From contig NZ_SAYT01000001.1 in NCBI RefSeq assembly GCF_004296575.1, forward strand, positions 62,001-126,000: DNA of 64,000 bases. Reading direction: 5' to 3'. The notes under the pieces are model-generated. The model had not been told where the DNA came from. It was given only the letters and a program-made list of their open reading frames with translations, and did not search any database. The DNA comes from Dyella amyloliquefaciens (GTDB lineage Bacteria; Pseudomonadota; Gammaproteobacteria; Xanthomonadales; Rhodanobacteraceae). Below, one piece after another: positions 1 through 64,000 of this stretch; position 1 is the stretch's first letter; each line of letters begins with the position of its first letter. The translations under genes and the position numbers were made by a program.

Positions 1-4
1 CGGT

Positions 5-370
5 GTGAAGATCTACACGATCTCCGCGAGCGGAGATCCGGTCGACCCCGCGCCTTATCTTGCGCGGCTGCAGATCATGAAGGCGATGCGCTCCGTGCCG
101 TGGCATGACACGCCGGCCTTCGCCATCTGTCATGACGGCGCCAATGCGCGTTTTCTGACGCTCGGATGGTGGGGTAATGACAACGAGATGTTCATAGCCG
201 TAGCGGTGACGCAGCCCGAGGGTTGGATCGAAGACCTGGGACGATATTCCTTTTGTCTGTGGGACATGGAGGTGATGTGGCACGAGCGCAACGCGTTCGT
301 GGAGCACATGTGCGGCGATGTGCCGGATCTGGCGGCTTATCGCATGGACCGGTTAACGCAGCGTCGTTGA
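5..370 (+). CDS. Hypothetical protein, 121 aa, possibly truncated at the window edge
   Basis: I do not recognise this family. The frame opens at a GTG four bases into the window, so the true start may lie upstream. The product is soluble, without signal peptide or membrane segment, and rich in Trp and acidic residues (GWWGND near residue 55, LWDMEVMWHERN near 85). It ends four bases before the stop codon of the convergent sigma-factor gene. Codon use is like that of neighbouring genes, which supports a real gene; no function is assigned. Confidence 0.55.
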   Translation: MKIYTISASGDPVDPAPYLARLQIMKAMRSVPWHDTPAFAICHDGANARFLTLGWWGNDNEMFIAVAVTQPEGWIEDLGRYSFCLWDMEVMWHERNAFVEHMCGDVPDLAAYRMDRLTQRR

Positions 371-374
371 AACC

Positions 375-1649
375 TCATGCGTCGGCCGCCTTCGCACTGG
401 CCGCCGCCCGCTGCAACAGCAGGTCGCGCTCGCGCGTATTGCGCGTGAGGGAGGCGGCGCGTTCGAACTCCGTGCGCGCTTCCGCGTGTCGGCCAAGCTT
501 GCCGAGCAGGTCGCCGCGCGCACTCGGTAGCAGGTGATAGTTGCGCAGCAAGGGTTCGTCGCGCAGCGCGTCCACCAGATCCAGCCCTGCTTGTGGACCA
601 AACGCCATCGCGTGTGCCACGGCGCGGTTGAGTGACACCACGGGAGAGGGCATGCGTTGCGCCAAGGTGTCGTACAGCGACGCGATGCGTGGCCAGTCGG
701 TGTCCGCGGCGGTGCGCGCCCTTGCATGGCATGCGGCAATGGCAGCCTGCAACGCATACGGACCTTCCGCGCCGCCGAGTGCTTCCACTCGCTGCAAGGC
801 GGCGAGCCCGCGTCGGATCAGCAGCTGGTCCCAGCGCCCGCGATTCTGTTCGCTGAGCAGGATGGGTTCGCCGTTCGGGCCGACGCGAGCCGCGATGCGC
901 GATGCCTGGATTTCCATCAGCGCCACCAGGCCGTGCACCTCAGGCTCGCCTGGTGCGAGGCCGGCCAGCACGCGGCCCAGGCGCAGGGCCTCGCCGCACA
1001 GGTCCGGGCGCATCCACGCATCGCCCGAGGTGGCGGTGTAGCCCTCGTTGAAGATCAGGTAGATCACTTCGAGCACAGACGCGAGTCGTTCGGACAGCGC
1101 GTCACCGCGTGGCACTTCGAATGGAACTTGTGCCTCGCTGAGGGTGCGCTTGGCGCGCACGATACGCTGTGCGACCGTGGGCTCGGGCACCATGAAGGCG
1201 CGTGCGATCTCGGGCGTGGTGAGCCCGCCAAGCAGGCGCAGTGTCATCGCCACGCGCGCTTCGGTGGACAGCACCGGATGACAGGCCGTGAATACCAGGC
1301 TCAGCAAGTCATCGCCGATCGGATCGTCCAGCATGGCATCCGGGTCCCCCACGGTCTGTTCGAGCTGGTCCTCGATTTCGCGGGTGAGTTCGCCTTCCTT
1401 GCGACGATGCAGCGCATGGCGGCGCATCTGGTCGATCGCGCGGTGCTTGGCCGTGGTCATCAGCCAGGCGCCGGGATTGCGCGGCACGCCGGTGGTCGGC
1501 CACTGTTCCAGCGCCGTCACCAGGGCGTCCTGCGCCAGCTCCTCGGCGAGGCCCACGTCGCGCACGATGCGGGCCAGGCCGGCGATCAGCCGGGGCGATT
1601 CCATGCGCCACAGCGCGTCGATGGTGCGGTGGATGTCGGTGGCCGTCAT
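375..1649 (-). CDS. ECF42-type RNA polymerase sigma factor with C-terminal TPR-like extension
   Basis: Product of 424 aa, more than twice the length of a normal ECF sigma factor. Residues about 10-75 are sigma region 2 (ending in the AKHRAIDQMRRH stretch) and about 105-170 are region 4, with a helix-turn-helix around the TTPEIARAFMVPEPTVAQRI segment. The remaining 250 residues are the helical, TPR-like DUF6596 extension that defines the ECF42 group. ECF42 factors have no anti-sigma factor, and the extension is thought to control activity. Encoded next to them are DGPF (YCII-like) proteins, as here, and a VOC protein also lies between. It is last of three co-directional genes (55-bp gap). Target promoters are unknown. 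Confidence 0.9.
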   Translation of the reverse strand: MTATDIHRTIDALWRMESPRLIAGLARIVRDVGLAEELAQDALVTALEQWPTTGVPRNPGAWLMTTAKHRAIDQMRRHALHRRKEGELTREIEDQLEQTVGDPDAMLDDPIGDDLLSLVFTACHPVLSTEARVAMTLRLLGGLTTPEIARAFMVPEPTVAQRIVRAKRTLSEAQVPFEVPRGDALSERLASVLEVIYLIFNEGYTATSGDAWMRPDLCGEALRLGRVLAGLAPGEPEVHGLVALMEIQASRIAARVGPNGEPILLSEQNRGRWDQLLIRRGLAALQRVEALGGAEGPYALQAAIAACHARARTAADTDWPRIASLYDTLAQRMPSPVVSLNRAVAHAMAFGPQAGLDLVDALRDEPLLRNYHLLPSARGDLLGKLGRHAEARTEFERAASLTRNTRERDLLLQRAAASAKAADA

Positions 1650-1704
1650 GGTCGCCGATCACAGCACCGCACCTCCCGCGACGCAACCCTGCCGTTGCGC
1701 AGGG

Positions 1705-2124
1705 CTATTTCGGTGGCGACATCACCATCCAGTTCACGCCGAAGCGGTCGCGCAACATGCCGAAGCTGGAGGCAAAGAAGGTCGCCGATAGCGGCAGGGT
1801 CGCTTCGCCACCGTCGTGTAGCAGGGCGCTGAACAAGCGCGCGGCTTCGTCATCGTCCTTGGCATTGAGTACGAGTGAAAAGCCCCGGAAATCCACCTGG
1901 CCGCGGCATTCGCCATCCGACGCGTTGACCAGCGAATCGCCGATCTTCATCGACGCATGCATGATCTTTTCGCCATTGGGCTGGTCGGGGCCGCAGCCTT
2001 CCGTGGGTTGCGGGCTTTCCTTGAAGCGGACCAGGTGCTGCACCTGGGCGCCCACGGCTTTGCCGTAGAAGGCGAGGGCTTCCTCGCAGCGGCCATCGAA
2101 GAACAGATAGGGTTGCACCTGCAT
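1705..2124 (-). CDS. VOC family protein, PhnB-like
   Basis: A 139-aa glyoxalase-fold protein of the PhnB/3-demethylubiquinone-methyltransferase-like group. It starts MQVQPYLFFDGRCEEALAFY, the usual opening of this family, and ends with FGVNWMVMSPPK, the usual closing strand. The fold pairs two beta-alpha-beta-beta-beta units, and no enzymatic activity is established for this branch. It lies 15 bp after the DGPF gene and 55 bp before the ECF42 gene, probably in one transcript. PhnB-like proteins often accompany ECF42 modules; a role as sensor or target is inference. Confidence 0.85.
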   Translation of the reverse strand: MQVQPYLFFDGRCEEALAFYGKAVGAQVQHLVRFKESPQPTEGCGPDQPNGEKIMHASMKIGDSLVNASDGECRGQVDFRGFSLVLNAKDDDEAARLFSALLHDGGEATLPLSATFFASSFGMLRDRFGVNWMVMSPPK

Positions 2125-2139
2125 GGCGGTCTCCAGGGA

Positions 2140-2577
2140 TCAGTGCTTCTCGGCCATCTGGGCGCGCTGGCGCGCTTCCTGTTCGCGCAGTTCGGGCGTG
2201 AACTCCGCACCGAAATCCTCGACGTCGAACACCTGGCGGATCTCCACTTCCGACGCGCCGTCGTCGAACGGGCTGGGGGCGCGCTTGAGCCATTCCACGG
2301 CCTCTTCCAGCGAGGCGCACTGCAGCAACCAGAAGCCGGCGATCAGTTCCTTGGTCTCGGTGAAGGGGCCGTCGATGACGGTGCGCTTGTCGCCTTCGTA
2401 GCGGATGCGCGCGCCGCGCACGCTGGGGTGCAGCCCCTCGCCGGCCAGCATCACGCCGGCCTTCACCAGCTCCTCGTTGAACTGGCCCATTTCGGTCAGC
2501 AGTTTTTCACTCGGCATCTCGCCGGCTTCGGAGGCGCGGGTGGCGCGCACCATGGCTATGAATCGCATTGTCGTCAC
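2140..2577 (-). CDS. YCII-related DGPF-domain protein
   Basis: A 145-aa protein that carries the signature VIDGPFTETKELIAGFWLL around residues 67-85, which names the DGPF family. The fold is a YCII-like ferredoxin-type dimer. It is the first gene of the three-gene ECF42 module. DGPF genes are the most conserved genomic partners and proposed targets of ECF42 sigma factors, with no assigned reaction. The C-terminal tail (about residues 115-145) is charged and Gln/Glu-rich. Confidence 0.88.
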   Translation of the reverse strand: MTTMRFIAMVRATRASEAGEMPSEKLLTEMGQFNEELVKAGVMLAGEGLHPSVRGARIRYEGDKRTVIDGPFTETKELIAGFWLLQCASLEEAVEWLKRAPSPFDDGASEVEIRQVFDVEDFGAEFTPELREQEARQRAQMAEKH

Positions 2578-2673
2578 TCCTGGTTGGTTGGCCGGGCCAC
2601 CGGAGGGCGGCTCTTATCCAGACGACGAACGATACCCGTCGAAATCGACAGGAGGCGTGACTGTTTCATTTTT

Positions 2674-2753
2674 GTGGGAGCGCACCCTGTGCGCGACAAG
2701 CCTACGGAGAGGCTTCTTGCCAGGTCGCGGTCGCGCACAGGGTGCGCTCCCGC
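2674..2753. repeat. REP-type hairpin, CCCTGTGCG subtype
   Basis: Two inverted arms, GTGGGAGCGCACCCTG on the left and its complement ending GCGCTCCCGC on the right, enclose a short loop with a second small stem. It lies between the ECF42 module and ubiA. The same unit recurs near 31345 and, as a CCCAGTGCG variant, near 4291 and 35236. Confidence 0.9.
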
Positions 2754-2771
2754 AGGAAGGACGGCGGCTGG

Positions 2772-3800
2772 TCAGCGCACCGCCAGCGCCAGCACGATGC
2801 CGATCCACAGCGCCATGCCCAGCCAGTTGTTGTTGCGGAACGCCCACAGGCAGGCGTCGCGTTCGCGGCCCTGGATACGCCACATCTGCCAGCCGAACAG
2901 GCCGGCGGCGACCAGCAGGCTCAGCCAGTAAGGCCAGCCCAACGCGGCACGCTGACCCACGAACAGCATGGCCAGCAGGAACGTGCCCATCAGGATGCCA
3001 AGGATCGGCAGGTCCGCGTCGCCAAACAGGATGGCGGTGGACTTGGCGCCGGCCTTGAGGTCGTCGTCGCGGTCCACCATGGCGTACTGCGTGTCATACA
3101 CCACCGACCAGACGATGTTGGCGATGAACAGCAGCCAGCCCACCGCCGGCACCGTGTTGGACACCGCGGCAAAGGCCATCGGGATCGACCAGCCGAACGC
3201 CGCACCCAGCACCACCTGCGGCAGGTGCGTATAGCGCTTGGTGAACGGGTACAAGGCCGCCAGCGCCGCGCCCGCGAAGGACAGCTCGATGGTGAGCTTG
3301 TTGGTGAACAGCACCAGGATGAACGAGAACACCAGCAGGCTGGCGAACACGATCAGCGCCTCACGCGGCGTCACGCGACCGGCCGCGATGGGGCGACCGG
3401 CGGTGCGGGCCACCTGGGGGTCCAGCTTGCGGTCGGCGAAATCGTTGATGGCGCAACCGGCCGCGCGCATGGAAAACACGCCCAGCGTGAAGATCACCAG
3501 CAGCTTCACCGGCGGGAAGTCCGCCGCGGCCAGCCACAGTGCCCACCACGTTGGCCAAAGCAGCAGCAGCGCACCGATCGGGCGATCCATGCGCGTGAGC
3601 ACCAGGTAGTCGCGCGCCTTGCTGCGATAGGGGGCGGGCAACTGCTGCAACAGCCAATCGAGCACGCGCGTCGCGCGGGTGGAACTGTCCGAGGGCTGCG
3701 CACTGCCGCGCGCCGAACGGGGCGCCACGCCGGGCCGGGGGCGGGGCGTATTGTTGGCCGGCAGGTTGCGCGGCTGGCGCTTGCGTGAAGTGGGAGCCAT
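2772..3800 (-). CDS. ubiA: 4-hydroxybenzoate octaprenyltransferase
   Basis: Membrane prenyltransferase that attaches the polyprenyl tail to 4-hydroxybenzoate, the second committed step of ubiquinone synthesis. The two Asp-rich Mg-diphosphate motifs are present: NDFADRKLD near residue 140 and YDTQYAMVDRDDD near 265. Several hydrophobic helices follow the family pattern. I place the start at 3800 (MAPTSRK, 342 aa). The frame stays open 28 codons further upstream, but that stretch looks non-coding. The N-terminal 45 residues are basic, Pro-rich and longer than in E. coli UbiA. It is divergent from the VOC gene at 3926. Confidence 0.93.
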   Translation of the reverse strand: MAPTSRKRQPRNLPANNTPRPRPGVAPRSARGSAQPSDSSTRATRVLDWLLQQLPAPYRSKARDYLVLTRMDRPIGALLLLWPTWWALWLAAADFPPVKLLVIFTLGVFSMRAAGCAINDFADRKLDPQVARTAGRPIAAGRVTPREALIVFASLLVFSFILVLFTNKLTIELSFAGAALAALYPFTKRYTHLPQVVLGAAFGWSIPMAFAAVSNTVPAVGWLLFIANIVWSVVYDTQYAMVDRDDDLKAGAKSTAILFGDADLPILGILMGTFLLAMLFVGQRAALGWPYWLSLLVAAGLFGWQMWRIQGRERDACLWAFRNNNWLGMALWIGIVLALAVR

Positions 3801-3925
3801 CCCCGAAGTGTAGCGTGCCCCACCGCCCGGGGTAGCGTGACGCAGCGCCGGTCTGCAGGGCGCGCTTCGTCGCAAGACGGTCATAAAGCTGACTACACTG
3901 CGGATCTCAAGACCGGATCGCCGCC

Positions 3926-4282
3926 ATGCCCAATGCCCTCAGTCACATCGCACTGATCGTTACCCATCCCACGCGGACGGCACATCTGCTGGCCGGCGTG
4001 TTCGAGGACGTGCGCATCCTTCGTGAGGAAGACCCCACTGACTCGCACCCGGAAGTGATCCTCCAGCTGGCGGGTCTGGAGTTCGCCCTGATCCGCGGAC
4101 AAGGGCCGGCCTCGCGCAATGGCGACCACATCGCGTTTGCAGTGACCAAGGAAGAGCAGCTGGTCTGCGCGCGGCGCATGGACGAGCTGGCGGTGGATTA
4201 CCAGATGGCGCGTGGGGACACGGCGCTTTACTTCAGCGACTACGACAACCATGTGTTCGAGTTGGAGGTTGTGGAAGGCTGA
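3926..4282 (+). CDS. VOC metalloprotein of the FosA/FosX type
   Basis: A 118-aa single VOC module. The putative metal triad of this superfamily is in the right places: His7 (SHIAL), His68 (GDHIAF) and Glu112 (FEL). The stretch LYFSDYDNHVFEL closely resembles the C-terminal core of FosX/FosA fosfomycin-inactivating enzymes. Related chromosomal proteins are widespread, and many may not act on fosfomycin, so the substrate is left open. It is a single gene, divergent from ubiA, followed at once by a hairpin repeat that may end transcription. Confidence 0.8.
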   Translation: MPNALSHIALIVTHPTRTAHLLAGVFEDVRILREEDPTDSHPEVILQLAGLEFALIRGQGPASRNGDHIAFAVTKEEQLVCARRMDELAVDYQMARGDTALYFSDYDNHVFELEVVEG

Positions 4283-4290
4283 GGCGCGGC

Positions 4291-4355
4291 GATCGCGCAC
4301 TGGGTGCGCTCCTACAGAAGCGCCGCTCTTGTAGGAGCGCACCCAGTGCGCGATC
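4291..4355. repeat. REP-type hairpin, CCCAGTGCG subtype, reversed orientation
   Basis: A nearly perfect 65-bp palindrome: GATCGCGCACTGGGTGCGCT on the left, its complement on the right and a short loop. The CTCCTACA end faces the loop, the opposite of the copies at 2674, 31345 and 35236. It separates the 3' ends of the FosX-like gene and ilvA and may act as a bidirectional terminator. Confidence 0.92.
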
Positions 4356-4364
4356 CAGCCTGCC

Positions 4365-5930
4365 TTATTCCCTCAACAGCAACCGATACGCCGGATTCGT
4401 ACTCTCGTCGCGGAACGGATAGCCCAGCGTCTCCAGGAACGCCTGGAACAGCGCCCGCTCATCCTCCGGCACCTGGATGCCGACCAGGATGCGCCCATAG
4501 TCCGCACCTTGGTTGCGGTAATGGAACAGGCTGATGTTCCAGTCCGGATGCATGTGACTCAGGAAACGCGTGAGCGCGCCCGGTCGCTCGGGAAACTCGA
4601 AGCGATAGAGCAACTCGTCCCGCGCCAGCGGTGAGCTTCCACCGATCATATGGCGCAGATGCAGCTTGGCCAGCTCGTCGTCGGTGAGATCGAGCACGCC
4701 GAAGCCGTGCGTGCGAAACGCATCGATCAGGGTATGGCGTTCATCGCGATGCGTGGTCTGCACGCCTACAAAGATGTGTGCCTCGGCGGTGCTGCCAATG
4801 CGGTAGTTGAATTCGGTGATGTTGCGCTGGTCCAGCGCCGCGCAGAAGCGGCGGAAGCTGCCGCGTTCCTCGGGGATGGTCACCGCGAACACCGCTTCGC
4901 GCTGCTCGCCCACTTCGGCACGCTCGGCCACGAACCGCAGGCGGTCGAAATTGAGGTTGGCACCGGAGACGATGGCGACCATCGGGTGTTCCGATGGTCC
5001 ATGCGTCGCCACGTATTGCTTGAGGCCGGCGAGGGCGAGAGCACCGGAGGGCTCCGGCACGCTGCGCGTGTCGTGGAACACGTCGCGGATCGCCGCGCAG
5101 ATCGCATCGGTGTCCACCCGGATCATGGCGTCCACATGCTGCTGGCACAGCTCAAAGGTGAGGTCGCCCACGCGCTTCACCGCGGTGCCGTCGGCGAACA
5201 GGCCGACTTCCGATAACGTCACCGGCGCGCCGCGCTCCAGCGACTGCGCCATCGCGTCGGAGTCGCAGGTCTGCACGCCGATCACCTTCACGTCGGGGCG
5301 CAGTGCCTTGATATAGCCGGCAACGCCCGCGAGCAGTCCGCCACCACCGACCGGTACGAACACCGCGTGCAGCGGGCCGGGGTGCTGGCGCAGGATCTCC
5401 ATGCCCACCGTGGCCTGCCCGGCGATCACGGCGGGATCGTCGAACGGATGCACGAAGGTGTAGCCGTGCTCGGACTGCAGTTGCGCGGCAGCGACCTGCG
5501 CATCGCTGTACGAATCGCCGGCCAGTACTACCTCAACCTGCACACCGCCGAAGCGGCGTACCGCGTCCACCTTCACCTGAGGTGCCGTCACCGGCATCAC
5601 GATCACCGCGCGGATGCCGAGCCGGGCCGCGGCCAGCGCCACGCCCTGGGCGTGGTTTCCCGCCGAGGCGGCGATCACGCCACGCGCGCGTTGGGCCGAG
5701 TCGAGCGAAGCCATGCGGTTGTAGGCGCCGCGCAGCTTGAACGAGAACACCGGCTGCTGGTCTTCCCGCTTGAGCAGCACGCGCTGGCCAAGACGTGCCG
5801 AAAGCAAGGTCGCGGCGTCGAGCGCGGTTTCGCGTGCCACATCGTAGACGCGCGCGCCCACGGTCTGCCGCAGCAATTCGTGTTCGCTGAGGCGAGCGGT
5901 ATTCAGCGCGGGCTTGGCGAGTGCATTCAC
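4365..5930 (-). CDS. ilvA: Threonine ammonia-lyase, biosynthetic
   Basis: PLP enzyme that converts threonine to 2-oxobutanoate, the entry to isoleucine synthesis. At 521 aa it has the length of the long, feedback-regulated form (E. coli about 514). The PLP lysine is Lys65 (SFKLRGAY) and the phosphate-binding loop is PVGGGGLLAGV near 200. Residues about 335-521 are the two ACT-like regulatory domains that bind isoleucine and valine. It is last of the ten-gene ilv-leu operon. Its start overlaps the stop of ilvM by 4 bp, indicating translational coupling. Confidence 0.97.
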   Translation of the reverse strand: MNALAKPALNTARLSEHELLRQTVGARVYDVARETALDAATLLSARLGQRVLLKREDQQPVFSFKLRGAYNRMASLDSAQRARGVIAASAGNHAQGVALAAARLGIRAVIVMPVTAPQVKVDAVRRFGGVQVEVVLAGDSYSDAQVAAAQLQSEHGYTFVHPFDDPAVIAGQATVGMEILRQHPGPLHAVFVPVGGGGLLAGVAGYIKALRPDVKVIGVQTCDSDAMAQSLERGAPVTLSEVGLFADGTAVKRVGDLTFELCQQHVDAMIRVDTDAICAAIRDVFHDTRSVPEPSGALALAGLKQYVATHGPSEHPMVAIVSGANLNFDRLRFVAERAEVGEQREAVFAVTIPEERGSFRRFCAALDQRNITEFNYRIGSTAEAHIFVGVQTTHRDERHTLIDAFRTHGFGVLDLTDDELAKLHLRHMIGGSSPLARDELLYRFEFPERPGALTRFLSHMHPDWNISLFHYRNQGADYGRILVGIQVPEDERALFQAFLETLGYPFRDESTNPAYRLLLRE

Positions 5931-6172
5931 GGCGCGGCAGCGGTCGGATGATTGACTTCGATCACGTCGACCAGCTTGCGCGTCTGCTTGATGATCTGCT
6001 CCACCGTGTCATCCGCGCCGTGCATCACCAGGGTGAGCTGGGACACGGCCGGGTCGCGCGTGGCGGCCACGGTCAGCGAATCGATATTGCAGTGGCGCGC
6101 GGCGAACAGGCCGGCGACGCGCATCAGGGCGCCGGATTCGTTCTGCAGCAGGATGGACAGCGTGTGTTTCAT
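5927..6172 (-). CDS. ilvM: Acetolactate synthase small (regulatory) subunit, IlvM-like
   Basis: An 81-aa protein made of a single ACT domain (LSILLQNESGALMRVAGLFAAR near residues 5-26). It is the length of E. coli IlvM (about 87 aa) and much shorter than IlvN/IlvH types with a second domain. It should bind and activate the large subunit encoded just upstream and may mediate end-product inhibition. It is followed by ilvA with a 4-bp overlap. A 107-bp gap holding a repeat separates it from ilvG. Confidence 0.92.
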   Translation of the reverse strand: MKHTLSILLQNESGALMRVAGLFAARHCNIDSLTVAATRDPAVSQLTLVMHGADDTVEQIIKQTRKLVDVIEVNHPTAAAP

Positions 6173-6198
6173 GGCAAGACTCCGTAACCCCTCCTACT

Positions 6199-6275
6199 CG
6201 TCATTCCAGCGGAGGCTGGAATCCAGCGCCTTGTAGGCCGAAAGGCGCTGGGTCCCAGCGTCCGCTGGGACGACG
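6199..6275. repeat. Inverted-repeat element of the GTCATTCCAGC family
   Basis: The arms CGTCATTCCAGCGGAGGC and GCGTCCGCTGGGACGACG are imperfect complements, joined by a second stem (CCAGCGCCTT/AAAGGCGCTGG). It fills the ilvG-ilvM gap inside the operon. A related copy lies at 11108-11187. Confidence 0.85.
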
Positions 6276-6279
6276 GCGG

Positions 6280-8151
6280 TTAGAACATGTCGCTCTTCGA
6301 CTCCTTCGACACCGCCGGGGCGATGCGCGACGGAATGAAATCGCCGGTAATCATCTGCGCATACGTCGCGCCCGGACCCACCATCGGGTAGACGCCGGCA
6401 TCCGGATCGATCATCACTTCCAGGAAGGCCGGGCCGTCGAAGGCGAGGAACTCATCGACCGTCTGCGCCATGTCTTCCTTGCGTTCCAGTCGGCGCGCCC
6501 ACTCGAAGCCATCGGCCTGCGCGGCCTTGATGAAGTCCTTCTTGTGCAGGCTCTTGTCGGACGAGGCGAAGCGGCCACGGAAGAACAGCTTCTGCCACTG
6601 GCGCACCATGCCGTCGCCGATGTTGTTGAGCACCACCACCTTCACCGGCAAGCCGTAAGTGGTGACGGTTTCCAGCTCACCGAGGTTCATGCGGATGCTG
6701 GCGTCGCCGTCGATGTCGATCACCACCGCGTCGCGCCGCGCGAACTGCGCGCCGATGGCCGCGGGCAGGCCGAAGCCCATCGTGCCCATCGAGCCGGACG
6801 TGAGCCAATGGCGCGGTTCGCGGAAATCGAAATACTGCGCCGCCCACATCTGGTGCTGGCCCACGCCGGTACTGATGATCGCGCGGCCCTGCGTCCGATG
6901 ATTGATCGCTTCGATCACCGCCTGCGGCTGGATCAGTTCGCTGTCGTGGTCGTAGTTCAGCGCATGCGTGGCCTTTAGCGTGGCGACGTGTGCGTGCCAG
7001 TCCGCATAGCGGCCATCGCTGGCGAAATGGAAGCCGTGGCGCGCGCCGTACTGCTGCAGGCGCGACAGCGTGCGGTCCAGGTCGCCATGGTGATGCCAGT
7101 CGACCGACTTCACCTTGCCGATTTCGGCCGGATCGATGTCGATCTGCGCGACGAAGCGCGCGTTCGGCGCAAACTTGTTGGGCACGCTGGCGACGCGATC
7201 ATCGAAGCGCGCGCCAAGGGCGAGCAGGAAGTCACAGTCTTCCACCGCGTAGTTCGCATACGCGGTGCCGTGCATGCCCAGCATGTGCAGGGCGAGCGGG
7301 TCGGTGGTGTCCATCGCGCCCAGCGCCATCAGCGTGGTGGTGACGGGCAGGCCGAACTGTTGCACGAAGGCACGCAGCGTGGCGGACGCCTCGCCGGCGA
7401 TGAGGCCGCCACCGGCATAGATCAGCGGACGCTTTGCTTTCGCCAGCGCCTCGAAGAAAGCTTCGCAGTGCGCGTCATCCACGCGTGCACTTTGGATCGC
7501 ATGCTGGCGCGCGCGATAACCCGGGATCGGCAGCGTGCCTTCACCGGCGAAGCTGAGCGGCGTGTTCTGCACGTCCTTGGGAATGTCCACCACCACCGGA
7601 CCGGGGCGGCCGCTGCGCGCGATCTCGAATGCGGTACGCAGCGTGGCTTCCAGCCGGGAGGGATCGGTGAGCAGGAACACGTGCTTCGCGCACGGGCTCA
7701 TGATGTTGCTGACGGGCGCTTCCTGGAACGCATCGCTGCCGAGCGCGCCGGTCGGCACCTGGCCGCAGATCACCACCATCGGCACGGAATCGGACATGGC
7801 GTCGCGCACCGGCGTCACCATGTTGGTAGCGCCCGGGCCGGAAGTGACGATGGCCACGCCCACCTTGCCCGAAGCACGTGCATAACCGGCCGCCATGAAA
7901 CCTGCGCCCTGCTCGTTGGCGGGCACGATCAGCGGCATCGGCTCGCCGCCCATCGGCGACAGATGCGTGGCGTTGTAACGGAACACCGCGTCGTACACCG
8001 GCAGGATCGCGCCACCCGAGTAGCCGAACAGCACGCTGACGCCCTCGTCGGCGAGCACCTGTACCACCACTTCCGCGCCGCTCATGGTCTGGCCGGCGAG
8101 CGGATGGGTGGTGGCCGGGGTGGGCATCTCCATTTGCAATGGCAGGTTCAC
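6280..8151 (-). CDS. ilvG: Acetolactate synthase large subunit
   Basis: ThDP- and FAD-dependent enzyme that condenses pyruvate with pyruvate (to valine, leucine) or 2-oxobutanoate (to isoleucine). The start is set at a GTG at 8151 (623 aa) with AAGGA about 12 bases upstream; an ATG at 8133 is the alternative, and the frame upstream of both looks non-coding. The N-terminal domain has FGYSGGAILPVYDAV and the catalytic Glu in NEQGAGFMAAGYA; this position usually reads HEQGA, and a short insertion precedes it. The ThDP-Mg motif is GDASIRMNLGELETV near residue 470. It is coupled in the operon with ilvC upstream and ilvM downstream. Confidence 0.95.
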   Translation of the reverse strand: MNLPLQMEMPTPATTHPLAGQTMSGAEVVVQVLADEGVSVLFGYSGGAILPVYDAVFRYNATHLSPMGGEPMPLIVPANEQGAGFMAAGYARASGKVGVAIVTSGPGATNMVTPVRDAMSDSVPMVVICGQVPTGALGSDAFQEAPVSNIMSPCAKHVFLLTDPSRLEATLRTAFEIARSGRPGPVVVDIPKDVQNTPLSFAGEGTLPIPGYRARQHAIQSARVDDAHCEAFFEALAKAKRPLIYAGGGLIAGEASATLRAFVQQFGLPVTTTLMALGAMDTTDPLALHMLGMHGTAYANYAVEDCDFLLALGARFDDRVASVPNKFAPNARFVAQIDIDPAEIGKVKSVDWHHHGDLDRTLSRLQQYGARHGFHFASDGRYADWHAHVATLKATHALNYDHDSELIQPQAVIEAINHRTQGRAIISTGVGQHQMWAAQYFDFREPRHWLTSGSMGTMGFGLPAAIGAQFARRDAVVIDIDGDASIRMNLGELETVTTYGLPVKVVVLNNIGDGMVRQWQKLFFRGRFASSDKSLHKKDFIKAAQADGFEWARRLERKEDMAQTVDEFLAFDGPAFLEVMIDPDAGVYPMVGPGATYAQMITGDFIPSRIAPAVSKESKSDMF

Positions 8152-8195
8152 GGTCGTCGGTTTTCCTTGGGAATGTCGTCTTCGGTGAAGAAGCT

Positions 8196-8305
8196 CCCTC
8201 GCCTGCGCAGGCCCGACAGGGGCGGCTTGCGCAGGCGAGGGTAGGAAGGGGTGAAAGCCAGCGGGAGGGCTCCCCTTCCGATCTCCCCGCGCGGGTGCGG
8301 GGAGA
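8196..8305. repeat. GC-rich inverted repeats between ilvC and ilvG
   Basis: The 163-bp gap holds a stem of CCCTCGCCTGCGCA with its complement TGCGCAGGCGAGGG (about 8196-8231). A CCCCGCGCGGGTGCGGGG hairpin follows near 8284. The composition resembles the CCCTCTCCCC repeat class seen at 12911 and 39358. No ORF or promoter is evident. Confidence 0.7.
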
Positions 8306-8314
8306 CGCCAAACC

Positions 8315-9331
8315 TCAACCCACTTTCTTGAGCGGCTCGGCAGCCGGCTTCGGCGCATTCGCCTGCAGCCACGGCATGCGCGCACGCAGCTGCGCGCCCA
8401 CCTGTTCCACCGGATGCTCCAGGTCCGCCTGCTTGAACTTCTTGTAGTTCGGCAGGCCGGCGTTGTACTCGGCGATCCAGTTCCTGGCGAAGGTGCCGTC
8501 CTGGATGTCCTTCAGCACGTCCTTCATGCGCGCCTTGGTGCCGGCATCGATCACGCGCGGACCGCTGACGTAGTCGCCGTACTGGGCGGTCTCGGAGACG
8601 AACTCCAGCATGCGGCTGATGCCGCCTTCATAGAACAGGTCCACGATCAGCTTCAGTTCGTGCAGCACTTCGTAATAGGCGATCTCGGGCTGGTAACCAG
8701 CTTCCACCAGCGTCTCGAAGCCGGCCTGCACCAGTGAGCTGGCGCCGCCGCACAGCACGGCCTGTTCGCCGAACAGATCCGTCTCGGTCTCTTCCTTGAA
8801 GTCGGTCTTGATCAGCAGTGCACGACCGCCGCCGATGCCGTCGGCATAGGCCTTGGCCTTCGCTTCGGCCTGGCCGCTGACGTCCTGGTGGATCGCCCAG
8901 ATGCTCGGCACGCCGCGGCCAATTTCATATTCGCGACGCACCAGTGCGCCCGGGCCCTTCGGCGCGACCAGGATCACGTCGATGTCCTTGCGCGGATCGA
9001 TCTGCTTGAAGTGCACGTTGAAGCCATGCGCGAACAGCAGTGCCGCGCCCGGCTTGATGTTCGGCGCGATGCTTTCGGTGTACAGCTTCGGCTGCACCAT
9101 GTCGGGCGTGAGCACGGCGATCAGGTCGGCGTCCTTCACGGCATCGCCCGGCTCGGCGACGGTGAAGCCTTCGGCGCGGGCCTTCTCCCACGAGGGGCCG
9201 TTCTTGCGCAGGCCAACCACCACGTCGAGACCGGAGTCGCGCAGGTTGAGGGCGTGGGCGCGGCCCTGGCTGCCATAGCCGAGGACGGCGATGCGGGCCT
9301 TGGCCAGCGTGTCGTTGGTGTTGTTGCTCAT
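8315..9331 (-). CDS. ilvC: Ketol-acid reductoisomerase (NADP+), class I
   Basis: Converts acetolactate and acetohydroxybutyrate to the dihydroxy acids by alkyl migration and NADPH-dependent reduction. The 338-aa length is that of the short class I enzyme. The Rossmann motif [18 protein letters not shown] is near residues 18-35 and the metal-binding [12 protein letters not shown] near 190. It is sandwiched in the operon: the start overlaps the ilvD stop by 4 bp, while 163 bp with repeats follow before ilvG. Confidence 0.97.
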
Positions 9332-11085
9332 GCGGTGACTCCTGCGGTCGTGTCTTCGTTGACTTGTTGGGAAACAGAGGAAGAAGCGGATGGACTGCGT
9401 GGTGCGATGGGTTGCGTGGTGGCGCCTTCGGAAGCGGAGCCCACCAGCGAGACGTACTTGGCCAGCGCGCCGCGCGTGACCTTCGGTGCGGGCGGTTGCC
9501 AGGTGGCGCGACGCGGGGCGAGGTCGGCGGTGGTGCTGATCTCGCGCGTGTCGGCGTCGATGCGGATGCGGTCGCCGTCGTGCAGCAGCGCGATGGGGCC
9601 GCCGCGCGCCGCTTCCGGCGAGATGTGGCCGACCATGTAGCCGTGCGTGGCACCGGAGAAGCGGCCGTCGGTGATCAGGGCGACATCGTCGCCCAGGCCA
9701 CGACCGATCAGTGCCGCGGTGACGCCCAGCATTTCGCGCATGCCGGGGCCGCCGGCGGGGCCTTCGTTACGGATGACGATCACGTCGCCCTTCTCGATGG
9801 TGCCACCCTGTACGGCGGCAAAGGCCTGCTCCTCGCTTTCGAAGACGCGTGCGCGGCCTTCGAAATGATTGGCGCCCTTGCCGGCGAGCTTGAGGATGCA
9901 GCCTTCCGGCGCGAGGTTGCCGTAGAGGATCGAATAGCCACCGCGCGGCTTCAGCGGCTGCGTGACCGGATGCACCACGTCCTGCGTTTCGGCGCGCGGC
10001 GCGGCATTGGCCTCTTCGAACAGGCTACGGCCGGTGACGGTGGGTGCATCGACCAGCATGCCGGCGTTGATCAGCTCCTGCGCAACGCGTGCCGCGCCAC
10101 CGGCGCCGAACATTTCGACAGCGGTATAGCGGCCGCCCGGCAGCAGGTCGGCGATCACCGGCGTGTGCTTGGAAGCAGGTTCGAAATCTTCCAGCGTCCA
10201 GCGCGTGCCCGCTTCGCGTGCGATGGCCAGCAGGTGCAGCACGGCGTTGGTGGAGCCCGCCGTGGCGGCGACCATGCGGGTGGCGTTGCGGAACGCGTCT
10301 TCGGTGAGGAACTCACGTGGCGTGCGGTTTTCCCGCAGGCAATCCATCACCAGCTCGCCGCAGCGACGTGCTGCTGCGGCCTTGGCCGGATGCGTGGCCG
10401 GAATATCATTGAAGCCCATCGGCGACAGGCCCAGCGTGGTCAGCACCATCGCCAAGGTGTTGGCGGTGAACTGGCCGCCGCAGGCACCAGCGCCCGGGCA
10501 CGCATCGCGTTCGACCGAGGTCAGCTCGTCGTCGCCGATCTTGCCCGCGCCATGCGCACCAACCGCTTCAAACACCTGCTGGATGGTGATCGGATGGTTG
10601 TCGTGCGTGCCGTGCGCGATGGTGCCGCCGTACAGGGCGACGCTGGGGATGTTGAGTCGCGCCATCGCCATCGCGGCGGCGGGAATGGTCTTGTCGCAAC
10701 CGCACAGCACCACCATCGCATCGAGGCAGTGGCCGTCGACGGCCAGCTCGATGGAATCGGTGATCACCTCGCGGCTGATCAGCGAGGCGCGCATGCCCGG
10801 CGTGCCCATGGCGATGCCGTCGGTTACCGCGATGGTGTTGAACTCGATCGGCGTGCCGCCGGCGGCACGGATGCCGTCGGCCACATGCTCGGCGAGTTCG
10901 CGCAGGTTGAGGTTGCAGGGGCTCACGTTGGACCACGTGTGCACCACGGCCACCAGCGGCTTGGCGATGGCCGCGTCGTCCAGGCCGGTGGCGCGCAGCA
11001 TGGCGCGCGCAGGTGCGCGGTCGGGACCGGTCTTGATTAGATCACTACGCATGCGTGGATTCCGTACAGCAGGGATAGGTGGCAT
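9328..11085 (-). CDS. ilvD: Dihydroxy-acid dehydratase
   Basis: Fe-S dehydratase that produces the 2-oxo acids in valine/leucine and isoleucine synthesis. The 585-aa product shows the cluster-ligand regions [21 protein letters not shown] and [16 protein letters not shown]-like, plus the C-terminal [14 protein letters not shown]. The start at 11085 has GAGG six bases upstream; an internal ATG at 11052 (MRSDLIKTG) lacks a clear ribosome site but is nearer the usual family start. The stop overlaps the ilvC start by 4 bp. A 123-bp gap with a repeat precedes it. Confidence 0.96.
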
Positions 11086-11107
11086 TTGCTGCCTCGGCGA
11101 AAGACAC

Positions 11108-11187
11108 CGTCATCCCTGCGAAAGCAGGGATCCAGCGTCTTTCGTTCGCCGCAGAGGCACTGGATCCCAGCTTCCGCTGGGATGACG
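11108..11187. repeat. Inverted-repeat element of the GTCATCCC family
   Basis: Arms CGTCATCCCTGCGAAAGC and GCTTCCGCTGGGATGACG enclose a second stem (GGATCCAG/CTGGATCC). It occupies the leuB-ilvD gap inside the operon and is related to the element at 6199-6275. Confidence 0.85.
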
Positions 11188-11208
11188 AGTGGAAAGGGCG
11201 CGGGACGT

Positions 11209-12306
11209 TTAACCGCATGCCCGGCCCCAGCGCAGGAACGCCGCCGCATTGCAGGCGTGTTCGTCGACGGCAGCGAGCACGGCTTCCAGCACGTCCTTGG
11301 TGCCGGCGCTGCCGCCGATGTCGCGCGTGCGCGGGCCGTGTTCGACCACGTCGGCCACGGCGGCCTCGACGGTCGCGGCTTCCTGTTCCAGGCCCAGCGA
11401 GTGACGCAGCAGCATGGCGGCCGACAGGATGGCGCCGATCGGATTGGCTGCGCCCTGACCAGCGATATCCGGTGCCGAACCATGGATCGGTTCGTACAGA
11501 CCGGCCTTGCCTTCACCCAGCGAAGCGGACGGCAGCAGGCCCAGCGAGCCGGCCAGCGCGGCGGCTTCGTCGGTGAGGATGTCGCCGAACAGGTTCTCGG
11601 TGACCACCACGTCGTACTTGCCCGGCTGTGTCAGCAGCAGCATCGCCATCGAGTCGACCAGCTGATGTTCCAGCTTCACGTCCGGGAACTCGGCGGCAAT
11701 GCGGGTCACCGTGCTGCGCCACAGGCGCGAGGTTTCCAGCACGTTGGCCTTGTCCACCGAGGTGACGTGCTTGCGGCGCTCCCGCGCGAGCTGGAAGGCG
11801 CGACGCGTCACGCGTTCCACTTCGGCCACGGTGTACTTGCACTCGTCAGTGGCGGTATCGATGGTGCGCGTCTTCGCACCGAAGTACGCACCGCCGGTCA
11901 GTTCGCGCACGAACAGCACGTCGACGTTCTTCAGCTTCTCGTTTTTCAGCGGCGACAGCGAGGCCAGCGCCGGATGCACCTGCAGCGGACGCAGGTTGGC
12001 GTACACGCCCAGTGCGGCACGCAGCGCCAGCAGACCTTGTTCCGGACGCACCGGCGCATTGGGGTCGGACCACTTCGGTCCACCCACCGCACCAAGCAGC
12101 ACGGCATCGGCCGCCTTGCACGCCTCCAGCGAGGCGGTCGGCAGCGGTTCGCCGGTGGCATCGATGGCGCAGCCACCGATCAGCTGTTCCTCGAAATGGA
12201 AGTGGTGGTCGAAATGCGCGGCGACCGCGTCGAGCACGGCGACCGCAGCCGCCGTGACTTCGGGGCCGACGCCGTCGCCGGGCAGGGTGACGATTTGCGC
12301 TCTCAT
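11209..12306 (-). CDS. leuB: 3-isopropylmalate dehydrogenase
   Basis: NAD-dependent oxidative decarboxylation of 3-isopropylmalate in leucine synthesis. The 365-aa product begins [17 protein letters not shown], the family start. It carries [19 protein letters not shown] near residue 240, which includes the Mg-binding Asp residues, and [16 protein letters not shown] near 280. The start codon overlaps the leuD stop by 4 bp. The downstream gap to ilvD carries a palindromic repeat. Confidence 0.97.
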
Positions 12307-12887
12307 GCTGCTATCTCCACGCGTTGTTCGTAGGCGGTGATGGCGTCGTTGTGCTGCTGCAGGTAGCCGAGCTGGTCGACGCCATTGAGCAGGCAGTGGC
12401 GGGCAAAGGGTTCGAGCTGGAAGCGGATGTGGCCGCCGTCGGGCAGCGCGATGACCTGCTCGCGCACGTCGATGGTCAGTTCGATGCCGGGGTTGGCGAG
12501 CAGCCAGCGGTGTTCGGCCTCGTCCAGCACGATGGCGAGCAGGCCGTTCTTCAGCGCGTTGTTGCGGAAGATGTCAGCGATCTCGCTGCACAGCACGGCG
12601 TGGATACCGTAATCCAGCAGCGCCCACGGCGCGTGCTCGCGCGAGGAGCCGCAACCGAAGTTGCGACCGGCGACCAGGATGGAACAACCCTTCGCCTTGG
12701 GCTGGTTCAGCGGGAACGCCGGGTTGTCGCTGCCGTCGGTCTGGTAGCGCCAGTCGTTGAAGCACAGCTTGCCCAGGCCGGCGCGCTCGGTGGTGGTGAG
12801 GAAGCGCGCCGGGATGATGCGGTCGGTGTCGATGTTCTCGTCCGCCAGGACGGCGGTGCGGGAGTGGAGACGGGTGACGGGGCGCAT
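12303..12887 (-). CDS. leuD: 3-isopropylmalate dehydratase small subunit
   Basis: Swivelling subunit of isopropylmalate isomerase, partner of LeuC. The start at 12887 (MRPVTRLHS, 194 aa) has GGAGG eight bases upstream. The longer open frame to 13013 only reads through the repeat and is rejected. The substrate-binding [17 protein letters not shown] lies near residues 72-88. It overlaps leuB by 4 bp. The 187-bp distance to leuC is unusual for genes whose products form one enzyme and is filled by a repeat. Confidence 0.97.
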
Positions 12888-12910
12888 TAACAAACCTCCG
12901 AAGGGCAAAG

Positions 12911-13057
12911 TCCCTTCTCCCCTCCGGGGAGAAGGTGCCCCGAAGGGGCGGATGAGGGGCGGGTGCTCGCGACGACGATGAACGAAGCGCGCGCTTGATT
13001 GGCGGTGAGGCAAGACTGGCCCCTCACCCCAACCCTCTCCCCGGAGGGGAGAGGGGG
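12911..13057. repeat. CCCTCTCCCC-type inverted repeat between leuC and leuD
   Basis: The left arm (12911-12962) and right arm (13019-13057) are inverted copies of the CCCCTCACCCCAACCCTCTC motif with CCGGGGAG hairpins. This is a very common intergenic repeat in GC-rich proteobacteria. It occupies nearly all of the leuC-leuD gap. Confidence 0.88.
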
Positions 13058-13074
13058 CTGACTGCGTGCGTTCT

Positions 13075-14487
13075 TCATGCCGCCACCTCCGTCATGTATT
13101 CACGCGGATCGGCGATGCGCCCCGCGACGGCGGAAGCAGCGGCGGTGGCGGGGCTCGCCAGCACCGTGCGCGCGCCCTTGCCCTGGCGGCCTTCGAAATT
13201 GCGGTTGGACGTGCTGACGACGAGTTGTCCCGGCTGTGCCAGGTCACCGTTCATGGCGATGCACATCGAGCAGCCTGGCACGCGCCACTCGGCGCCGGCG
13301 GCGGTGAACACGTGGTGCAGGCCTTCGTTCTCTGCATCGCGGCGCACCGCTTCGGAGCCCGGCACCACCAGCATGCGCACGCCATCGGCGACGCGGCGGC
13401 CGCGCAGCACATGGGCGGCTTCGCGCAGGTCGGACAGGCGCGAGTTGGTGCAGCTGCCGACGAACACTACGTCCACCGGCGTGCCCTGCATGGGCTTGCC
13501 GGCTTCGGCCTTCATGTAGTCGAGCGCGCGTTTCTCCACCGCGTTGCGTGCGGCAGGCACCGGTTTGTCCATGGCGATCGCCATGCCCGGGTGCGTGCCG
13601 TAGGTGACGGTCGGGCGCACCTTGCTGGCGTCGATATGCACTTCGCGGTCATAGGTGGCGCCGGCATCGGTGCGCAGCGAACGCCAGTTCGCCACGGCGG
13701 CTTCCCAGGCAGCGCCTTGCGGCAGGCGCGGGCGACCCTTCAACCAGGCGAAGGTGGTGTCGTCCGGTGCGATCAGGCCTGCGCGGGCGCCGGCTTCGAT
13801 CGACATGTTGCACACCGTCATGCGCTCTTCCATCGACAAGGCTTCGATGGCGTTGCCGCGGTATTCGATAACGTAACCGGTACCGCCGTCCACGCCGATC
13901 TCGCCGATGATGTGCAGGATCAGGTCCTTCGCGCCCACGCCGGACGGCAGCTTGCCGTCGACGTGGATCGCCAGCGTCTTCGGCTTGCGCTGCAGCAGGC
14001 ACTGCGTCGCCATCACATGTCCGACCTCGGTGGTGCCGATACCGAACGACAGCGCGCCGAACGCGCCGTGGGTGGAGGTGTGGCTGTCGCCGCACACGAT
14101 GGTCATGCCCGGCTGGGTTGCACCCAGCTCGGGACCGATCACGTGCACGATGCCACGATCGGCGCTGTCCCAGCCGTGCAGGTCCACGCCGAACTCACGG
14201 CAGTTGGTTTCCAGCTGGGCCACCTGCGCCTTCGCCTCGGCGTTGGCATACGGGCGCTCACCGCTCGCATCGGCAGGCAGGGTCGGCGTGGAGTGATCCA
14301 GCGTGGCCAGCGTGCGATCCGGGCGGCGCAGCTTCAGGCCGCGCTCGCGCAGTTCGCTGAAAGCCTGCGGGGAGGTCACTTCGTGCACCAGGTGCAGGTC
14401 GATGTAGAGGACCGCGGGCGTATCGGTCGATTCCGGCGCAACGACGTGCGCTTCCCACACTTTCTCGAACAGGGTCTTCGCTGTCAT
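13075..14487 (-). CDS. leuC: 3-isopropylmalate dehydratase large subunit
   Basis: Aconitase-family [4Fe-4S] enzyme that isomerises 2- to 3-isopropylmalate. The 470-aa product starts [16 protein letters not shown]. Cluster cysteines are seen in [12 protein letters not shown] (near residue 347) and [12 protein letters not shown] (near 407-410), and the substrate-binding [14 protein letters not shown] is near 130. The start overlaps the ilvE stop by 4 bp. The downstream gap to leuD carries a 150-bp inverted repeat. Confidence 0.97.
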
Positions 14488-15488
14488 GCCACTGCCCCCA
14501 TCGAAGCGGGCTGTTGTTGAGGAGTGCGGCCATGGATGGCCGCTGTTTGATCTTCGTGGTCAGGGACGACCACATCGGATACGGGCGTCAACCAGCCCCA
14601 CTTGTCGGTCGTAGTGCCGTCGAACAGGCCGAAGAAGGCTTTCTGCAACGCGCGCGTCACGTCGCCCGGACGGCCCGCGCCAACCTGCTTGCGGTCCACC
14701 GAGCGCACCGGGGTGATCTCCGCGGCGGTGCCGGTCATGAAGATCTCGTCGGCGGTGTACAGCGCTTCGCGCGGCAGGTCGCGTTCTTCCACCGTGATGC
14801 CCATCTCGGCGGCCAGCGTCATCACCGACTCGCGCGTGATGCCGGCCAGGATGCCGGCGCTGGTCGGCGGGGTGAGCAGCTTGCCGTTCTTCACCAGGAA
14901 CAGGTTCTCGCCGGCGCCTTCGCTCAACAGGCCGTTGTGGCCCAGTGCGATGCCTTCGGCGTAGCCGCCGCGACGCGCTTCGAGCGCGATCAGCTGGCTG
15001 CTCAGGTAATTGCCGCCGGCCTTGGCCCAGCTCGGGAACGTATTCGGCGCGGGCCGGTGCCACGAGGACACGCACACGTCGGCGCCGTGTTCGATCGCGT
15101 CACCCAGATACGCGCCCCATTCCAGCGCCATGATTGCCACGTCCACCGGCGCATCGGGCTTGGGCAGCACGCCCAGGCCGCCCGCGCCGCGGAACACGAT
15201 CGGGCGCACGTAGGCCGACTTCATGCGGTTGGCGCGGATCACTTCCTGGCACGCCGCGTTGATCTCGTCTTCGCTGTAGCCGATCTCGATCTCGTACACG
15301 CGGGCCGACTCGAACAGGCGGCGCGTGTGGTCGGCGAGGCGGAAATAGGCGGGGCCCTGCGGCGTGGCGTACACGCGCTCGCCTTCGAAAACCGAGGAGC
15401 CGTAGTGCAGGGCGTGGGTGCTGACGTGGACCGTGGCCTCGGTCCAGGGTTTGATCTGGCCGTTGTGCCAGAGGAATGGCGTGGTCAT
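14484..15488 (-). CDS. ilvE: Branched-chain amino acid aminotransferase
   Basis: Class IV PLP aminotransferase for the last step of Ile, Val and Leu synthesis. The start is [12 protein letters not shown] at 15488 (334 aa), with AAGGAG seven bases upstream; the open frame further upstream runs antisense-like through leuA and is discarded. [16 protein letters not shown] is near residue 27 and the PLP lysine is in [12 protein letters not shown] near 158. [15 protein letters not shown] and [12 protein letters not shown] complete the signature. It is 16 bp after leuA and overlaps leuC by 4 bp. The final 25 residues are a non-conserved tail. Confidence 0.96.
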
Positions 15489-15504
15489 TGCGTAACTCCT
15501 TGGA

Positions 15505-17100
15505 TCACAGGCTGGCAACGGCAGCCCGTTGCGATGCGGGTTGTTGTCGTTCGATGCGGTTGACGATGGCGAGCGCCGCATGCGCGGTCGCTTCGATGAT
15601 GTCGGTGCTGACGCCGTCGCCGCGCCAGTCACGTTCGGCATGGCGTGCGGTGAGCTGGGCGTGGCCCTGCGCGTCGCCGCCTTCGCTGACGGCGCGCACC
15701 TGGAACTGGGTGACGTCGAGCGTGGTGCCGGTGGCGCGCTCGATCGCGCGCAGCACGGCATCGACCGGGCCGTCGCCGATGGCGGCTTCGCCCACTTCGT
15801 GGCCGTTGTCGTGGGTGAGCTTCACCGACGCCGAGGCACTGCCGCCCAGGTGGGAATTGGTGTTGAGCTGCGCGATGTGCCACGGACCGGTCGCTTCCGG
15901 GTCCATGCCCAGCGCGATGGCTTCCAGGTCTTCGTCGTGTACTTCGCGCTTCTTGTCGGCCAGTGCCTTGAAGCGCGCGAAGATGCCGTCCATCGCGGCT
16001 TCTTCCACGTCATGGCCCAGGGTCTGCAGGCGCTGGCGCAGCGCGTGGCGTCCCGAATGCTTGCCGAGCACCAGCTTCGTCTCGCCCATGCCCACGTCCT
16101 GCGGACGCATGATTTCGTAGGTACCGCGATGCTTCAGCATGCCGTGCTGGTGGATGCCCGACTCGTGGGCGAAGGCGTTGTCACCCACCACGGCCTTGTT
16201 GCGCGCGACGGCCTGGCCAGTCAGCTGGGTCAGCAGGCGCGATGTGGGGTAGAGCTTGCGCGTGTCGATGCCGGTGTTGACGCCGAAATAGGCACCGCGC
16301 ACGCGCAGCGCCATCACCACTTCCTCCATCGAGGCATTGCCGGCGCGTTCGCCGATGCCGTTGATGGTGCATTCCACCTGGCGCGCGCCGGCGGCGACGC
16401 CGGCCAGGCTGTTGGCGACGGCCATGCCCAGGTCGTCATGGCAATGGGTGGAGAAGATGACCTGATCCGCGCCGCGCACGTGCTGGCGCAGGTAGGCGAT
16501 GCGCTCGGCCATCTCCACCGGCGTGGTGTAACCCACCGTGTCCGGCACGTTGACCGTGGTGGCACCGGCGGCGATCGCCGCGCTGAACACTTCGACCAGG
16601 TACTCCGGCTCGGTGCGCATCGCGTCCTCGGCGGAAAATTCCACTTCGTGGCACAGCTGCTTCGCACGTTCGATGGCGGCACAGGCAGTGTCGATCACCT
16701 GCTGCTTGCTCATGTTGAGCTTGTGCTCGCGATGCAGCGGGCTGGTGGACAGGAACAGGTGGATGCGCGAGTGCCGCGCAGCCTGCAGGGCGCGCCCGCA
16801 GGTGTCGATGTCGCCGTCGTGGCAGCGCGCCAGGCCGGCGACGGTAGGGCCGCGCAGCACGCGGGCGATTTCCGACACCGAGGCGAAGTCGTCGGGCGAG
16901 GCGCTGGGGAAGCCCGCCTCCAGGATGTCCACGCCAAGCGCCTCGAGCGCATGCGCCATGCGAAGTTTCGCGCGGCGGTCCATCGAAAAGCCGGGCGCCT
17001 GCTCGCCGTCGCGCAGGGTGGTGTCGAAAATGCGCACGCGTTCGGCGGCTACGTCGCCCACGTCGCTGTTCTCGCTGTTCGGGTTGTCCTGGGGGGTCAT
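15505..17100 (-). CDS. leuA: 2-isopropylmalate synthase
   Basis: First committed step of leucine synthesis (acetyl-CoA plus 2-oxoisovalerate). The start is set at 17100 (MTPQDNPNS, 531 aa), preceded by GGAG at good spacing; a GTG at 17118 is less likely. The catalytic domain has [15 protein letters not shown] near residue 26, [15 protein letters not shown] near 220 and [11 protein letters not shown] near 250. The C-terminal 140 residues form the LeuA allosteric domain that binds leucine. It is the first structural gene of the operon, 34 bp after the attenuator terminator. Confidence 0.97.
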
Positions 17101-17133
17101 CTTTGGCTCCGCTGGCACGCGCCGTTGGGCAAC

Positions 17134-17172
17134 AAAAAACCCCGCATCCGTTTCCGGGTGCGGGGTTTGTTG
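17134..17172 (-). terminator. Rho-independent terminator of the ilv-leu attenuator
   Basis: On the minus strand, AAACCCCGCA pairs with TGCGGGGTTT, with three further pairs above one C-A mismatch and a GAAA loop. TTTTTTGTT follows. It lies after the leader peptide stop and before the leuA ribosome site, the position expected of an attenuator. Confidence 0.92.
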
Positions 17173-17213
17173 GTGGTATCTAGGTTAGTTTTGCTTTACC
17201 TGGACACACGCCC

Positions 17214-17351
17214 TCAGCCCGCACCTCCGTTGGTAATAAGGAGTACGAGTACAAGGGCAAGAAGAAGGTTGTTGCGGAGGCGCAGCGCGCCGCCGATGGT
17301 CGGGGGACCAATCGGTTCGGCAATGCGATCGTGGCTGTTGCGCTGCGTCAT
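17214..17351 (-). CDS. ilv-leu operon leader peptide (attenuator peptide), 45 aa
   Basis: A short ORF too small for routine gene calling: ATG at 17351, TGA at 17216-17214. Its C-terminal half reads NNLLLALVLVLLITNGG, with seven Leu, two Val and one Ile codon within eleven residues. In proteobacterial ilv and leu operons, ribosome stalling at such codons when charged tRNA is scarce prevents formation of the downstream terminator. Earlier residues include Ile at positions 10, 14 and 19. The ATG lies only seven bases after the -10 box, so the mRNA is probably leaderless. No ribosome-binding site is present. Confidence 0.9.
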   Translation of the reverse strand: MTQRNSHDRIAEPIGPPTIGGALRLRNNLLLALVLVLLITNGGAG

Positions 17352-17358
17352 GCAACCG

Positions 17359-17410
17359 ACCCTAATGGGCCTTCCAACGGGTTGTCAACAGTTTCTTTTG
17401 AAAATTTTGC
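17359..17410 (-). promoter_or_regulatory. Promoter of the ilv-leu operon
   Basis: TTGACA at 17388-17383, an 18-base spacer and TAGGGT at 17364-17359. An A/T-rich tract at 17410-17390 resembles an UP element. The 28-base block 17410-17383 matches the thr promoter block 35199-35172 at 23 positions. The predicted start point falls at or next to the leader ATG. Confidence 0.82.
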
Positions 17411-17494
17411 AATCGCGTGCCGCGACGCACATTCGGACGTCCAGATGGCCGAACGCCTCGCGCGTGCGTCGCACACGCGTGAGCGACATCGCGA

Positions 17495-18121
17495 TCAGCG
17501 TCGCGAGGCGAGTTCGCCAAGGTAGAGCGAAAGTGCCTGCTGCAGCTGGTTTTGCGCGGCTTTTCGCAGCGTCGCTGGTTGCTCGTTATCGAGCGCGACG
17601 GCGGCCTTCATCAGCTGCTGCACCACCATCGCGGCCGGACGCAGTTCGCCCGCGGGGATGCCCGGTGCGTGGATCGCAAGGATCTGGCTGAGGTAATCGC
17701 GCATGCGCTGGCGAATGGTGCGACCCAACATGGAGGGCAGCGAGCCGGCAACCTCCACCAGCGCGACAAAGGCCGGGTGCCGCTTGCGGTAGTCGGCGAA
17801 GGTGCGCAGCAGGCGTGCCGCAAGTTCGTCCGTCGTCCAGCCGGCGGTCTGCGCGACCAGCTGTTCCATGTGCTCGTTGAGCCCGTTCGCGTGGCTGGTG
17901 ATCAGCGCCTCGGCCAGCGATTCCTTGGTCGGGAAGAACTGGTAGAGCGAGCCGATGGAGGCGCCGGCCCGGGCGGCGATCTCGGTCATGGTGGTGGCGT
18001 CGAAGCCTTTCTCGACGAAGCAGTCCGAGGCGGCCGTCAGCAGGGCCGCCACGCGCTCGTGGCCGCGCCGGCGACTGGGCGTACGGCCAGCCTGGCTTGT
18101 GTTTTGTGAGGACATCCTCAT
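17495..18121 (-). CDS. TetR family transcriptional repressor
   Basis: The 208-aa product starts at 18121 (MRMSSQNTSQ). The N-terminal domain has the TetR helix-turn-helix: TMTEIAARAGASIGSLYQFF near residues 43-62, after the helix AALLTAASDCFVEKGF. The C-terminal ligand domain is family-generic. Two palindromes, TGTGAGGAYRTCCTCAYA, lie at 18105-18122 (over its own start codon) and 18131-18148, which indicates autorepression and probably control of the divergent YecD-like gene. The ligand is unknown. An ATG at 18115 is an alternative start. Confidence 0.93.
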   Translation of the reverse strand: MRMSSQNTSQAGRTPSRRRGHERVAALLTAASDCFVEKGFDATTMTEIAARAGASIGSLYQFFPTKESLAEALITSHANGLNEHMEQLVAQTAGWTTDELAARLLRTFADYRKRHPAFVALVEVAGSLPSMLGRTIRQRMRDYLSQILAIHAPGIPAGELRPAAMVVQQLMKAAVALDNEQPATLRKAAQNQLQQALSLYLGELASRR

Positions 18122-18122
18122 A
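18105..18122. promoter_or_regulatory. TetR operator copy 1
   Basis: TGTGAGGACATCCTCATA overlaps the start codon of the tetR gene. The core TGAGGA-CA-TCCTCA is an exact palindrome. Its centre is 26 bp from the second copy. Confidence 0.82.
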
Positions 18123-18130
18123 AACTCCAA

Positions 18131-18148
18131 TGTGAGGATGTCCTCACA
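18131..18148. promoter_or_regulatory. TetR operator copy 2
   Basis: TGTGAGGATGTCCTCACA has half-sites that are exact eight-base complements around a two-base centre. It is the better of the two copies and lies in the divergent promoter region, 95 bp before the YecD-like gene. Confidence 0.85.
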
Positions 18149-18242
18149 TAATAGACTTCCCGGCAGGCATCGTCGCGCGGCATGAACGCGGCCGATTCTA
18201 CGCTGATGCCAGCCCAATCCCGGCATATCCCTGGAGTTTACG

Positions 18243-18812
18243 ATGGAAAAGCTAGACCCCCGCACCACCGCGCTCGTCCTCATCGACCTGCAGAAAGGCA
18301 TCGCGCCGTTTGCCGGCGGCCCCCATACCAGTGCCGAGGTCAACGGCCGCGCCGGCCGTCTCGCCGCCCGTTTCCGTGAGCTGAAGGCCCCGGTGGTGCT
18401 GGTGCGCGTGGGCTGGTCCGCCGACGGCGGCGACATGCTGCACCCGTTGACCGACGAAGCCCCGCGCAAGATGACCCTGCCGGACAACTGGCTGGATTAC
18501 GCCGATGAGCTCAACGCGGCCGAGGGCGACATCCACATCACCAAGCGCCAGTGGGGTGCGTTCCATGGCACCGAGCTGGAGCTGCAGCTGCGCCGCCGCG
18601 GCATCACGCAGATCGTGCTCGGCGGCGTGTCCACCAACATCGGCGTGGAATCCACCGCGCGCAATGCGTTCGAACTGGGCTTCCACCAGGTGCTGGTGGA
18701 GGACGCCATGAGCTCGTCCAGCGCCGACCATCACCGTTTCGCGGTGGAAAACATCTTTCCCCGCCTGGGTCGCGTGCGTTCCACCGAGCAGGTTCTGGCC
18801 ATGCTGGCCTGA
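18243..18812 (+). CDS. Isochorismatase-fold protein, YecD-like, lacking the catalytic cysteine
   Basis: A 189-aa cysteine-hydrolase-fold protein, highly similar along its length to E. coli YecD. Shared motifs are VLIDLQKGIAPFAGGPHT, KRQWGAFHGTELELQLRRRG and GVSTNIGVESTARNAFELGF. Of the usual Asp-Lys-Cys triad, Asp15 and Lys101 are present, but the Cys position is Gly134, as in YecD. It therefore probably does not act by the usual thiol mechanism, and its substrate is unknown. GGAG precedes the ATG. It is divergent from, and likely repressed by, the TetR protein. Confidence 0.9.
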   Translation: MEKLDPRTTALVLIDLQKGIAPFAGGPHTSAEVNGRAGRLAARFRELKAPVVLVRVGWSADGGDMLHPLTDEAPRKMTLPDNWLDYADELNAAEGDIHITKRQWGAFHGTELELQLRRRGITQIVLGGVSTNIGVESTARNAFELGFHQVLVEDAMSSSSADHHRFAVENIFPRLGRVRSTEQVLAMLA

Positions 18813-18865
18813 AACCCCGGCGCTTGGTTACCCTCGCCCGACAGATCGGTGCGAGGGAGCGGGGC

Positions 18866-19648
18866 ATGCAGGTGAAACACGTTTTGGCAGCGGCCTGGCT
18901 GTCGTGCGCAATGGCTTCGTCGGCCTGGGCCGCGGAGGGCGGGTTTACCGCCCGCCATGTGCAGGTGAACGGTCACGACGTGGCCTACCAGGTGTTCGTG
19001 CCCAGCCATTGGTCGCCCGATCGCGAATGGCCGGTGGTGCTGTTCCTGCACGGCAGCGGTGAGCGCGGCAGCGACAACCAGGCCCAGCTCAAGCAGGGCC
19101 TGCCACCCTGGCTGAAGACGCATGGCGACGATTTCCCCGCCGTGGTGGTCGCCCCGCAGGCGCCCGACGACACCATCTGGGACGGTGCACAGGAACAGGC
19201 CGCGCTTGCGGCCATGGAAGACAGCATCAAGGCCTACCACGGCGATCGCTCCCGCCTGTATGTCACCGGCCTCTCGATGGGAGGCTACGGTGCATGGCAG
19301 TTCGCGGTGGATCATCCGGGGCTGTTCGCGGCCGCCGCGGTGATCTGCGGCGCCATCCGTGCGCCGGACGACATGCCCGAGCTGGTGGTGCATGGTCCGC
19401 CGACGGGCGGCAACCCGTACCAATGGGTGGCGGAGCGCATAAAGCCCATGCCGGTATGGATTTTCCATGGCGAAGTGGACGACCAGGTGTCGCCCAGCGA
19501 GGCGCGCAACATGTACGCCGCGCTGCTGAAATCCGGCGACGAAGTCCGCTACACCCAATTCCCCGGCGTGGGCCATGGCTCCTGGGTGCCCGCGTATGCG
19601 ACGGCGGATCTGTGGCCATGGATGCTGTCCCACCACACCGTCCGTTGA
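18866..19648 (+). CDS. Secreted alpha/beta-hydrolase (carboxylesterase/phospholipase type)
   Basis: A 260-aa exported hydrolase. Residues 1-23 are a Sec signal peptide (VLAAAWLSCAMASSAWA). The triad is Ser137 in GLSMGGYG, Asp205 in HGEVDDQV and His237 in GVGHGSW; the oxyanion region is FLHGSGERGSDN. This pattern is that of prolyl-oligopeptidase-like esterases (LpqC/PHB-depolymerase-like), often fused to or near polysaccharide-degrading systems. The substrate is unknown. It starts 53 bp after the YecD-like gene and may be co-transcribed. The frame upstream of 18866 is not coding. Confidence 0.87.
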   Translation: MQVKHVLAAAWLSCAMASSAWAAEGGFTARHVQVNGHDVAYQVFVPSHWSPDREWPVVLFLHGSGERGSDNQAQLKQGLPPWLKTHGDDFPAVVVAPQAPDDTIWDGAQEQAALAAMEDSIKAYHGDRSRLYVTGLSMGGYGAWQFAVDHPGLFAAAAVICGAIRAPDDMPELVVHGPPTGGNPYQWVAERIKPMPVWIFHGEVDDQVSPSEARNMYAALLKSGDEVRYTQFPGVGHGSWVPAYATADLWPWMLSHHTVR

Positions 19649-19848
19649 CGGAACCCGGTCGGAAAAAGCACGGCGCGGGCACAATCATGGCCCGCACCTA
19701 AACCGCTTTTGTTGCGCTGCGTTTACGCCCGTGCAGCTCTCGTCACGTCGATGTTATGCGGCCCTTACGCATCAAGGCTGCCCCGGTGCCTTCGTGATTT
19801 ATTGCGCTGCAGCGAAAGATGTCGTTGCAGCTTCTTTACAAGCTTTCA

Positions 19849-19862
19849 TGAAAACGTTTACG
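19849..19862. promoter_or_regulatory. LacI-type operator upstream of the regulator gene
   Basis: TGAAAACGTTTACG reads on the other strand CGTAAACGTTTTCA, which differs by one base from the operator at 29925-29938. It lies 43 bp before the regulator start, so autoregulation is likely. Confidence 0.78.
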
Positions 19863-19904
19863 TTGGCGCCGCCGTGACCGGGGGGTCACCTTCAAGTTGC
19901 CACC

Positions 19905-20921
19905 GTGACGACCAAGAAAGCGACCATCAAAGATGTAGCGCGTGAGGCCAAGGTATCGGTGGCTTCCGTGTCGCGCGCATTGAACGGGCAGGGCGGCGTC
20001 ACCGCCGAAACGCTCGAACGCATCCGCGTCGCGGCCAAGCAACTGCACTACGTGCCCGACAACGCGGCGCGCAGCCTCATTACCCGGCGCACGCACACCA
20101 TCGGCGCGTTGCTGCCGGACCTGTTCGGTGAATTCTTCTCGGAACTGATCCGGGGCATCGACCTGGCCGCGCGATCGCGCGGCCTGCACCTGCTGGTGTC
20201 GAGCTCGCACGACGGCGCCGACGAAGCCGCCGCGGCGCTGCGCGCCATGCACGGCCGCGTCGACGGCATGCTGATCCTGTCGCCGTGGGTGGACGAGGCT
20301 TTCCTCGATGCCAACCTCACGGACGGCCTGCCTACCGTGCTGATCAACAGTTCGGTACAGGCCAGCGGGCGCAGCGTGTTGAACATCGACAATCGCGGTG
20401 GCGCCTACGCGATGACCGAGCACCTGCTGCGCGTGGCGGGCCACAAGGACATCGCCTTCATCGCCGGCCCTGCGGGCAACTTCGACGCCGAACAGCGCGC
20501 CCTGGGTTACCGCGAAGCGATGAGGAAGCTGGCGCCGAAGGTGCCGCTCAACATCGTGGCGGGCAGCTTCACCGAGGAGTCCGGTTACCAGGCCGGTCGC
20601 GAGCTGCTCAAGCAGGAGCGTCGCCCCAGCGCCGTGTTCGCCGCCAACGACATGATGGCGGTGGGCTGCCTCTACGCCTTCAAGGAAGCCGGCCTGCAGG
20701 TGCCTGCGGACATCGCCCTGGCCGGCTTCGACGATATTCCCATTGCGCGCTACCTGACCCCTCCGTTGAGCACCGTGAGCGTGCACATCGCCGAGTTGGG
20801 ACGAAACGCACTGGAACGACTGGCTGCTCTGATGGATGGGCGGGAACAGTCCAATAGCACGGGCGCGCTTGGTTGCGCGATCGCCGTCCGTGGAACTTGC
20901 GGTGCAAACCGCGATGCATGA
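19905..20921 (+). CDS. LacI family regulator of the beta-glucan locus
   Basis: A 338-aa LacI/GalR repressor starting at a GTG (MTTKKATIKDVAREAKVS). The helix-turn-helix is residues 8-27 and the hinge helix lies near 50-60 (NAARSLITRRT). The periplasmic-binding-like sensor domain runs to about 330, with the family landmarks NDMMAVGCLYAFKEAG and IALAGFDDIPIARYLTPPLSTV. No good ribosome site precedes the GTG. Operators of the TGTAAACGTTTWCA type lie before this gene, inside the receptor gene and before the GH1 gene, defining a local regulon. The inducer is probably a beta-glucoside. Confidence 0.92.
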   Translation: MTTKKATIKDVAREAKVSVASVSRALNGQGGVTAETLERIRVAAKQLHYVPDNAARSLITRRTHTIGALLPDLFGEFFSELIRGIDLAARSRGLHLLVSSSHDGADEAAAALRAMHGRVDGMLILSPWVDEAFLDANLTDGLPTVLINSSVQASGRSVLNIDNRGGAYAMTEHLLRVAGHKDIAFIAGPAGNFDAEQRALGYREAMRKLAPKVPLNIVAGSFTEESGYQAGRELLKQERRPSAVFAANDMMAVGCLYAFKEAGLQVPADIALAGFDDIPIARYLTPPLSTVSVHIAELGRNALERLAALMDGREQSNSTGALGCAIAVRGTCGANRDA

Positions 20922-20984
20922 GTCACAAAAATACCTATCAACCTGCACGCCCATTCGATCCCTGATCGATCTTGGAGGGGAGTC

Positions 20985-23900
20985 ATGAAGTTGCCGCATC
21001 ACCTTAAGAAGACGCTGTTAGCCAGCCTGATCGCCAGCACCGTGGTCGCCACGGTTGCCGTTCCGACGGTGGCCTGGTCGCAGACGGCCAACGCCACGCT
21101 GCGTGGCAAGGGCCCGGCCAACACCGAGGTCACCGCCAAGAACGTCGCCTCCGGCGCCGTCCGTCGCACCACCACCGAAGCCGATGGCAGCTATGCGCTG
21201 GTTGGCCTGCAGCCCGGCACCTATCAGGTCGATGCCGGTCCTGGCACCGAGCGCACCGTGACGCTGACGGTGGCCTCCACCGCGTCGCTGGACCTGACCG
21301 CGGCCGCGCCTGCGACGACGGCCAACGCCGCCAATGCGCAGAACCTCGGTAGCGTTTCGGTTTCCGCCACCACGCTGCAGGAAGTGAAGACGCCCGAGGT
21401 CGGCGCCACCATTTCGCTGCGCCAGATCGACACGATCCCGCAGGTATCGCGCAACTTCCTCGAGTTTGCCGACACCGTTCCGGGCATGGTGTTCTCGGTC
21501 GATCCGTCGGGGCACACGTCCTTGCGTGGCGGTGCTATGAACGATAGTTCTGTAAACGTTTACATCGACGGTGTGGGCCAGAAGAGCTATGTGGTCGCCG
21601 GTGGTGTATCGGGGCAGAGCAACAGCCAGGGCAATCCGTTCCCGCAGCTGGCGATCGGCGAGTACAAGGTCATCACCTCCAACTACAAGGCGGAATTCGA
21701 CCAGCTCGCCAGCGCCGCCGTGACCGCACAGACCAAGTCGGGCACCAACGAATTCCACGGCGAGACGTACTACCGCTACACCGACGATTCCTTCCGTGCC
21801 ATGACGCCGGCCGAAAGCGCCGCCGGCACCAAGGCCTCGTCGCAGGAGAAGGAGTACGGCTTCGCCGTGGGTGGTCCGATCATCAAGGACCAGATGCACT
21901 TCTTCATGGCCTATGAGGCCAAGCGTTTCGACACGCCGGTAACGGTGGCGCCGAGCGCCGATGGCGCGGCAGGCGTGCCGTACCTGCCGTCCAGCGTGGC
22001 TGCGCAGATGGGGCCGGCGAACCTGCCGTTCCAGGAAGACCTGTACTTCGGCAAGATCGACTGGGAACCGACCGACCGCGACCGTTTCGAAGCCAGCGCG
22101 CAGATCCGCAACGAGACCCAGCTCGACGGCATCGGTGCCGACCAGCAGAACGCGGTGTCGGCCGCACGCAACGTGAAGAACGATGCCAAGCGCTATGTGG
22201 CTCGCTGGCAGCACAGCGGCCAGTCGTACTTCAACGAACTGATCTTCGCCTACGAGGACGCCAAGTACTCGCCGACCGCCGTGACCATCGGCAACGGCTA
22301 CGTGTACACCTGGCAGCGCCCGATCGATGATCCGACCATCATCGCCACCGGTGCCGCCAGCCCGCAGTCCACGCAGAACAAGAGCCAGAAGGGTCCCTCG
22401 ATCCAGGACGACTTCACCTTCAACGACCTGGAATGGCACGGCGACCATGTCGTGAAGATGGGCGTGAAGCTCAAGGCGGTAACGCTGGATGCATCCGATG
22501 CCTCGGACATCAATCCCCAGTACTACTACAACGTCACCGCCGACGGCACCGCCGCCACGCCCTACAAGGCCTACTTCACCAAGCCGGTGAACGGCCTGGG
22601 TCTGACCCCGTCGGTGTCGACCAAGAGCCGCCAGTTCGGCACGTACATCCAGGACGACTGGGCGGTCAACGATAAGCTGACGCTCAACCTGGGCGTGCGC
22701 TGGGACTACGAGCGCACGCCGTCGTACACCGACTTCGTGACGCCGGCCAACGTGGTGGCCGCGATCTACTCGCAGGACACCAACGCCGGTGCGCCTGCCG
22801 GCCAGACCTATGCCGAGACCCTGGCCAAGGGCGGCATCAACATCAACGACTACATCAGCAACGGCCATAACCGCAGCGCCTACAAGGGCGAGTGGCAGCC
22901 GCGCCTGGGCTTCTCGTACGACTGGTTCGGCGACGAACAGCACGTGATCCACGGCGGCGCGGGTCGCTCGTACGATCGCGACCTGTACGATTACCTGCAG
23001 CTGGAAACCACCAAGTCCGCGTTGCCGCAGTACACGATCTTCTTCCAGGATCCGGCCACCGGCACCTGCCATCGCGAGAGCACGCCCTGCTACAAGTGGG
23101 ATCCGAATCTACTCAGCGGCCTGCCGGCCCTGCAGTCGCTGCTCGGCGCGTCGAGCAACGCCGGTACCGAGGTGGACCTGCTCAACAACAACCTCAAGGC
23201 GCCGTATTCGGACCAGTTCAGCCTGGGCATGTCCAACCAGCTCGGCGAATGGCAGACCGACGCCACCGTGGTTCGCGCACTCAGCTACAACGGCTTCGCC
23301 TTCACGCTGGGCAACCGCTACCCGAACGGTGCGTTCTTCCAGCACAGCAACGACAACCAGCAGAACAGCCAGCCATGGGGCAATGGCATCCCGGGGTTCG
23401 GCGCGCTGATCCTGGGCGACAACGGCATCGCCACCCGCAGCACGCAGGTACTGCTGTCGGCCTCCAAGCCGTATGACAAGGCGTCGGGCTGGGGCGCGAC
23501 GTTTGCGTACACGTTCACCCATGCCAAGCAGAACCGCGACATCAACGAGCACTACTCGTTCGATTACGGCACGATCCAGGAATACCCGTTCATCACCTCG
23601 AACGCCGCCGCCAAGCATCGCTTCGTGGCGACCGGCAACATGGACGGCCCGTGGGGTACGGTGCTGTCGGCCAAGCTCACGCTGGCCACGCCGCTCCCGT
23701 ACAACGGCGCCGCCTGCTATCCGGGCGTGACGCTGCCCGACGGCAGCAGCTGCGTGCCGTCGGCCGCGGTGCCGCAGGGTTCGAAGTTCCTCGTTGGCGG
23801 CAAGATCTGGGGTTACCGCGACATCGACCTGCAGGCCACCAAGGATTTCGATCTGGGTCACGGCATGACGTTGTACGGCCGCTTCGATGTGCTCAACGTC

Positions 23901-24032
23901 TTCAACTGGCACAACTACTCCGACTACATCGCAACGTTCGTGCCGGGTAACACCATGGTGAGCTACAACCAGACCGGCAATATCACCTTCGTGCCACGCA
24001 CGGTGAAGCTCGAAGTGGGCCTGAAGTTCTAA
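20985..24032 (+). CDS. TonB-dependent receptor, Oar-like
   Basis: A 1015-aa outer-membrane receptor. The signal peptide is about residues 1-32 (cleavage after AWSQ-like). Residues about 35-105 are a carboxypeptidase-regulatory-like beta-sandwich (GSYALVGLQPGTYQVDAG), as in Oar-type receptors. The plug lies around 120-270 (NDSSVNVYIDGVG, AEFDQLASAAVTAQTKSGTN), followed by the barrel, which ends in VKLEVGLKF with the terminal Phe. GGAGGGG precedes the ATG. Its place after lacI and before a glucanase and ABC importer suggests oligosaccharide uptake across the outer membrane. A LacI operator lies within codons 189-193. Confidence 0.93.
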   Translation: MKLPHHLKKTLLASLIASTVVATVAVPTVAWSQTANATLRGKGPANTEVTAKNVASGAVRRTTTEADGSYALVGLQPGTYQVDAGPGTERTVTLTVASTASLDLTAAAPATTANAANAQNLGSVSVSATTLQEVKTPEVGATISLRQIDTIPQVSRNFLEFADTVPGMVFSVDPSGHTSLRGGAMNDSSVNVYIDGVGQKSYVVAGGVSGQSNSQGNPFPQLAIGEYKVITSNYKAEFDQLASAAVTAQTKSGTNEFHGETYYRYTDDSFRAMTPAESAAGTKASSQEKEYGFAVGGPIIKDQMHFFMAYEAKRFDTPVTVAPSADGAAGVPYLPSSVAAQMGPANLPFQEDLYFGKIDWEPTDRDRFEASAQIRNETQLDGIGADQQNAVSAARNVKNDAKRYVARWQHSGQSYFNELIFAYEDAKYSPTAVTIGNGYVYTWQRPIDDPTIIATGAASPQSTQNKSQKGPSIQDDFTFNDLEWHGDHVVKMGVKLKAVTLDASDASDINPQYYYNVTADGTAATPYKAYFTKPVNGLGLTPSVSTKSRQFGTYIQDDWAVNDKLTLNLGVRWDYERTPSYTDFVTPANVVAAIYSQDTNAGAPAGQTYAETLAKGGININDYISNGHNRSAYKGEWQPRLGFSYDWFGDEQHVIHGGAGRSYDRDLYDYLQLETTKSALPQYTIFFQDPATGTCHRESTPCYKWDPNLLSGLPALQSLLGASSNAGTEVDLLNNNLKAPYSDQFSLGMSNQLGEWQTDATVVRALSYNGFAFTLGNRYPNGAFFQHSNDNQQNSQPWGNGIPGFGALILGDNGIATRSTQVLLSASKPYDKASGWGATFAYTFTHAKQNRDINEHYSFDYGTIQEYPFITSNAAAKHRFVATGNMDGPWGTVLSAKLTLATPLPYNGAACYPGVTLPDGSSCVPSAAVPQGSKFLVGGKIWGYRDIDLQATKDFDLGHGMTLYGRFDVLNVFNWHNYSDYIATFVPGNTMVSYNQTGNITFVPRTVKLEVGLKF
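21551..21564. promoter_or_regulatory. Intragenic LacI-type operator in the receptor gene
   Basis: TGTAAACGTTTACA is a perfect 14-bp palindrome 566 bp into the receptor gene, covering codons for S-V-N-V-Y. The local codons AGT, TCT, GTA and GTT are AT-ending, unlike the GC-ending codons around them. It could serve as an auxiliary looping site or roadblock. Confidence 0.7.
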
Positions 24033-24148
24033 GGCTCCTTCGTCGCCGCCCGTTGCCTCCCCCCGGGTAACGGGCATCCGGCTTTCGCATCCCCTGGGCT
24101 GCGAGGCCGGCGTAGGGGAGCAGGTCAACCCTCCCAGGCCTGCTCCGG

Positions 24149-24187
24149 CCGGGCCGTCACCCACGTGTGTGATGGCCCGGTGTTTCC
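24149..24187 (+). terminator. Terminator-like hairpin after the receptor gene
   Basis: CCGGGCCGTCAC pairs with GTGATGGCCCGG (one G-T) around an eight-base loop, followed by TGTTTCC. The T-run is short, so termination may be partial and let some transcript pass into the glucanase gene. Confidence 0.55.
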
Positions 24188-24247
24188 ATGGAATGGCGGC
24201 TGTTTGTGGGCAGTCCGCCATTCCAGCTTTTTTTCCAAGGGTCCGCG

Positions 24248-25711
24248 ATGATTCGAGCCAGCCTCTTCCGTCTGTTGCCCGCGGCTGCCGTCGCCGCGCT
24301 GGCGTTCGCGTCAGGCGCGGCCAGTGCCGCCGGACAAGTCGCCGCGACACGCGAGTTCAACAGCTTGCCGGCGCCGCAGCGCGCGATGGTCGAGGACCTG
24401 GAGCAGCGCACGTTCCAGTGGTTCTGGGATAGCGCTGATCCGAAGACCGGCCTGGTGCCGGATCACTGGCCCGGCGACTCCTTCGCCAGCATCGCCTCGG
24501 TCGGTTTTGCACTCACGGCGTACGGTGTAGGCGTGGAGCGCGGTTACATCACGCGCAAGCAGGCCGTCGAGCGCACGCTGGCGACGCTGCGCTTCTTCAA
24601 TGACGCCAGGCAGGGTGACGACGAAGACGATGTCACCGGCTACCACGGCTTCTTCTATCACTTCCTCGACATGCAGACCGGCAAGCGCCATGCGCGCGGC
24701 GTCGAGCTGTCGAGCGTGGATACCACGCTGCTGCTGGGCGGCGTGCTGTTTGCGCAGTCGTACTTCGACCGCAACAACAAGGACGAAAAGGAAATCCGTC
24801 AGCTCGCCGACGCCATCTACCGCCGCGTCGACTGGACCTGGATGCAGCCACACTCGCCGCTGATCAGCATGGGCTGGACGCCGGGCGGCAAGTTCATCCC
24901 GGCGGACTGGAAGGGCTACAACGAAGGCATGCTGGTCTATGTGCTGGCGCTGGGTTCACCGACGCATCCGGTGGCCGATGACGCATGGTCGGCATGGACG
25001 AAGACCTATCCCGAGTACTGGGGCGAATTCCAGGGACGCACGTTCCTCAACTTCGCGCCGATGTTCGGCCACCAGTACAGCCAGACCTGGATCGACTTCC
25101 GTGGCATCCGTGATACCTGGAATCGTGAGCACGACACGGACTATGCGCAGAACAGTCGCGAGGCCGTCTATGCGCAGCGTGCCTATGCCATCGCCAATCC
25201 GAATCACTGGACCGGCTATGGCGAAAACATCTGGGGCCTGACTGCCTGCAACGGTCCGGGCGACGCGGTGGTGAAGCGCAACGACGGCAGCACGCGTGCG
25301 TTCTATGGCTATACGGCACGCGGTGCCGGCCTCGATTACGTATCCGACGACGGCACCATCGCACCGACTGCCGCCGGTGGCTCCATCGCCTTCGCGCCCG
25401 AGATCGTGGTGCCTGCGCTGATGGAGATGAAGGCGCGTTATGGTGATGCGATCTATACCAGGTACGGCTTCGTCGATGCGTTCAATCCCAGCTACGATAC
25501 CGGCATCGTGCCGAAGGAAGGCCGCGCCGTGCCCGGCATGGGCTGGGCGGACGACAAGCAGATCGGCATCGACCAGGGCCCCATCGTGCTGATGATCGAG
25601 AACTGGCGCAGCGGCTTCGTGTGGAACGTGATGCGCAAGAATCCGTATGTCCGCAAGGGCCTCGAGCGCGCCGGCTTCACCGGCGGCTGGCTGGAACAGA
25701 AACCACGCTGA
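24248..25711 (+). CDS. Secreted glucoamylase-family (PF10091) glycosidase, GH144-like
   Basis: A 487-aa enzyme with a signal peptide at residues 1-28 (LLPAAAVAALAFASGAASA). The (alpha/alpha)6-barrel family is recognised by RTFQWFWDSADPKTGLVPDH near residue 56, GYNEGMLVYVLALGSPTHP near 230, FGHQYSQTWIDFRG near 275 and NIWGLTACNGPGD near 330. Despite the family name, characterised GH144 members are beta-1,2-glucanases. With a GH1 beta-glucosidase in the locus, a beta-glucan substrate is more likely than starch. The start is at 24248 with AAGGG upstream. The next gene follows after 3 bp. Confidence 0.88.
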   Translation: MIRASLFRLLPAAAVAALAFASGAASAAGQVAATREFNSLPAPQRAMVEDLEQRTFQWFWDSADPKTGLVPDHWPGDSFASIASVGFALTAYGVGVERGYITRKQAVERTLATLRFFNDARQGDDEDDVTGYHGFFYHFLDMQTGKRHARGVELSSVDTTLLLGGVLFAQSYFDRNNKDEKEIRQLADAIYRRVDWTWMQPHSPLISMGWTPGGKFIPADWKGYNEGMLVYVLALGSPTHPVADDAWSAWTKTYPEYWGEFQGRTFLNFAPMFGHQYSQTWIDFRGIRDTWNREHDTDYAQNSREAVYAQRAYAIANPNHWTGYGENIWGLTACNGPGDAVVKRNDGSTRAFYGYTARGAGLDYVSDDGTIAPTAAGGSIAFAPEIVVPALMEMKARYGDAIYTRYGFVDAFNPSYDTGIVPKEGRAVPGMGWADDKQIGIDQGPIVLMIENWRSGFVWNVMRKNPYVRKGLERAGFTGGWLEQKPR

Positions 25712-25714
25712 GAC

Positions 25715-27034
25715 ATGTTTTCAAACACGCAACGCCGGGCCAGCCACATCCTGCATCGCATCCACGCGGTGCTGCTGGGCAGCGCGTTGTTGCTGTTGGC
25801 CGGTTGTGCCTCTCGCCATGAGGACGGCACGACGCTGACGTTCTGGACCATCGGCCGCGAAGGCGAAGCCGTGGTGCAGTTGCTGCCCGAGTTCGAGCGC
25901 CTGCATCCCGGCATCCACGTGAAGGTGCAGCAGCTGCCTATGACGGCGGCGCACCAGAAGCTGCTGACGGCGTTCGCCGGCAGCTCCACACCGGACCTCA
26001 GCCAGCTGGGCAATACCTGGTTGCCCGAGTTCGCCGCGCTGAATGCGCTGGAGCCGCTGCAGCCGCGCGTGGACCACTCCGCGGTGGTGAAGCCAGACGA
26101 CTACTTCGCCAATATCTGGGCCACCAGCGTCATCGAAGGCAAGCTGGTGGGCGTGCCGTGGTACGTGGACACACGGCTGATCTTCTATCGAAGCGACCTG
26201 CTCAGGGCCGCCGGTTTCGATGCGCCGCCACGCACCTGGGACGAATGGCGCAAGGTGCTCGCCGCGCTCAGCAAGCCGCAGGACGGGATCTACGGCATCC
26301 TGCTGCCCACCAACGAATACGAGCAGCTGATGTCGATGGCGCTGCAGCAGCCGGAGCCGATGCTGCGCGAGGACGGACGCTACGGCAATTTCCGCAGCGC
26401 GGGATTCAAGCGCGCGCTGTCGTTCTACGTGGAGACCTTCCGCCTGCACCAGGCGCCGCCGATCACCAACGTCGAAGCCGGCAACCCGTGGGACGAGTTT
26501 GGCCGCGGCGTGTATGCGTTCTACTTTTCCGGCCCCTGGAACATCGGCGAGTTCCGCAAACGGCTGCCGGCGAACGAGCAGGATGCGTGGGCCACGGCAC
26601 CGTTGCCGGGTCCCGACGGTGCGGGCGTCGGGGCGGCAGGTGGCTCCAGCCTGGTGATCTTCCGGGACTCCGCGCACAAGGCCGAAGCCTGGACGCTGAT
26701 CGAATACCTTTCGCGCCCCGATGTGCAGCAACGCTTCTACGAACTGCTCGGCGACATGCCGGCGCGACGCAGCGCGTGGGACGGCGATGGCCTGCGCAAT
26801 GACCCCAAGGTGCGGGCATTCCGTGAGCAGCTGGAGCACGTGAAGCCGACGCCGCCGGTGCCGGAGTGGGAGCAGATCGTCAACGAGATGCAGCTGGTCG
26901 CCGCGCAGGCCGTCGCTGGAAGGCTGAGCATCGACGAGACGGCAGCGGAGATGGATCGTCGAGCCGACCGCATCCTCGAGAAGCGACGCTGGATACTCGA
27001 CCATGAACGCCACGCCGCCGGAGACGCACCATGA
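25715..27034 (+). CDS. Sugar ABC transporter substrate-binding lipoprotein
   Basis: A 439-aa family-1 extracellular solute-binding protein. The lipobox LLAGC sits near residue 30 after a hydrophobic helix, so it is a membrane-anchored lipoprotein facing the periplasm. Family marks are TLTFWTIGREGE, VPWYVDTRLIFYRSDLLRAAGF and GVGAAGGSSLVIF. It probably captures oligosaccharides released by the preceding glycosidase. It overlaps the first permease gene by 4 bp. Confidence 0.93.
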   Translation: MFSNTQRRASHILHRIHAVLLGSALLLLAGCASRHEDGTTLTFWTIGREGEAVVQLLPEFERLHPGIHVKVQQLPMTAAHQKLLTAFAGSSTPDLSQLGNTWLPEFAALNALEPLQPRVDHSAVVKPDDYFANIWATSVIEGKLVGVPWYVDTRLIFYRSDLLRAAGFDAPPRTWDEWRKVLAALSKPQDGIYGILLPTNEYEQLMSMALQQPEPMLREDGRYGNFRSAGFKRALSFYVETFRLHQAPPITNVEAGNPWDEFGRGVYAFYFSGPWNIGEFRKRLPANEQDAWATAPLPGPDGAGVGAAGGSSLVIFRDSAHKAEAWTLIEYLSRPDVQQRFYELLGDMPARRSAWDGDGLRNDPKVRAFREQLEHVKPTPPVPEWEQIVNEMQLVAAQAVAGRLSIDETAAEMDRRADRILEKRRWILDHERHAAGDAP

Positions 27035-27909
27035 ACGCACAGCGTGCCGCCTGGTGGTTCCTGGCGCCGGCGTTGCTGGTGCTGGGCGTGTTCTTCCTGC
27101 TGCCGGTGCTGGCGGCGCTGGGCCTGAGCCTTACCGATTACGACCTTTATGCGCTCGCCGATATCCGTCACCTGCGTTTCGTCGCGCTGGGCAACTACTG
27201 GGATCTGTTGCACCAGCCGAAATTCTGGTCAGCGCTTGGGCACACGTTCTACTTCGTCCTGGTGGGCGTGCCGCTGTCGATCATGGTCTCACTGGGGGCG
27301 GCGCTGCTGCTCCATTCACCGCTGGCGCGCTGCAAGCCGTTTTTCCGCACGGCGCTGTTTGCGCCGGTGGTGACCACGGTGGCAGCGGTGGCACTGGTGT
27401 GGCGCTATATCTTCAACACCAAGTACGGCATGGCGAACTACGTGCTGGGCGCGGTGGGCATCCATCCGGTCGACTGGCTGGGCGACCCGCACTGGGCGAT
27501 GCCTACCATCATCCTGTTCGCGGTGTGGAAGAACTTCGGCTACAACATGATCATCTTCCTCGCCGGCCTGCAGGCAATCCCCGGTGATCTCTACGAGGCG
27601 GCGCGCATCGATGGCGCTTCACCGCTGCAGCAGTTCCGTCATATCACGCTGCCGATGCTCACACCGACGTTGCTTATGGTGAGCATTCTTACCGTGTCGG
27701 GCTATTTCCAGCTGTTCGCCGAGCCTTACGTGATGACCGAGGGCGGACCGCTGCAGAGCACGACCAGCGTGCTGTACCTGATGTACAACGAAGGCTTCAG
27801 ATGGTGGAACTTCGGTACCGCTTCGGCGGTGGCCTTCCTCCTGTTCGTCATCATGTTTGCCTTCACCGCGCTGATGCTGCGCGTGGCGCGTCGTGGAGCG
27901 GCGGCATGA
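27031..27909 (+). CDS. Sugar ABC transporter permease, MalF/UgpA type
   Basis: A 292-aa inner-membrane permease with six predicted helices. The EAA loop that contacts the ATPase is DLYEAARIDGASPLQQFRHI near residue 190. Residues near the N-terminus (WWFLAPALLVLGVFFLLPVL) form helix 1. It forms the heterodimeric channel with the following gene, with which it overlaps by 4 bp. Confidence 0.94.
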   Translation: MNAQRAAWWFLAPALLVLGVFFLLPVLAALGLSLTDYDLYALADIRHLRFVALGNYWDLLHQPKFWSALGHTFYFVLVGVPLSIMVSLGAALLLHSPLARCKPFFRTALFAPVVTTVAAVALVWRYIFNTKYGMANYVLGAVGIHPVDWLGDPHWAMPTIILFAVWKNFGYNMIIFLAGLQAIPGDLYEAARIDGASPLQQFRHITLPMLTPTLLMVSILTVSGYFQLFAEPYVMTEGGPLQSTTSVLYLMYNEGFRWWNFGTASAVAFLLFVIMFAFTALMLRVARRGAAA

Positions 27910-28727
27910 ATCCACGCATGGCCAAGGCCATCATCAACGGCTTGCTGATTGGCGGCGCCGTGGTCGCGTTGTTTCCGCTGCTGTGGATGCTGTCGGTGTC
28001 GTTCATGCATCCCGGCGAAGCCAGTGCCCTGCCGCCACCCTTGTTGCCGGCGCATGCCACGTGGCGGAACTACGAGGAGCTTTTCACCCGCGCCGGCATG
28101 GGGCGCTACCTGCTGAACAGCCTGGCGATTTCGGGAGCGATCACCGTGCTCTCGCTCGCCTGCAACCTGATGGCAGGCTATGCCTTCGCCAAGCTGCGTT
28201 TCCACGGCCGCGAGCGGCTGTTTCAGGGTCTGCTCGGCATGCTGGTGATTCCGGCGCAGGTGGCGATGCTGCCGCTGTTCCTGATGCTCAAGTACATGGG
28301 CCTGGTGAACAGCTATGCGGCGGTGATCGTACCCGCGATGGCCACGGCGTTCGGCATCTTCCTGGTGCGCCAGTACGCACGCAGCATTCCGGATGAGCTG
28401 ATGGAAGCCGCTCGCATCGATGGCGCGGGCGAGTTGCGCATCTTCACGCAGATCGTGCTGCCGTTGCTGAAGCCCATCATGGTGACGCTGGCGATCTATA
28501 CGTTCCTCACCGCATGGAACGACTTCATGTGGCCGTTGATCGCGCTCACCGGCCAGGAGCACTACACGCTGCCGATCGGCCTCGCCTCGCTGGCGCGCGA
28601 GCACGCGCAGGACAGTGAGCTGATGATGGCCGGTTCAGTGGTGACGGTGATTCCGGTGCTGGCGCTGTTCCTCGCCATGCAGCGCTACTACATCGAAGGC
28701 CTGCTGCTGGGCAGCGTGAAGGGCTGA
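27906..28727 (+). CDS. Sugar ABC transporter permease, MalG/UgpE type
   Basis: A 273-aa inner-membrane permease whose EAA loop ELMEAARIDGAGELRIFTQI lies near residue 170. The start is the ATG at 27906, which overlaps the first permease stop; the longer open frame is out of phase with that gene and rejected. It ends six bases from the convergent ATPase gene. Confidence 0.94.
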   Translation: MNPRMAKAIINGLLIGGAVVALFPLLWMLSVSFMHPGEASALPPPLLPAHATWRNYEELFTRAGMGRYLLNSLAISGAITVLSLACNLMAGYAFAKLRFHGRERLFQGLLGMLVIPAQVAMLPLFLMLKYMGLVNSYAAVIVPAMATAFGIFLVRQYARSIPDELMEAARIDGAGELRIFTQIVLPLLKPIMVTLAIYTFLTAWNDFMWPLIALTGQEHYTLPIGLASLAREHAQDSELMMAGSVVTVIPVLALFLAMQRYYIEGLLLGSVKG

Positions 28728-28733
28728 CCTTCC

Positions 28734-29825
28734 TCAGACAATACGGGTGCCGCCGCTCGGTTCGAACATATGCAGACGATCGTGGGCCAACGCGAAATGC
28801 ATGACGGTGCCAGCCTCGGGCAGGGCGCCGGGTGCCACGCGGGACACCAACGATTGCGAGCCATGGCGCAGGTTGAGGAAGATCTCGTTGCCGACCGGCT
28901 CGGGGACTTCGAGTACGGCGCTAAGGGCCGCGTGATCGGCATCGGTAAGGCGCAGATCCTCGGGGCGTACGCCGAGCACGATCTCGCGATCGATCCACGG
29001 CAACAGCTCATGGCTTTGCGCGGCCAGTTCACCGAGCGGGACCGTGCCATCGAGCGTTTCCAGTGCCCAGCCACGCCCGTGGCGGAGCGTGCCGCGCAGC
29101 AGGTTCATCGCAGGCGAGCCGAGGAAGCCTGCCACGAACAGGTTGGCGGGCTTTTCGTACAGGCGCATCGGCGTGTCGATCTGCTGGATCTTGCCGCCAT
29201 TGAGCACCACGATGCGCTGGCCCAGCGTCATGGCCTCCACCTGGTCGTGCGTCACATAGATCATGGTGGTGCCGAGCCGTCGGTGCAGGCGCGCGATCTC
29301 CACGCGCATCGACAGGCGAAGCTTCGCGTCGAGGTTGGACAGCGGCTCGTCGAGCAGGAACACCTTGGGCTCGCGTACCAGTGCACGGCCCAGCGCCACG
29401 CGCTGGCGCTGTCCGCCGGAGAGCGCGGCGGGCAGGGCATCGAGGCGATGCTCCAGCTCCAGCAACTTCGCCGCGTCGCGAACGCGCGCGTCGATCTCGG
29501 CCTTGGGCTTGCCGCGCAGGCTCAAACCAAACGCCATGTTCTGCGCCACGGTCATGTGCGGGTACAGCGCGTAATTCTGGAACACCATGGCGATGTCGCG
29601 ATCCTTTGGCGACACCTCGTTGACCACGCGTCCGCCAATGCTAAGCGCACCCGAGGAGATCGATTCCAGGCCCGCGATCATGCGCAGCAGGGTGGTTTTT
29701 CCGCAGCCGGAAGGGCCCACCAGTACCAGCAGTTCGCCGTCGGCGATTTCGAAGGTCGCCTCGTCGACGCCGACATGTCCGTTGGGATAGACCTTGCGCA
29801 ACCGATCCAGAGTCACCGTTGCCAT
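28734..29825 (-). CDS. Sugar ABC transporter ATP-binding protein, MalK/UgpC/MsmX type
   Basis: A 363-aa ATPase with Walker A GPSGCGKTTLL (near residue 36), Q-loop FQNYALYPH, signature LSGGQRQRVALGRAL, Walker B VFLLDEPLSNLD and H-loop VTHDQ. The C-terminal about 120 residues are the TOBE/OB-type regulatory domain of the MalK class. It faces the permease genes tail to tail with a 6-bp gap, so it is not co-transcribed with them. It shares the divergent, LacI-operator-bearing region with the GH1 gene. It may energise more than one importer. The start is MATVTLDRL at 29825. Confidence 0.94.
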   Translation of the reverse strand: MATVTLDRLRKVYPNGHVGVDEATFEIADGELLVLVGPSGCGKTTLLRMIAGLESISSGALSIGGRVVNEVSPKDRDIAMVFQNYALYPHMTVAQNMAFGLSLRGKPKAEIDARVRDAAKLLELEHRLDALPAALSGGQRQRVALGRALVREPKVFLLDEPLSNLDAKLRLSMRVEIARLHRRLGTTMIYVTHDQVEAMTLGQRIVVLNGGKIQQIDTPMRLYEKPANLFVAGFLGSPAMNLLRGTLRHGRGWALETLDGTVPLGELAAQSHELLPWIDREIVLGVRPEDLRLTDADHAALSAVLEVPEPVGNEIFLNLRHGSQSLVSRVAPGALPEAGTVMHFALAHDRLHMFEPSGGTRIV

Positions 29826-29890
29826 CGACGTTGCGTCACTCCCCTGTCCGGGCCGTGGGCGGCCACTGCATGTATAGGCGAAAAGACCCG

Positions 29891-29919
29891 TGCACATTCG
29901 GCTCGGGCTCCGCTATTCT
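29891..29919 (+). promoter_or_regulatory. Putative promoter of the GH1 beta-glucosidase gene
   Basis: TGCACA at 29891-29896, a 17-base spacer and TATTCT at 29914-29919. The LacI-type operator begins five bases after the -10 box, a classical position for repression. Confidence 0.6.
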
Positions 29920-29924
29920 CACCA

Positions 29925-29938
29925 TGTAAACGTTTTCA
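29925..29938. promoter_or_regulatory. LacI-type operator before the GH1 gene
   Basis: TGTAAACGTTTTCA lies in the divergent region between the ATPase and GH1 genes. It matches the intragenic site at 21551 at 12 of 14 bases and the site before lacI at 13 of 14 (complement strand). Confidence 0.82.
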
Positions 29939-29974
29939 TCAAGCCGCAGTGCGGCATAAGGAATCGCCTCCACC

Positions 29975-31327
29975 ATGACGCACAGCTATCGCTTCCCGGC
30001 CGATTTCCATTGGGGCGCCGCTACCTCGGCTTATCAGATCGAGGGATCGCCCCTGGCCGATGGCGCAGGCCCCAGCATCTGGGAACGTTTCGCGCATACG
30101 CCGGGCATGATGGCCAACGGTGATACCGGCGACATCGCCTGCGATCACTATCGCCGCTACAAGGACGATGTGCAGCTGATGCGCGCGCTGGGCCTGCAGG
30201 GCTACCGTTTCAGCATCGCGTGGGCACGCGTGCTGCCGGAAGGCACCGGGCGCATCAACCAGAAGGGCCTGGACTTCTACTCGCGGCTGGTCGACGAGCT
30301 GCTCGAGAACGGCATCGAACCGAACGTCACGTTGTTCCATTGGGATCTGCCCGCGGCGCTGGACGACCGCGGCGGTTGGTTGAATCGCGACATCGCGAAC
30401 TGGTTCGCCGAATACGCCAGCGTGATGTACAAGGCGCTGGACGGCCGCGTGAAGCGCTGGTCCACGCTCAACGAGCCGTGGGTGGTGACCGATGGCGGCT
30501 ACCTGCATGGCGCGCTCGCGCCGGGCCATCGCAGCCTGTACGAAGCGCCGATCGCCGCGCACAACCTGATGCGCGCCAGTGGCGCTGGCATCCAGGCGTA
30601 TCGCGCCATCGGCAAGCACGAGGTCGGCGTGGTGTTCAACATCGAGCCGAAGTATCCGGCGTCCGACAGCCCGGAAGACCTCGCCGCGACGCGTCGCGCG
30701 CAGGCCTACATGAACGAGCAGTTCGCCGACCCGGCGCTGCTGGGCAGCTATCCGCCGGAGCTCAAGGAAGTGTTTGGTGCTGCATGGCCCGACTTCCCGG
30801 AAGATGACTTCAAGCTCACCCGCCAGCCCGTCGACTTCGTGGGCATCAACTACTACACGCGTGCGGTGGTGAAGAACGATCCCAACCACTATCCGCTGCG
30901 CGCGGCGCCGGTGCGCCAGCCCAACAAGACGTATACGGAAACCGGTTGGGAGGTGTACGAGCAGGGTCTCACCGACACGCTCACCTGGTTCAAGCAGCGC
31001 TACGGCGATATCCCGCTCTACATCACCGAGAACGGTTCGGCGTTCTACGATCCGCCGGTGGCCGAAGGCGACGTGCTCGACGATCCGCTGCGCACCAACT
31101 ACCTGCGCAAGCATCTCAAGGCGATCCACCGGGCGATCGAGGCTGGCGTGAACCTCAAGGGCTATTACGCCTGGTCGCTGATGGACAACCTGGAGTGGTC
31201 GCTTGGCTTCTCCAAGCGCTTCGGCCTGTACCACGTGGATTTCGCCACGCAGAAGCGCACGCCCAAGGCCACGGCGAAGTACTACGCCAAGGTCATCGAG
31301 ACGAACGGGGCGGTGCTGGACGACTGA
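29975..31327 (+). CDS. Beta-glucosidase, glycoside hydrolase family 1
   Basis: A 450-aa cytoplasmic retaining beta-glucosidase. The acid/base is Glu167 in STLNEP and the nucleophile is Glu352 in YITENG. The N-terminal FHWGAATSAYQIEG and the C-terminal YYAWSLMDNLEWSLGF (aglycone and glucose-binding Trp/Glu) are typical. There is no signal peptide, so it should cleave imported glucosides or gluco-oligosaccharides. It is regulated by the LacI operator 36 bp upstream. Confidence 0.96.
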   Translation: MTHSYRFPADFHWGAATSAYQIEGSPLADGAGPSIWERFAHTPGMMANGDTGDIACDHYRRYKDDVQLMRALGLQGYRFSIAWARVLPEGTGRINQKGLDFYSRLVDELLENGIEPNVTLFHWDLPAALDDRGGWLNRDIANWFAEYASVMYKALDGRVKRWSTLNEPWVVTDGGYLHGALAPGHRSLYEAPIAAHNLMRASGAGIQAYRAIGKHEVGVVFNIEPKYPASDSPEDLAATRRAQAYMNEQFADPALLGSYPPELKEVFGAAWPDFPEDDFKLTRQPVDFVGINYYTRAVVKNDPNHYPLRAAPVRQPNKTYTETGWEVYEQGLTDTLTWFKQRYGDIPLYITENGSAFYDPPVAEGDVLDDPLRTNYLRKHLKAIHRAIEAGVNLKGYYAWSLMDNLEWSLGFSKRFGLYHVDFATQKRTPKATAKYYAKVIETNGAVLDD

Positions 31328-31344
31328 TAGTCGTTCTGGCCCTT

Positions 31345-31425
31345 GTGGGAGCGCACCCTGTGCGCGACCGCAGAGGCACGGCGTCACCGCTCCGTCGGCT
31401 TGTCGCGCACAGGGTGCGCTCCCAC
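31345..31425. repeat. REP-type hairpin, CCCTGTGCG subtype
   Basis: Left arm GTGGGAGCGCACCCTG, right arm CAGGGTGCGCTCCCAC, with about 33 bases between them. It lies between the convergent 3' ends of the GH1 gene and thrC and may terminate both. Confidence 0.9.
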
Positions 31426-31444
31426 AGGAACAGGTGGTGGCGCC

Positions 31445-32776
31445 TCAGGTCGGCACCCCTTGCTCACGCTCCACCCGTCGCAGCAGCCACTCCTTCAACA
31501 CTGCATCGCTGGCTAACAATGGCTCGGCATACGCCGGCCGCCGCAACATCGCATCCAGTGCCGGCGGCACTTCCACGGTGCGCCCGATCAGGGGTTCCAC
31601 CACGCTGTCGAACTTCGCCGGATGCGCCGTCGCCACCACGGCCCACGGCAGGCCGGTAGTGCCCATGGCATCGAGCAGATGCACGGCGGTGGCCGTATGG
31701 GGGCAGAACAGTTCACCGTGGTCGCGCGCGTGCTGCACGATGGTGTCGCGGATGGTGTCGTCGTCCACGCTGGTGGCGTGCAGCTGCACGCGTAACTCGT
31801 AGTCGTGCGGGAAGGTCCAGCGCAGGCGTTCGAAGTTGCTCGGGGCGCCCACGTCCATCGCATTGGCCAGCGTGGGAATCGCGGGGCGTGGCGTGTAAGC
31901 GTCACCGTCGAAATAATCGGGCAGCGTCGCGTTGGCGTTGCATGCGAGATGGATTTCGCCCACCGGCAGGCCCATCTCGCGCACCCATACGCAGGCCAGC
32001 GCGTTGCCGAGGTTGCCGGTCGGCACGATGAAGTTGAGTGGCGTGCGATGGCGATGCCACCAGTCCAGCGAGGCCTGCGCGTAGTAGCTCATCTGCGGCA
32101 GGAGGCGGCCGAGGCTGATGCTGTTGGCAGAGGACATCGGCACCCGCGACTGCAGCCCGGCGTCGCCGAGTGCCGCCTTCACCATGCGCTGGCAGTCGTC
32201 GAAGCTGCCGGCGACGCGCAGCGCATGCACGTTGTCGCCGAAGCAGCCCAGCTGGTGGGCCTGTCGCGGCGATACGCGGCCATCGGGATACAGGATCACC
32301 ACGCGCACGCCGGGTTGGCGATGGAACGCGGCGGCCACGGCGGCACCGGTATCGCCGGAGGTTGCCACCAGAATGGTCAGTGGCGCCTGATCATGGCGGC
32401 GCAACCGCCGGAAGCACGCGGCAAGGAAGCGCGCGCCGATGTCCTTGAAGGCCGCGCTGGGTCCGTGGAAGAGCTCGAGCACCGAGGCGCCATCCGGATG
32501 CGCGAGCGGACGCAGCGGCACTGGGAAGTCAAAAGCCTCGCGGCAGATCGCCGGCAATTCGGCGGCCAAGGGCGTGGCGCGGAAGAACGGCGTGAGCAGC
32601 GTAACGGCCGTGTCCGCCAGCGAGCCGTGCGGATCGAAGGCCGCCACATCGAGCTGCGGCAGCACTTCGGGCACGTAGAGCCCGCCGTCAGGCGCGAGGC
32701 CCGCGGCGATCACTTCGTCGATGCGCGCCGCGTGGCGTGCACTGCGTGTACTTCGGTAATGCAACGGCTCGCTCAT
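31445..32776 (-). CDS. thrC: Threonine synthase
   Basis: PLP enzyme that forms threonine from O-phosphohomoserine. The 443-aa product has the PLP lysine in [13 protein letters not shown] near residue 110. The phosphate loop is [15 protein letters not shown] near 140, and [17 protein letters not shown] near 200 is typical of the E. coli-like class. It is last of hom-thrB-thrC; the start overlaps the thrB stop by 4 bp. Confidence 0.96.
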
Positions 32777-33747
32777 GCCGCTTCCTCGTCCAGCAGCGCG
32801 GCGGCTGGACCATTGATGGGTGAGACCAGCTGGTCGCTGGCAATGCCTTCCTCGGCGAAGGCGGCGGCCATCGCTTCGGCGGCGCGTTCGGCGTCCTCGC
32901 GGTTTTCGTACCAGCCAAACACGCTGGGACCACCGCCGGAAATGCTGGCGCCGAGTGCGTGATGATCCAGTGCGGCCTGCTTCACGCGCGCAAATCCTGG
33001 GACCAGCGGCGCGCGCCGTGGTTCCACCAGCACGTCCTTCAGGCCTTCGCGCACCAGGGTGGCGTCGCCGCGATGGCAGCCGGTCAGCACCAGGGCGAGG
33101 TTGGCGTGCTGCGCTACGACATCGCCCAGGGCGAAGCCGCCGGCGAGCGCCGCGCGCGATTCACGCGTCTCCAGCACCACGTGCGGATGCACCAGGGCGC
33201 AATGCCAGGCGTCGGGCACCGGCAGTCGCAGCAGGCGATCGCGGGTGGCAAGCACGAGACCTCCCAGCAACATCGGGCCCAGGTTGTCGCCGTGGCGGCT
33301 GCCACTGGCGACGACCTCGCCATCGAGCGCGAAGCCATACAGCGCTTCGCGCGGCAGCGGGCGTTCCAGCAGGGCATTGGCCGCCACAAGGGCCGCGACG
33401 CACGATGCGGCCGAACCACCCATGCCCGAGCCCAGGGCGATGCCCTTGTGCAGTTCCACTTCGAAGCCGTGGCGCAGCCCCAGCGCGCGGCGCAGGGAAA
33501 GCAGCGCCGCGCCGGCGGTATTGCGCGAGGCTTCCAGCGGCAGCTGGGGCACCAGGCCGTGTATCGCCGCGATGCGTACGGTGGGCTCATCGATACGCCG
33601 CACGACGGCACGGTCGCCCGCGCCGGCCACGCTATGGCCCAGGATGTCGAAGCCGACGCCGACGTTGCCGACGCTGGCATAAGCCATGGCTTGTGCGCTC
33701 AGGGCGCGTTGTTGTGCGGACATGGGATCAGCCAGTAGCGCGTTCAT
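32773..33747 (-). CDS. thrB: Homoserine kinase
   Basis: GHMP-family kinase that phosphorylates homoserine. The start is MNALLADPM at 33747 (324 aa) with GGAGG eight bases upstream. The ATP loop is [14 protein letters not shown] near residue 95, the N-terminal motif is [14 protein letters not shown] and the C-terminal GHMP motif is [14 protein letters not shown] near 280. Stop and start codons are coupled at both ends: TGATG with the dehydrogenase gene upstream and a 4-bp overlap with thrC. Confidence 0.96.
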
Positions 33748-34895
33748 CAGCGCACCTCCAGCGATTCTGCAATACGCAGGAGATCGGCGAAAACCCCCGC
33801 CGCCGTCACCTCCGGACCGGCACCGGGGCCCTGCACCAGCATCGGGTTCTCGCGATAGCGATGCGTGGTGAACTGCACGATGTTGTCGGTGAGGCGCGAA
33901 TGCGCGAACGGATGGGCGGCCGGCAGCATGGCCAGGCGCACGCTGGCGTGCCCCTTTGCGTCCAGGCTGGCCACGTGGCGCAGCACGCTGCCCTGGGTCT
34001 GCGCGCAGGCCACTTCGCGAGCCATGGCGCGGTCGAGCAGGTGCAGGTTCTCCAGTGCCTCTTCGGCGGACATGGCCGCCAGCTCCGGCGGCACCAGGCT
34101 TTGCACGTTCACGTCCTCCAGTGACAGGGGCCAGCCGGCTTCTCGCGCCAGGATCACCAGCTTGCGCGCCACGTCGAGGCCGGAGAGATCGTCGCGCGGG
34201 TCGGGCTCGGTATAGCCCAGCGCATGGGCTTCGCGGACCAACGCAGAGAACGGCCGGCTGCCATTGTGCCGGTGGCACAGCCACGCCAGGGTGCCCGAGA
34301 ACATGCCTTCGACGGCAAGCAGCTCGTCGCCGGTATCGAGCAGGTCGCGCAACGTCTGCACGACCGGAAGTCCAGCGCACACGGTGGCCTCATAGCGAAA
34401 GCGCGCGCCGCTGACGCAGGCTGCCCGGATCGCCTGCAGGCGCGGAAAGGAACCGCTGCCGGCCAGCTTGTTCGGCGTCACCACGTGCAGGCCCGAGGCC
34501 AGCCATTCGGCGTAGCGCGATGCCACGGCATCGCTGGCGCTGCAGTCGATCAGCAGGGCATGCCGGCCGTCCTCGCCACGCAGGTGCGCCGCAAACTCGT
34601 CGAGATTGCTGGGGCGCCAGGTTTGCGCGCCGCCGTAGCGGCCGTTGAGTTCGGGGTCGTCGGCATCGAGCCACATGCGACGGCTGGCCGCCACGCCGCA
34701 GAGCTTGAGTTCCAGGCCGGCCCGCGCGAGCCGCGGCTGCGCGGCGCGCAGCTGGTCGAGCAGGGCGCTGCCGACACGGCCGGGACCGACCAGGCCCACG
34801 GCGAGCACGCGCTGGCGTGCGGTGACCATCGGCAGCGCTGCGGCATGCGGCGGTAGCGACGGCTGTTCTAGCGATGACGATACGGCAAGATTCAC
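33747..34895 (-). CDS. Homoserine dehydrogenase (monofunctional)
   Basis: Reduces aspartate semialdehyde to homoserine. The start is a GTG at 34895 (382 aa) with GGAGG five bases upstream. The open frame continues to 35075, but that part is the leader region read in another phase. The Rossmann motif [18 protein letters not shown] is near residue 33. The catalytic region [20 protein letters not shown] is near 250, closely resembling the C-terminal half of E. coli ThrA. The aspartokinase half of ThrA is absent, so aspartate kinase must be supplied elsewhere. It is the first structural gene of the thr operon. Confidence 0.94.
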
Positions 34896-34948
34896 GGTGG
34901 CCTCCATTCGGGGCCCGTGCTCGCTGGCGGTATCGGAGTGGTGCATCC

Positions 34949-34975
34949 CGGCCCGCCTCATCGAGGGCGGGGCCG
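34949..34975 (-). terminator. Putative thr attenuator hairpin without U-run
   Basis: Minus-strand CGGCCCCGCC pairs with GGCGGGCCG (one bulged C) around an eight-base loop. It lies 15 bases after the leader-peptide stop, where an attenuator would be. No T-run follows (GGATGCACC), so termination here would need another factor. Confidence 0.45.
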
Positions 34976-34990
34976 TTTGCGTTAAGGAAC

Positions 34991-35140
34991 TTATTCGCGC
35001 ACGGAAACCCACCCCGACCTGGTGGTAATAGTGGTCGTGGTGGTGGTCGTGACGAGAGTGATGGCGCCTGCGCACAGCGGCATGCTGCCGGTCTTGACCG
35101 GGCAGATAGATATGCAGGCTGGCGAAATAAGCGGCGACAT
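34991..35140 (-). CDS. thrL: thr operon leader peptide, 49 aa
   Basis: ATG at 35140 and TAA at 34993-34991. Residues 27-40 read ITLVTTTTTTTITT, with ten Thr and two Ile, the amino acids that govern thr attenuation in enterobacteria. Only the Thr/Ile register resembles E. coli ThrL; the 26-residue N-terminal extension does not. The ATG is seven bases after the -10 box with no ribosome site, suggesting a leaderless mRNA. An internal in-frame ATG at residue 20 also lacks a ribosome site. Confidence 0.88.
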   Translation of the reverse strand: MSPLISPACISICPVKTGSMPLCAGAITLVTTTTTTTITTRSGWVSVRE

Positions 35141-35147
35141 GGGACCG

Positions 35148-35199
35148 ACCTTAGGCCGGATGTTGCAGTGCAGTCAACAGGTACGTTTGAAACTTTTGC
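35148..35199 (-). promoter_or_regulatory. Promoter of the thr operon
   Basis: TTGACT at 35177-35172, an 18-base spacer and TAAGGT at 35153-35148, with an upstream A/T-rich tract. Spacing, upstream tract and -10-to-ATG sequence are near-copies of the ilv-leu promoter at 17359-17410. Confidence 0.82.
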
Positions 35200-35235
35200 G
35201 CGATGGACGGCCAAATGGCGCGGGATCTTCCATCT

Positions 35236-35322
35236 CCTGTAGGAGCGCACCCAGTGCGCGACCGCGGCGCCTCGTCGTTATCGCTCCGTAGGCTTTTCGC
35301 GCACTGGGTGCGCTCCTACAGG
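35236..35322. repeat. REP-type hairpin, CCCAGTGCG subtype
   Basis: CCTGTAGGAGCGCACCCAG and its complement CTGGGTGCGCTCCTACAGG form the arms, with about 49 bases between them. It lies between the cpdB-like gene and the thr promoter. Confidence 0.9.
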
Positions 35323-35368
35323 GGAATCGAGGGGGCGAGGGGCGACAACGCCGCCTCGCCCCAAAATC

Positions 35369-37357
35369 TCAGTGCGACAGGTCGATGGCGTAGGTGGCCG
35401 TGCCGTCGCCGTTGTCCTTGAGCTGGCGGATGTTCTTCAGGCCCACGGATCGTGCGACGTCCTGCTTGCCGGCGGCGCCCTTGAACACCACCTCGCCGCG
35501 GGTCTTCAGCGGAGCGAAGTGCCACGAGGCGGCAGGTAGCGCCTTTGCGCCGATGGTCTTTTCGCGTTGCAGCCACTTGGCGAGGATTTCGCGCGCGCCG
35601 TCGGGTGCGGCCAGCACGATGTTCTTGCCGTCCAGGCCCGGGAAGTTGCCGCCGCCGCTGGCGCGGTAGTTGTTGGTCGCCACTACGAACTGCTGCTGCG
35701 GCGTCACCGCCTTGCCCTTGTAGGTGAGCTTGGTGATGCGCTCGCCGGCTGGCTTGGACACGTCGATCACATAGGCCAGGTCGCCCTGGATCTGGTCGAA
35801 GTTGTAGCCAGGCATGCGCGTGTTGATCAGCTCCTGCTCGCCTTCCTTCGACGGGTCGATCTGGTTGAAGCGTTCGGCCGACTTTTCCAGCCATGCCTTG
35901 AGGCCGGCGCCGTCGACCTGCACGATCGAGAGCGTGTTGGGATAGAAGTACAGGTCCGCAGCACTGCGCAGGGTGAGAGCACCGGGTTCGACGTCGGTGT
36001 AGTCATCCGGACCGCCGAAGCCGGTGCGGAACGCCGCTGCCGACGACAGCACCGGCAACTTGGCCAGTTCCGGTCGCAGCTTCGGCAATTCGCTCTGCAC
36101 GTAATCGCGCATGGCCGCATTGATGGGCGCAAGCGCCGTCATGTTGCCTTCGTCGGCGAAGTAGCTGCTCATGTGCACGCGGGTCTCGCCGATGGGCGTG
36201 TTCACGTACTGCACGGCAGCTTCGTGCGCCTGCTGTACCAGCGGCGCGATAGCGGGATCGGCTGGCACGCACTCGTTCTTCTTCGGACAGATCGGGCGCA
36301 CTTCGCTGTGCGTCTGGCTGGCGTCGATCACCCAGCGGCCGTCCTTGCGCTGCAGCGCGAGGTCGATCACGCCCAGGTCCTTGCCGAAGAAGCCGCCCAT
36401 CACGGCCGGCTTGCCGCGCACGAAGCCGCGGTCGGCATCGACGTCCTTCATGCCCTTGTAGTGCGGGCCGGGGAATTCGGTATGCGAGTGGCCCATCAGC
36501 ACCACATCGACGCCGGGAACGCCAGCGACGTACCAGCCGCCGTTCTCCATGTCCGGCGTGTAGGGGGCGGTATTGAGGCCGCCGTGCAGCACGGCGACGA
36601 CCAGGTCGGGATGCTGCGCCTGCAGCTCCGGCAGGTACTTCTGGGTGGCCTCGACCACCCCGGTGACGGTCACCTTGCCGGCGAGGTTCTGCTTGTCCCA
36701 TTCCAGGATCGGCGGCGGCGTCAGGCCGATGATGCCCACCTTCAGCGGCACCTTGCGCTGGCTGCCGTCCGGGGCGGTGACGGTGATGTCCTTCTCGACC
36801 ACCGTCCACGGCTTGAAGATCGGGGCGCCGTCGCGGGCGCTGAACACGTTGGACAGCACCAGCGGGAAATGCGGGCCGGCGCAGCGCTCGCTGCGACCGC
36901 CGTCGACGTTCATCGGCGTGCCGGTGACCTGCGAGAGGAAGCCCAGGCCGTAGTTGAACTCGTGGTTGCCGGCGGTACCGCCGTCGTAGCCCATGGCGTC
37001 CATGGCGCGGTAGATGCCCAGCTCCTCGTTGCAACCCACCGGCTTCACCTGGGCCTGGTAGTCAGCCAGCACGCTGCCCTGGATGGTGTCGCCGCTGTCG
37101 AACAGGAAGCTGTTCGGGTACTGCGCGCGGGCGCGGCGGATCAGCGTGGCAGTGCGCTCGTAGCCCACCGTGGCGTCCTCGCGCTGCTTGTAATAGTCGT
37201 AGCTCAGCACGTTGGAGTGGACGTCCGTGGTTTCCAGGATCGCCACCTGGGCGTGACTGCCATCCGGCAGGCCTGCGGCCGGCTTGGACGACTGGCTGGC
37301 GCAGCCGGCGAGGGCGGCGGCGCAGAGCAGGGCGATGGGGCGCAAGCGGAGGGGCAT
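35369..37357 (-). CDS. cpdB: 2',3'-cyclic-nucleotide 2'-phosphodiesterase/3'-nucleotidase, lipoprotein
   Basis: A 662-aa exported metallophosphoesterase that degrades 2',3'-cyclic nucleotides and 3'-nucleotides to nucleosides for scavenging. The N-terminus has a lipobox LAGC near residue 19, so this version is probably a lipoprotein, while E. coli CpdB is soluble periplasmic. Metal-binding motifs are ETTDVHSN, FDSGDTIQGS, GNHEFNYG, VLHGG and MGHSHTEF. The C-terminal half is the 5'-nucleotidase substrate domain (YFYPNTLSIVQVDGAGLKAWLE). It is a single gene. Confidence 0.93.
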   Translation of the reverse strand: MPLRLRPIALLCAAALAGCASQSSKPAAGLPDGSHAQVAILETTDVHSNVLSYDYYKQREDATVGYERTATLIRRARAQYPNSFLFDSGDTIQGSVLADYQAQVKPVGCNEELGIYRAMDAMGYDGGTAGNHEFNYGLGFLSQVTGTPMNVDGGRSERCAGPHFPLVLSNVFSARDGAPIFKPWTVVEKDITVTAPDGSQRKVPLKVGIIGLTPPPILEWDKQNLAGKVTVTGVVEATQKYLPELQAQHPDLVVAVLHGGLNTAPYTPDMENGGWYVAGVPGVDVVLMGHSHTEFPGPHYKGMKDVDADRGFVRGKPAVMGGFFGKDLGVIDLALQRKDGRWVIDASQTHSEVRPICPKKNECVPADPAIAPLVQQAHEAAVQYVNTPIGETRVHMSSYFADEGNMTALAPINAAMRDYVQSELPKLRPELAKLPVLSSAAAFRTGFGGPDDYTDVEPGALTLRSAADLYFYPNTLSIVQVDGAGLKAWLEKSAERFNQIDPSKEGEQELINTRMPGYNFDQIQGDLAYVIDVSKPAGERITKLTYKGKAVTPQQQFVVATNNYRASGGGNFPGLDGKNIVLAAPDGAREILAKWLQREKTIGAKALPAASWHFAPLKTRGEVVFKGAAGKQDVARSVGLKNIRQLKDNGDGTATYAIDLSH

Positions 37358-37542
37358 GAGGGGACCTGTTCCTGTCGGGGACTGCGAAACCTACCAGATC
37401 GGGCGGGCCGGGAGCGGCGAAACAGTCGCTGAACCGCTTCGTGGCGCCATTCTGCCGTTGCCGGCCGTTGTGCATGTGACGGTTCGGAGACCGTAGAATT
37501 GCGGCCGAATGACAGTCAGGCCGAACAGGGGGCCGAAACCAT

Positions 37543-39267
37543 ATGCCGCAATCATCGCTACGCTTCCTGCGGAAGAGTGGGCTCTGGCTGTTTGCCGCCT
37601 GCTTTTTCGTGTTCTGCGTCAGCATGACGGCCCTGCGCGAGCCGGCGTTGCTGCAGCAGGCCTTTGTGATCGCCCTGATGGTGTGCGCGTTCGGCATTCT
37701 GCTGTTTGCCTTCGCGCGCCCGGCCACGGCGCTGGTGGTGAGCGGCGGCCTGTTCCTGGCGCTGAACTTCCTGTCCGTGCTCAAGCTGCGCTACCTGGAC
37801 TCGCCGCTGATGCCGGCGGACTTCATCTACTACGCCCGCAGCAGCCTGCTGGAGACGCTGGGCCATTACCCGCATCTGTGGATGCTGACGCTGGCCGTGG
37901 GCGTGTTGACGCCGCTGGCCCTGTGGGCGGTGTGGCGCTTCGACCGTCGCCTGCTCACGCATCTCAGCCGGAGCCGTGCGCTTTTCACGCGCGTTGGCGG
38001 CGTGGCGCTGTGGGCGTTGGCGTTCTGGGTGTGCCTGTTGCCGAACGGCCCGTTTGCGGAGGTACATGCGAAGAACGTGTGGGAGAAGCTCTCCGACGAC
38101 GCGCAGATCACCAATTTCTTCGTCAACTTCAGCGACTCCGACGTCCGCATGCCCGACATGTCGGACGACGCCCAGGCCGAGCAGGACTGGGGTGCCACGG
38201 CCGCAGGCTTCCCGGCCGCTACCCCGCATACGCCGGAGAACTATCCGGACATCGTGCAGGTGTTGGAGGAAAGCACCTTCAATCCGTCCAACTTCACCCA
38301 GTGCAACATCCCCGAGTGCCGCGTGGGCCTGTTCAAGGCCGACGCGCGTACCCGCGCCACCGGCCCGCTGCGCGTGCACACCTTCGGCGGCGGCACCTGG
38401 GTGAGCGAGTTCGCCACGCTCACCGGGATGCCGCAGGACATCTTCGGGCCGGGCGGCATGTATGCGCCCTACGTGCTGGCGCCGCACGTGCAGGACAGCC
38501 TGCCGCGCCAGCTGCAGCGCCTGGGTTACCTCACCATCGCGATCTATCCGACCAACGGCAGCTTCCTCAACGGCCGCAACGCGTACACCGCCTATGGTTT
38601 CGACCAGTTCTACGATGCCGGCCAGCTGGGCCTGGAGGAGTGGGAGGAAACGGACACGCAGATGTTCACTGCGGCCAAGCGCATGTACGACAAGGTGAAG
38701 AAGCCGGGGCAGCCCGTCTTCATCATGATCCTTACGCTGGCCCAGCATGGTCCGCACGACACCGATCCGATCTCTTCGCTGCCCGCGCCGTTCAACAAGG
38801 CGCCGCTCAAGGGCCTGCCCGCGCGCGAGTCGGTGAACTTCAATACCTACCTGTCGAACCTGCGCAACTCCGACGTGGCGATGCGCGGCCTCGAGCACGA
38901 CTTCCTCGATCGGGCGCAGCCGACGGTGATCGTGCACTTTGGTGACCACCAGCCGTCCTTCAGCGGACTGATCCGCGAGATGCCGCGCACCTGGCCGGAC
39001 GATATTGCCGGCTACAAGGACTACCTCACCTATTACATGATCAAGAGCAACTTCCAGGGAACGCAGCTGCCACGTTATCCGTTGCTCGACATCGCGTTGC
39101 TGCCGAGCATGGTGTTGCAGGCGGCGGACCTGCCGACGGATCCATATTTCTCGGCGGCAATCTCGCTGCGTACGCGGTGCAACGGGTTGTATACGGATTG
39201 CGCGCAGCCGGGATTGGTGAAGTCGTATCACGCGTGGATCTTTGACCGGTTGCACGTGTATCAGTAA
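37543..39267 (+). CDS. Membrane sulfatase-fold transferase, OpgB/LtaS-like
   Basis: A 574-aa protein with about five N-terminal membrane helices (residues 10-170) and a periplasmic alkaline-phosphatase-fold domain (about 230-560). Metal-ligand candidates are Glu in VLEESTFNPS, Thr in GGGTWVSEFATLTG and Asp-His in VHFGDHQPSF. This architecture is that of phosphoglycerol transferases (OpgB) and lipoteichoic acid synthases. In a Gram-negative, periplasmic glucan or LPS decoration is the usual role; the exact acceptor is unknown. It is a single gene with its own promoter region of 185 bp divergent from cpdB. Confidence 0.85.
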   Translation: MPQSSLRFLRKSGLWLFAACFFVFCVSMTALREPALLQQAFVIALMVCAFGILLFAFARPATALVVSGGLFLALNFLSVLKLRYLDSPLMPADFIYYARSSLLETLGHYPHLWMLTLAVGVLTPLALWAVWRFDRRLLTHLSRSRALFTRVGGVALWALAFWVCLLPNGPFAEVHAKNVWEKLSDDAQITNFFVNFSDSDVRMPDMSDDAQAEQDWGATAAGFPAATPHTPENYPDIVQVLEESTFNPSNFTQCNIPECRVGLFKADARTRATGPLRVHTFGGGTWVSEFATLTGMPQDIFGPGGMYAPYVLAPHVQDSLPRQLQRLGYLTIAIYPTNGSFLNGRNAYTAYGFDQFYDAGQLGLEEWEETDTQMFTAAKRMYDKVKKPGQPVFIMILTLAQHGPHDTDPISSLPAPFNKAPLKGLPARESVNFNTYLSNLRNSDVAMRGLEHDFLDRAQPTVIVHFGDHQPSFSGLIREMPRTWPDDIAGYKDYLTYYMIKSNFQGTQLPRYPLLDIALLPSMVLQAADLPTDPYFSAAISLRTRCNGLYTDCAQPGLVKSYHAWIFDRLHVYQ

Positions 39268-39450
39268 TCGCGCGGTGCGCTTCCCTTTCTTTTGCGGGAG
39301 CGCGCCTTGCGCCCGATGGGGCCTTCCGATGCGCCCATGGCTGTGCCAGCTGTTACTCCCTCTCCCTCCGGGAGAGGGTTGGGGAGAGGGTGCGGTTTTC
39401 GCCCCAGGCCCCCCCACTGTAAGCAGGTAACCCGAGCCTCGGCCTCTGGC
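39268..39450. other. Non-coding stretch with degenerate repeats
   Basis: It holds a decayed REP half-unit (GCGGGAGCGCGCCTTGCG near 39294) and a CCCTCTCCCTCCGGGAGAGGG hairpin (39357-39391). I see no gene or promoter in it. Confidence 0.6.
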
Positions 39451-40009
39451 TGGTGTGCCGCCGCCAGGGTGCCGCTTACGCAGCGGGCGTTTCGATCTCC
39501 TGCCGGAGCTCGAGTCACTTTTCTTTTGCTGGTCCAAAAGAAAAGTAACCCAAAGAAAACGACCTCAAGAGCTGGCAGCGGTATGCAAGGAAAAGCCCTA
39601 GAGATTCCGGAGTCCTGATTGCGACAGCCTCCGCCGATAACGAGCGGCTACACCGCCACGCGCCGTAGCCCTGAGGACTTAAAACCGCGCCCGCTTCGCT
39701 CCCTCTCCCCTGCGGGGAGAGGGCTGGGGTGAGGGGACAATCTTGCGGAAAAGTGAGGACAAGCCGGCCACCCGCTTTAAGCCCTCTTCGCCATGGCGCG
39801 TGGCGGTGTAGCCGCAGCCCGTGAGGTAGAACGTCCCTAATTCGGCTTGCCGCTGTCCGCCGACGCTCCTATCCCCATATCGCTCAGAGCTCGTTAGGCC
39901 ATTTTCTTTGGGTTACTTTTCTTTTGGGCCAGCAAAAGAAAAGTGACTCGGCGGCTGGCAGGGCGTCGAAACGCCCGCCGCGTAGGCGGCACGCTGGCGG
40001 CAGCGGGGC
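39451..40009. repeat. Large nested inverted-repeat element, about 560 bp
   Basis: The left arm (39451-39564) and right arm (39898-40009) are imperfect inverted copies of about 110 bp, both containing CTTTTCTTTTGCTGG and AAAAGAAAAGTAACCCAAAG on opposite strands. Inside lies a second inverted pair (CGGCTACACCGCCACGCG at 39646 against CGCGTGGCGGTGTAGCCG at 39796) and a CCCTCTCCCC hairpin at 39709. No transposase gene is present. Short frames that encode RVTFLLLAQKKSNPKK arise from the arms and are not genes. Confidence 0.85.
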
Positions 40010-40070
40010 TACCGAAGGCCAAGCCCTCGACTTCCCAAGAGCGATAGCCATGAAGATTGAGGCGAAAGGC

Positions 40071-40096
40071 CTCGCGCACAGGGTGCGCTCCTACAA
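40071..40096. repeat. Single REP arm, CCCTGTGCG subtype
   Basis: CTCGCGCACAGGGTGCGCTC with CTACA is one arm of the hairpin repeat without its partner. It lies 20 bp after the nagA stop codon. Confidence 0.75.
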
Positions 40097-40115
40097 TGGA
40101 GGGAGGCGCGGGAGA

Positions 40116-41273
40116 TCAGGCCTCGTAGCGCACGCCGTTGATCCACGTCTCATGCACCACCAACGCGTCATCGAGCACCGCGAAGTCCGCCCGCTGCCCG
40201 GCCACGAGACGACCATGTGTGCGATCCAGTCCGATCCATGCTGCCGGATACGAACTCGCCATGCGCGACGCTTCCGCCAACGGCAGGCCGACCATGTGCA
40301 CCAGGTTGCGCACGCCCGTCGCCATGTCCAACGCAGAACCGGCGAGCACGCCTGCATCGCTCTGGCAGATGCCGTCACGCGCAACGATGGTCTGGCCGTT
40401 GAGGACGTATTCCGCGCTGTCGGCGCCCACCGGTGGCATCGCGTCGGTGACCAGCACGCTCTTGCCGCGCGCCTTGGCGGCGATGGCGATGCGCAGCGCA
40501 GCCGGATGCACGTGATGGCCGTCGACGATGAGTCCGCACCAGCTGTGCGGATCATCCAGCGCGGCGCCGACCACGCCCGGTTCGCGGGTGCCCAGCGGGG
40601 TCATCGCGTTGTAGAGATGGGTGAAGCCGCACACGCCCGCATCAAGCGCGGCACGCGTGGTGGCGTAGTTCGCAGCGGTGTGGCCGGCTACCACCAGCAC
40701 GCCGGCTTCGCTGAGCTGGCGGATGGTGTCGAGTGGTACTTCTTCCACGGCGAGCGTGAGCATTACCACGCCGCGACGGTTGCGCGTGATGGCGGCGATG
40801 TCGTCCGCATCCGGCAGGCGGAACAGGCTGGCGTCGTGGATGCCCTTGCGGCCGGCGGCAAGGAACGGGCCTTCCAGGTGGATGCCGAGCACGCCGGGTA
40901 CGCGCTGTTCGATGGCGGCATCGACAGCGTCCAGCGCCTGGCGCATCACGTCGGCGGTATCGGTGATCAGCGTGGGCAGGAAGCCGGTGGTGCCGAACTT
41001 GCGGTGGGCGGCGCCGATGGTGGCGAGTGCCTCGACCGTGGGTTCGGCGTTGAACAGCACGCCGCCGCCGCCGTTGACCTGCACATCGATGAACCCTGGC
41101 AGCAGCAGTCGACCCTTGAGGTCATGCTGCGTGGCCGCTGCGGCGCGCGCGTCGTCCGCGCGCACGATGGCGTCGATATGCGCGCCGCGCACCAGCACCG
41201 CGAAGCCATCCTGCGGGCCGTGATCGGTGAGCACGCGTCCGTTGACGAGGGCGGTGGGCTGGTCGGTCATCAC
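40116..41273 (-). CDS. nagA: N-acetylglucosamine-6-phosphate deacetylase
   Basis: Amidohydrolase that converts GlcNAc-6-P to GlcN-6-P. The 385-aa product has GFIDVQVNGGGG near residue 60, the metal-binding Glu in GIHLEGPFL near 130, His in VVAGHTAANY and THLYNAMTP, and the catalytic Asp in LVTDAMPPVG near 275. It is last of nagP-nagR-nagB2-nagA; the start overlaps the preceding gene by 4 bp. Confidence 0.96.
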   Translation of the reverse strand: MMTDQPTALVNGRVLTDHGPQDGFAVLVRGAHIDAIVRADDARAAAATQHDLKGRLLLPGFIDVQVNGGGGVLFNAEPTVEALATIGAAHRKFGTTGFLPTLITDTADVMRQALDAVDAAIEQRVPGVLGIHLEGPFLAAGRKGIHDASLFRLPDADDIAAITRNRRGVVMLTLAVEEVPLDTIRQLSEAGVLVVAGHTAANYATTRAALDAGVCGFTHLYNAMTPLGTREPGVVGAALDDPHSWCGLIVDGHHVHPAALRIAIAAKARGKSVLVTDAMPPVGADSAEYVLNGQTIVARDGICQSDAGVLAGSALDMATGVRNLVHMVGLPLAEASRMASSYPAAWIGLDRTHGRLVAGQRADFAVLDDALVVHETWINGVRYEA

Positions 41274-42310
41274 ATCGTCTCCGTCACCTTGCGCAGATGC
41301 GGCGGCACGTCCGGATCGTAGCCGCGCGCCAGCGAGAGCGCGCTCGCGGCGCGATAGAAACTCTGCACGGCGAGCAGCGGCGTCACCACGGGCGAGATGC
41401 CTTCGGGCAACGGCAGTTTGTCGGGATCGTGATTGCCGGGCGCGGCCACGAACACGCGGGCGCCGCGGGCGCGGAACTCGCGTGCCACCGCCATGGTGTT
41501 GTCGAGCGTGCCGTCATCCTGGGCGAAGAACAGCACCGGGAAGCCTTCGCCTACCAGCGCCATAGGGCCGTGCTTCACTTCCGCAGCGCTGAAGGCCTCT
41601 GCATGCAGGCCGCAGGTTTCCTTGAGCTTGAGCGCTGCTTCCAGCGCGGCGCCGAATCCGTAGCCGCGGCCCACCACGAACAGGTTGTGCGTGTCGCGCA
41701 GGCCTTCGACCATCGCGTTCCAGTTGCAGTCCCAGCCCTGGCGCAGGTCGTCGGGCAGGCGCGCGACGATGGCGTGCAGTTCCGCGTCATCGCTCCAGTG
41801 CGCGGTGAGCTGCAGGATCGCAGCCAGCGTGGCGAGGTAGCTCTTGGTGGCGGCGACGCTCAGCTCCGGGCCCGCGCGCAGCGGCACGAAGGTGTCGGCC
41901 ATCTGCGCCAGCGGCGAATCTTCCACGTTGACCAGCGCCACCACGTGAGCGCCCGCATCCTTCGCGGCCTGCGCGCTGCGCAGCAGGTCGGGGCTCTTGC
42001 CCGACTGCGAGATGGCGACGAACAGCGCGCCGTCCAGACTCAGGTCGGCGTCGTAGATGGAGGAGATGGATGGCGACGCGGATGCAGTGATCAGGCCCAG
42101 TCGCGTCTCGAACACATACTTTGCATAGGCCGCGGCGTGGTCGGAGCTGCCGCGTGCACAGGTGACGATGAAGCGCGGCGGATGGGCCCGCAGGTGTTCG
42201 CCAAGGGCCTTCAGGATCGACGCGTTCTCGCGCAACTGGCGCTCGACCACGGCGGCCGTCTCGTGGGCCTCGCGGTACATCAGGGTGGAGCTGGCTTCCT
42301 TCATCGTCAT
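41270..42310 (-). CDS. nagB2: Glucosamine-6-phosphate deaminase, SIS-domain (NagB-II) type
   Basis: A 346-aa protein made of two SIS domains (about 30-170 and 195-330), like the isomerase half of GlmS. GSSDHAAAYAKYVFE, ISQSGKSPDLL and KLKETCGLHAEAFSAAEVKHGPMALV are characteristic. In Xanthomonas, Shewanella and relatives this NagB-II type replaces the hexameric NagB and makes fructose-6-phosphate plus ammonia. The start is set at 42310 (MTMKEASS); 42304 is possible. It overlaps nagA by 4 bp and follows nagR by 36 bp. Confidence 0.93.
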   Translation of the reverse strand: MTMKEASSTLMYREAHETAAVVERQLRENASILKALGEHLRAHPPRFIVTCARGSSDHAAAYAKYVFETRLGLITASASPSISSIYDADLSLDGALFVAISQSGKSPDLLRSAQAAKDAGAHVVALVNVEDSPLAQMADTFVPLRAGPELSVAATKSYLATLAAILQLTAHWSDDAELHAIVARLPDDLRQGWDCNWNAMVEGLRDTHNLFVVGRGYGFGAALEAALKLKETCGLHAEAFSAAEVKHGPMALVGEGFPVLFFAQDDGTLDNTMAVAREFRARGARVFVAAPGNHDPDKLPLPEGISPVVTPLLAVQSFYRAASALSLARGYDPDVPPHLRKVTETM

Positions 42311-42346
42311 CTCAATGGCATGCGTGTGGGCGCACACCGCAGGGGG

Positions 42347-43399
42347 TCAGCCCTTGCGTGGCGTGGGAGTTTGCGGTGGCGCGGTGGAGCCGCGCACGAC
42401 CAGTTCGGGAACAAAGCACTCGGCGTGCGGCACCTCCACCTCGGCACCCGCGCTCCCCTGCAGTTCGGCCATCAGCTGCAGGGCGGCATGGCGGCCGATG
42501 TCGCTGGTGGACTGGCGCGCGGTGGTGAGCGCAGGCCACGCCTGCTTGGAGAACGGGCTGTCCTCGAAGCCGGCGATGGAGAGATTCCACGGCACGTCCA
42601 GTCCGCTGGAACGCGCGGCAGCGAGTACGCCGGCCGCGATTTCGTCGTTGCTGCCGAAGATCGCGGTCGGCGGATCCTTCAGCGCGAGCAGCTTGCGGGC
42701 GCCGCGGAAGCCGTCGTCGAAGGCATAGCGGCCGGGCAGCACCAGCTTCTTGTCGAGCGGCAGGCCGTAGTCCTTCAATGCATCGGCGTAGCCCTGGTAG
42801 CGCTCCGGGCTGGACCGGTGGTGCGGTTCGCCCCACAGGAAGCCGATGCGCTTGTGGCCCATCTGGATCAGGTGCTCGGTGATCGCATACGCGGCGCTGC
42901 GGTCGTCCACGTAGACGCAGGGCGCGCCGTCATGGGGATCCTCGCGCGAGGAAATGATGCGCACGAAGCTGATGCCGTTGTCGCTGAGCTTGGCGATCAG
43001 CTCCGGCTCTTCCGACATCGGCGGCGCCAGTACGAGGCCGGCGAGGCGATTGCGCTCGACCAGCGAGCACAGCTCGTTGGCGAGATCGGGCGAGGTCGAG
43101 TCGCACGGATGGATCAGCAGGCCGTAGCCCCGCTCGCGGCAGGCCGACAGCACGCCGTCCTGCATGCTGATCACGTAATGCGCGTTCGGGTTGTCGTACA
43201 CAAGGCCGATGGCGTAGGCGTGCGTGCTGCGCAGGCCGCGCGCGGAAGGATTGGGCTGGTAACCCAGTGCCTCGATCGCGCGCTCGACCTTCTCGCGCGT
43301 ATCGGCGCGTACCGAAGTTTCGCGGTTGATCACGCGCGAGACGGTCTTGAGCGAAACGCCCGAACGCTTGGCGACGTCCTTGATGGTGGGGTTACGCAA
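42347..43399 (-). CDS. nagR: LacI family repressor of GlcNAc genes
   Basis: A 350-aa LacI/GalR protein. The start is TTG at 43399 (GGAG eight bases upstream), giving MRNPTIKDVAKRSGVSLKTV with the helix-turn-helix at residues 5-24 and the hinge near 55. Sensor-domain marks include FGSNDEIAAGVLAAA and LSIAGFEDSPFSKQAWPALTT. It lies between nagP and nagB2, as nagR does in Xanthomonas. The likely binding sites are the TGACAACGTTGTCA-like palindromes at 44849, 45076, 50187 and 50463. The effector is probably a GlcNAc derivative such as GlcN-6-P or GlcNAc-6-P. Confidence 0.92.
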   Translation of the reverse strand: MRNPTIKDVAKRSGVSLKTVSRVINRETSVRADTREKVERAIEALGYQPNPSARGLRSTHAYAIGLVYDNPNAHYVISMQDGVLSACRERGYGLLIHPCDSTSPDLANELCSLVERNRLAGLVLAPPMSEEPELIAKLSDNGISFVRIISSREDPHDGAPCVYVDDRSAAYAITEHLIQMGHKRIGFLWGEPHHRSSPERYQGYADALKDYGLPLDKKLVLPGRYAFDDGFRGARKLLALKDPPTAIFGSNDEIAAGVLAAARSSGLDVPWNLSIAGFEDSPFSKQAWPALTTARQSTSDIGRHAALQLMAELQGSAGAEVEVPHAECFVPELVVRGSTAPPQTPTPRKG

Positions 43400-43478
43400 C
43401 GTGGGGACTCCGACAGAACAAGAAGGGGCATCGTAGCCGAGCGTGACAAGGCTCGGCGGGCACAGGGCCCGCCGGAAC

Positions 43479-44765
43479 TCAGTGTGCGCGCTGGCCGACG
43501 CTATGGCCCCTCACACCGTAGTAAAGGATGTACAGGTAGCAGGGCACCATGAGCGCCATGAATACCAGTTGGAAGTTGAAATGCTGTTTCAGGTGGACGA
43601 ACAGCTGCGGCACCAGTGCACCGCCGGCGATGGCCATGATCAGCAGCGCGGATCCGCGCTCGGTGAGGCGGCCCAGGCCATGGATGGCGAGCGGGAAGAT
43701 CGCCGGCCACATCATGGCGTTGGCAAAGCCCAGCGCGGCGACGAAACCCACCGACACGCCGCCTGTGGTGAAGTACGCACCCAGCGTGAACAGCACGCCC
43801 AGCACGGCCGAGACCGCCAGGTAGCTCTGCTGCGAGATGAAGCGCGGGATCAGCACCAGGCCGGCGAGATAACCGGCGAGCATCGCCATCAACGTGTAGG
43901 AGGTGAAGTGCTTGGTCTCTTCCAGTGGGAGGCCGAAGCCCTGGCCGTAGGTGCCGATGGCGTCGCCCGCCATCACTTCCACGCCGACATAGAGGAACAG
44001 GCACAGCACGCCCAGCCACAGGTGGGGGAAGCTGAAGATGCCGCCCTTGGCGTGGCCGATATCCGATTCGGCATTGGCGCCGGCCGGCTTGATTTCCGGC
44101 AGCGGCGAACGCACCACCCAGATCGCCAGCAGCACCAGCAGTGCGGCCATGATCATGTAGGGCATGTGGATCTTGGCGGCGAAGGTGTTGAGCAGCACCT
44201 CGCGCGCCTCATCGGTCGGTGCGGCCTTCACCTGCGCATCGAAGCTGTCGATGCCGCTGAGCACCAGCGCGCCGAACACGAACGGAGCGAGTGCGCCGGC
44301 CACCTTGTTGCAGATGCCCATGAAAGCGATGCGCTGAGCGGCGCTGTCGATCGGGCCGAGGATGCTGATGTAGGGATTGGAGGCTGTCTGCAGCAGGGCG
44401 AGGCCCGCGCCGATCACGAACAGGCCGACCAGTGCCGGGTAGAAGATGCGCATGCTGACGAACTGGCCGAACAGCACGGCACCGATCGCCATCACGAACA
44501 GACCCAGGCCCATGCCCTTCTTCATGCCGGTGCGGCGCAAAACGCTCGACGACGGAATGGCGAGGAAGAAGTACGAGAAATAGAAGACCAGCGGCACCAG
44601 GAACGCGGACACGTCATCCACGTTGAAGGCGAGCTTCACGAACGTGATCAGCGGCCCGTTGAGCCAGGTGACGAAGCCGAAGATGAAGAACAGCACGCCG
44701 ATGATGAGCATCGGTACGACACTGGATGATCGCGCCTGGCCGGCGGCAAGCGTAGTGGACGACAT
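43479..44765 (-). CDS. nagP: MFS N-acetylglucosamine transporter, FucP family
   Basis: A 428-aa inner-membrane permease with 12 predicted helices. Family marks are FFIFGFVTWLNGPLITFVKLAF (helix 1), GAGLALLQTASNPYISILGP and ALGFANAMMWPAIFPLAIHGLG. It resembles NagP of Xanthomonas and Shewanella and takes up GlcNAc without phosphorylation, so a kinase is needed (50551). The start is MSSTTLAAG at 44765. It is the first gene of its operon, with NagR-type operators at 44849 and 45076. Confidence 0.93.
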   Translation of the reverse strand: MSSTTLAAGQARSSSVVPMLIIGVLFFIFGFVTWLNGPLITFVKLAFNVDDVSAFLVPLVFYFSYFFLAIPSSSVLRRTGMKKGMGLGLFVMAIGAVLFGQFVSMRIFYPALVGLFVIGAGLALLQTASNPYISILGPIDSAAQRIAFMGICNKVAGALAPFVFGALVLSGIDSFDAQVKAAPTDEAREVLLNTFAAKIHMPYMIMAALLVLLAIWVVRSPLPEIKPAGANAESDIGHAKGGIFSFPHLWLGVLCLFLYVGVEVMAGDAIGTYGQGFGLPLEETKHFTSYTLMAMLAGYLAGLVLIPRFISQQSYLAVSAVLGVLFTLGAYFTTGGVSVGFVAALGFANAMMWPAIFPLAIHGLGRLTERGSALLIMAIAGGALVPQLFVHLKQHFNFQLVFMALMVPCYLYILYYGVRGHSVGQRAH

Positions 44766-44848
44766 GGATCTAGGACTCCCCGCGGATGGCCTCATGACTG
44801 GCGGGCTCTAGCGGCCCGACTCCCCCAGGAGCCCTTTATCGAGCTAAC

Positions 44849-44862
44849 TAACAACGTTGTCA
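44849..44862. promoter_or_regulatory. NagR-type operator at the nagP promoter
   Basis: TAACAACGTTGTCA has core ACAACGTTGT, a perfect palindrome. The minus-strand TTGACA at 44863-44858 overlaps it and, with a 17-base spacer, faces GATAAA, giving a promoter toward nagP that the repressor would block. Confidence 0.83.
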
Positions 44863-45075
44863 AATATTGACGCGTGCGAGTCATGGGGTGGTCATGGCCT
44901 GCCCGGCGGTTTTTCAGGCGGGGCAGATGGCGAACGGGTGGCCTGGTAACGCGTGCAGGATCAGCGAATTGCTTAAAAAATCATTTATAACAAGGTGTTG
45001 CACTGCACAAGCGGGCTGCCTTGATGCCTGTGCTTCGAGCCTGCCAAGCTGTTGTATGGCTTGGGAAACTTCGAA

Positions 45076-45089
45076 TGACAACGTTATCA
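45076..45089. promoter_or_regulatory. NagR-type auxiliary operator
   Basis: TGACAACGTTATCA differs from the perfect 50463 site by one base. It has no TTGACA in either direction and lies 227 bp upstream of the nagP operator, suiting a looping partner. Confidence 0.7.
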
Positions 45090-45202
45090 TAAAACGTCGG
45101 CCAGGTGGCGAAATGGGGCGTCTCGGGGATAGTCATGGGCCGGCTGACCCGCCCAGCATGCGCGCCTTGGTCGCCGGAGGGAAGCCGCCGACGCGTGCCG
45201 GC

Positions 45203-45856
45203 TCAGTCCAGCGTACCTGCCCCGAGCCGGTGGTCCTCCCGATGGGTCGCCGCCACTTCGAGCGCCAAGGCCAGCCCGCGCACCACGTCTTCGGCCGCCA
45301 TGCTCGGCGTGTTGGGAAAGCGTGCCGCCTGGGCGGGCAGATACGGAATATGGATGAAGCCGGCGCGCGCGCCCGGGCGCCTCGCCGCCAGGTGCAGCAT
45401 CAAGTAGGCGACGTGGTTGCAGACATAAGTCCCCGCGGTATTGGAGATCTCGGCGGGCAGGTCGTGGGCTTGCAGGGCGCCGAGCATGGCCTTGATCGGC
45501 AGCGTGCTGAAATAGGCGGCGGGGCCATCGGCCACGACGGGCTCGTCGATGGGCTGGGCGCCTTCGTTGTCGGGCAGCCGCGCATCCTGGACGTTGATCG
45601 CCACCCGCTCGATCGACAGCCGGCTGCGTCCGCCGGCCTGTCCGACGCCGAGCAGGAGGCTGGGCTGGATCCCCTGCACCGCCTGTTCCAGCTCCCGTTG
45701 CGACGCTTCGAACACGGTTGGCAGCAGGCGCGCCACCACGCGATGCCCTGCGATCTCGCGGTCGTGCAGCTGGCGGACGGCCTCCCACGAGGGGTTGATC
45801 GTCTCGTCGCCAAACGGGGTGAAGCCGGTCAGCAGGATGCGGGGATGCTTGCTCAT
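45203..45856 (-). CDS. pcp: Pyroglutamyl-peptidase I
   Basis: Cytoplasmic cysteine peptidase that removes N-terminal pyroglutamate from peptides. The 217-aa length is standard and the triad is intact: Glu83 (SIERVAIN), Cys146 (GTYVCNHVAY) and His169 (FIHIPYLP). It is last of the six-gene pyroglutamate operon, 10 bp after the DUF979 gene. Its product, 5-oxoproline, is the substrate of PxpABC from the same operon. Confidence 0.96.
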   Translation of the reverse strand: MSKHPRILLTGFTPFGDETINPSWEAVRQLHDREIAGHRVVARLLPTVFEASQRELEQAVQGIQPSLLLGVGQAGGRSRLSIERVAINVQDARLPDNEGAQPIDEPVVADGPAAYFSTLPIKAMLGALQAHDLPAEISNTAGTYVCNHVAYLMLHLAARRPGARAGFIHIPYLPAQAARFPNTPSMAAEDVVRGLALALEVAATHREDHRLGAGTLD

Positions 45857-45866
45857 CGAAGGGTAC

Positions 45867-46835
45867 TCAACGGAACACCAGCAGCCACATCATGATGAAG
45901 GTGGCGATGAAGATGGCGATCGCGCTCCAGCACTGCGCGCGGATCACCCCGTACGGGCTGCGCAGCTCCAGCAGTGCAGCCGGCACCAGGTTGTAGTCGG
46001 CCGCCATCGGCGTCAGCAGGGTGCCGCAATAGCCGCACAGCATGCCCATGGCGCCGAGGATCGCCGGGTTTGCACCGTACTGGTGGATCAGCAGGGGCAG
46101 GCCGATGCCAGCCATCATCACCGGGAACGCGGCGAACGCGTTGCCCATGATCACGGTGAACAACACCATGCCCAGCGCGAACACCAGCAGGCAGGCGAAA
46201 GCGCTGCCTTCGGGCAGGATCGCATTGGCGAGTGCGGCGATGGCGGCGCCCACGCCACTCTGGGTGAACACCTCGCCGAGCGCGGCCAGCAGCAGCGGCA
46301 GCAGCGCGGCCCAGCCGATCGCATCGAGCAGGCGCCGGCCTTCCGACAGTCCCTGGTGCAGCGGCGCACGCGCCACGCGTGCGGCGGCGAGCAGGGCGAT
46401 GACGCAGGCGAGGGCGAGACCCGTCAAGGTCATCTGTGGTGTAGCGAACAATGCGTACCCGGCGATCGACAGATGGGCGCCGAACAGTGCGACCAGCAGC
46501 GTCACCAGTGGTATCAGCAGCGCCGGCACGAACAGCTTGTGGCCCAGGCGCAGCGCCGAGGCGAGCCGCTGTTCTGTGCTGGCAGTCTCGGCATGTGCAT
46601 GCCGCTTGAGTCGCGGTGCGAGCAGGGCGAGCGCGATCACCATCGCGCCGGCTGCCTGGGCTGGCAGCGGATGACCGGCCTTCTGCTGGGCAAGCACGTA
46701 GTCGCCACCCGCAAACAACAGGCCAAGCAACAACCAGAATGCCGCGCGGCTGCCGTGTCCGTCGCGCAGGTTGCGCCATGACACGTAGATGAGGAAAAGG
46801 GCGATCAGCCAGTAGGCGTATTCGATGCGCAGCAT
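45867..46835 (-). CDS. DUF979 family membrane protein, putative transporter subunit
   Basis: A 322-aa integral membrane protein with about nine hydrophobic helices. The start is MLRIEYAYWLIALFLIYVSW at 46835. Conserved-looking loops are VIMGNAFAAFPVMMAGIGLP and GMLCGYCGTLLTPMAADYN, reminiscent of ion-transporter re-entrant loops. DUF979 genes nearly always sit beside DUF969 and often beside pcp, so the pair is a likely carrier of 5-oxoproline or pyroglutamyl peptides. That role is inference. It is 2 bp after the DUF969 gene. Confidence 0.88.
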   Translation of the reverse strand: MLRIEYAYWLIALFLIYVSWRNLRDGHGSRAAFWLLLGLLFAGGDYVLAQQKAGHPLPAQAAGAMVIALALLAPRLKRHAHAETASTEQRLASALRLGHKLFVPALLIPLVTLLVALFGAHLSIAGYALFATPQMTLTGLALACVIALLAAARVARAPLHQGLSEGRRLLDAIGWAALLPLLLAALGEVFTQSGVGAAIAALANAILPEGSAFACLLVFALGMVLFTVIMGNAFAAFPVMMAGIGLPLLIHQYGANPAILGAMGMLCGYCGTLLTPMAADYNLVPAALLELRSPYGVIRAQCWSAIAIFIATFIMMWLLVFR

Positions 46836-46837
46836 GC

Positions 46838-47533
46838 TCAGCCGCCCTGTTCGCCGTGCAATTGCAATGCGCGTCGTTGCAGGCGGCGCTGGTAGAGCCA
46901 GATGCGCACCGACTGGATGATGAAGGCGACGATGGCGGTCGGCAGAGCCCACAGTGCGATCGACAGCGGCGTCAGGTCAATCCCGTGTTGCGTGTAGAAA
47001 CCCTGGATCAGCAGCACCGCGCCGAGGGCGATGAATACATCCTCGCCGAAGAAGCGGCCCACATTGTCCGTGGCAGCGGCGACGGCGCGCAGCTCGTCGC
47101 GATCATCGTCACTGAGCGTCGGCAGGATTTTTTCCGCGGCAGCTTCGCTCATGGGAGCCAGCAGCGGCCGCACGGTCTGCGCGTGTCCGGCCACGCCCAT
47201 CAGGCCCAGCATCGAGAGCACTTCGCGTACCAGCAGGTAGCCGATCAGCAATCGTGCCAGGGTCATGGTCCGCAGTCGCGCCATCCATTGCTGGGCGTGC
47301 TCACGCAATCCCGCACGTTCCAGCAGGCCAATCGCAGGCAACGTAAGCACGAACATCAGCAGCATGCGCGAGGAAACAAAGCTCTTGCCCAGCAGGGCGA
47401 GCAGGTCGGGCACATGCAGTCCGGCCAGCAGGCCGCTGGCCAGGGCCGCGCATACCACCACCGGCACCGCGTTGAAGCGCAGGGCGAAGCCGATCACGAT
47501 CACCGCTACGCCCAGCAACGGCCAGTAATTCAT
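46838..47533 (-). CDS. DUF969 family membrane protein, putative transporter subunit
   Basis: A 231-aa membrane protein with about six helices (LLGVAVIVIGFALRF, VVVCAALASGLLAGL, MLLMFVLTLPAIGLLERAG and others). The loop VREVLSMLGLMGVAGHAQTVRPLLAPM is conserved in DUF969. It is the partner of the following DUF979 gene, and together they look like the two halves of one transporter. The start overlaps the pxpA stop by 4 bp. Confidence 0.88.
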   Translation of the reverse strand: MNYWPLLGVAVIVIGFALRFNAVPVVVCAALASGLLAGLHVPDLLALLGKSFVSSRMLLMFVLTLPAIGLLERAGLREHAQQWMARLRTMTLARLLIGYLLVREVLSMLGLMGVAGHAQTVRPLLAPMSEAAAEKILPTLSDDDRDELRAVAAATDNVGRFFGEDVFIALGAVLLIQGFYTQHGIDLTPLSIALWALPTAIVAFIIQSVRIWLYQRRLQRRALQLHGEQGG

Positions 47534-48321
47534 GCGCGCTCATCCATGGCGTGAGGCGCGCGGATGGCAATGTCTGCGCCTTCCAGCGACGCCCGGAGCA
47601 GGCGGGCAAACGCTACGGCATGCGCGCCGTCGCCGTGCACGCACAAGGTGTCGGCCTGCAGCTCGACGATGTCGCCGTCGACCGCGCGCACGCGGCCCTC
47701 GCGCACCATCGCCATGGCCTGCGCGATGGCTTCATCGCTTTCGGTGATGACGGCGTCGGCTTCGCGACGTGGCTGCAGCGAGCTATCGGATCGATAGCGT
47801 CGATCGGCGAAGGCTTCCGCGGCCACGGGCAGGCCGGCTGCGCGACCGGCTGCCACGAGCTCGGAATGGGCCAGGCCGAACAGGCAGAGCGTGGGATCGA
47901 AATCGCGCACCGCCTGCGCAATCGCATCCGCCAGACGGCGGTCGCGCGCCGCCATGTTGTAGAGCGCGCCATGCGGCTTCACGTGGCGCAGGCGGGACCC
48001 GGCGGCGTGGGCGAAGCCGTGCAGCGCGCCGATCTGGTACAGCGTCATGGCGTGGGCTTCGGCAGGCGTGACCGCGATTTCGCGACGGCCGAAACCCTGC
48101 AGATCCGGCAGCGAGACATGGGCACCGATGGCGACGCCGTGTTCCACCGCGAGTGCGACCGTGCGGCGCATGATGTCCGGGTCCCCCGCGTGGAAGCCGC
48201 AGGCGATGTTCGCCGAGCTGACCACGGCCAGCAGGGCGGCATCGTCGCCCATGCGCCAGGCACCGAACGACTCGCCCAGGTCGCTGTTGATGTCGATGGT
48301 CTTGCGGATGGCGGCAGTCAT
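47530..48321 (-). CDS. pxpA: 5-oxoprolinase subunit A, LamB/YcsF family
   Basis: A 263-aa subunit of the ATP-dependent 5-oxoprolinase that opens pyroglutamate to glutamate. The family N-terminus is TIDINSDLGESFGAWRMGDD, followed by SSANIACGFHAGDPDIM near residue 43 and RLRHVKPHGALYNMAA near 118. The start is at 48321 (MTAAIRKT); the longer frame is a shadow of pxpC. It overlaps both neighbours by 4 bp. Confidence 0.95.
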   Translation of the reverse strand: MTAAIRKTIDINSDLGESFGAWRMGDDAALLAVVSSANIACGFHAGDPDIMRRTVALAVEHGVAIGAHVSLPDLQGFGRREIAVTPAEAHAMTLYQIGALHGFAHAAGSRLRHVKPHGALYNMAARDRRLADAIAQAVRDFDPTLCLFGLAHSELVAAGRAAGLPVAAEAFADRRYRSDSSLQPRREADAVITESDEAIAQAMAMVREGRVRAVDGDIVELQADTLCVHGDGAHAVAFARLLRASLEGADIAIRAPHAMDERA

Positions 48322-49301
48322 GCGGATTCCAGGCGTTGGGCGATGCGCAGTAGCAGTCGCTGCAACCGCTCCTGGCGTTGTGCCAGCCGTTGCAGCGACT
48401 CGTCCAGTGAGGTCTCGCGGAAGCATACGGCATCGCCCGGGCGGCGCTGCGCCAGGCGTGGCAGGTCGACTGCCGCGAGCTGGCCGATGCGCGGATAACC
48501 GCCGGTGACGGGTGCCTCGGCCTGCAGCACGATCGGCTGGCCCGAGGGAGGCAGCTGCATGGTGCCCGGCAGGGTGGCTTCGGAAATCAGCTCCAGCGGT
48601 TCGCGCAGGGCAAGGCGATGGCTATCGAGACGGCTGGCCGTGCGGTTGCTGTCCTTGCTGATGGTGAACGTGGCCTCAAACAGCTGGCGCTGGGATGCCG
48701 CATCGAGCTGGTCATAGTGGTGTCCGCGCAGCAGGGCGAGCGGCCTTGGCATGGCATCGAACCAGGGGCGCGGATCGATGCTCCAGCGCAGCGCCCGCGG
48801 CATGTCGATCGAACGCTGCGAAGGCCATGGCTCGTGTTCGCCGATGGTGAGCACGTCACCTTCCTGCAGCGCGCGACCACCGAATGCACCCATGCGCGCA
48901 TGCAGGTCGGTGCTGCGACTGCCCAGCACGACGGGCGATGTGAAACCACCGCGCACGGCGAGATAGCCGCGACAACCCTGGCGCATGCCGCCAAGTCGCA
49001 ACACGCTGCCGGCAGGCAGAAGACAGCAGGTCCAACCCGGCAATGCGTGCTGGTCGGCGTGCGCGTCCGTGCTGGCACCCGTCATTGCAATCACCGCCGG
49101 TTGGGCGAAGCGCAGCGTCGGACCCATCAGGGTGAATTCGAGTGCGGCTTCATCACCGCTATTGCCTACCAGTGCATTGGCCAGCCGCCAGGCGGGCCCA
49201 TCGATCGCGCCGGCACGTCCCACGCCGAGCGCCGCATATTCGCGGCGACCGCCATCCTGCACGCTGCTCAGCAGTCCGGGCTTGAGGACGGTGACGCTCA
49301 T
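48318..49301 (-). CDS. pxpC: 5-oxoprolinase subunit C (biotin-dependent carboxylase-like, AHS2)
   Basis: A 327-aa protein of the KipA/AHS2 cyclophilin-like family. It begins MSVTVLKPGLLSSVQDGGR, the family signature, with GVGRAGAIDGPAWRLANALVG near residue 26 and VTGGYPRIGQLAAVDLPRLAQ near 265. It works with PxpA and PxpB in 5-oxoproline hydrolysis. The start overlaps the pxpB stop by 4 bp. Confidence 0.95.
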   Translation of the reverse strand: MSVTVLKPGLLSSVQDGGRREYAALGVGRAGAIDGPAWRLANALVGNSGDEAALEFTLMGPTLRFAQPAVIAMTGASTDAHADQHALPGWTCCLLPAGSVLRLGGMRQGCRGYLAVRGGFTSPVVLGSRSTDLHARMGAFGGRALQEGDVLTIGEHEPWPSQRSIDMPRALRWSIDPRPWFDAMPRPLALLRGHHYDQLDAASQRQLFEATFTISKDSNRTASRLDSHRLALREPLELISEATLPGTMQLPPSGQPIVLQAEAPVTGGYPRIGQLAAVDLPRLAQRRPGDAVCFRETSLDESLQRLAQRQERLQRLLLRIAQRLESA

Positions 49302-49996
49302 CGTTGGCCCGTGATGGCGAGTTGCTCGTACTCGCGCTGCTCGATGGCGCGAAAGCGCACGCGATCGCCGGGTTGCAGCAGGGAAGGCGATGCATCCCGC
49401 AAGGCGAACAGGGAGAGTGGCGTGCGGCCGATCAACTGCCAGCCGCCCGGCAGCGTCTGCGGATAGATGCCGGTCTGGAGGCCGCCGATGGCCACGCTGC
49501 CCGCGGCGACGCTGAGTCGCGGATCGGCACGGCGCGGCATGGCGAGCATCGGATCGAGCCCCAGCAGATAGGGAAACCCGGGCGCAAAGCCGAGCATCGC
49601 GACGCGATAAGTGCCTGCGCCATGTCGTGCGATAGCTTCGTGCTCCGACATGCCGGCATGTCGGGCGACATCGGCAAGATCGGGCCCGAATTCACCGCCA
49701 TAGAGAACAGGGACGATAACCTCGCGCCCGATGTCGTTCGATTCGGAGGTGTCGTCGAGCAGCGTGCGCACGGCGTCGTGCAATTGCCGATGAGGAGAAC
49801 TGCCGCTCCATTGCGCCGGATCGAAGCGCAGCAACAGGCTCGCATACGCCGGTACGCATTCGATGTCGGGCCATCGCGCCTGCACTTGTCGCCGTGCCGC
49901 GTGCACGCGCGCATTGGTCGCCGGATCGATCGTTTCACCGAAGCGCAGCAGCAGTGCGTCTTCGGCCAATGCTTCCCAGGTGATGTCGCTGTTCAA
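49298..49996 (-). CDS. pxpB: 5-oxoprolinase subunit B (KipI/AHS1 family)
   Basis: A 232-aa protein if translation starts at the TTG at 49996 (AGGG eight bases upstream); the frame is open to an ATG at 50074 that has no ribosome site. ALAEDALLLRFGETID is the family start, YRVAMLGFAPGFPYLLGLD is near residue 140 and GSVAIGGLQTGIYPQTLPGGWQLIGRTP near 170. It is the first gene of the pyroglutamate operon. A TTGACA with a NagR-type operator lies about 200 bp upstream. Confidence 0.92.
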   Translation of the reverse strand: MNSDITWEALAEDALLLRFGETIDPATNARVHAARRQVQARWPDIECVPAYASLLLRFDPAQWSGSSPHRQLHDAVRTLLDDTSESNDIGREVIVPVLYGGEFGPDLADVARHAGMSEHEAIARHGAGTYRVAMLGFAPGFPYLLGLDPMLAMPRRADPRLSVAAGSVAIGGLQTGIYPQTLPGGWQLIGRTPLSLFALRDASPSLLQPGDRVRFRAIEQREYEQLAITGQR

Positions 49997-50186
49997 TGCA
50001 GCGCCCTGGCATCGGGAATCGAGTCGATGGCGGGGGCCGGTGATCGGGCGGACTTTCGCATGCGGAAGATGCATTCATCGGACATGTCGTCACTGTAGAA
50101 GCGCGCCCGCTATGCGGAAAGTCCGTGTGTGGCCGGGCGGGGTGTCGCGCCGACAGGCGCCGTGATGTCCACACGACATGAGGGTC

Positions 50187-50200
50187 TAGCAACGTTGTCA
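50187..50200. promoter_or_regulatory. NagR-type operator facing pxpB
   Basis: TAGCAACGTTGTCA contains CAACGTTG. A minus-strand TTGACA (50201-50196) overlaps it and points at pxpB; a -10 box is not clear. The overlap is the same as at nagP and the kinase. Confidence 0.7.
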
Positions 50201-50392
50201 ATTCGGGGGCGTCATATGCCCCGAGGAACCCGGCCGAATGGCCGTCCGTGACCTTCGGCACGGCTAGAAATGGCTCCTCCCGTCGTCGGGGAGTCCGCCG
50301 GCGATGGCGCGGCGCAGGACGCCCTGTTCAATGCTTGGGTTCAGCATATCCATATGATTTTAATAAATTAAAAGTTCTTGCTGGCGCCCTCT

Positions 50393-50410
50393 TATAACCC
50401 CGGGGTTATA
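50393..50410. promoter_or_regulatory. Perfect 18-bp palindrome, unknown operator
   Basis: TATAACCCCGGGGTTATA is fully symmetric and sits between the A/T-rich tract and the kinase promoter. It is unlike the NagR sites, so another regulator may bind here. Confidence 0.6.
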
Positions 50411-50462
50411 CGGCTTGCTGCGGGGCAGCAGCCCACTTTCTTGTCCGATTGCATCCGATTGT

Positions 50463-50476
50463 TGACAACGTTGTCA
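50463..50476. promoter_or_regulatory. NagR-type operator at the kinase promoter
   Basis: TGACAACGTTGTCA is a perfect palindrome and the best of the four sites. A plus-strand TTGACA (50462-50467) overlaps it and points at the kinase gene 88 bp downstream. Confidence 0.85.
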
Positions 50477-50550
50477 GTCGTTACCAGACTCCGGCCAAAA
50501 TCGGGTCGCGTTTCACAACAACGTGACGAAGGGATGACGAGGGGATCGCA

Positions 50551-51600
50551 GTGGGCGAAGGGGTTAGCCGCAGCACGGGCGGATTTTCGGCGGATGGCAT
50601 GTTTCTCGCGGCCGACGTCGGCGGTACGCACGCGCGCATTGGTCTGGTCAGCCAGGAGCCGGACGGCATTCGCCCGGTCACGGTGCTGCAGTACCACCGC
50701 TACGCGTGCGCGGACTGGCCGAGCCTCACTGCCGTACTCAAGGACTTCGTCAGCCAGCTTGATCGCAGCGTGCACGTGGATGCCTGCGCGGTGGCCAGCG
50801 CCGGCTATGTGCTGGGCGATGCCATCGTCAACGACAACCTTCCGTGGCCGGTGTCCATCCGCGACATCCGCGACAGCCTGGGTATCAACCAGCTGGCGGT
50901 CATCAACGACTTCGAGGCGGTGGCGTATGCCACGCAGTTCCTGAGCCAGGCCGACACCACGCCGGTGATCGACACCGAGGTGCCACACGTGGCCGGCCCG
51001 GTGCTGGTCATGGGGCCGGGCACCGGGCTGGGATCGGCCGTGCTGTTGCCGGGCAAGCCTCACGCCACCGTGTTGCCCACCGAAGCCGGTCAGATCGCAC
51101 TGGCGCCGGGCAATGAGCGCGAGATCGAGATCCTGCGTTACCTGTCGCGCGAACGCACCCACGTGTCGTTCGAGCATGCCCTGTCTGGTCCCGGCCTGAT
51201 CAACCTGTATCGCGCGCTGTGCGTGATGCGCGATCAGGCCCCCGTGCTTTCCCTGCCCAGCCAGGTGACGCAGGCGGCGCTCGCCCGCAGCGACGCGGCG
51301 GCGGTGGAGGCTCTGGATGTGTTCTGCGGTTTGCTGGGCAGTTTCGTGGGCGACCTCGCGTTGCTGTATGGCGCGCGCGGCGGCGTGTTCCTCGCCGGCG
51401 GCATCCTGCCGCAGATCCGCGACGTGCTGCTGACGAGCCGCTTCCGCGAACGCTTCTTCAACAAGGGCGTGATGCGCCCTTTCCTGCAGCAAGTTCCCGT
51501 ACGACTGATGGAACACGGCCAGCTCGGGGTCATCGGCGCGGCCGGCATGTATCTGGACGGCCAGAACGCAAGACCTGGGGAAACCGTAGTACCGCAGTAA
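50551..51600 (+). CDS. Glucokinase-family sugar kinase, probable GlcNAc kinase
   Basis: A 349-aa kinase of the Glk family, starting at a GTG (GAGGGG eight bases upstream). The ATP/phosphate motif FLAADVGGTHARIGLV is near residue 20, the catalytic Asp lies in VINDFEAVAYA near 118 and GPGTGLGSAVL is near 153; GARGGVFLAGGILPQ is near 275. Since NagP imports unphosphorylated sugar, a kinase is required; Xanthomonas uses Glk-family NagK enzymes for this. Context therefore favours GlcNAc over glucose. A perfect NagR operator precedes it. The receptor gene follows. Confidence 0.88.
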   Translation: MGEGVSRSTGGFSADGMFLAADVGGTHARIGLVSQEPDGIRPVTVLQYHRYACADWPSLTAVLKDFVSQLDRSVHVDACAVASAGYVLGDAIVNDNLPWPVSIRDIRDSLGINQLAVINDFEAVAYATQFLSQADTTPVIDTEVPHVAGPVLVMGPGTGLGSAVLLPGKPHATVLPTEAGQIALAPGNEREIEILRYLSRERTHVSFEHALSGPGLINLYRALCVMRDQAPVLSLPSQVTQAALARSDAAAVEALDVFCGLLGSFVGDLALLYGARGGVFLAGGILPQIRDVLLTSRFRERFFNKGVMRPFLQQVPVRLMEHGQLGVIGAAGMYLDGQNARPGETVVPQ

Positions 51601-51706
51601 CGCTTCAGCACTGTTGCATTGAACCGGGCGCAAGCCCAGACAGCCACGCCGCAGCCGGACGACCCACATACATCCGCTGCAGAAACGCCTTCGAGGGGAG
51701 GAAACC

Positions 51707-54649
51707 ATGTCACATCGCAAGACTCTGCTAGCAGCAAGCATCATCGCGGGCTTGTGTCTGTCCGGCGCCGTGTTCGCCGCAGACAACGGCCAGGCCGCGC
51801 AGTCGCCGTCCACCACCGATCAGGACACCAGCCTGAAGGCGGCGGACAAGAAGGTGAAGGAACTGAGCACCGTCACGGTGACCGGTATCCGCAACAGCCA
51901 GGCATTGTCGCTGGACACCAAGCAGGCGGCCGACTCGCACGTTGAAGTGATCTCGGCCGAAGACATCGGCAAGCTGCCGGCCAAGAACGTGGCCGACACG
52001 ATCGCGCAGATCCCGGGCGTGAACATTTCGGACGCCGCTGGTGCCGAAGGTGGCTTCGACGAAGCCGACCGCGCCAGCCTGCGCGGCAGCGCCCCGTCGC
52101 TTACCCTGACCACCGTCAATGGCCATGCCATCGCCTCGGGCGACTGGTTCATCACCGGTGGCGGCGGCAGCCGCTCCGTCAGTTACGCCATGCTTCCGTC
52201 GGAAGTGGTCAGCCAGGTGGTGGTGCACAAGACTTCCGAAGCCAACCAGCTCGAAGGTGGTTCGGCCGGCTCGATCGACATCATCACGCGCAAGCCGCTG
52301 GAGTTCGACAAGCCGTTCTCGGCCGAAGGCCAGGTGGGCGGCGTGTACTCCGACCTTCCGGGCAGCACCAAGCCGCAGTTCAGCGGCCTGGTCAACTGGA
52401 AGAACAACGACAACACCTTCGGCGTGATGGCGCAGGCCTTCTACGAAGATCGCGAGCTGCAGCGCAATGGCCAGGAAATGCTGGGCTATTCGTACATCCC
52501 GTCCGGTTCGGCCGCTGCCACGCAGCTGGGCCTGACCGACAAGGGCCATGGCAGCACGGGCGTGTTCTATCCCAACCTGCCGGGTGCCGCGCTGTTCACG
52601 CAGGAGCGCAAGCGCAAGGGCGGCCTGGTCGACATCGAGTGGAAGCCGCTCGACAACCTGACCTTCGATTTCAGTGGCTTCTACTCGCACCTCAACGCCA
52701 CCGACTACAACCGCAACTACATGCTGCGCCTGCGTGATCGTCTGCCGGCCGACACGCTCTCCGGTACCTCGATCAACGACAACATCCTCACCTCGGCCAT
52801 TCTGGCGCCGCAGGCGGGTGTGTCGCAGGGCATCTACGACATGATCTCGCGTCCTGACGAGAGCGAGTCGAGCCAGTACTACACGATCGATGCGGACTGG
52901 AAGACCACCGATCACCTGAGCTTCAAGTTCCAGCTGGGCTGGACCAAGGGCACCGGCAACACCCCGACCCAGGACATCATGGAGATGGACACGGGTTACG
53001 GCCAGGGCGCCGCTTACCAGATGAATGGTCTGGGCAAGCCGGTCAACTGGGGCATGACCGGCACCAACAATGCCTACAACCCGGCACAGGTCGGTCTCGA
53101 CTGGATCTTCGGTGACCAGGGCATCCACGTGGTCGACAAGGAACGCTGGTTCCAGGCCGACGGCGAGTATGACTTCGACGACGCCGGCCCGCTGTCCAAC
53201 CTGCAGTTCGGCGGGCGCATTGCACGCCACAACCACGACAGCCCGTTCGCCATCAGCCAGGGCCCGAACTGGGCTTCGGCGGTCGACTTCGTCCCGAACT
53301 CGTCGCTGTGGCCGGCCTCGACCCAGAACTATCCGAGCGGCTTTGCCGGTGATCTCGGCGTGGGCCAGATGCCCTCGAACATCTGGTACTGGACGCCCGC
53401 GCAGCTGAAGGAACTGAACGCGCTCTACGCGAACCGCGCCAGCAGCGGCCCGAACTCGCGCTTCTATCCGAATGACATCTATTCGATGAAGGAAGACAAC
53501 AAGGCCGCCTACTTCCAGGCCAACTTCGTTGGCGATCGCTGGAGCGGCAACGTGGGTCTGCGTTACGTCTCCACCAACGAGAACATCGGCTACACCTCCG
53601 GCTCCATCCAGGAAACCGACCACAGCGGCCAGTACTGCAACTCGCCCTGGTATCCGTGTAATCCAGACGGCACGGGTGGCTGGTACTGGAACTACTACAA
53701 GAACCACTACGGCAAGCTGCTGCCCAGCATCAACCTGAAGTACAACCTCAACGAAGACGGCAGCCTGCTGACGCGCTTCGCGGCCTCGCAGACCATGACC
53801 CGCCAGGATTACGGCCAGCTGGCTGGCTTCCTGTCGCTGAGTGATCCGCAGGCGGTAGGCGAACTGGGCGGTGGTCTGGGTCCGAACCCGCGCCTGAAGC
53901 CGATGATCTCCACCAACTTCGACGCAGCGCTGGAGTGGTACTTCGCTCCGCGTGGCCTGGTATCGGCCAGCGTCTACATGATGGATCTCAACAACTACTA
54001 CGACTACGGCACGGTCACCCAGACGTACCTCAACAACTACCTCACCTACGGCATCAGCAATCCGTCGCACACGCCGGTGTACAGCCAGTACCTGATCAGC
54101 CAGCCGACCAACGTCAACGGCACGCTGAAGGGTGTGGAACTGAACTACGTGCAGCCGATCGGCGAATACTTCGGTACGCAGCTCAGCTACACCTACGCCA
54201 ATGGCCACACCTCCGGCGGTACCTACCTGTACAACGGTGACGGCACCTACGGCAACAACGTGGCTGCCGGCAACCGTCCGCTGTACGGCACGTCGCGTGA
54301 CACGGTCAACGCCTCGGCGTTCTTCGAGAACGACCACTGGAACGCACGCATCAACTACACGTACCGCTCGTCGTTCTACGACGGCATGATGCCGGTCCAG
54401 GCGGGCACGCTCGGCAACACCATGCCGCTGCTGCCGTACTACCAGGCGGGTGCGGGTTACCTGTCGGCATCCATCGGCTACAAGCTCAACGACCACGTGA
54501 GCTTCTCGTTCGATGCAATGAACCTCAACAACCCGACGCTGCGTTACTACGTGTATGGCCACCAGGCCGGTCTGGACTTCGGCAAGGTGCCGGAGGCGTT
54601 CTACACGAACGGTCGCCAGTACTACCTGACGGCGAACTTCAAGTTCTAA
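51707..54649 (+). CDS. TonB-dependent receptor for (N-acetylglucosamine) oligosaccharides
   Basis: A 980-aa receptor of the Xanthomonas/Caulobacter class (TIGR01782-like). The signal peptide is residues 1-25. TVTVTGIRNSQALSLDTKQ, SAEDIGKLPAKNVADTIAQI and PGVNISD form the TonB-box region and plug start (about residues 45-110), with RASLRGSAPSLTLTTVNG following. The barrel ends YYLTANFKF. GAGGGGAGG precedes the ATG. It follows the kinase by 106 bp and is closed by two terminators. Chitooligosaccharide uptake is inferred from the nag context. Confidence 0.92.
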   Translation: MSHRKTLLAASIIAGLCLSGAVFAADNGQAAQSPSTTDQDTSLKAADKKVKELSTVTVTGIRNSQALSLDTKQAADSHVEVISAEDIGKLPAKNVADTIAQIPGVNISDAAGAEGGFDEADRASLRGSAPSLTLTTVNGHAIASGDWFITGGGGSRSVSYAMLPSEVVSQVVVHKTSEANQLEGGSAGSIDIITRKPLEFDKPFSAEGQVGGVYSDLPGSTKPQFSGLVNWKNNDNTFGVMAQAFYEDRELQRNGQEMLGYSYIPSGSAAATQLGLTDKGHGSTGVFYPNLPGAALFTQERKRKGGLVDIEWKPLDNLTFDFSGFYSHLNATDYNRNYMLRLRDRLPADTLSGTSINDNILTSAILAPQAGVSQGIYDMISRPDESESSQYYTIDADWKTTDHLSFKFQLGWTKGTGNTPTQDIMEMDTGYGQGAAYQMNGLGKPVNWGMTGTNNAYNPAQVGLDWIFGDQGIHVVDKERWFQADGEYDFDDAGPLSNLQFGGRIARHNHDSPFAISQGPNWASAVDFVPNSSLWPASTQNYPSGFAGDLGVGQMPSNIWYWTPAQLKELNALYANRASSGPNSRFYPNDIYSMKEDNKAAYFQANFVGDRWSGNVGLRYVSTNENIGYTSGSIQETDHSGQYCNSPWYPCNPDGTGGWYWNYYKNHYGKLLPSINLKYNLNEDGSLLTRFAASQTMTRQDYGQLAGFLSLSDPQAVGELGGGLGPNPRLKPMISTNFDAALEWYFAPRGLVSASVYMMDLNNYYDYGTVTQTYLNNYLTYGISNPSHTPVYSQYLISQPTNVNGTLKGVELNYVQPIGEYFGTQLSYTYANGHTSGGTYLYNGDGTYGNNVAAGNRPLYGTSRDTVNASAFFENDHWNARINYTYRSSFYDGMMPVQAGTLGNTMPLLPYYQAGAGYLSASIGYKLNDHVSFSFDAMNLNNPTLRYYVYGHQAGLDFGKVPEAFYTNGRQYYLTANFKF

Positions 54650-54664
54650 GTTTCTTCCCGCCAA

Positions 54665-54695
54665 GGACCTGGCACGATTGCCAGGTCCGCTTTTT
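54665..54695 (+). terminator. Terminator after the receptor gene
   Basis: GGACCTGGCA and TGCCAGGTCC form a perfect 10-bp stem with loop CGAT, then GCTTTTT. Confidence 0.93.
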
Positions 54696-54751
54696 CCCGA
54701 CCCATGGACGACGGGAAAGGGTGACGAAGAAAAGCATCAGGATGCCATCCG

Positions 54752-54784
54752 CTGCGATGTCGGGACACCGGCATCGCAGTTTTT
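54752..54784 (+). terminator. Second terminator after the receptor gene
   Basis: CTGCGATG pairs with CATCGCAG, an inner CGG pairs with CCG, and TTTTT follows. With the first hairpin it should separate the receptor unit from the cupin gene. Confidence 0.85.
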
Positions 54785-54853
54785 GTGTCAGCACCCGCAA
54801 TTTTCGCGCCGGTGTTGCATAGTGCATGACGATTGCGTGGTGGAGGACAGGTC

Positions 54854-55888
54854 GTGAGCGAACATTCCGAAGCGATACCTGCGCCCAAGGCCATCGAGGA
54901 ATACCATGCGGAGCCCGGTCGACCCCTGAAGGTGGAAGACCTCATGGGTCGCGATCGCCCGCTGGTGATTCGCGGGCTCGTGCGCGACTGGCCAGTGGTG
55001 AAGCTGGCGCTGGAGTCGGACACTGCCTTTGCGCAGGGTATGGCCCAGTGGGACAACGGCAGCGACGTCAGCACGCTGATGGTCGCACCCGAAGCCGAAG
55101 GCATCGTCGGTTACACGCCCGACTTGAACGGTTTCAGCTACCAGCACTTCAAGGTGCCGATCACGCTGGGCCTGCAACGGCTCGCGAAATACAGCCGGCG
55201 TCCGGATGCACCGGGCCTGGTGATCCAGAGTGCCGTGATCCGCGACTGCCTGCCGGGTTTCCTGGCGGAGCATTCCCTGCCATTCCTGGACGCGAGCGTG
55301 GAGCCGCGCCTGTGGATGGGCAACAAGGTCACCACGCCGACGCATTTCGATTCGCAGCACAACATTGCCTGCGTGGTGTGCGGTGTACGCCGTTTCACGC
55401 TGTTTCCGCCGGAACAGCTGCCCAATCTCTACGTAGGCCCGCTGGACTACGCGCCGACCGGCGCGGCCATCAGCCTGGCTCGACTGGACCAGCCGGATGA
55501 TCCCCGTTATCCACGCCTGAAGACCGCGCTGGCGGCCGCACAGGTGGCCGAACTGCATCCAGGCGATGCGATCTACATGCCGCCACTGTGGTGGCACAAC
55601 GTCGAATCGCTGGAACAGCTCAATGCGCTGGTGAATTACTGGTGGGCCACTCTCGACGTGGAGGGCTATAGCCCCGGCCACGCAAGAGCGGCCCTGTACC
55701 ACTGCCTGCTTGCCTTCCGCGCCCTGCCGGCTGCCGAGCGCGCCAACTGGGCCAACCTGTTCAACCACTATGTCTTCAGCGACGCGGATGCCGCATCGCA
55801 TATCCCCGAGCATCGTCGAGGCGTACTGGGTCCGCTCACGCCTGAGACGGTGGAGCTGCTGAAGCAAGGGGCGCGCGCCCAGCTCTGA
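54854..55888 (+). CDS. Cupin-like (JmjC/FIH-type) Fe(II)/2-oxoglutarate oxygenase
   Basis: A 344-aa protein of the cupin_8/JmjC-like family. The start is a GTG at 54854 with GGAGG eight bases upstream. The iron-binding HxD is in TPTHFDSQHN near residue 165 and the distal His in YMPPLWWHNVESL near 242. The DRPLVIRGLVRDWPVV opening is typical. Such genes recur beside TonB-dependent receptor sugar loci in Xanthomonas and Caulobacter, but their substrate is unknown. It sits between the receptor and the hexosaminidase, after two terminators, so it probably has its own promoter. Confidence 0.9.
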   Translation: MSEHSEAIPAPKAIEEYHAEPGRPLKVEDLMGRDRPLVIRGLVRDWPVVKLALESDTAFAQGMAQWDNGSDVSTLMVAPEAEGIVGYTPDLNGFSYQHFKVPITLGLQRLAKYSRRPDAPGLVIQSAVIRDCLPGFLAEHSLPFLDASVEPRLWMGNKVTTPTHFDSQHNIACVVCGVRRFTLFPPEQLPNLYVGPLDYAPTGAAISLARLDQPDDPRYPRLKTALAAAQVAELHPGDAIYMPPLWWHNVESLEQLNALVNYWWATLDVEGYSPGHARAALYHCLLAFRALPAAERANWANLFNHYVFSDADAASHIPEHRRGVLGPLTPETVELLKQGARAQL

Positions 55889-55968
55889 CTCCACGCGTCG
55901 ATCATCGCAATGCCGTCATGAAGGAACCGCCGGTTCGCCGGCAACCACCGCTATCAGGAAATGCATTC

Positions 55969-58263
55969 GTGAAAGCCATTGGCCTCCTCTTTTGTCTTGC
56001 CATGGTGGGTGTGACCCACGCCGCGACCTTGCCCGTGCTCCCGATGCCGGCACAAGTCAGCGTCGCCAGTGGCAATTTCACCGTAACGGCCGCCACGCCC
56101 ATCGTGGTGGATGGCCATGACGCCGCGGCGCACCGCACGGCCGACTACCTCGCCGAGCTCACCGCGCGTACGCGGCATCTTTCGCTGAAGGTGGTCAACG
56201 GACCGGTGAAGGGGCCGGCCATCGTGTTGCAGCGTGATCCCCATGCGGCGGTGTCCAGCGACGAAGGCTATGTGCTCGACGTGACGCCCCAGGGCATTCG
56301 CATCGTTGCGCGTGGCGAGGCTGGCCTGTTCTATGGCGCCGTCACCGCGTGGCAGCTGCTGACGCCGGGCAGCGGCCAGGGCGACGTTCGGGTGGACGCC
56401 GTGCATATCCAGGATCAGCCGCGCTTCGCATGGCGCGGCTTCATGCTCGATTCGGTGCGTCATTTCCAGACGACCGGCGAGGTGCGCGCCATGATCGACC
56501 AGATGGCGCAGCACAAGCTCAACGTGCTGCATTGGCATCTCACCGATGACCAGGGCTGGCGCATCGAGATCAAGAAGTATCCCGAGCTGACCCGCATCGG
56601 CGCATGGCGTACGCCACCCGGGGCCGGTGAGAACGGCGAGCCGCAGCGCTACGGCGGGTTCTACACGCAGGACGAGATCCGCGCCATCGTCGCCTACGCG
56701 GCGGATCGGCACATCACGATCGTGCCCGAGGTCGATATGCCGGGCCATGCGCAGGCCGCGGTTGCCTCGTATCCCGCGCTTGGCGTCACCGGCAAGCGCC
56801 CGCCCGTGTCGGTGGACTGGGGCGTGCATCCCTATCTCTACAACGTCGACGACTACACCGTGCACTTCCTGCAGGACGTGCTGGACGAGGTGACGGCGTT
56901 GTTCCCATCGACCTACATCCACATCGGTGGCGACGAGGCGATCAAGGACCAGTGGGAAGCCTCGCCGTCCGTGCAGGCGCGCATCCGCGAGCTCAAGCTC
57001 AAGGACGAGAATGCGCTGCAGAGCTGGCTGATCGAGACGATGGGCAAGTACCTCACGGCGCATGGCCGCCGGCCGATCGGCTGGGACGAGATCCTCGAAG
57101 GCGGCGTGCCTCCCAGTGCGACGGTGATGTCGTGGCGCGGCACGCAGGGTGCGATCGATGCCGCCAGGCAGGGACATGACGTAGTGCTTTCGCCGGCGCC
57201 GCAGTTGTACCTCGACCAGATGCAGAGCAATCGCGACGACGAGACCACCGGCCGCCTGCCGGTGATGTCGCTGGAGAGCTACTACAACTTCGAGGCCGTG
57301 CCGAAGGAGCTGGACGCGGCGCAGGCCAAGCATGTGCTGGGCCTGCAGGCGAACATGTGGAACGAGCACCAGCCCACGATCCATCACGTCGAGCATGCCG
57401 TGTTCCCGCGCATGGCGGCCCTGGCGGAAGCTGCGTGGTCGCCGGCGTCGTCGCGCGACTGGCACGGTTTCCTCGATCGCATGCCGGCGCAGCTGGCGCG
57501 CTACCGGGCCCAGGATATCGGTTACGCCGACAGCGCCTTTGCGGCCGATATCGATGTGGATCGCAATGCGGCCATCGTCGCCGGTCAGGCGAAGGTGACG
57601 CTTGGCAACCAGACGCACTACGGCAACCTGCACTACACCATCGACGGGAGCCAGCCGACGGCCAGCTCGCCGACGTACGTCGGTCCATTCACGGTGAAGC
57701 TCCCCACGACGGTGAAGGCGGTGGCGTTTACCAACGACGGCACGCCACTGGCCGGAACGCGTGAGCGCGTGCTCGACACCGAAGCGCTGCGCACGCGCGG
57801 TACGGCGGAGATGGACAACTGTGCGGGCAGTGATTTCCGCCTGCGCGTGCAGCCGACCGCCGATGCCACCAGCATGGCGCCCAGCTACGTGATCAACGTG
57901 TTCGACAACTGCCGCATGTATCGCGCGGCGAAGCTCGACGGCATCACCCGCATCCGCGTGGACACCGCCCGCCTCCCGCGCAACTACCAGCTGGCGCATG
58001 AGGCCAAGCTGGTCGTCTCGCGTCCGGGCAGCACGCCCCAGGGCGAGCTGGTGGTGCGCATGGATGACTGCAAGGGCAAGACCCTGGCCACGCTGCCGTT
58101 GCCTGCGGGTGGGCCGATCGCCTTCGCCTTGCAGGGTGCGATGGCGGCGCAGGCCGGCGTGCACGACCTGTGCATGATGTTCACCGGACCCATCACCGGG
58201 CCGCTGTACGGCATCGGATCGGCCACGCTGATGCCGGCGACGGCCGCCAAGCCATCCATGTGA
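55969..58263 (+). CDS. Beta-N-acetylhexosaminidase, glycoside hydrolase family 20
   Basis: A 764-aa exported enzyme from the GTG at 55969, which gives a proper signal peptide (VKAIGLLFCLAMVGVTHA); an ATG at 55918 lacks a ribosome site. The N-terminal GH20b domain runs to about 130 and the catalytic TIM barrel spans about 135-475, with the Asp322-Glu323 pair in HIGGDEAIKDQW. A chitobiase-type C-terminal beta domain (YTIDGSQPTASSPTYVGPF) follows, then a 150-residue CBM6-like tail. It releases GlcNAc from chitooligosaccharides. The stop overlaps the nagX-like start by 4 bp. Confidence 0.95.
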   Translation: MKAIGLLFCLAMVGVTHAATLPVLPMPAQVSVASGNFTVTAATPIVVDGHDAAAHRTADYLAELTARTRHLSLKVVNGPVKGPAIVLQRDPHAAVSSDEGYVLDVTPQGIRIVARGEAGLFYGAVTAWQLLTPGSGQGDVRVDAVHIQDQPRFAWRGFMLDSVRHFQTTGEVRAMIDQMAQHKLNVLHWHLTDDQGWRIEIKKYPELTRIGAWRTPPGAGENGEPQRYGGFYTQDEIRAIVAYAADRHITIVPEVDMPGHAQAAVASYPALGVTGKRPPVSVDWGVHPYLYNVDDYTVHFLQDVLDEVTALFPSTYIHIGGDEAIKDQWEASPSVQARIRELKLKDENALQSWLIETMGKYLTAHGRRPIGWDEILEGGVPPSATVMSWRGTQGAIDAARQGHDVVLSPAPQLYLDQMQSNRDDETTGRLPVMSLESYYNFEAVPKELDAAQAKHVLGLQANMWNEHQPTIHHVEHAVFPRMAALAEAAWSPASSRDWHGFLDRMPAQLARYRAQDIGYADSAFAADIDVDRNAAIVAGQAKVTLGNQTHYGNLHYTIDGSQPTASSPTYVGPFTVKLPTTVKAVAFTNDGTPLAGTRERVLDTEALRTRGTAEMDNCAGSDFRLRVQPTADATSMAPSYVINVFDNCRMYRAAKLDGITRIRVDTARLPRNYQLAHEAKLVVSRPGSTPQGELVVRMDDCKGKTLATLPLPAGGPIAFALQGAMAAQAGVHDLCMMFTGPITGPLYGIGSATLMPATAAKPSM

Positions 58264-59324
58264 CCCGGCGCCTCGCATCGGTAGACGCACTGCGCGGCTG
58301 CACCGTCGCGCTGATGCTGCTGGTCAACGATGCGGGCGACTGGGGGCACACCTATGCGCCGCTCGAGCATGCGCAGTGGCATGGCTGCACCCTGACCGAC
58401 CTGGTGTTTCCGTTCTTCCTGTTCGTGGTCGGCGTATCCATTGCGCTGACGATCGGCCCGCGCATCGAACGCGGCGATGATCGCGGCGCGTTGGCACGCG
58501 CGGCGATGACGCGTGCGCTACGTATCGTGCTGCTGGGACTGGCGATCCATGTGCTGGGCTGGCTGCTCTATCCGGGGGGACATATGCGTTTCCCCGGCGT
58601 GCTGCAGCGGATCGGGTTCTGCTTTGCCGTTGCCGCACTGTTTGCCATCTACACAAGGGCGCGCGTGCAGTGGATCGCCATTGCGGTGATCCTGCCTGGT
58701 TACTGGGTGTTGCTGCTGGCCGGCGGCTCGCTCGAGCCCTTCGTCAATATCGCCAGTCGCACGGACTCGGCGATCTTCGGCCGCTTCGTCTACCTGATCG
58801 ACCCGGCAACGGGCCGGGGGCATGACCCGGAAGGCCTGCTCAGCAGTTTTCCGGCGCTCGCCACCAGCCTGCTCGGGTTGCGCGCGGGCCAATGGCTGCG
58901 CGACGGCAGCACGAAATCGCTGCTCGTGGCTGGTGTGCTTGCACTGCTGCTGGGTTATGCGTGGTCGCTGGTGTTGCCCTTCAACAAGAACCTGTGGACG
59001 TCCTCGTTCGTGCTGTGGACCGGTGGCTGGGCCATGCTTGTGCTCGCGCTGTTCCACGCGCTGGTGGATCGCCACGGCTGGCCGGCCATGGGTCGCCGCT
59101 TCGGCATGAATGCCGTCGTCGCCTACGCAGGATCGGAGCTGATGCAGATCCTGCTGCCTGCATGGGGCATCCAGGACCCGCTCTACCGGCGTGCATTCGC
59201 CAGCTGGATCACACCCCTGGCCGGCCCTTACGTGGCATCGCTCGCCTATGGGGTGGCGTTCGTTGCCCTGTGGTGGGCCGTCGTCTACGCCATGGATCGC
59301 CGGCAGCTCTACCTCAAGTTGTGA
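58260..59324 (+). CDS. nagX: NagX-type membrane protein (heparan-alpha-glucosaminide N-acetyltransferase-like)
   Basis: A 354-aa protein starting at a GTG inside the hexosaminidase stop (GTGA overlap). It opens TRRLASVDALRGCTVALMLLVNDAGD and has about ten membrane helices (LTDLVFPFFLFVVGVSIAL, WTSSFVLWTGGWAMLVLALFHAL). This is the family of human HGSNAT and bacterial NagX, found in nag loci of Xanthomonas and Shewanella. It may transport or acetylate GlcNAc or its oligomers; no reaction is proved. The 3' end overlaps the convergent cyclase gene by 11 bp. Confidence 0.9.
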   Translation: MTRRLASVDALRGCTVALMLLVNDAGDWGHTYAPLEHAQWHGCTLTDLVFPFFLFVVGVSIALTIGPRIERGDDRGALARAAMTRALRIVLLGLAIHVLGWLLYPGGHMRFPGVLQRIGFCFAVAALFAIYTRARVQWIAIAVILPGYWVLLLAGGSLEPFVNIASRTDSAIFGRFVYLIDPATGRGHDPEGLLSSFPALATSLLGLRAGQWLRDGSTKSLLVAGVLALLLGYAWSLVLPFNKNLWTSSFVLWTGGWAMLVLALFHALVDRHGWPAMGRRFGMNAVVAYAGSELMQILLPAWGIQDPLYRRAFASWITPLAGPYVASLAYGVAFVALWWAVVYAMDRRQLYLKL

Positions 59325-60708
59325 TCGGTGCACGGGCGAGGGATACATCCTCGTCGCCCGATTCGTCGGCCATGCAGACGCTGTTGCCGCCGATCTTCTT
59401 CGCGCGGTACATCGCGTCATCGGCGGCACGGGTCAGGCTGCGCGATTCGTCGCCGTGTTCCGGGTAGGTGGCCACGCCGATGCTGGCGCAGACCTGTGCC
59501 GATCCGACGGTGAGCTGGAACGGTTCGTCGAGTGCGACACGCAGCTTCTCCGCCACGATCAGGCTGTCCGCCGGGTGTTGCAGGCCATTCAGGAGCACGA
59601 CAAACTCGTCGCCGCCCACGCGGCCCACGACATCGCCTTCGCGCACGGCATGCCGGATGCGCTGCGCGGCTTCGCACAGCAACACGTCGCCGACATGGTG
59701 GCCATGGCGATCGTTGACGTCCTTGAACTTGTCCAGGTCGAGGTAGAGCAGGGCAAGGCAGCCGCCAAACCGTCGCGCCTGTTCCAGTGCCGCGTCGAAT
59801 TGCTGGTAGAACAGGTCGCGGTTGGCGAGATCCGTTAGCGGGTCATGGCGGGCGATGTGGTGCAATCGCGCTTCCGCTTGCTTGCGCTCGACAGCCGCCG
59901 CCACCTGCGTGGACACGAACTGCAGCAGCTCCTTGTCCGTCTCGGTGTAGTGCGTGGCGTTGGAGTAGCTTTGCACCACCAGGGCGCCGATGGTGATGCC
60001 GCGCGAGGTCAGTGGCGCGCCGAGCCAATGCACGGCATCCGTGCCGATGACCGGCAGCGAGGGATCGGAGGGATGAGTGGGCGTGAACAGCAGCGGCTGG
60101 CCGCTGCGGATCAGCTCGGCCGTCAGCGTGCCCGAATCGAGGGGGCGCGGCGCGGGCCGCTCATCGATCTCGTCCACCCAATAGGGAAAGCTCAGTTCGT
60201 TGCGCGCATGGTCGTACAGCGCCACGAAGAAGTTGTCCGCCGGCAACAGCTTGCCGATGATGCGATGGATCTGCTCGAACAGCGACGACAGGTTGTCGGT
60301 GGCATGCGCGGCCTCGGAAATGGCGTGCAGTGCCGAGGTCATCGATTCGGCCTGCTTGAGTTCCGTGATGTCGCGCGCAACGGCGATGCGCACGCGGTCG
60401 GTCTCCGACCAGCGCGCCGACCACATGATGTGAACCACCTTGCCGTCCTTGCGGACATAGCGGTTCTGGAAGTGCGGTTGCGGTTGCCCCTGCATGATCG
60501 CGGCCGCCGTGCGCAGGGTCAGGTCGCGATCGTCGGGATGCACCAGCTCGATCATCCTCCGCCCGATGACCTCCTGCGGCGCATATCCGAAGATGCGTTC
60601 GTAACTGGCACTGACGAACACATAGCGGCCCTGCTCATCGACCACGCAGATCGCGTCCCACAGGAGGTCCATGATCTTGGTGAGCGAGGAGGGCAGCACG
60701 GTCTGCAT
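59314..60708 (-). CDS. PAS-GAF-GGDEF diguanylate cyclase
   Basis: A 464-aa cytoplasmic signalling protein. A PAS domain (about 10-125, GRYVFVSASYERIFGYAPQEVIG) precedes a GAF domain (about 140-285), a short helical linker and the GGDEF domain (about 290-455). The active-site signature GRVGGDEFVVLL is intact, so it should make cyclic-di-GMP. An inhibitory RxxD site is not apparent just before it. It has no membrane segment. It is a single gene that overlaps nagX tail to tail. Confidence 0.93.
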   Translation of the reverse strand: MQTVLPSSLTKIMDLLWDAICVVDEQGRYVFVSASYERIFGYAPQEVIGRRMIELVHPDDRDLTLRTAAAIMQGQPQPHFQNRYVRKDGKVVHIMWSARWSETDRVRIAVARDITELKQAESMTSALHAISEAAHATDNLSSLFEQIHRIIGKLLPADNFFVALYDHARNELSFPYWVDEIDERPAPRPLDSGTLTAELIRSGQPLLFTPTHPSDPSLPVIGTDAVHWLGAPLTSRGITIGALVVQSYSNATHYTETDKELLQFVSTQVAAAVERKQAEARLHHIARHDPLTDLANRDLFYQQFDAALEQARRFGGCLALLYLDLDKFKDVNDRHGHHVGDVLLCEAAQRIRHAVREGDVVGRVGGDEFVVLLNGLQHPADSLIVAEKLRVALDEPFQLTVGSAQVCASIGVATYPEHGDESRSLTRAADDAMYRAKKIGGNSVCMADESGDEDVSLARAPITT

Positions 60709-60886
60709 GTCGTCACCCGGCCCGATGGCGGGTGACAGGACGCGGAGGGACGCGGCACGGTATCGGGCGAGCGGTGCCCGATGAGAGGTGGAGCCAGACG
60801 TGGATGCAGTTGGCGGTCATGGCTGGCGCGGCGAAAGGGGCCCGACGTGGGCCCAATATAGGCGCTATGCCGCCACTGCGCACGTG

Positions 60887-60917
60887 AAAAGCAGGCCACC
60901 GGAGTATCCCGGTGGCC
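60887..60917 (-). terminator. Terminator of the sugar-oxidation operon
   Basis: GGCCACCGG and CCGGTGGCC form a perfect 9-bp stem around a six-base loop, followed on the minus strand by TGCTTTT, ten bases after the MFS stop codon. Confidence 0.85.
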
Positions 60918-60927
60918 ATAACGAGGC

Positions 60928-62319
60928 TTACTGGCCGATGTCGCGCAGGCGCTTGCCGGCCATCAGGTTCCGCTCGATCTGCTCCAGGGTGACGCCCTTG
61001 GTTTCCGGCACCAGCCAGAAGGTGAGCACGATGAACACGGCATTGAGGCCGGCGTAGAGCCAGAAGGTGTTGGCGTTGCCAATGCCGTTGAGCAGGCTCA
61101 GGAAGCTGATGCCGACCAGGTAGTTGCAGGCCCAGTTGGTGAAGGTGGAGCAGCCGATGCCGAAGTCGCGGCCCTTGAGCGGCTGGATTTCCGAGCACAG
61201 CGTCCAGATCAGCGGGCCGGCGGACATCGCAAAGCCGACGATGAACATCAACAGCATCGCCACGGTGAAGATCTGCGTGCCCTGGTCGTGGATGCCGTTG
61301 TGCATCATCAGGCCGACCACGGCGAGGCCGACGGCCATCACGGTAAAGCCGGTGTAAAGGATGGGCTTGCGGCCCCAACGGTCAATCAGCGCGATGGCGA
61401 TGAAGGTGGCAAGCACGTTGGTCAGGCCCACCAGTGCGGTGAACCACATCTGCGCGGCCGTGTCGTAACCCATCACCTTGAAGATGCGCGGCGCGTAGTA
61501 CATCACCACGTTCATGCCGGTGAACTGCTGCATCAGCTGCAGCAGCACGCCCAGCCACACCGAGCGGCGGAAGTTGCGGTTCTCAAGGAACATGTGCCAG
61601 CCGCGCTGCGGCGTCTTGAGCTGTTCGTCGATGTCGGCGACTTCGCTCGACACGACGTCGCTGTCACCGCGCAGGCGCTGCAGCACGTCGATGGCTTCCT
61701 GTCGGCGACCGCGCATCAGCAGCCAGCGCGGGCTGTCGGGTAGAAACAGCACGCCCAGCAGGAACAACACGCCCGGAACCGCGATGATGCCGAGCATCCA
61801 GCGCCAGGCGCCGCTGTAACTGAAGGCCGTATCGGAAAGAAACGCCACCAGGATGCCGATGGTGATCATCAGCTGGTAGGTGGAAATCATGGCGCCGCGA
61901 ATGTATTCCGGCGCAACTTCGGCCAGGTACAGCGGCGCCGTGAAGGACGCAATGCCGATGGCAATGCCCAGCACGACGCGAGAGGCGATCAGCGTCTCCG
62001 GCGACCATGCCATGCCCGACAGCAGCGAGCCGATGACGAACAGCACGGCACCGAGCACCAGCGAACGCTTGCGCCCGAGATGGCCCGACAGCCAGCTGGC
62101 CGCCAGGGCGCCTACGGCGGCGCCCAACGTCATGGAACTCACGATCCACTCGATGGTGTGGTCGCTGACCTTGTATTCGGCCTGGATGAACTGGGTGGCC
62201 CCCGAGATCACGCCGACGTCGAGGCCGAACATGAGGCCCGCCAACGCTGCCAATACGCAGACGAAGACGACGGTGGCCTTGGATTGCGTCGAAGATGACG
62301 CGATGGCTTGGGCATTCAT
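60928..62319 (-). CDS. MFS sugar porter (GalP/XylE type)
   Basis: A 463-aa, 12-helix sugar:proton symporter. The start is MNAQAIASSS at 62319 with GGGGGAG nine bases upstream. Sugar-porter signatures are ASWLSGHLGRKRSLVLG (after helix 2), PLYLAEVAPEYIRGA (helix 5), PDSPRWLLMRGR (end of helix 6) and the C-terminal VPETKGVTLEQIE. QLMQQFTGMNVVMYYAP in helix 7 is the sugar-binding segment. It is last of at least three genes, so the sugar is probably one oxidised by the preceding enzymes (galactose, arabinose or xylose). Confidence 0.93.
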   Translation of the reverse strand: MNAQAIASSSTQSKATVVFVCVLAALAGLMFGLDVGVISGATQFIQAEYKVSDHTIEWIVSSMTLGAAVGALAASWLSGHLGRKRSLVLGAVLFVIGSLLSGMAWSPETLIASRVVLGIAIGIASFTAPLYLAEVAPEYIRGAMISTYQLMITIGILVAFLSDTAFSYSGAWRWMLGIIAVPGVLFLLGVLFLPDSPRWLLMRGRRQEAIDVLQRLRGDSDVVSSEVADIDEQLKTPQRGWHMFLENRNFRRSVWLGVLLQLMQQFTGMNVVMYYAPRIFKVMGYDTAAQMWFTALVGLTNVLATFIAIALIDRWGRKPILYTGFTVMAVGLAVVGLMMHNGIHDQGTQIFTVAMLLMFIVGFAMSAGPLIWTLCSEIQPLKGRDFGIGCSTFTNWACNYLVGISFLSLLNGIGNANTFWLYAGLNAVFIVLTFWLVPETKGVTLEQIERNLMAGKRLRDIGQ

Positions 62320-62378
62320 GGGTAAAGCTCCCCCGCTGGCGAGTGTTGCCTCTGTGGGCATTGGGTGGGCCGCGATCC

Positions 62379-63287
62379 CTACGCGGCGGCGATGACGTGT
62401 GGCGGCGGCCCGGGGAAACGCGGTTCGGGCAATCCACCGATATCCGAATGCACGGCGAACAAGGCGCCCGCATACGGTTGACTGGCGAGCGCGGCGTCGT
62501 CCAGACCGTCGCGCGCGCTGGTGATGTAAATCGTCGACAGCCCGGTGCCACCGAAGGCGACACGCGTGGGCTGCGATGCGGCGACGTCGATACAGCGATC
62601 CATCTTGCCCTCGCTGGTGTAGCGCACCACGCGGCCCAGTCCCCACTGGGCGTTCCACAGGCCACCATCGCTGTCGACCGACGACCCGTCCGGTTCCCCA
62701 TGCGGACCGTCGAGTTCGACGAACACGCGAGGCGAACCGATGAGGTCGCCGTAGTCGCAACACTGGATCCTGCGCGTGAGCGAGTCGCAGAAATACATGG
62801 TGTCGCCATCAGGGCTGAAGGCGACGCTGTTGCTGATCGCCACGCCCGGCAGCGGCAGGCGCTCCAGCGAGAGATCGTGGTTCAGTCGATAGAACCCGCC
62901 GACCGGCTGCTTCGGCCCGCCACCGGGCGGCTCGTGCAGCGTGCCGAACACGAAGCGGCCCTGGCGGTCACATGCACCGTCGTTGAGGCGCGTGGGCAGC
63001 TCGGCCTCCACGTCCATGATCGGTGACAGGTGCCCGCTGGCCGGCTGGAAGAACGCCAGTTGCGAGGCCAGTCCGAGCAACAGCCAGCCGTCCGCTTCGC
63101 ACAATGCGAATGAAGCCAGCCGCTCTGGCATGTCCCACTGGTGCAGTGCGCCGTCATGCGGACGGTAGCGCCACAGCGTGCTGGCGTGGATGTCGGTCCA
63201 GTACAGCACCTGGCCACGATCGCACCACAGCACACCCTCGCCCAGCGTGTTGTGCACCTGCATGGCGACGGTGGCGCGCGCGTTCAT
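62379..63287 (-). CDS. SMP-30/gluconolactonase family sugar lactonase
   Basis: A 302-aa six-bladed beta-propeller. The start is MNARATVAM at 63287, which overlaps the SDR stop by 4 bp. Metal and substrate residues are recognisable: Glu in LGEGVLW near residue 17, Asn in TRLNDGACDRQGRFVFGT near 100, Asn in ISNSVAFSPDGDTMYFCDS near 148 and Asp in PDGSSVDSDGGLWNA near 198. It hydrolyses the aldonolactone made by the linked dehydrogenase. It is 59 bp upstream of the porter gene. Confidence 0.93.
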   Translation of the reverse strand: MNARATVAMQVHNTLGEGVLWCDRGQVLYWTDIHASTLWRYRPHDGALHQWDMPERLASFALCEADGWLLLGLASQLAFFQPASGHLSPIMDVEAELPTRLNDGACDRQGRFVFGTLHEPPGGGPKQPVGGFYRLNHDLSLERLPLPGVAISNSVAFSPDGDTMYFCDSLTRRIQCCDYGDLIGSPRVFVELDGPHGEPDGSSVDSDGGLWNAQWGLGRVVRYTSEGKMDRCIDVAASQPTRVAFGGTGLSTIYITSARDGLDDAALASQPYAGALFAVHSDIGGLPEPRFPGPPPHVIAAA

Positions 63288-64000
63288 ACCCAGCCACCAT
63301 CCACGATGAAATCCTGGCCGGTGCACATGCGGCTGTCGTCGGCTGCGAGGAACAGCGCGGCACGCGCGAGATCGTCGGCCATCAGGTAACCGGACAGGCA
63401 CTGCACACGGGCGATTTCCGCCTCGCCGTCGGCATCCAGCCACAGGCGGCGCTGCTTCTCGGTGATTACCCAGCCGGGCACCAGCGCATTGATGCGGATG
63501 CGGTCATGGCCGAGCTCACGCGCAAGTCCGTTCACCAATCCGTGCACCGCGGCCTTGGCCATCGCGTACATCGGGTAACCGGCGTTCTTCTTCATCCAGC
63601 CGGTGGAGCCCAGGCAGATTACCGAGCCACCGCCCAGTGCGCGCATGTCCTCGCGCACGGCCTGCGTGGCGAAGTACTGGTGGCGAAGATTGATGGCGAT
63701 GTTGCGGTCGAACTCTTCGGGCGTCGTCTGGCCGAAGGTGTGGCGCACATCATTGGCGGCATTGTTGACCAGTGCGCCGATGGGACCATGCACCTTGCGC
63801 GCCTCGTCGATGGCCGACTGCAGAGAGCTGAGATCCGTGACGTCGCACGTGCTGAACAAGGGGCGATGGCGAGCGTCGCCGAGACTCTCCACCAGGGCTT
63901 CCGCACTGGCGCGGTCGATGTCGACGAAAGAGACGCGGCTTCCCTGGCGCGCGAAGTGCTCCACGAACGCGGCGCCGATACCGGTGGCTCCGCCGGTAAT
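63284..64000 (-). CDS. SDR family sugar dehydrogenase, N-terminus outside the window
   Basis: A 238-residue fragment of a classical short-chain dehydrogenase, cut by the window end. The frame is open to base 64000, where it reads ITGGATGIGAAF, the nucleotide-binding Gly motif. NNAAND, the catalytic Ser in VICLGSTGWMKK, YxxxK in YPMYAMAKAAV and the closing TGQDFIVDGGWV complete the fold. With the lactonase and porter it fits an aldose 1-dehydrogenase (galactose, arabinose or xylose) that feeds an oxidative pathway. About ten N-terminal residues are missing. Confidence 0.9.
   Translation of the reverse strand: MTGGATGIGAAFVEHFARQGSRVSFVDIDRASAEALVESLGDARHRPLFSTCDVTDLSSLQSAIDEARKVHGPIGALVNNAANDVRHTFGQTTPEEFDRNIAINLRHQYFATQAVREDMRALGGGSVICLGSTGWMKKNAGYPMYAMAKAAVHGLVNGLARELGHDRIRINALVPGWVITEKQRRLWLDADGEAEIARVQCLSGYLMADDLARAALFLAADDSRMCTGQDFIVDGGWV

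Follow-up and report, generated by a model that had tools for sequence, protein, structure and literature searches.

The ilv-leu and thr operons of Dyella amyloliquefaciens are each preceded by a predicted promoter placed such that transcription would start at the ATG of a short leader peptide. We analyzed a window of 64,000 nt (NZ_SAYT01000001.1, assembly GCF_004296575.1, positions 62,001-126,000 of the forward strand). The explanation that we regard as likely for the whole is that both leader peptides are leaderless, that the ilv leader acts as a transcription attenuator, and that the thr leader acts either by U-less or Rho-type termination or by control of hom translation. Layout, distances, peptides, hairpins and conservation were obtained by sequence comparison, and from them we infer the start sites, 70S initiation, UP function and the attenuation switch.

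Predicted promoters and leader peptides in the window

The operon after the ilv leader is ilv-leu with leuA as its first gene, followed in order by an aminotransferase class IV gene, leuC, an aconitase-C/leuD-like gene, leuB, ilvD, ilvC and a TPP-enzyme gene. The leuA start was picked for its GGAG (the ORF list has a GTG at 17118). The thr leader is followed by hom, whose GTG start was picked by Shine-Dalgarno sequence and alignment, with thrB and thrC downstream. The relevant features are as follows.

17389..17410, minus strand: UP-like A/T-rich element, 22 nt long and directly upstream of the ilv-leu -35 box, kept in relatives
17383..17388, minus strand: -35 box TTGACA of the ilv-leu promoter
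17359..17364, minus strand: ilv-leu promoter -10 box TAGGGT, separated from the -35 box by 18 nt
17214..17351, minus strand: ilv leader peptide ORF, MTQRNSHDRIAEPIGPPTIGGALRLRNNLLLALVLVLLITNGGAG, 45 aa with an LLLALVLVLLI run; the first base of the ORF is the predicted transcription start
15505..17100, minus strand: leuA, first gene 3' of the ilv attenuator, ATG at 17100
35178..35199, minus strand: UP-like A/T-rich element of the thr promoter, kept in relatives
35172..35177, minus strand: -35 box TTGACT of the thr promoter
35154..35171, minus strand: 18-nt thr spacer, holding a thr-specific conserved GCASTGCARCA
35148..35153, minus strand: -10 box TAAGGT of the thr promoter
34991..35140, minus strand: thr leader peptide ORF, MSPLISPACISICPVKTGSMPLCAGAITLVTTTTTTTITTRSGWVSVRE, 49 aa with a TTTTTTTITT run; the first base of the ORF is the predicted transcription start
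33747..34895, minus strand: hom (homoserine dehydrogenase), first gene 3' of the thr leader, GTG start at 34895

Each operon would thus have a sigma-70-type promoter consisting of an UP-like A/T-rich element, a strong TTGAC -35 box, an 18-bp spacer and a weak TAnGGT -10 box, with a C-G discriminator and then a C/A initiator at the downstream end. A standard sigma-70 scan called no promoter in the ilv or thr region; the TAnGGT box is a poor -10 box. When recomputed, the 28-base blocks GCAAAATTTTCAAAAGAAACTGTTGACA (ilv, 17410-17383, minus strand) and GCAAAAGTTTCAAACGTACCTGTTGACT (thr, 35199-35172, minus strand) are identical at 23 positions, as an earlier note on this DNA had claimed. The same holds for the other details listed there: the 18-nt spacers are unrelated (identical at 4 of 18 positions, about chance), TAGGGTCGGTTGCATG (ilv) and TAAGGTCGGTCCCATG (thr) match at 13 of 16 positions, and the ATG follows the TAnnnT box at a distance of seven bases in both operons.

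A 27-mer block consensus, built from the two blocks that it then retrieves, found only the ilv and thr sites at up to 3 mismatches, both in the window (shuffle mean 0.00) and in the whole 4.83-Mb Dyella genome (reversed control 0). Genome matches to the looser pattern TTGAC-N17-20-TANNNT-N5-8-ATG were also confined to ilv and thr (n=2), but the reversed control gave 2 as well, so that this genome count alone is without significance. At up to 3 mismatches, the window has 8 copies of the 16-nt block on its own, against 6.24 expected, which is not significant; at 0 mismatches, it occurs at the ilv and thr sites only.

Conservation of the layout in the family

Leader ORFs were searched by peptide content alone at 110 loci, which include some species twice and in which the ilv operon often lies beyond the fetched stretch. 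A thr-like ORF was found in 96 and an ilv-like ORF in 45 of them. TTGAC and TAnnnT boxes, the latter ending 6-8 nt before the start, precede 94 of the 96 thr and all 45 ilv ORFs, with an 18-nt spacer in 93/94 and 39/45 cases, respectively. The position of the leader ORFs at the predicted transcription start, which the earlier note had described for ilv and thr, is therefore also seen in relatives.

The promoter-plus-CATG pattern had 127 matches in 86 of 144 family genomes, compared with 6 matches for the reversed pattern, and 58 genomes had no match to this strict pattern. All 127 places were read, and 117 turned out to be leaders, 67 of ilv and 50 of thr (one of the latter with a frameshift), from 81 genomes and 23 of 26 genera, with both leaders in 36 genomes. 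The predicted promoter layout of each operon is kept in relatives. Outside the home family, there was no excess of pattern matches (5 versus 4 in controls). In a run on 150 genomes, the pattern gave 27 matches in 22 of them, with 4 in the control. The Rhodanobacteraceae are mostly soil-dwelling bacteria.

The non-redundant leader sets, from which box letters, T-runs, the base at -1 and spacer conservation were taken, were picked by the promoter pattern itself, so that the presence of TTGAC and TAnnnT in them is no independent evidence, in contrast to the content-only leader set. In the non-redundant sets, a TAnGGT -10 box is present in 36/47 ilv leaders, and conservation among relatives is higher in the thr spacer (GCASTGCARCA, about -31 to -21) than in that of ilv. 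A C stands at -1 in 34/34 ilv and 98% of 57 thr leaders of the 40-nt class, counts taken over relatives that are not independent of each other.

The layout is shared not only within but also between the two operons. Among the 45 of 80 named loci that show both leaders, the 22 nt upstream of the -35 box had a mean ilv/thr identity of 11.5/22 at offset 0, and shifting one block by up to 8 nt in either direction gave no more than 7.1, in line with the common arrangement that the earlier note had proposed. The likeness of the two upstream blocks is not due to chance, judging from this single register over 45 loci and from the shuffle mean for the 27-mer consensus. Coincidence or recent duplication, which the unusual likeness of the two Dyella blocks might suggest, is highly improbable. 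Recent copies would not give a mean identity within genomes (11.5) that is about the same as between genomes (11.1); the two promoters therefore follow one kept consensus, and recent duplication or gene conversion was not supported as their origin. As identity ranged from 4 to 17 of 22 among the 45 loci, the description of the promoter blocks as near-identical in the earlier note fits the Dyella of the window, but not the family in general.

Other amino acid operons

Further sites had been predicted upstream of operons such as his, trp or phe. This was not borne out, with no third site in the Dyella genome and 117 of the 127 family matches at ilv or thr (for trp and phe, the motif scans are the basis). 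For his, we searched for an ATG ORF of 12-69 residues with a His run within 1.5 kb on each side of hisG, anchoring on hisG (found in 30 of 31 genomes) whatever its place in its operon. None was found at the 30 loci, and the his operon was dropped as a candidate member of the regulon.

Probable leaderless nature of the leader peptides

From the promoter positions, RNA synthesis in both operons would start at the A of the leader-peptide ATG. The leader mRNA would then be leaderless, and 70S ribosomes would initiate translation at its 5' end. Boxes 6-8 nt before the start of content-found leaders, together with the near-invariant C at -1, which suits an initiator at the ATG, indicate that both leader peptides are probably leaderless. 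An alternative is that transcription starts farther upstream and that the TAAGG or TAGGG near -12 is a weak Shine-Dalgarno sequence, in which case the leaders would not be leaderless. Given an upstream start, the TAAGG in the thr -10 box, which we take to match the complement of the 16S anti-Shine-Dalgarno sequence, could act as a weak ribosome site, and GG is frequent in the -10 box although the sigma-70 consensus does not call for it. We nevertheless consider this improbable, because the ilv box reads TACGGT or TACGTT in 25/47 leaders and is then not Shine-Dalgarno-like, because content-found ORFs have -35 and -10 boxes at fixed spacing directly 5', because a C stands at -1, and because the scan finds no better promoter farther upstream.

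Nature of the A/T-rich block

UP elements of rRNA promoters are A/T-rich tracts at -57 to -38, and A/T-rich sequence is found at these positions in both the ilv and the thr leaders. Compared by hand with the E. coli UP consensus, the A/T elements agree at 11 (ilv) and 8 (thr) of 14 specified positions. Similar tracts before TTGAC-type boxes were also seen by eye upstream of the Dyella 16S rRNA genes. An UP element thus appears more likely than an ilv/thr-specific site.

The 28-base block could instead be the operator of a shared regulator that ties threonine to branched-chain synthesis. In contrast to rRNA UP elements, with which the tracts share their register, the ilv and thr blocks have additional letters other than A and T that are kept in both operons, a C at about -49 (79% of thr, 60% of ilv) and CTG at -40 to -38; furthermore, TTTCnnnnGAAA forms an inverted repeat in many ilv copies, and there are just two copies of the block in the Dyella genome. 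However, register and make-up of the block suit an UP element, the rRNA upstream regions contain comparable tracts, and several Rhodanobacter ilv copies are A/T-rich without the motif (e.g., L083, L086, L098), so that we consider an operator rather unlikely. Apart from the tract, the ilv and thr promoters differ from those of Dyella rRNA in a -10 box that is farther from TATAAT than the boxes upstream of rRNA.

Predicted transcription attenuation in the ilv leader

Two further elements lie in and behind the ilv leader ORF.

17218..17228, minus strand: antiterminator segment GGAGGTGCGGG in the ilv leader ORF, partner of the terminator 5' arm
17134..17165, minus strand: ilv intrinsic terminator, CCCCGCA...TGCGGGG then T6, seen in relatives too

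A simple terminator scan missed the terminator, because its loop is longer than the scan allows. A T-run of at least 5 follows the ilv leader in 47/47 relatives, consistent with an intrinsic terminator with U-tract. The LVLVLLI run is present in 45 loci and the window, but it was itself used for the search. In a truncated-transcript model, the antiterminator pairs with the terminator 5' arm with a probability of 0.88 when the ribosome is stalled, and above 0.5 in 47/47 leaders; the absence of this pairing with a ribosome at the stop codon follows from the construction of the model. As computed, the antiterminator is mutually exclusive with the terminator and set by ribosome position. A ribosome stalled at the Leu/Val/Ile codons would free GGAGGTGCGGG to hold the terminator 5' arm, so that transcription continues, while a ribosome reaching the stop codon would cover GGAGGTGCGGG and allow the U-tailed terminator to form. 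By its predicted elements, the ilv leader is a classical ribosome-mediated transcription attenuator.

Output of the thr leader

The thr leader appears to have its codon run, segment 1:2 and segment 2:3 laid out as in ilv, and there is a second hairpin over the hom ribosome site.

35008..35015, minus strand: segment GGGGTGGG in the thr leader ORF, competing for the 5' arm of the following hairpin
34949..34975, minus strand: conserved G+C hairpin CGGCCCCGCCCTC GAT GAGGCGGGCCG, without U-tract
34899..34915, minus strand: hairpin GGCC...GGCC over the hom Shine-Dalgarno sequence GGAGG (34905-34901), with 4 pairs in the window and a longer helix in many relatives

The Thr/Ile codon run was found by content in 96/110 loci and in the window. 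In the truncated-transcript model, the 1:2 helix forms before segment 3 is made in 66/71 relatives (the arm pattern was not found in a further 7 of 78 loci, which were left unscored). Covariation of this helix was not detected in 65 aligned sequences. By eye, both sides of the helix look changed in one genus (g11), which has GGAGG with CCTCC. A U-tract after the hairpin was not found: the longest T-run is at most 3 in 65/78 loci and never exceeds 5. The Rfam Thr_leader model (RF00506) scored 17.6 bits at thr and 23.4 at ilv, compared with a gathering threshold of 55, and no Rfam family reached its gathering threshold in the window.

As the 2:3 hairpin lacks a U-tract and the hom ribosome site lies in a second hairpin, the thr leader would either terminate transcription in a U-less or Rho-type manner or control the translation of hom. 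The latter, with the hairpin over the ribosome site opened by stalling in the leader, is a tentative possibility. Besides the missing U-tract, it draws on covariation of the hom-site helix (3/6 pairs change on both sides, with 2/500 shuffles as high; 65/78 loci aligned), on a helix length (mean 5.2 pairs) above that obtained by shuffling the 30 nt upstream (2.2 pairs), and on a helix of this type that was seen by eye in two Pseudoxanthomonas and one Thermomonas, ahead of the probable start of thrA. However, only 4 cells change on both sides, the U-A pair is absent in 18/65 sequences including the window, single-locus p-values are below 0.05 in only 24/78 loci, and 7/78 have no helix. The leuA ribosome site, used for comparison, has even longer helices (mean 6.1, 44/47 scored), yet these are not above its own shuffles. 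Fold models with ribosome positions also speak against opening of the site, as its accessibility barely changes on starvation (means 0.21-0.24 in five states). Access with a ribosome stalled mid-run was higher than with a ribosome at the stop codon in 44/78 loci. A 3:4 switch freeing the hom ribosome site was not supported: upon removal of segment 2, 5/71 sites opened by more than 0.1 and none closed as much (means 0.22 and 0.23).

Comparison with known systems

In E. coli, the ilvL and thrL peptides are preceded by an untranslated 5' stretch that contains a ribosome site, and a U-tract is part of the thr terminator. The Dyella leaders resemble them in the Thr/Ile and Leu/Val/Ile codon runs and in the predicted competing helices, but would lack the Shine-Dalgarno-bearing 5' region, and no U-tract was found in thr. 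The thr leader, with conserved helices and no U-tract, calls into question whether an intrinsic terminator can be assumed at the end of all such leaders. More speculatively, and with considerable doubt, the family may reserve a promoter class (UP-like element, TTGAC, 18 bp, TAnGGTCG, CATG) for leaderless sensor peptides of two operons, with thr read out at hom translation without an intrinsic terminator, and with start-site choice, 70S initiation and possibly a ppGpp response acting as one input.

A search of the open-licence literature by title and abstract returned no report of leaderless ilv or thr leaders in Xanthomonadales. The earlier note knew of no description of a shared promoter cassette with leaderless leader peptides; leaderless attenuator peptides have been published for Streptomyces lividans (PMC8079986) and Sinorhizobium meliloti (PMC7298713). 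According to the available text of the former report, leuL, trpL, ilvL, thrL and metL of S. lividans are transcribed leaderless; like the Dyella leaders they have regulatory codons, with a U-rich terminator in some only. They differ in belonging to Actinobacteria and in a thrL that precedes thrS, and a shared promoter block is not mentioned in that text (PMC8079986). In the available text on S. meliloti trpL/rnTrpL, the RNA 5' end is likewise the leader ORF ATG of a ribosome-dependent attenuator, but this concerns trp only, and both RNA and peptide have trans-acting functions after their release (PMC7298713). An ilv leader attenuator is also described for Caulobacter, in the text available (PMC4117421). 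The LEU element of Actinobacteria, as far as its available description goes, brings leader-peptide codons together with the first gene's ribosome site in a single RNA structure, as may be the case for thr, but it responds to leucine, and the codon run itself pairs with the ribosome site in a pseudoknot (PMC1262725).

The Dyella leaders would thus extend leaderless attenuators from Streptomyces and one Sinorhizobium trp leader to gammaproteobacterial ilv and thr operons, and would allow a clean test of 70S-dependent attenuation at a 5' AUG against Shine-Dalgarno-led attenuation under stress.

Two promoters of one layout

The ilv-leu and thr operons each begin with a short leader ORF:

17383..17410, minus strand: ilv-leu promoter block (28 bases, A/T-rich tract and -35 box)
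17214..17351, minus strand: ilv-leu leader ORF, 45-residue peptide rich in Leu, Val and Ile
downstream, minus strand: leuA, aminotransferase class IV gene, leuC, aconitase-C (leuD-like) gene, leuB, ilvD, ilvC, TPP enzyme
35172..35199, minus strand: thr promoter block (28 bases, A/T-rich tract and -35 box)
34991..35140, minus strand: thr leader ORF, 49-residue peptide rich in Thr and Ile
downstream, minus strand: homoserine dehydrogenase (Hom; closest named relative by this protein Dyella jiangningensis, 96%, which makes a Dyella origin of the window very probable), thrB, thrC

An earlier note had proposed a near-identical promoter block and leaderless attenuator peptides for both operons. Recomputation from the window bears out its comparisons: identity is 23/28 between the blocks and 13/16 in the stretch from box to ATG, the 18-nt spacers are unrelated (4/18), and seven bases separate the -10 box from the leader ATG in both operons. 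With up to three mismatches allowed, the consensus of both blocks hits the window twice (shuffles 0.00) and the 4,834,900-base genome only at those same two places (reversed control 0). The 16-nt block alone was not significant in the window (8 found versus 6.24 expected), and a loose promoter-plus-ATG pattern gave two matches in the genome, the two leaders themselves, versus two control matches.

The leaders lie 17.8 kb apart in the window (17351-35140) and about 17.7-19.1 kb apart in four family genomes (G064, G102, G113, G124), versus often only 4-6 kb in relatives where one fetched locus spans both (e.g., L066, L087, L127). One Dyella subgroup has likely gained an insertion. Inverted copies of GTAGGAGCGCACCCAGTGCGCG at 35236-35321, ahead of the thr promoter, likely represent a repetitive intergenic element.

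Leaders and promoters in relatives

In order to avoid circularity, leader ORFs were located first by peptide content alone, and the promoter was checked afterwards. Among 110 Hom-anchored loci (80 named-contig records and 30 of 87 searched genomes, with some species represented twice), 96 had a thr-like and 45 an ilv-like leader ORF, the ilv operon often being outside the fetched stretch. A TTGAC-N-TAnnnT promoter ending 6-8 nt before the start was present for 94 of the thr-like and all 45 ilv-like ORFs, at exactly 7 nt in 76 and 38 cases, respectively. The two thr-like exceptions, L139 (Pseudoxanthomonas) and L140 (Thermomonas), show by eye TTGACA, 18 nt and then TCATCT or CATAGT 6 nt before the ATG of the Thr-rich ORF, so these leaders may likewise start at their ATG, behind a weaker box. 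In L138, another Pseudoxanthomonas locus, the Thr-rich ORF has no clear promoter of such a layout.

We also searched without reference to peptides, using TTGAC-N17-19-TANNGTCR-N3-4-CATG and its reversal as control in 144 Rhodanobacteraceae genomes from 26 genera (totals hand-summed). The pattern matched 127 times in 86 genomes, versus 6 times for the reversed pattern, with at least one match in 24 genera; in its strict form it was absent from 58 of the 144 genomes. All 127 places were inspected (30 loci and 97 stretches): 67 were ilv leaders, 50 thr leaders and 10 neither by our filter, although one of these ten (L309, ending LITLALALLITDGCAG) resembles an ilv leader by eye. The 117 classified leaders come from 81 genomes and 23 of the 26 genera, 36 genomes having both. 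One thr leader among the 50, L221 (genome G124), goes out of frame just past its initial Thr codons with the promoter intact, reflecting either a sequencing error or a real frameshift. Across the motif searches, several off-target matches (L145, L146, L308, L347) precede one short coiled-coil-like ORF (MEASPTREEL.../MNNPDTIRAEL...) carrying RTRVEAMIQRLK or RSRVEAMIARLK, itself leaderless-looking and found in different families.

An order-wide sample of 150 genomes gave 27 matches in 22 genomes (control 4). The home family accounted for 22, of which 21 were ilv or thr leaders; the 5 matches outside it are no excess over the control. One of these five (L188) and a locus matching a 6-nt version of the pattern (L147) are ilv-like leaders from one other family, where by eye a G+C hairpin precedes an ilvD-like start, with T5 behind the hairpin in L147 and only TTT in L188. 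The leaderless-looking ilv arrangement may thus extend beyond the home family.

Promoter elements and predicted start site

Among relatives the blocks keep one consensus, in the same register, across the 45 loci showing both operons. Consensus sequences before TTGAC, hand-written from the position table, are AAARGTTKCAAATGMAYCTG for thr and AAWNNTTTCANARAAACTG-like for ilv. Aligned without offset, the ilv and thr blocks agree at 11.5/22 positions, against no more than 7.1 at any other offset; the mean is 11.5 within and 11.1 between genomes. The peak at offset 0, together with similar within- and between-genome values, indicates promoters that are held to one consensus and are not recent copies.

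Lying at -57 to -38 and rich in A/T, the block fits an UP element. Its conserved C and CTG letters would also allow for a specific binding protein. Upstream of 16S rRNA, each of the 8 Dyella loci examined shows a tract like GCAAAAATTCTTCGC ahead of a TTGAC box, and half of them (4 of 8) one like CAAAAATAAATTCAAAAATGGC ahead of a TTGTCA box; the likeness of these tracts to the ilv/thr block was judged by eye and is unscored. The thr spacer alone (35154-35171 and relatives) has a conserved, operator-like GCASTGCARCA. The -10 box, TAnGGT, is weak in both operons. It resembles TAGGTT, the likewise weak box of the ppGpp-activated his promoter of enterobacteria, a likeness that we take only as a lead.

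Since initiators of the pyrimidine-purine type are standard at about 7 nt from the -10 box, the A of the leader ATG is predicted to be the first transcribed base. Among leaders with an 18-nt spacer and a 7-nt discriminator (the 40-nt class), C precedes this A in all 34 leaders of the ilv type and in 98% of the 57 of the thr type, and C directly follows the -10 box in 34/34 and 93%, respectively. In ilv leaders the third position is fixed at codons 2 (NCG) and 4 (CGC) and hardly varies at codons 5 and 6, whereas it varies at codon 3; the pattern over codons 2 to 4 hints at some constraint on the 5' end of the RNA. The ilv N-terminus MSQRNSH/MTQRNSH is widely kept (17351-17331 and relatives), though attenuation does not need it.

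Leader RNA anatomy

A T-run of at least 5 follows the ilv leader in all 47 non-redundant loci (at least 6 in 46), behind a G+C hairpin in the 26 loci inspected. In a folding model that stalls the ribosome at the regulatory codons, on a transcript that has yet to pass the terminator loop, the 5' arm of the terminator pairs with the last part of the leader ORF at a mean probability of 0.88 (above 0.5 in 47/47); a ribosome placed at the stop codon covers this segment, so that pairing is then zero by construction. Anatomically, the ilv leader is a classical attenuator.

No U-tract was found in the thr leaders, where the longest T-run was at most 3 in 65/78 and never above 5. They share a nearly invariant hairpin, GGCCCCGCCCTCGAYGAGGCGGGCC (65 of the 78 sequences aligned), and the leader segment GGGGTGGG can pair with its 5' arm (above 0.5 in 66/71; 7/78 unscored). 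A downstream helix, GGCCTC...GAGGYC, covers the hom ribosome site. Three of its six pairs changed on both sides, in 4 cells (65 aligned; shuffles average 0.9 pairs, 2/500 as high), and the U-A pair is missing in 18/65, including the window. The helix is longer than in shuffled upstream sequence (mean 5.2 versus 2.2 pairs). Of the 78 loci, 24 have p<0.05 and 44 have p<=0.1, while 7 lack the helix altogether. Helices at the leuA site, scored for comparison in 44 of the 47 loci, averaged 6.1 pairs, not above their own shuffles (median p 0.47 versus 0.09 at hom). By eye, L138-L140 show a like arrangement, a hairpin over the ribosome site, before the likely thrA start. In the fold models, neither freeing segment 3 (mean access 0.22 versus 0.23) nor changing the ribosome position (0.21-0.24) released the hom site. 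With conserved helices and no modelled release, the thr leader anatomy is supported and a switch is not.

Comparison with known systems

Rfam Thr_leader scores far below threshold at both leaders, and searches of an open-licence library listed no title or abstract opening on such leaders in Xanthomonadales. Leaderless attenuator leaders as such are already known: leuL, trpL, ilvL, thrL and metL of Streptomyces lividans are described as leaderless (PMC8079986), and the trpL RNA of Sinorhizobium meliloti begins at the ATG of the leader ORF (PMC7298713). What is new is the combination, in one gammaproteobacterial family, of predicted leaderless attenuators of two operons, one conserved promoter layout and a thr leader devoid of a U-tract.
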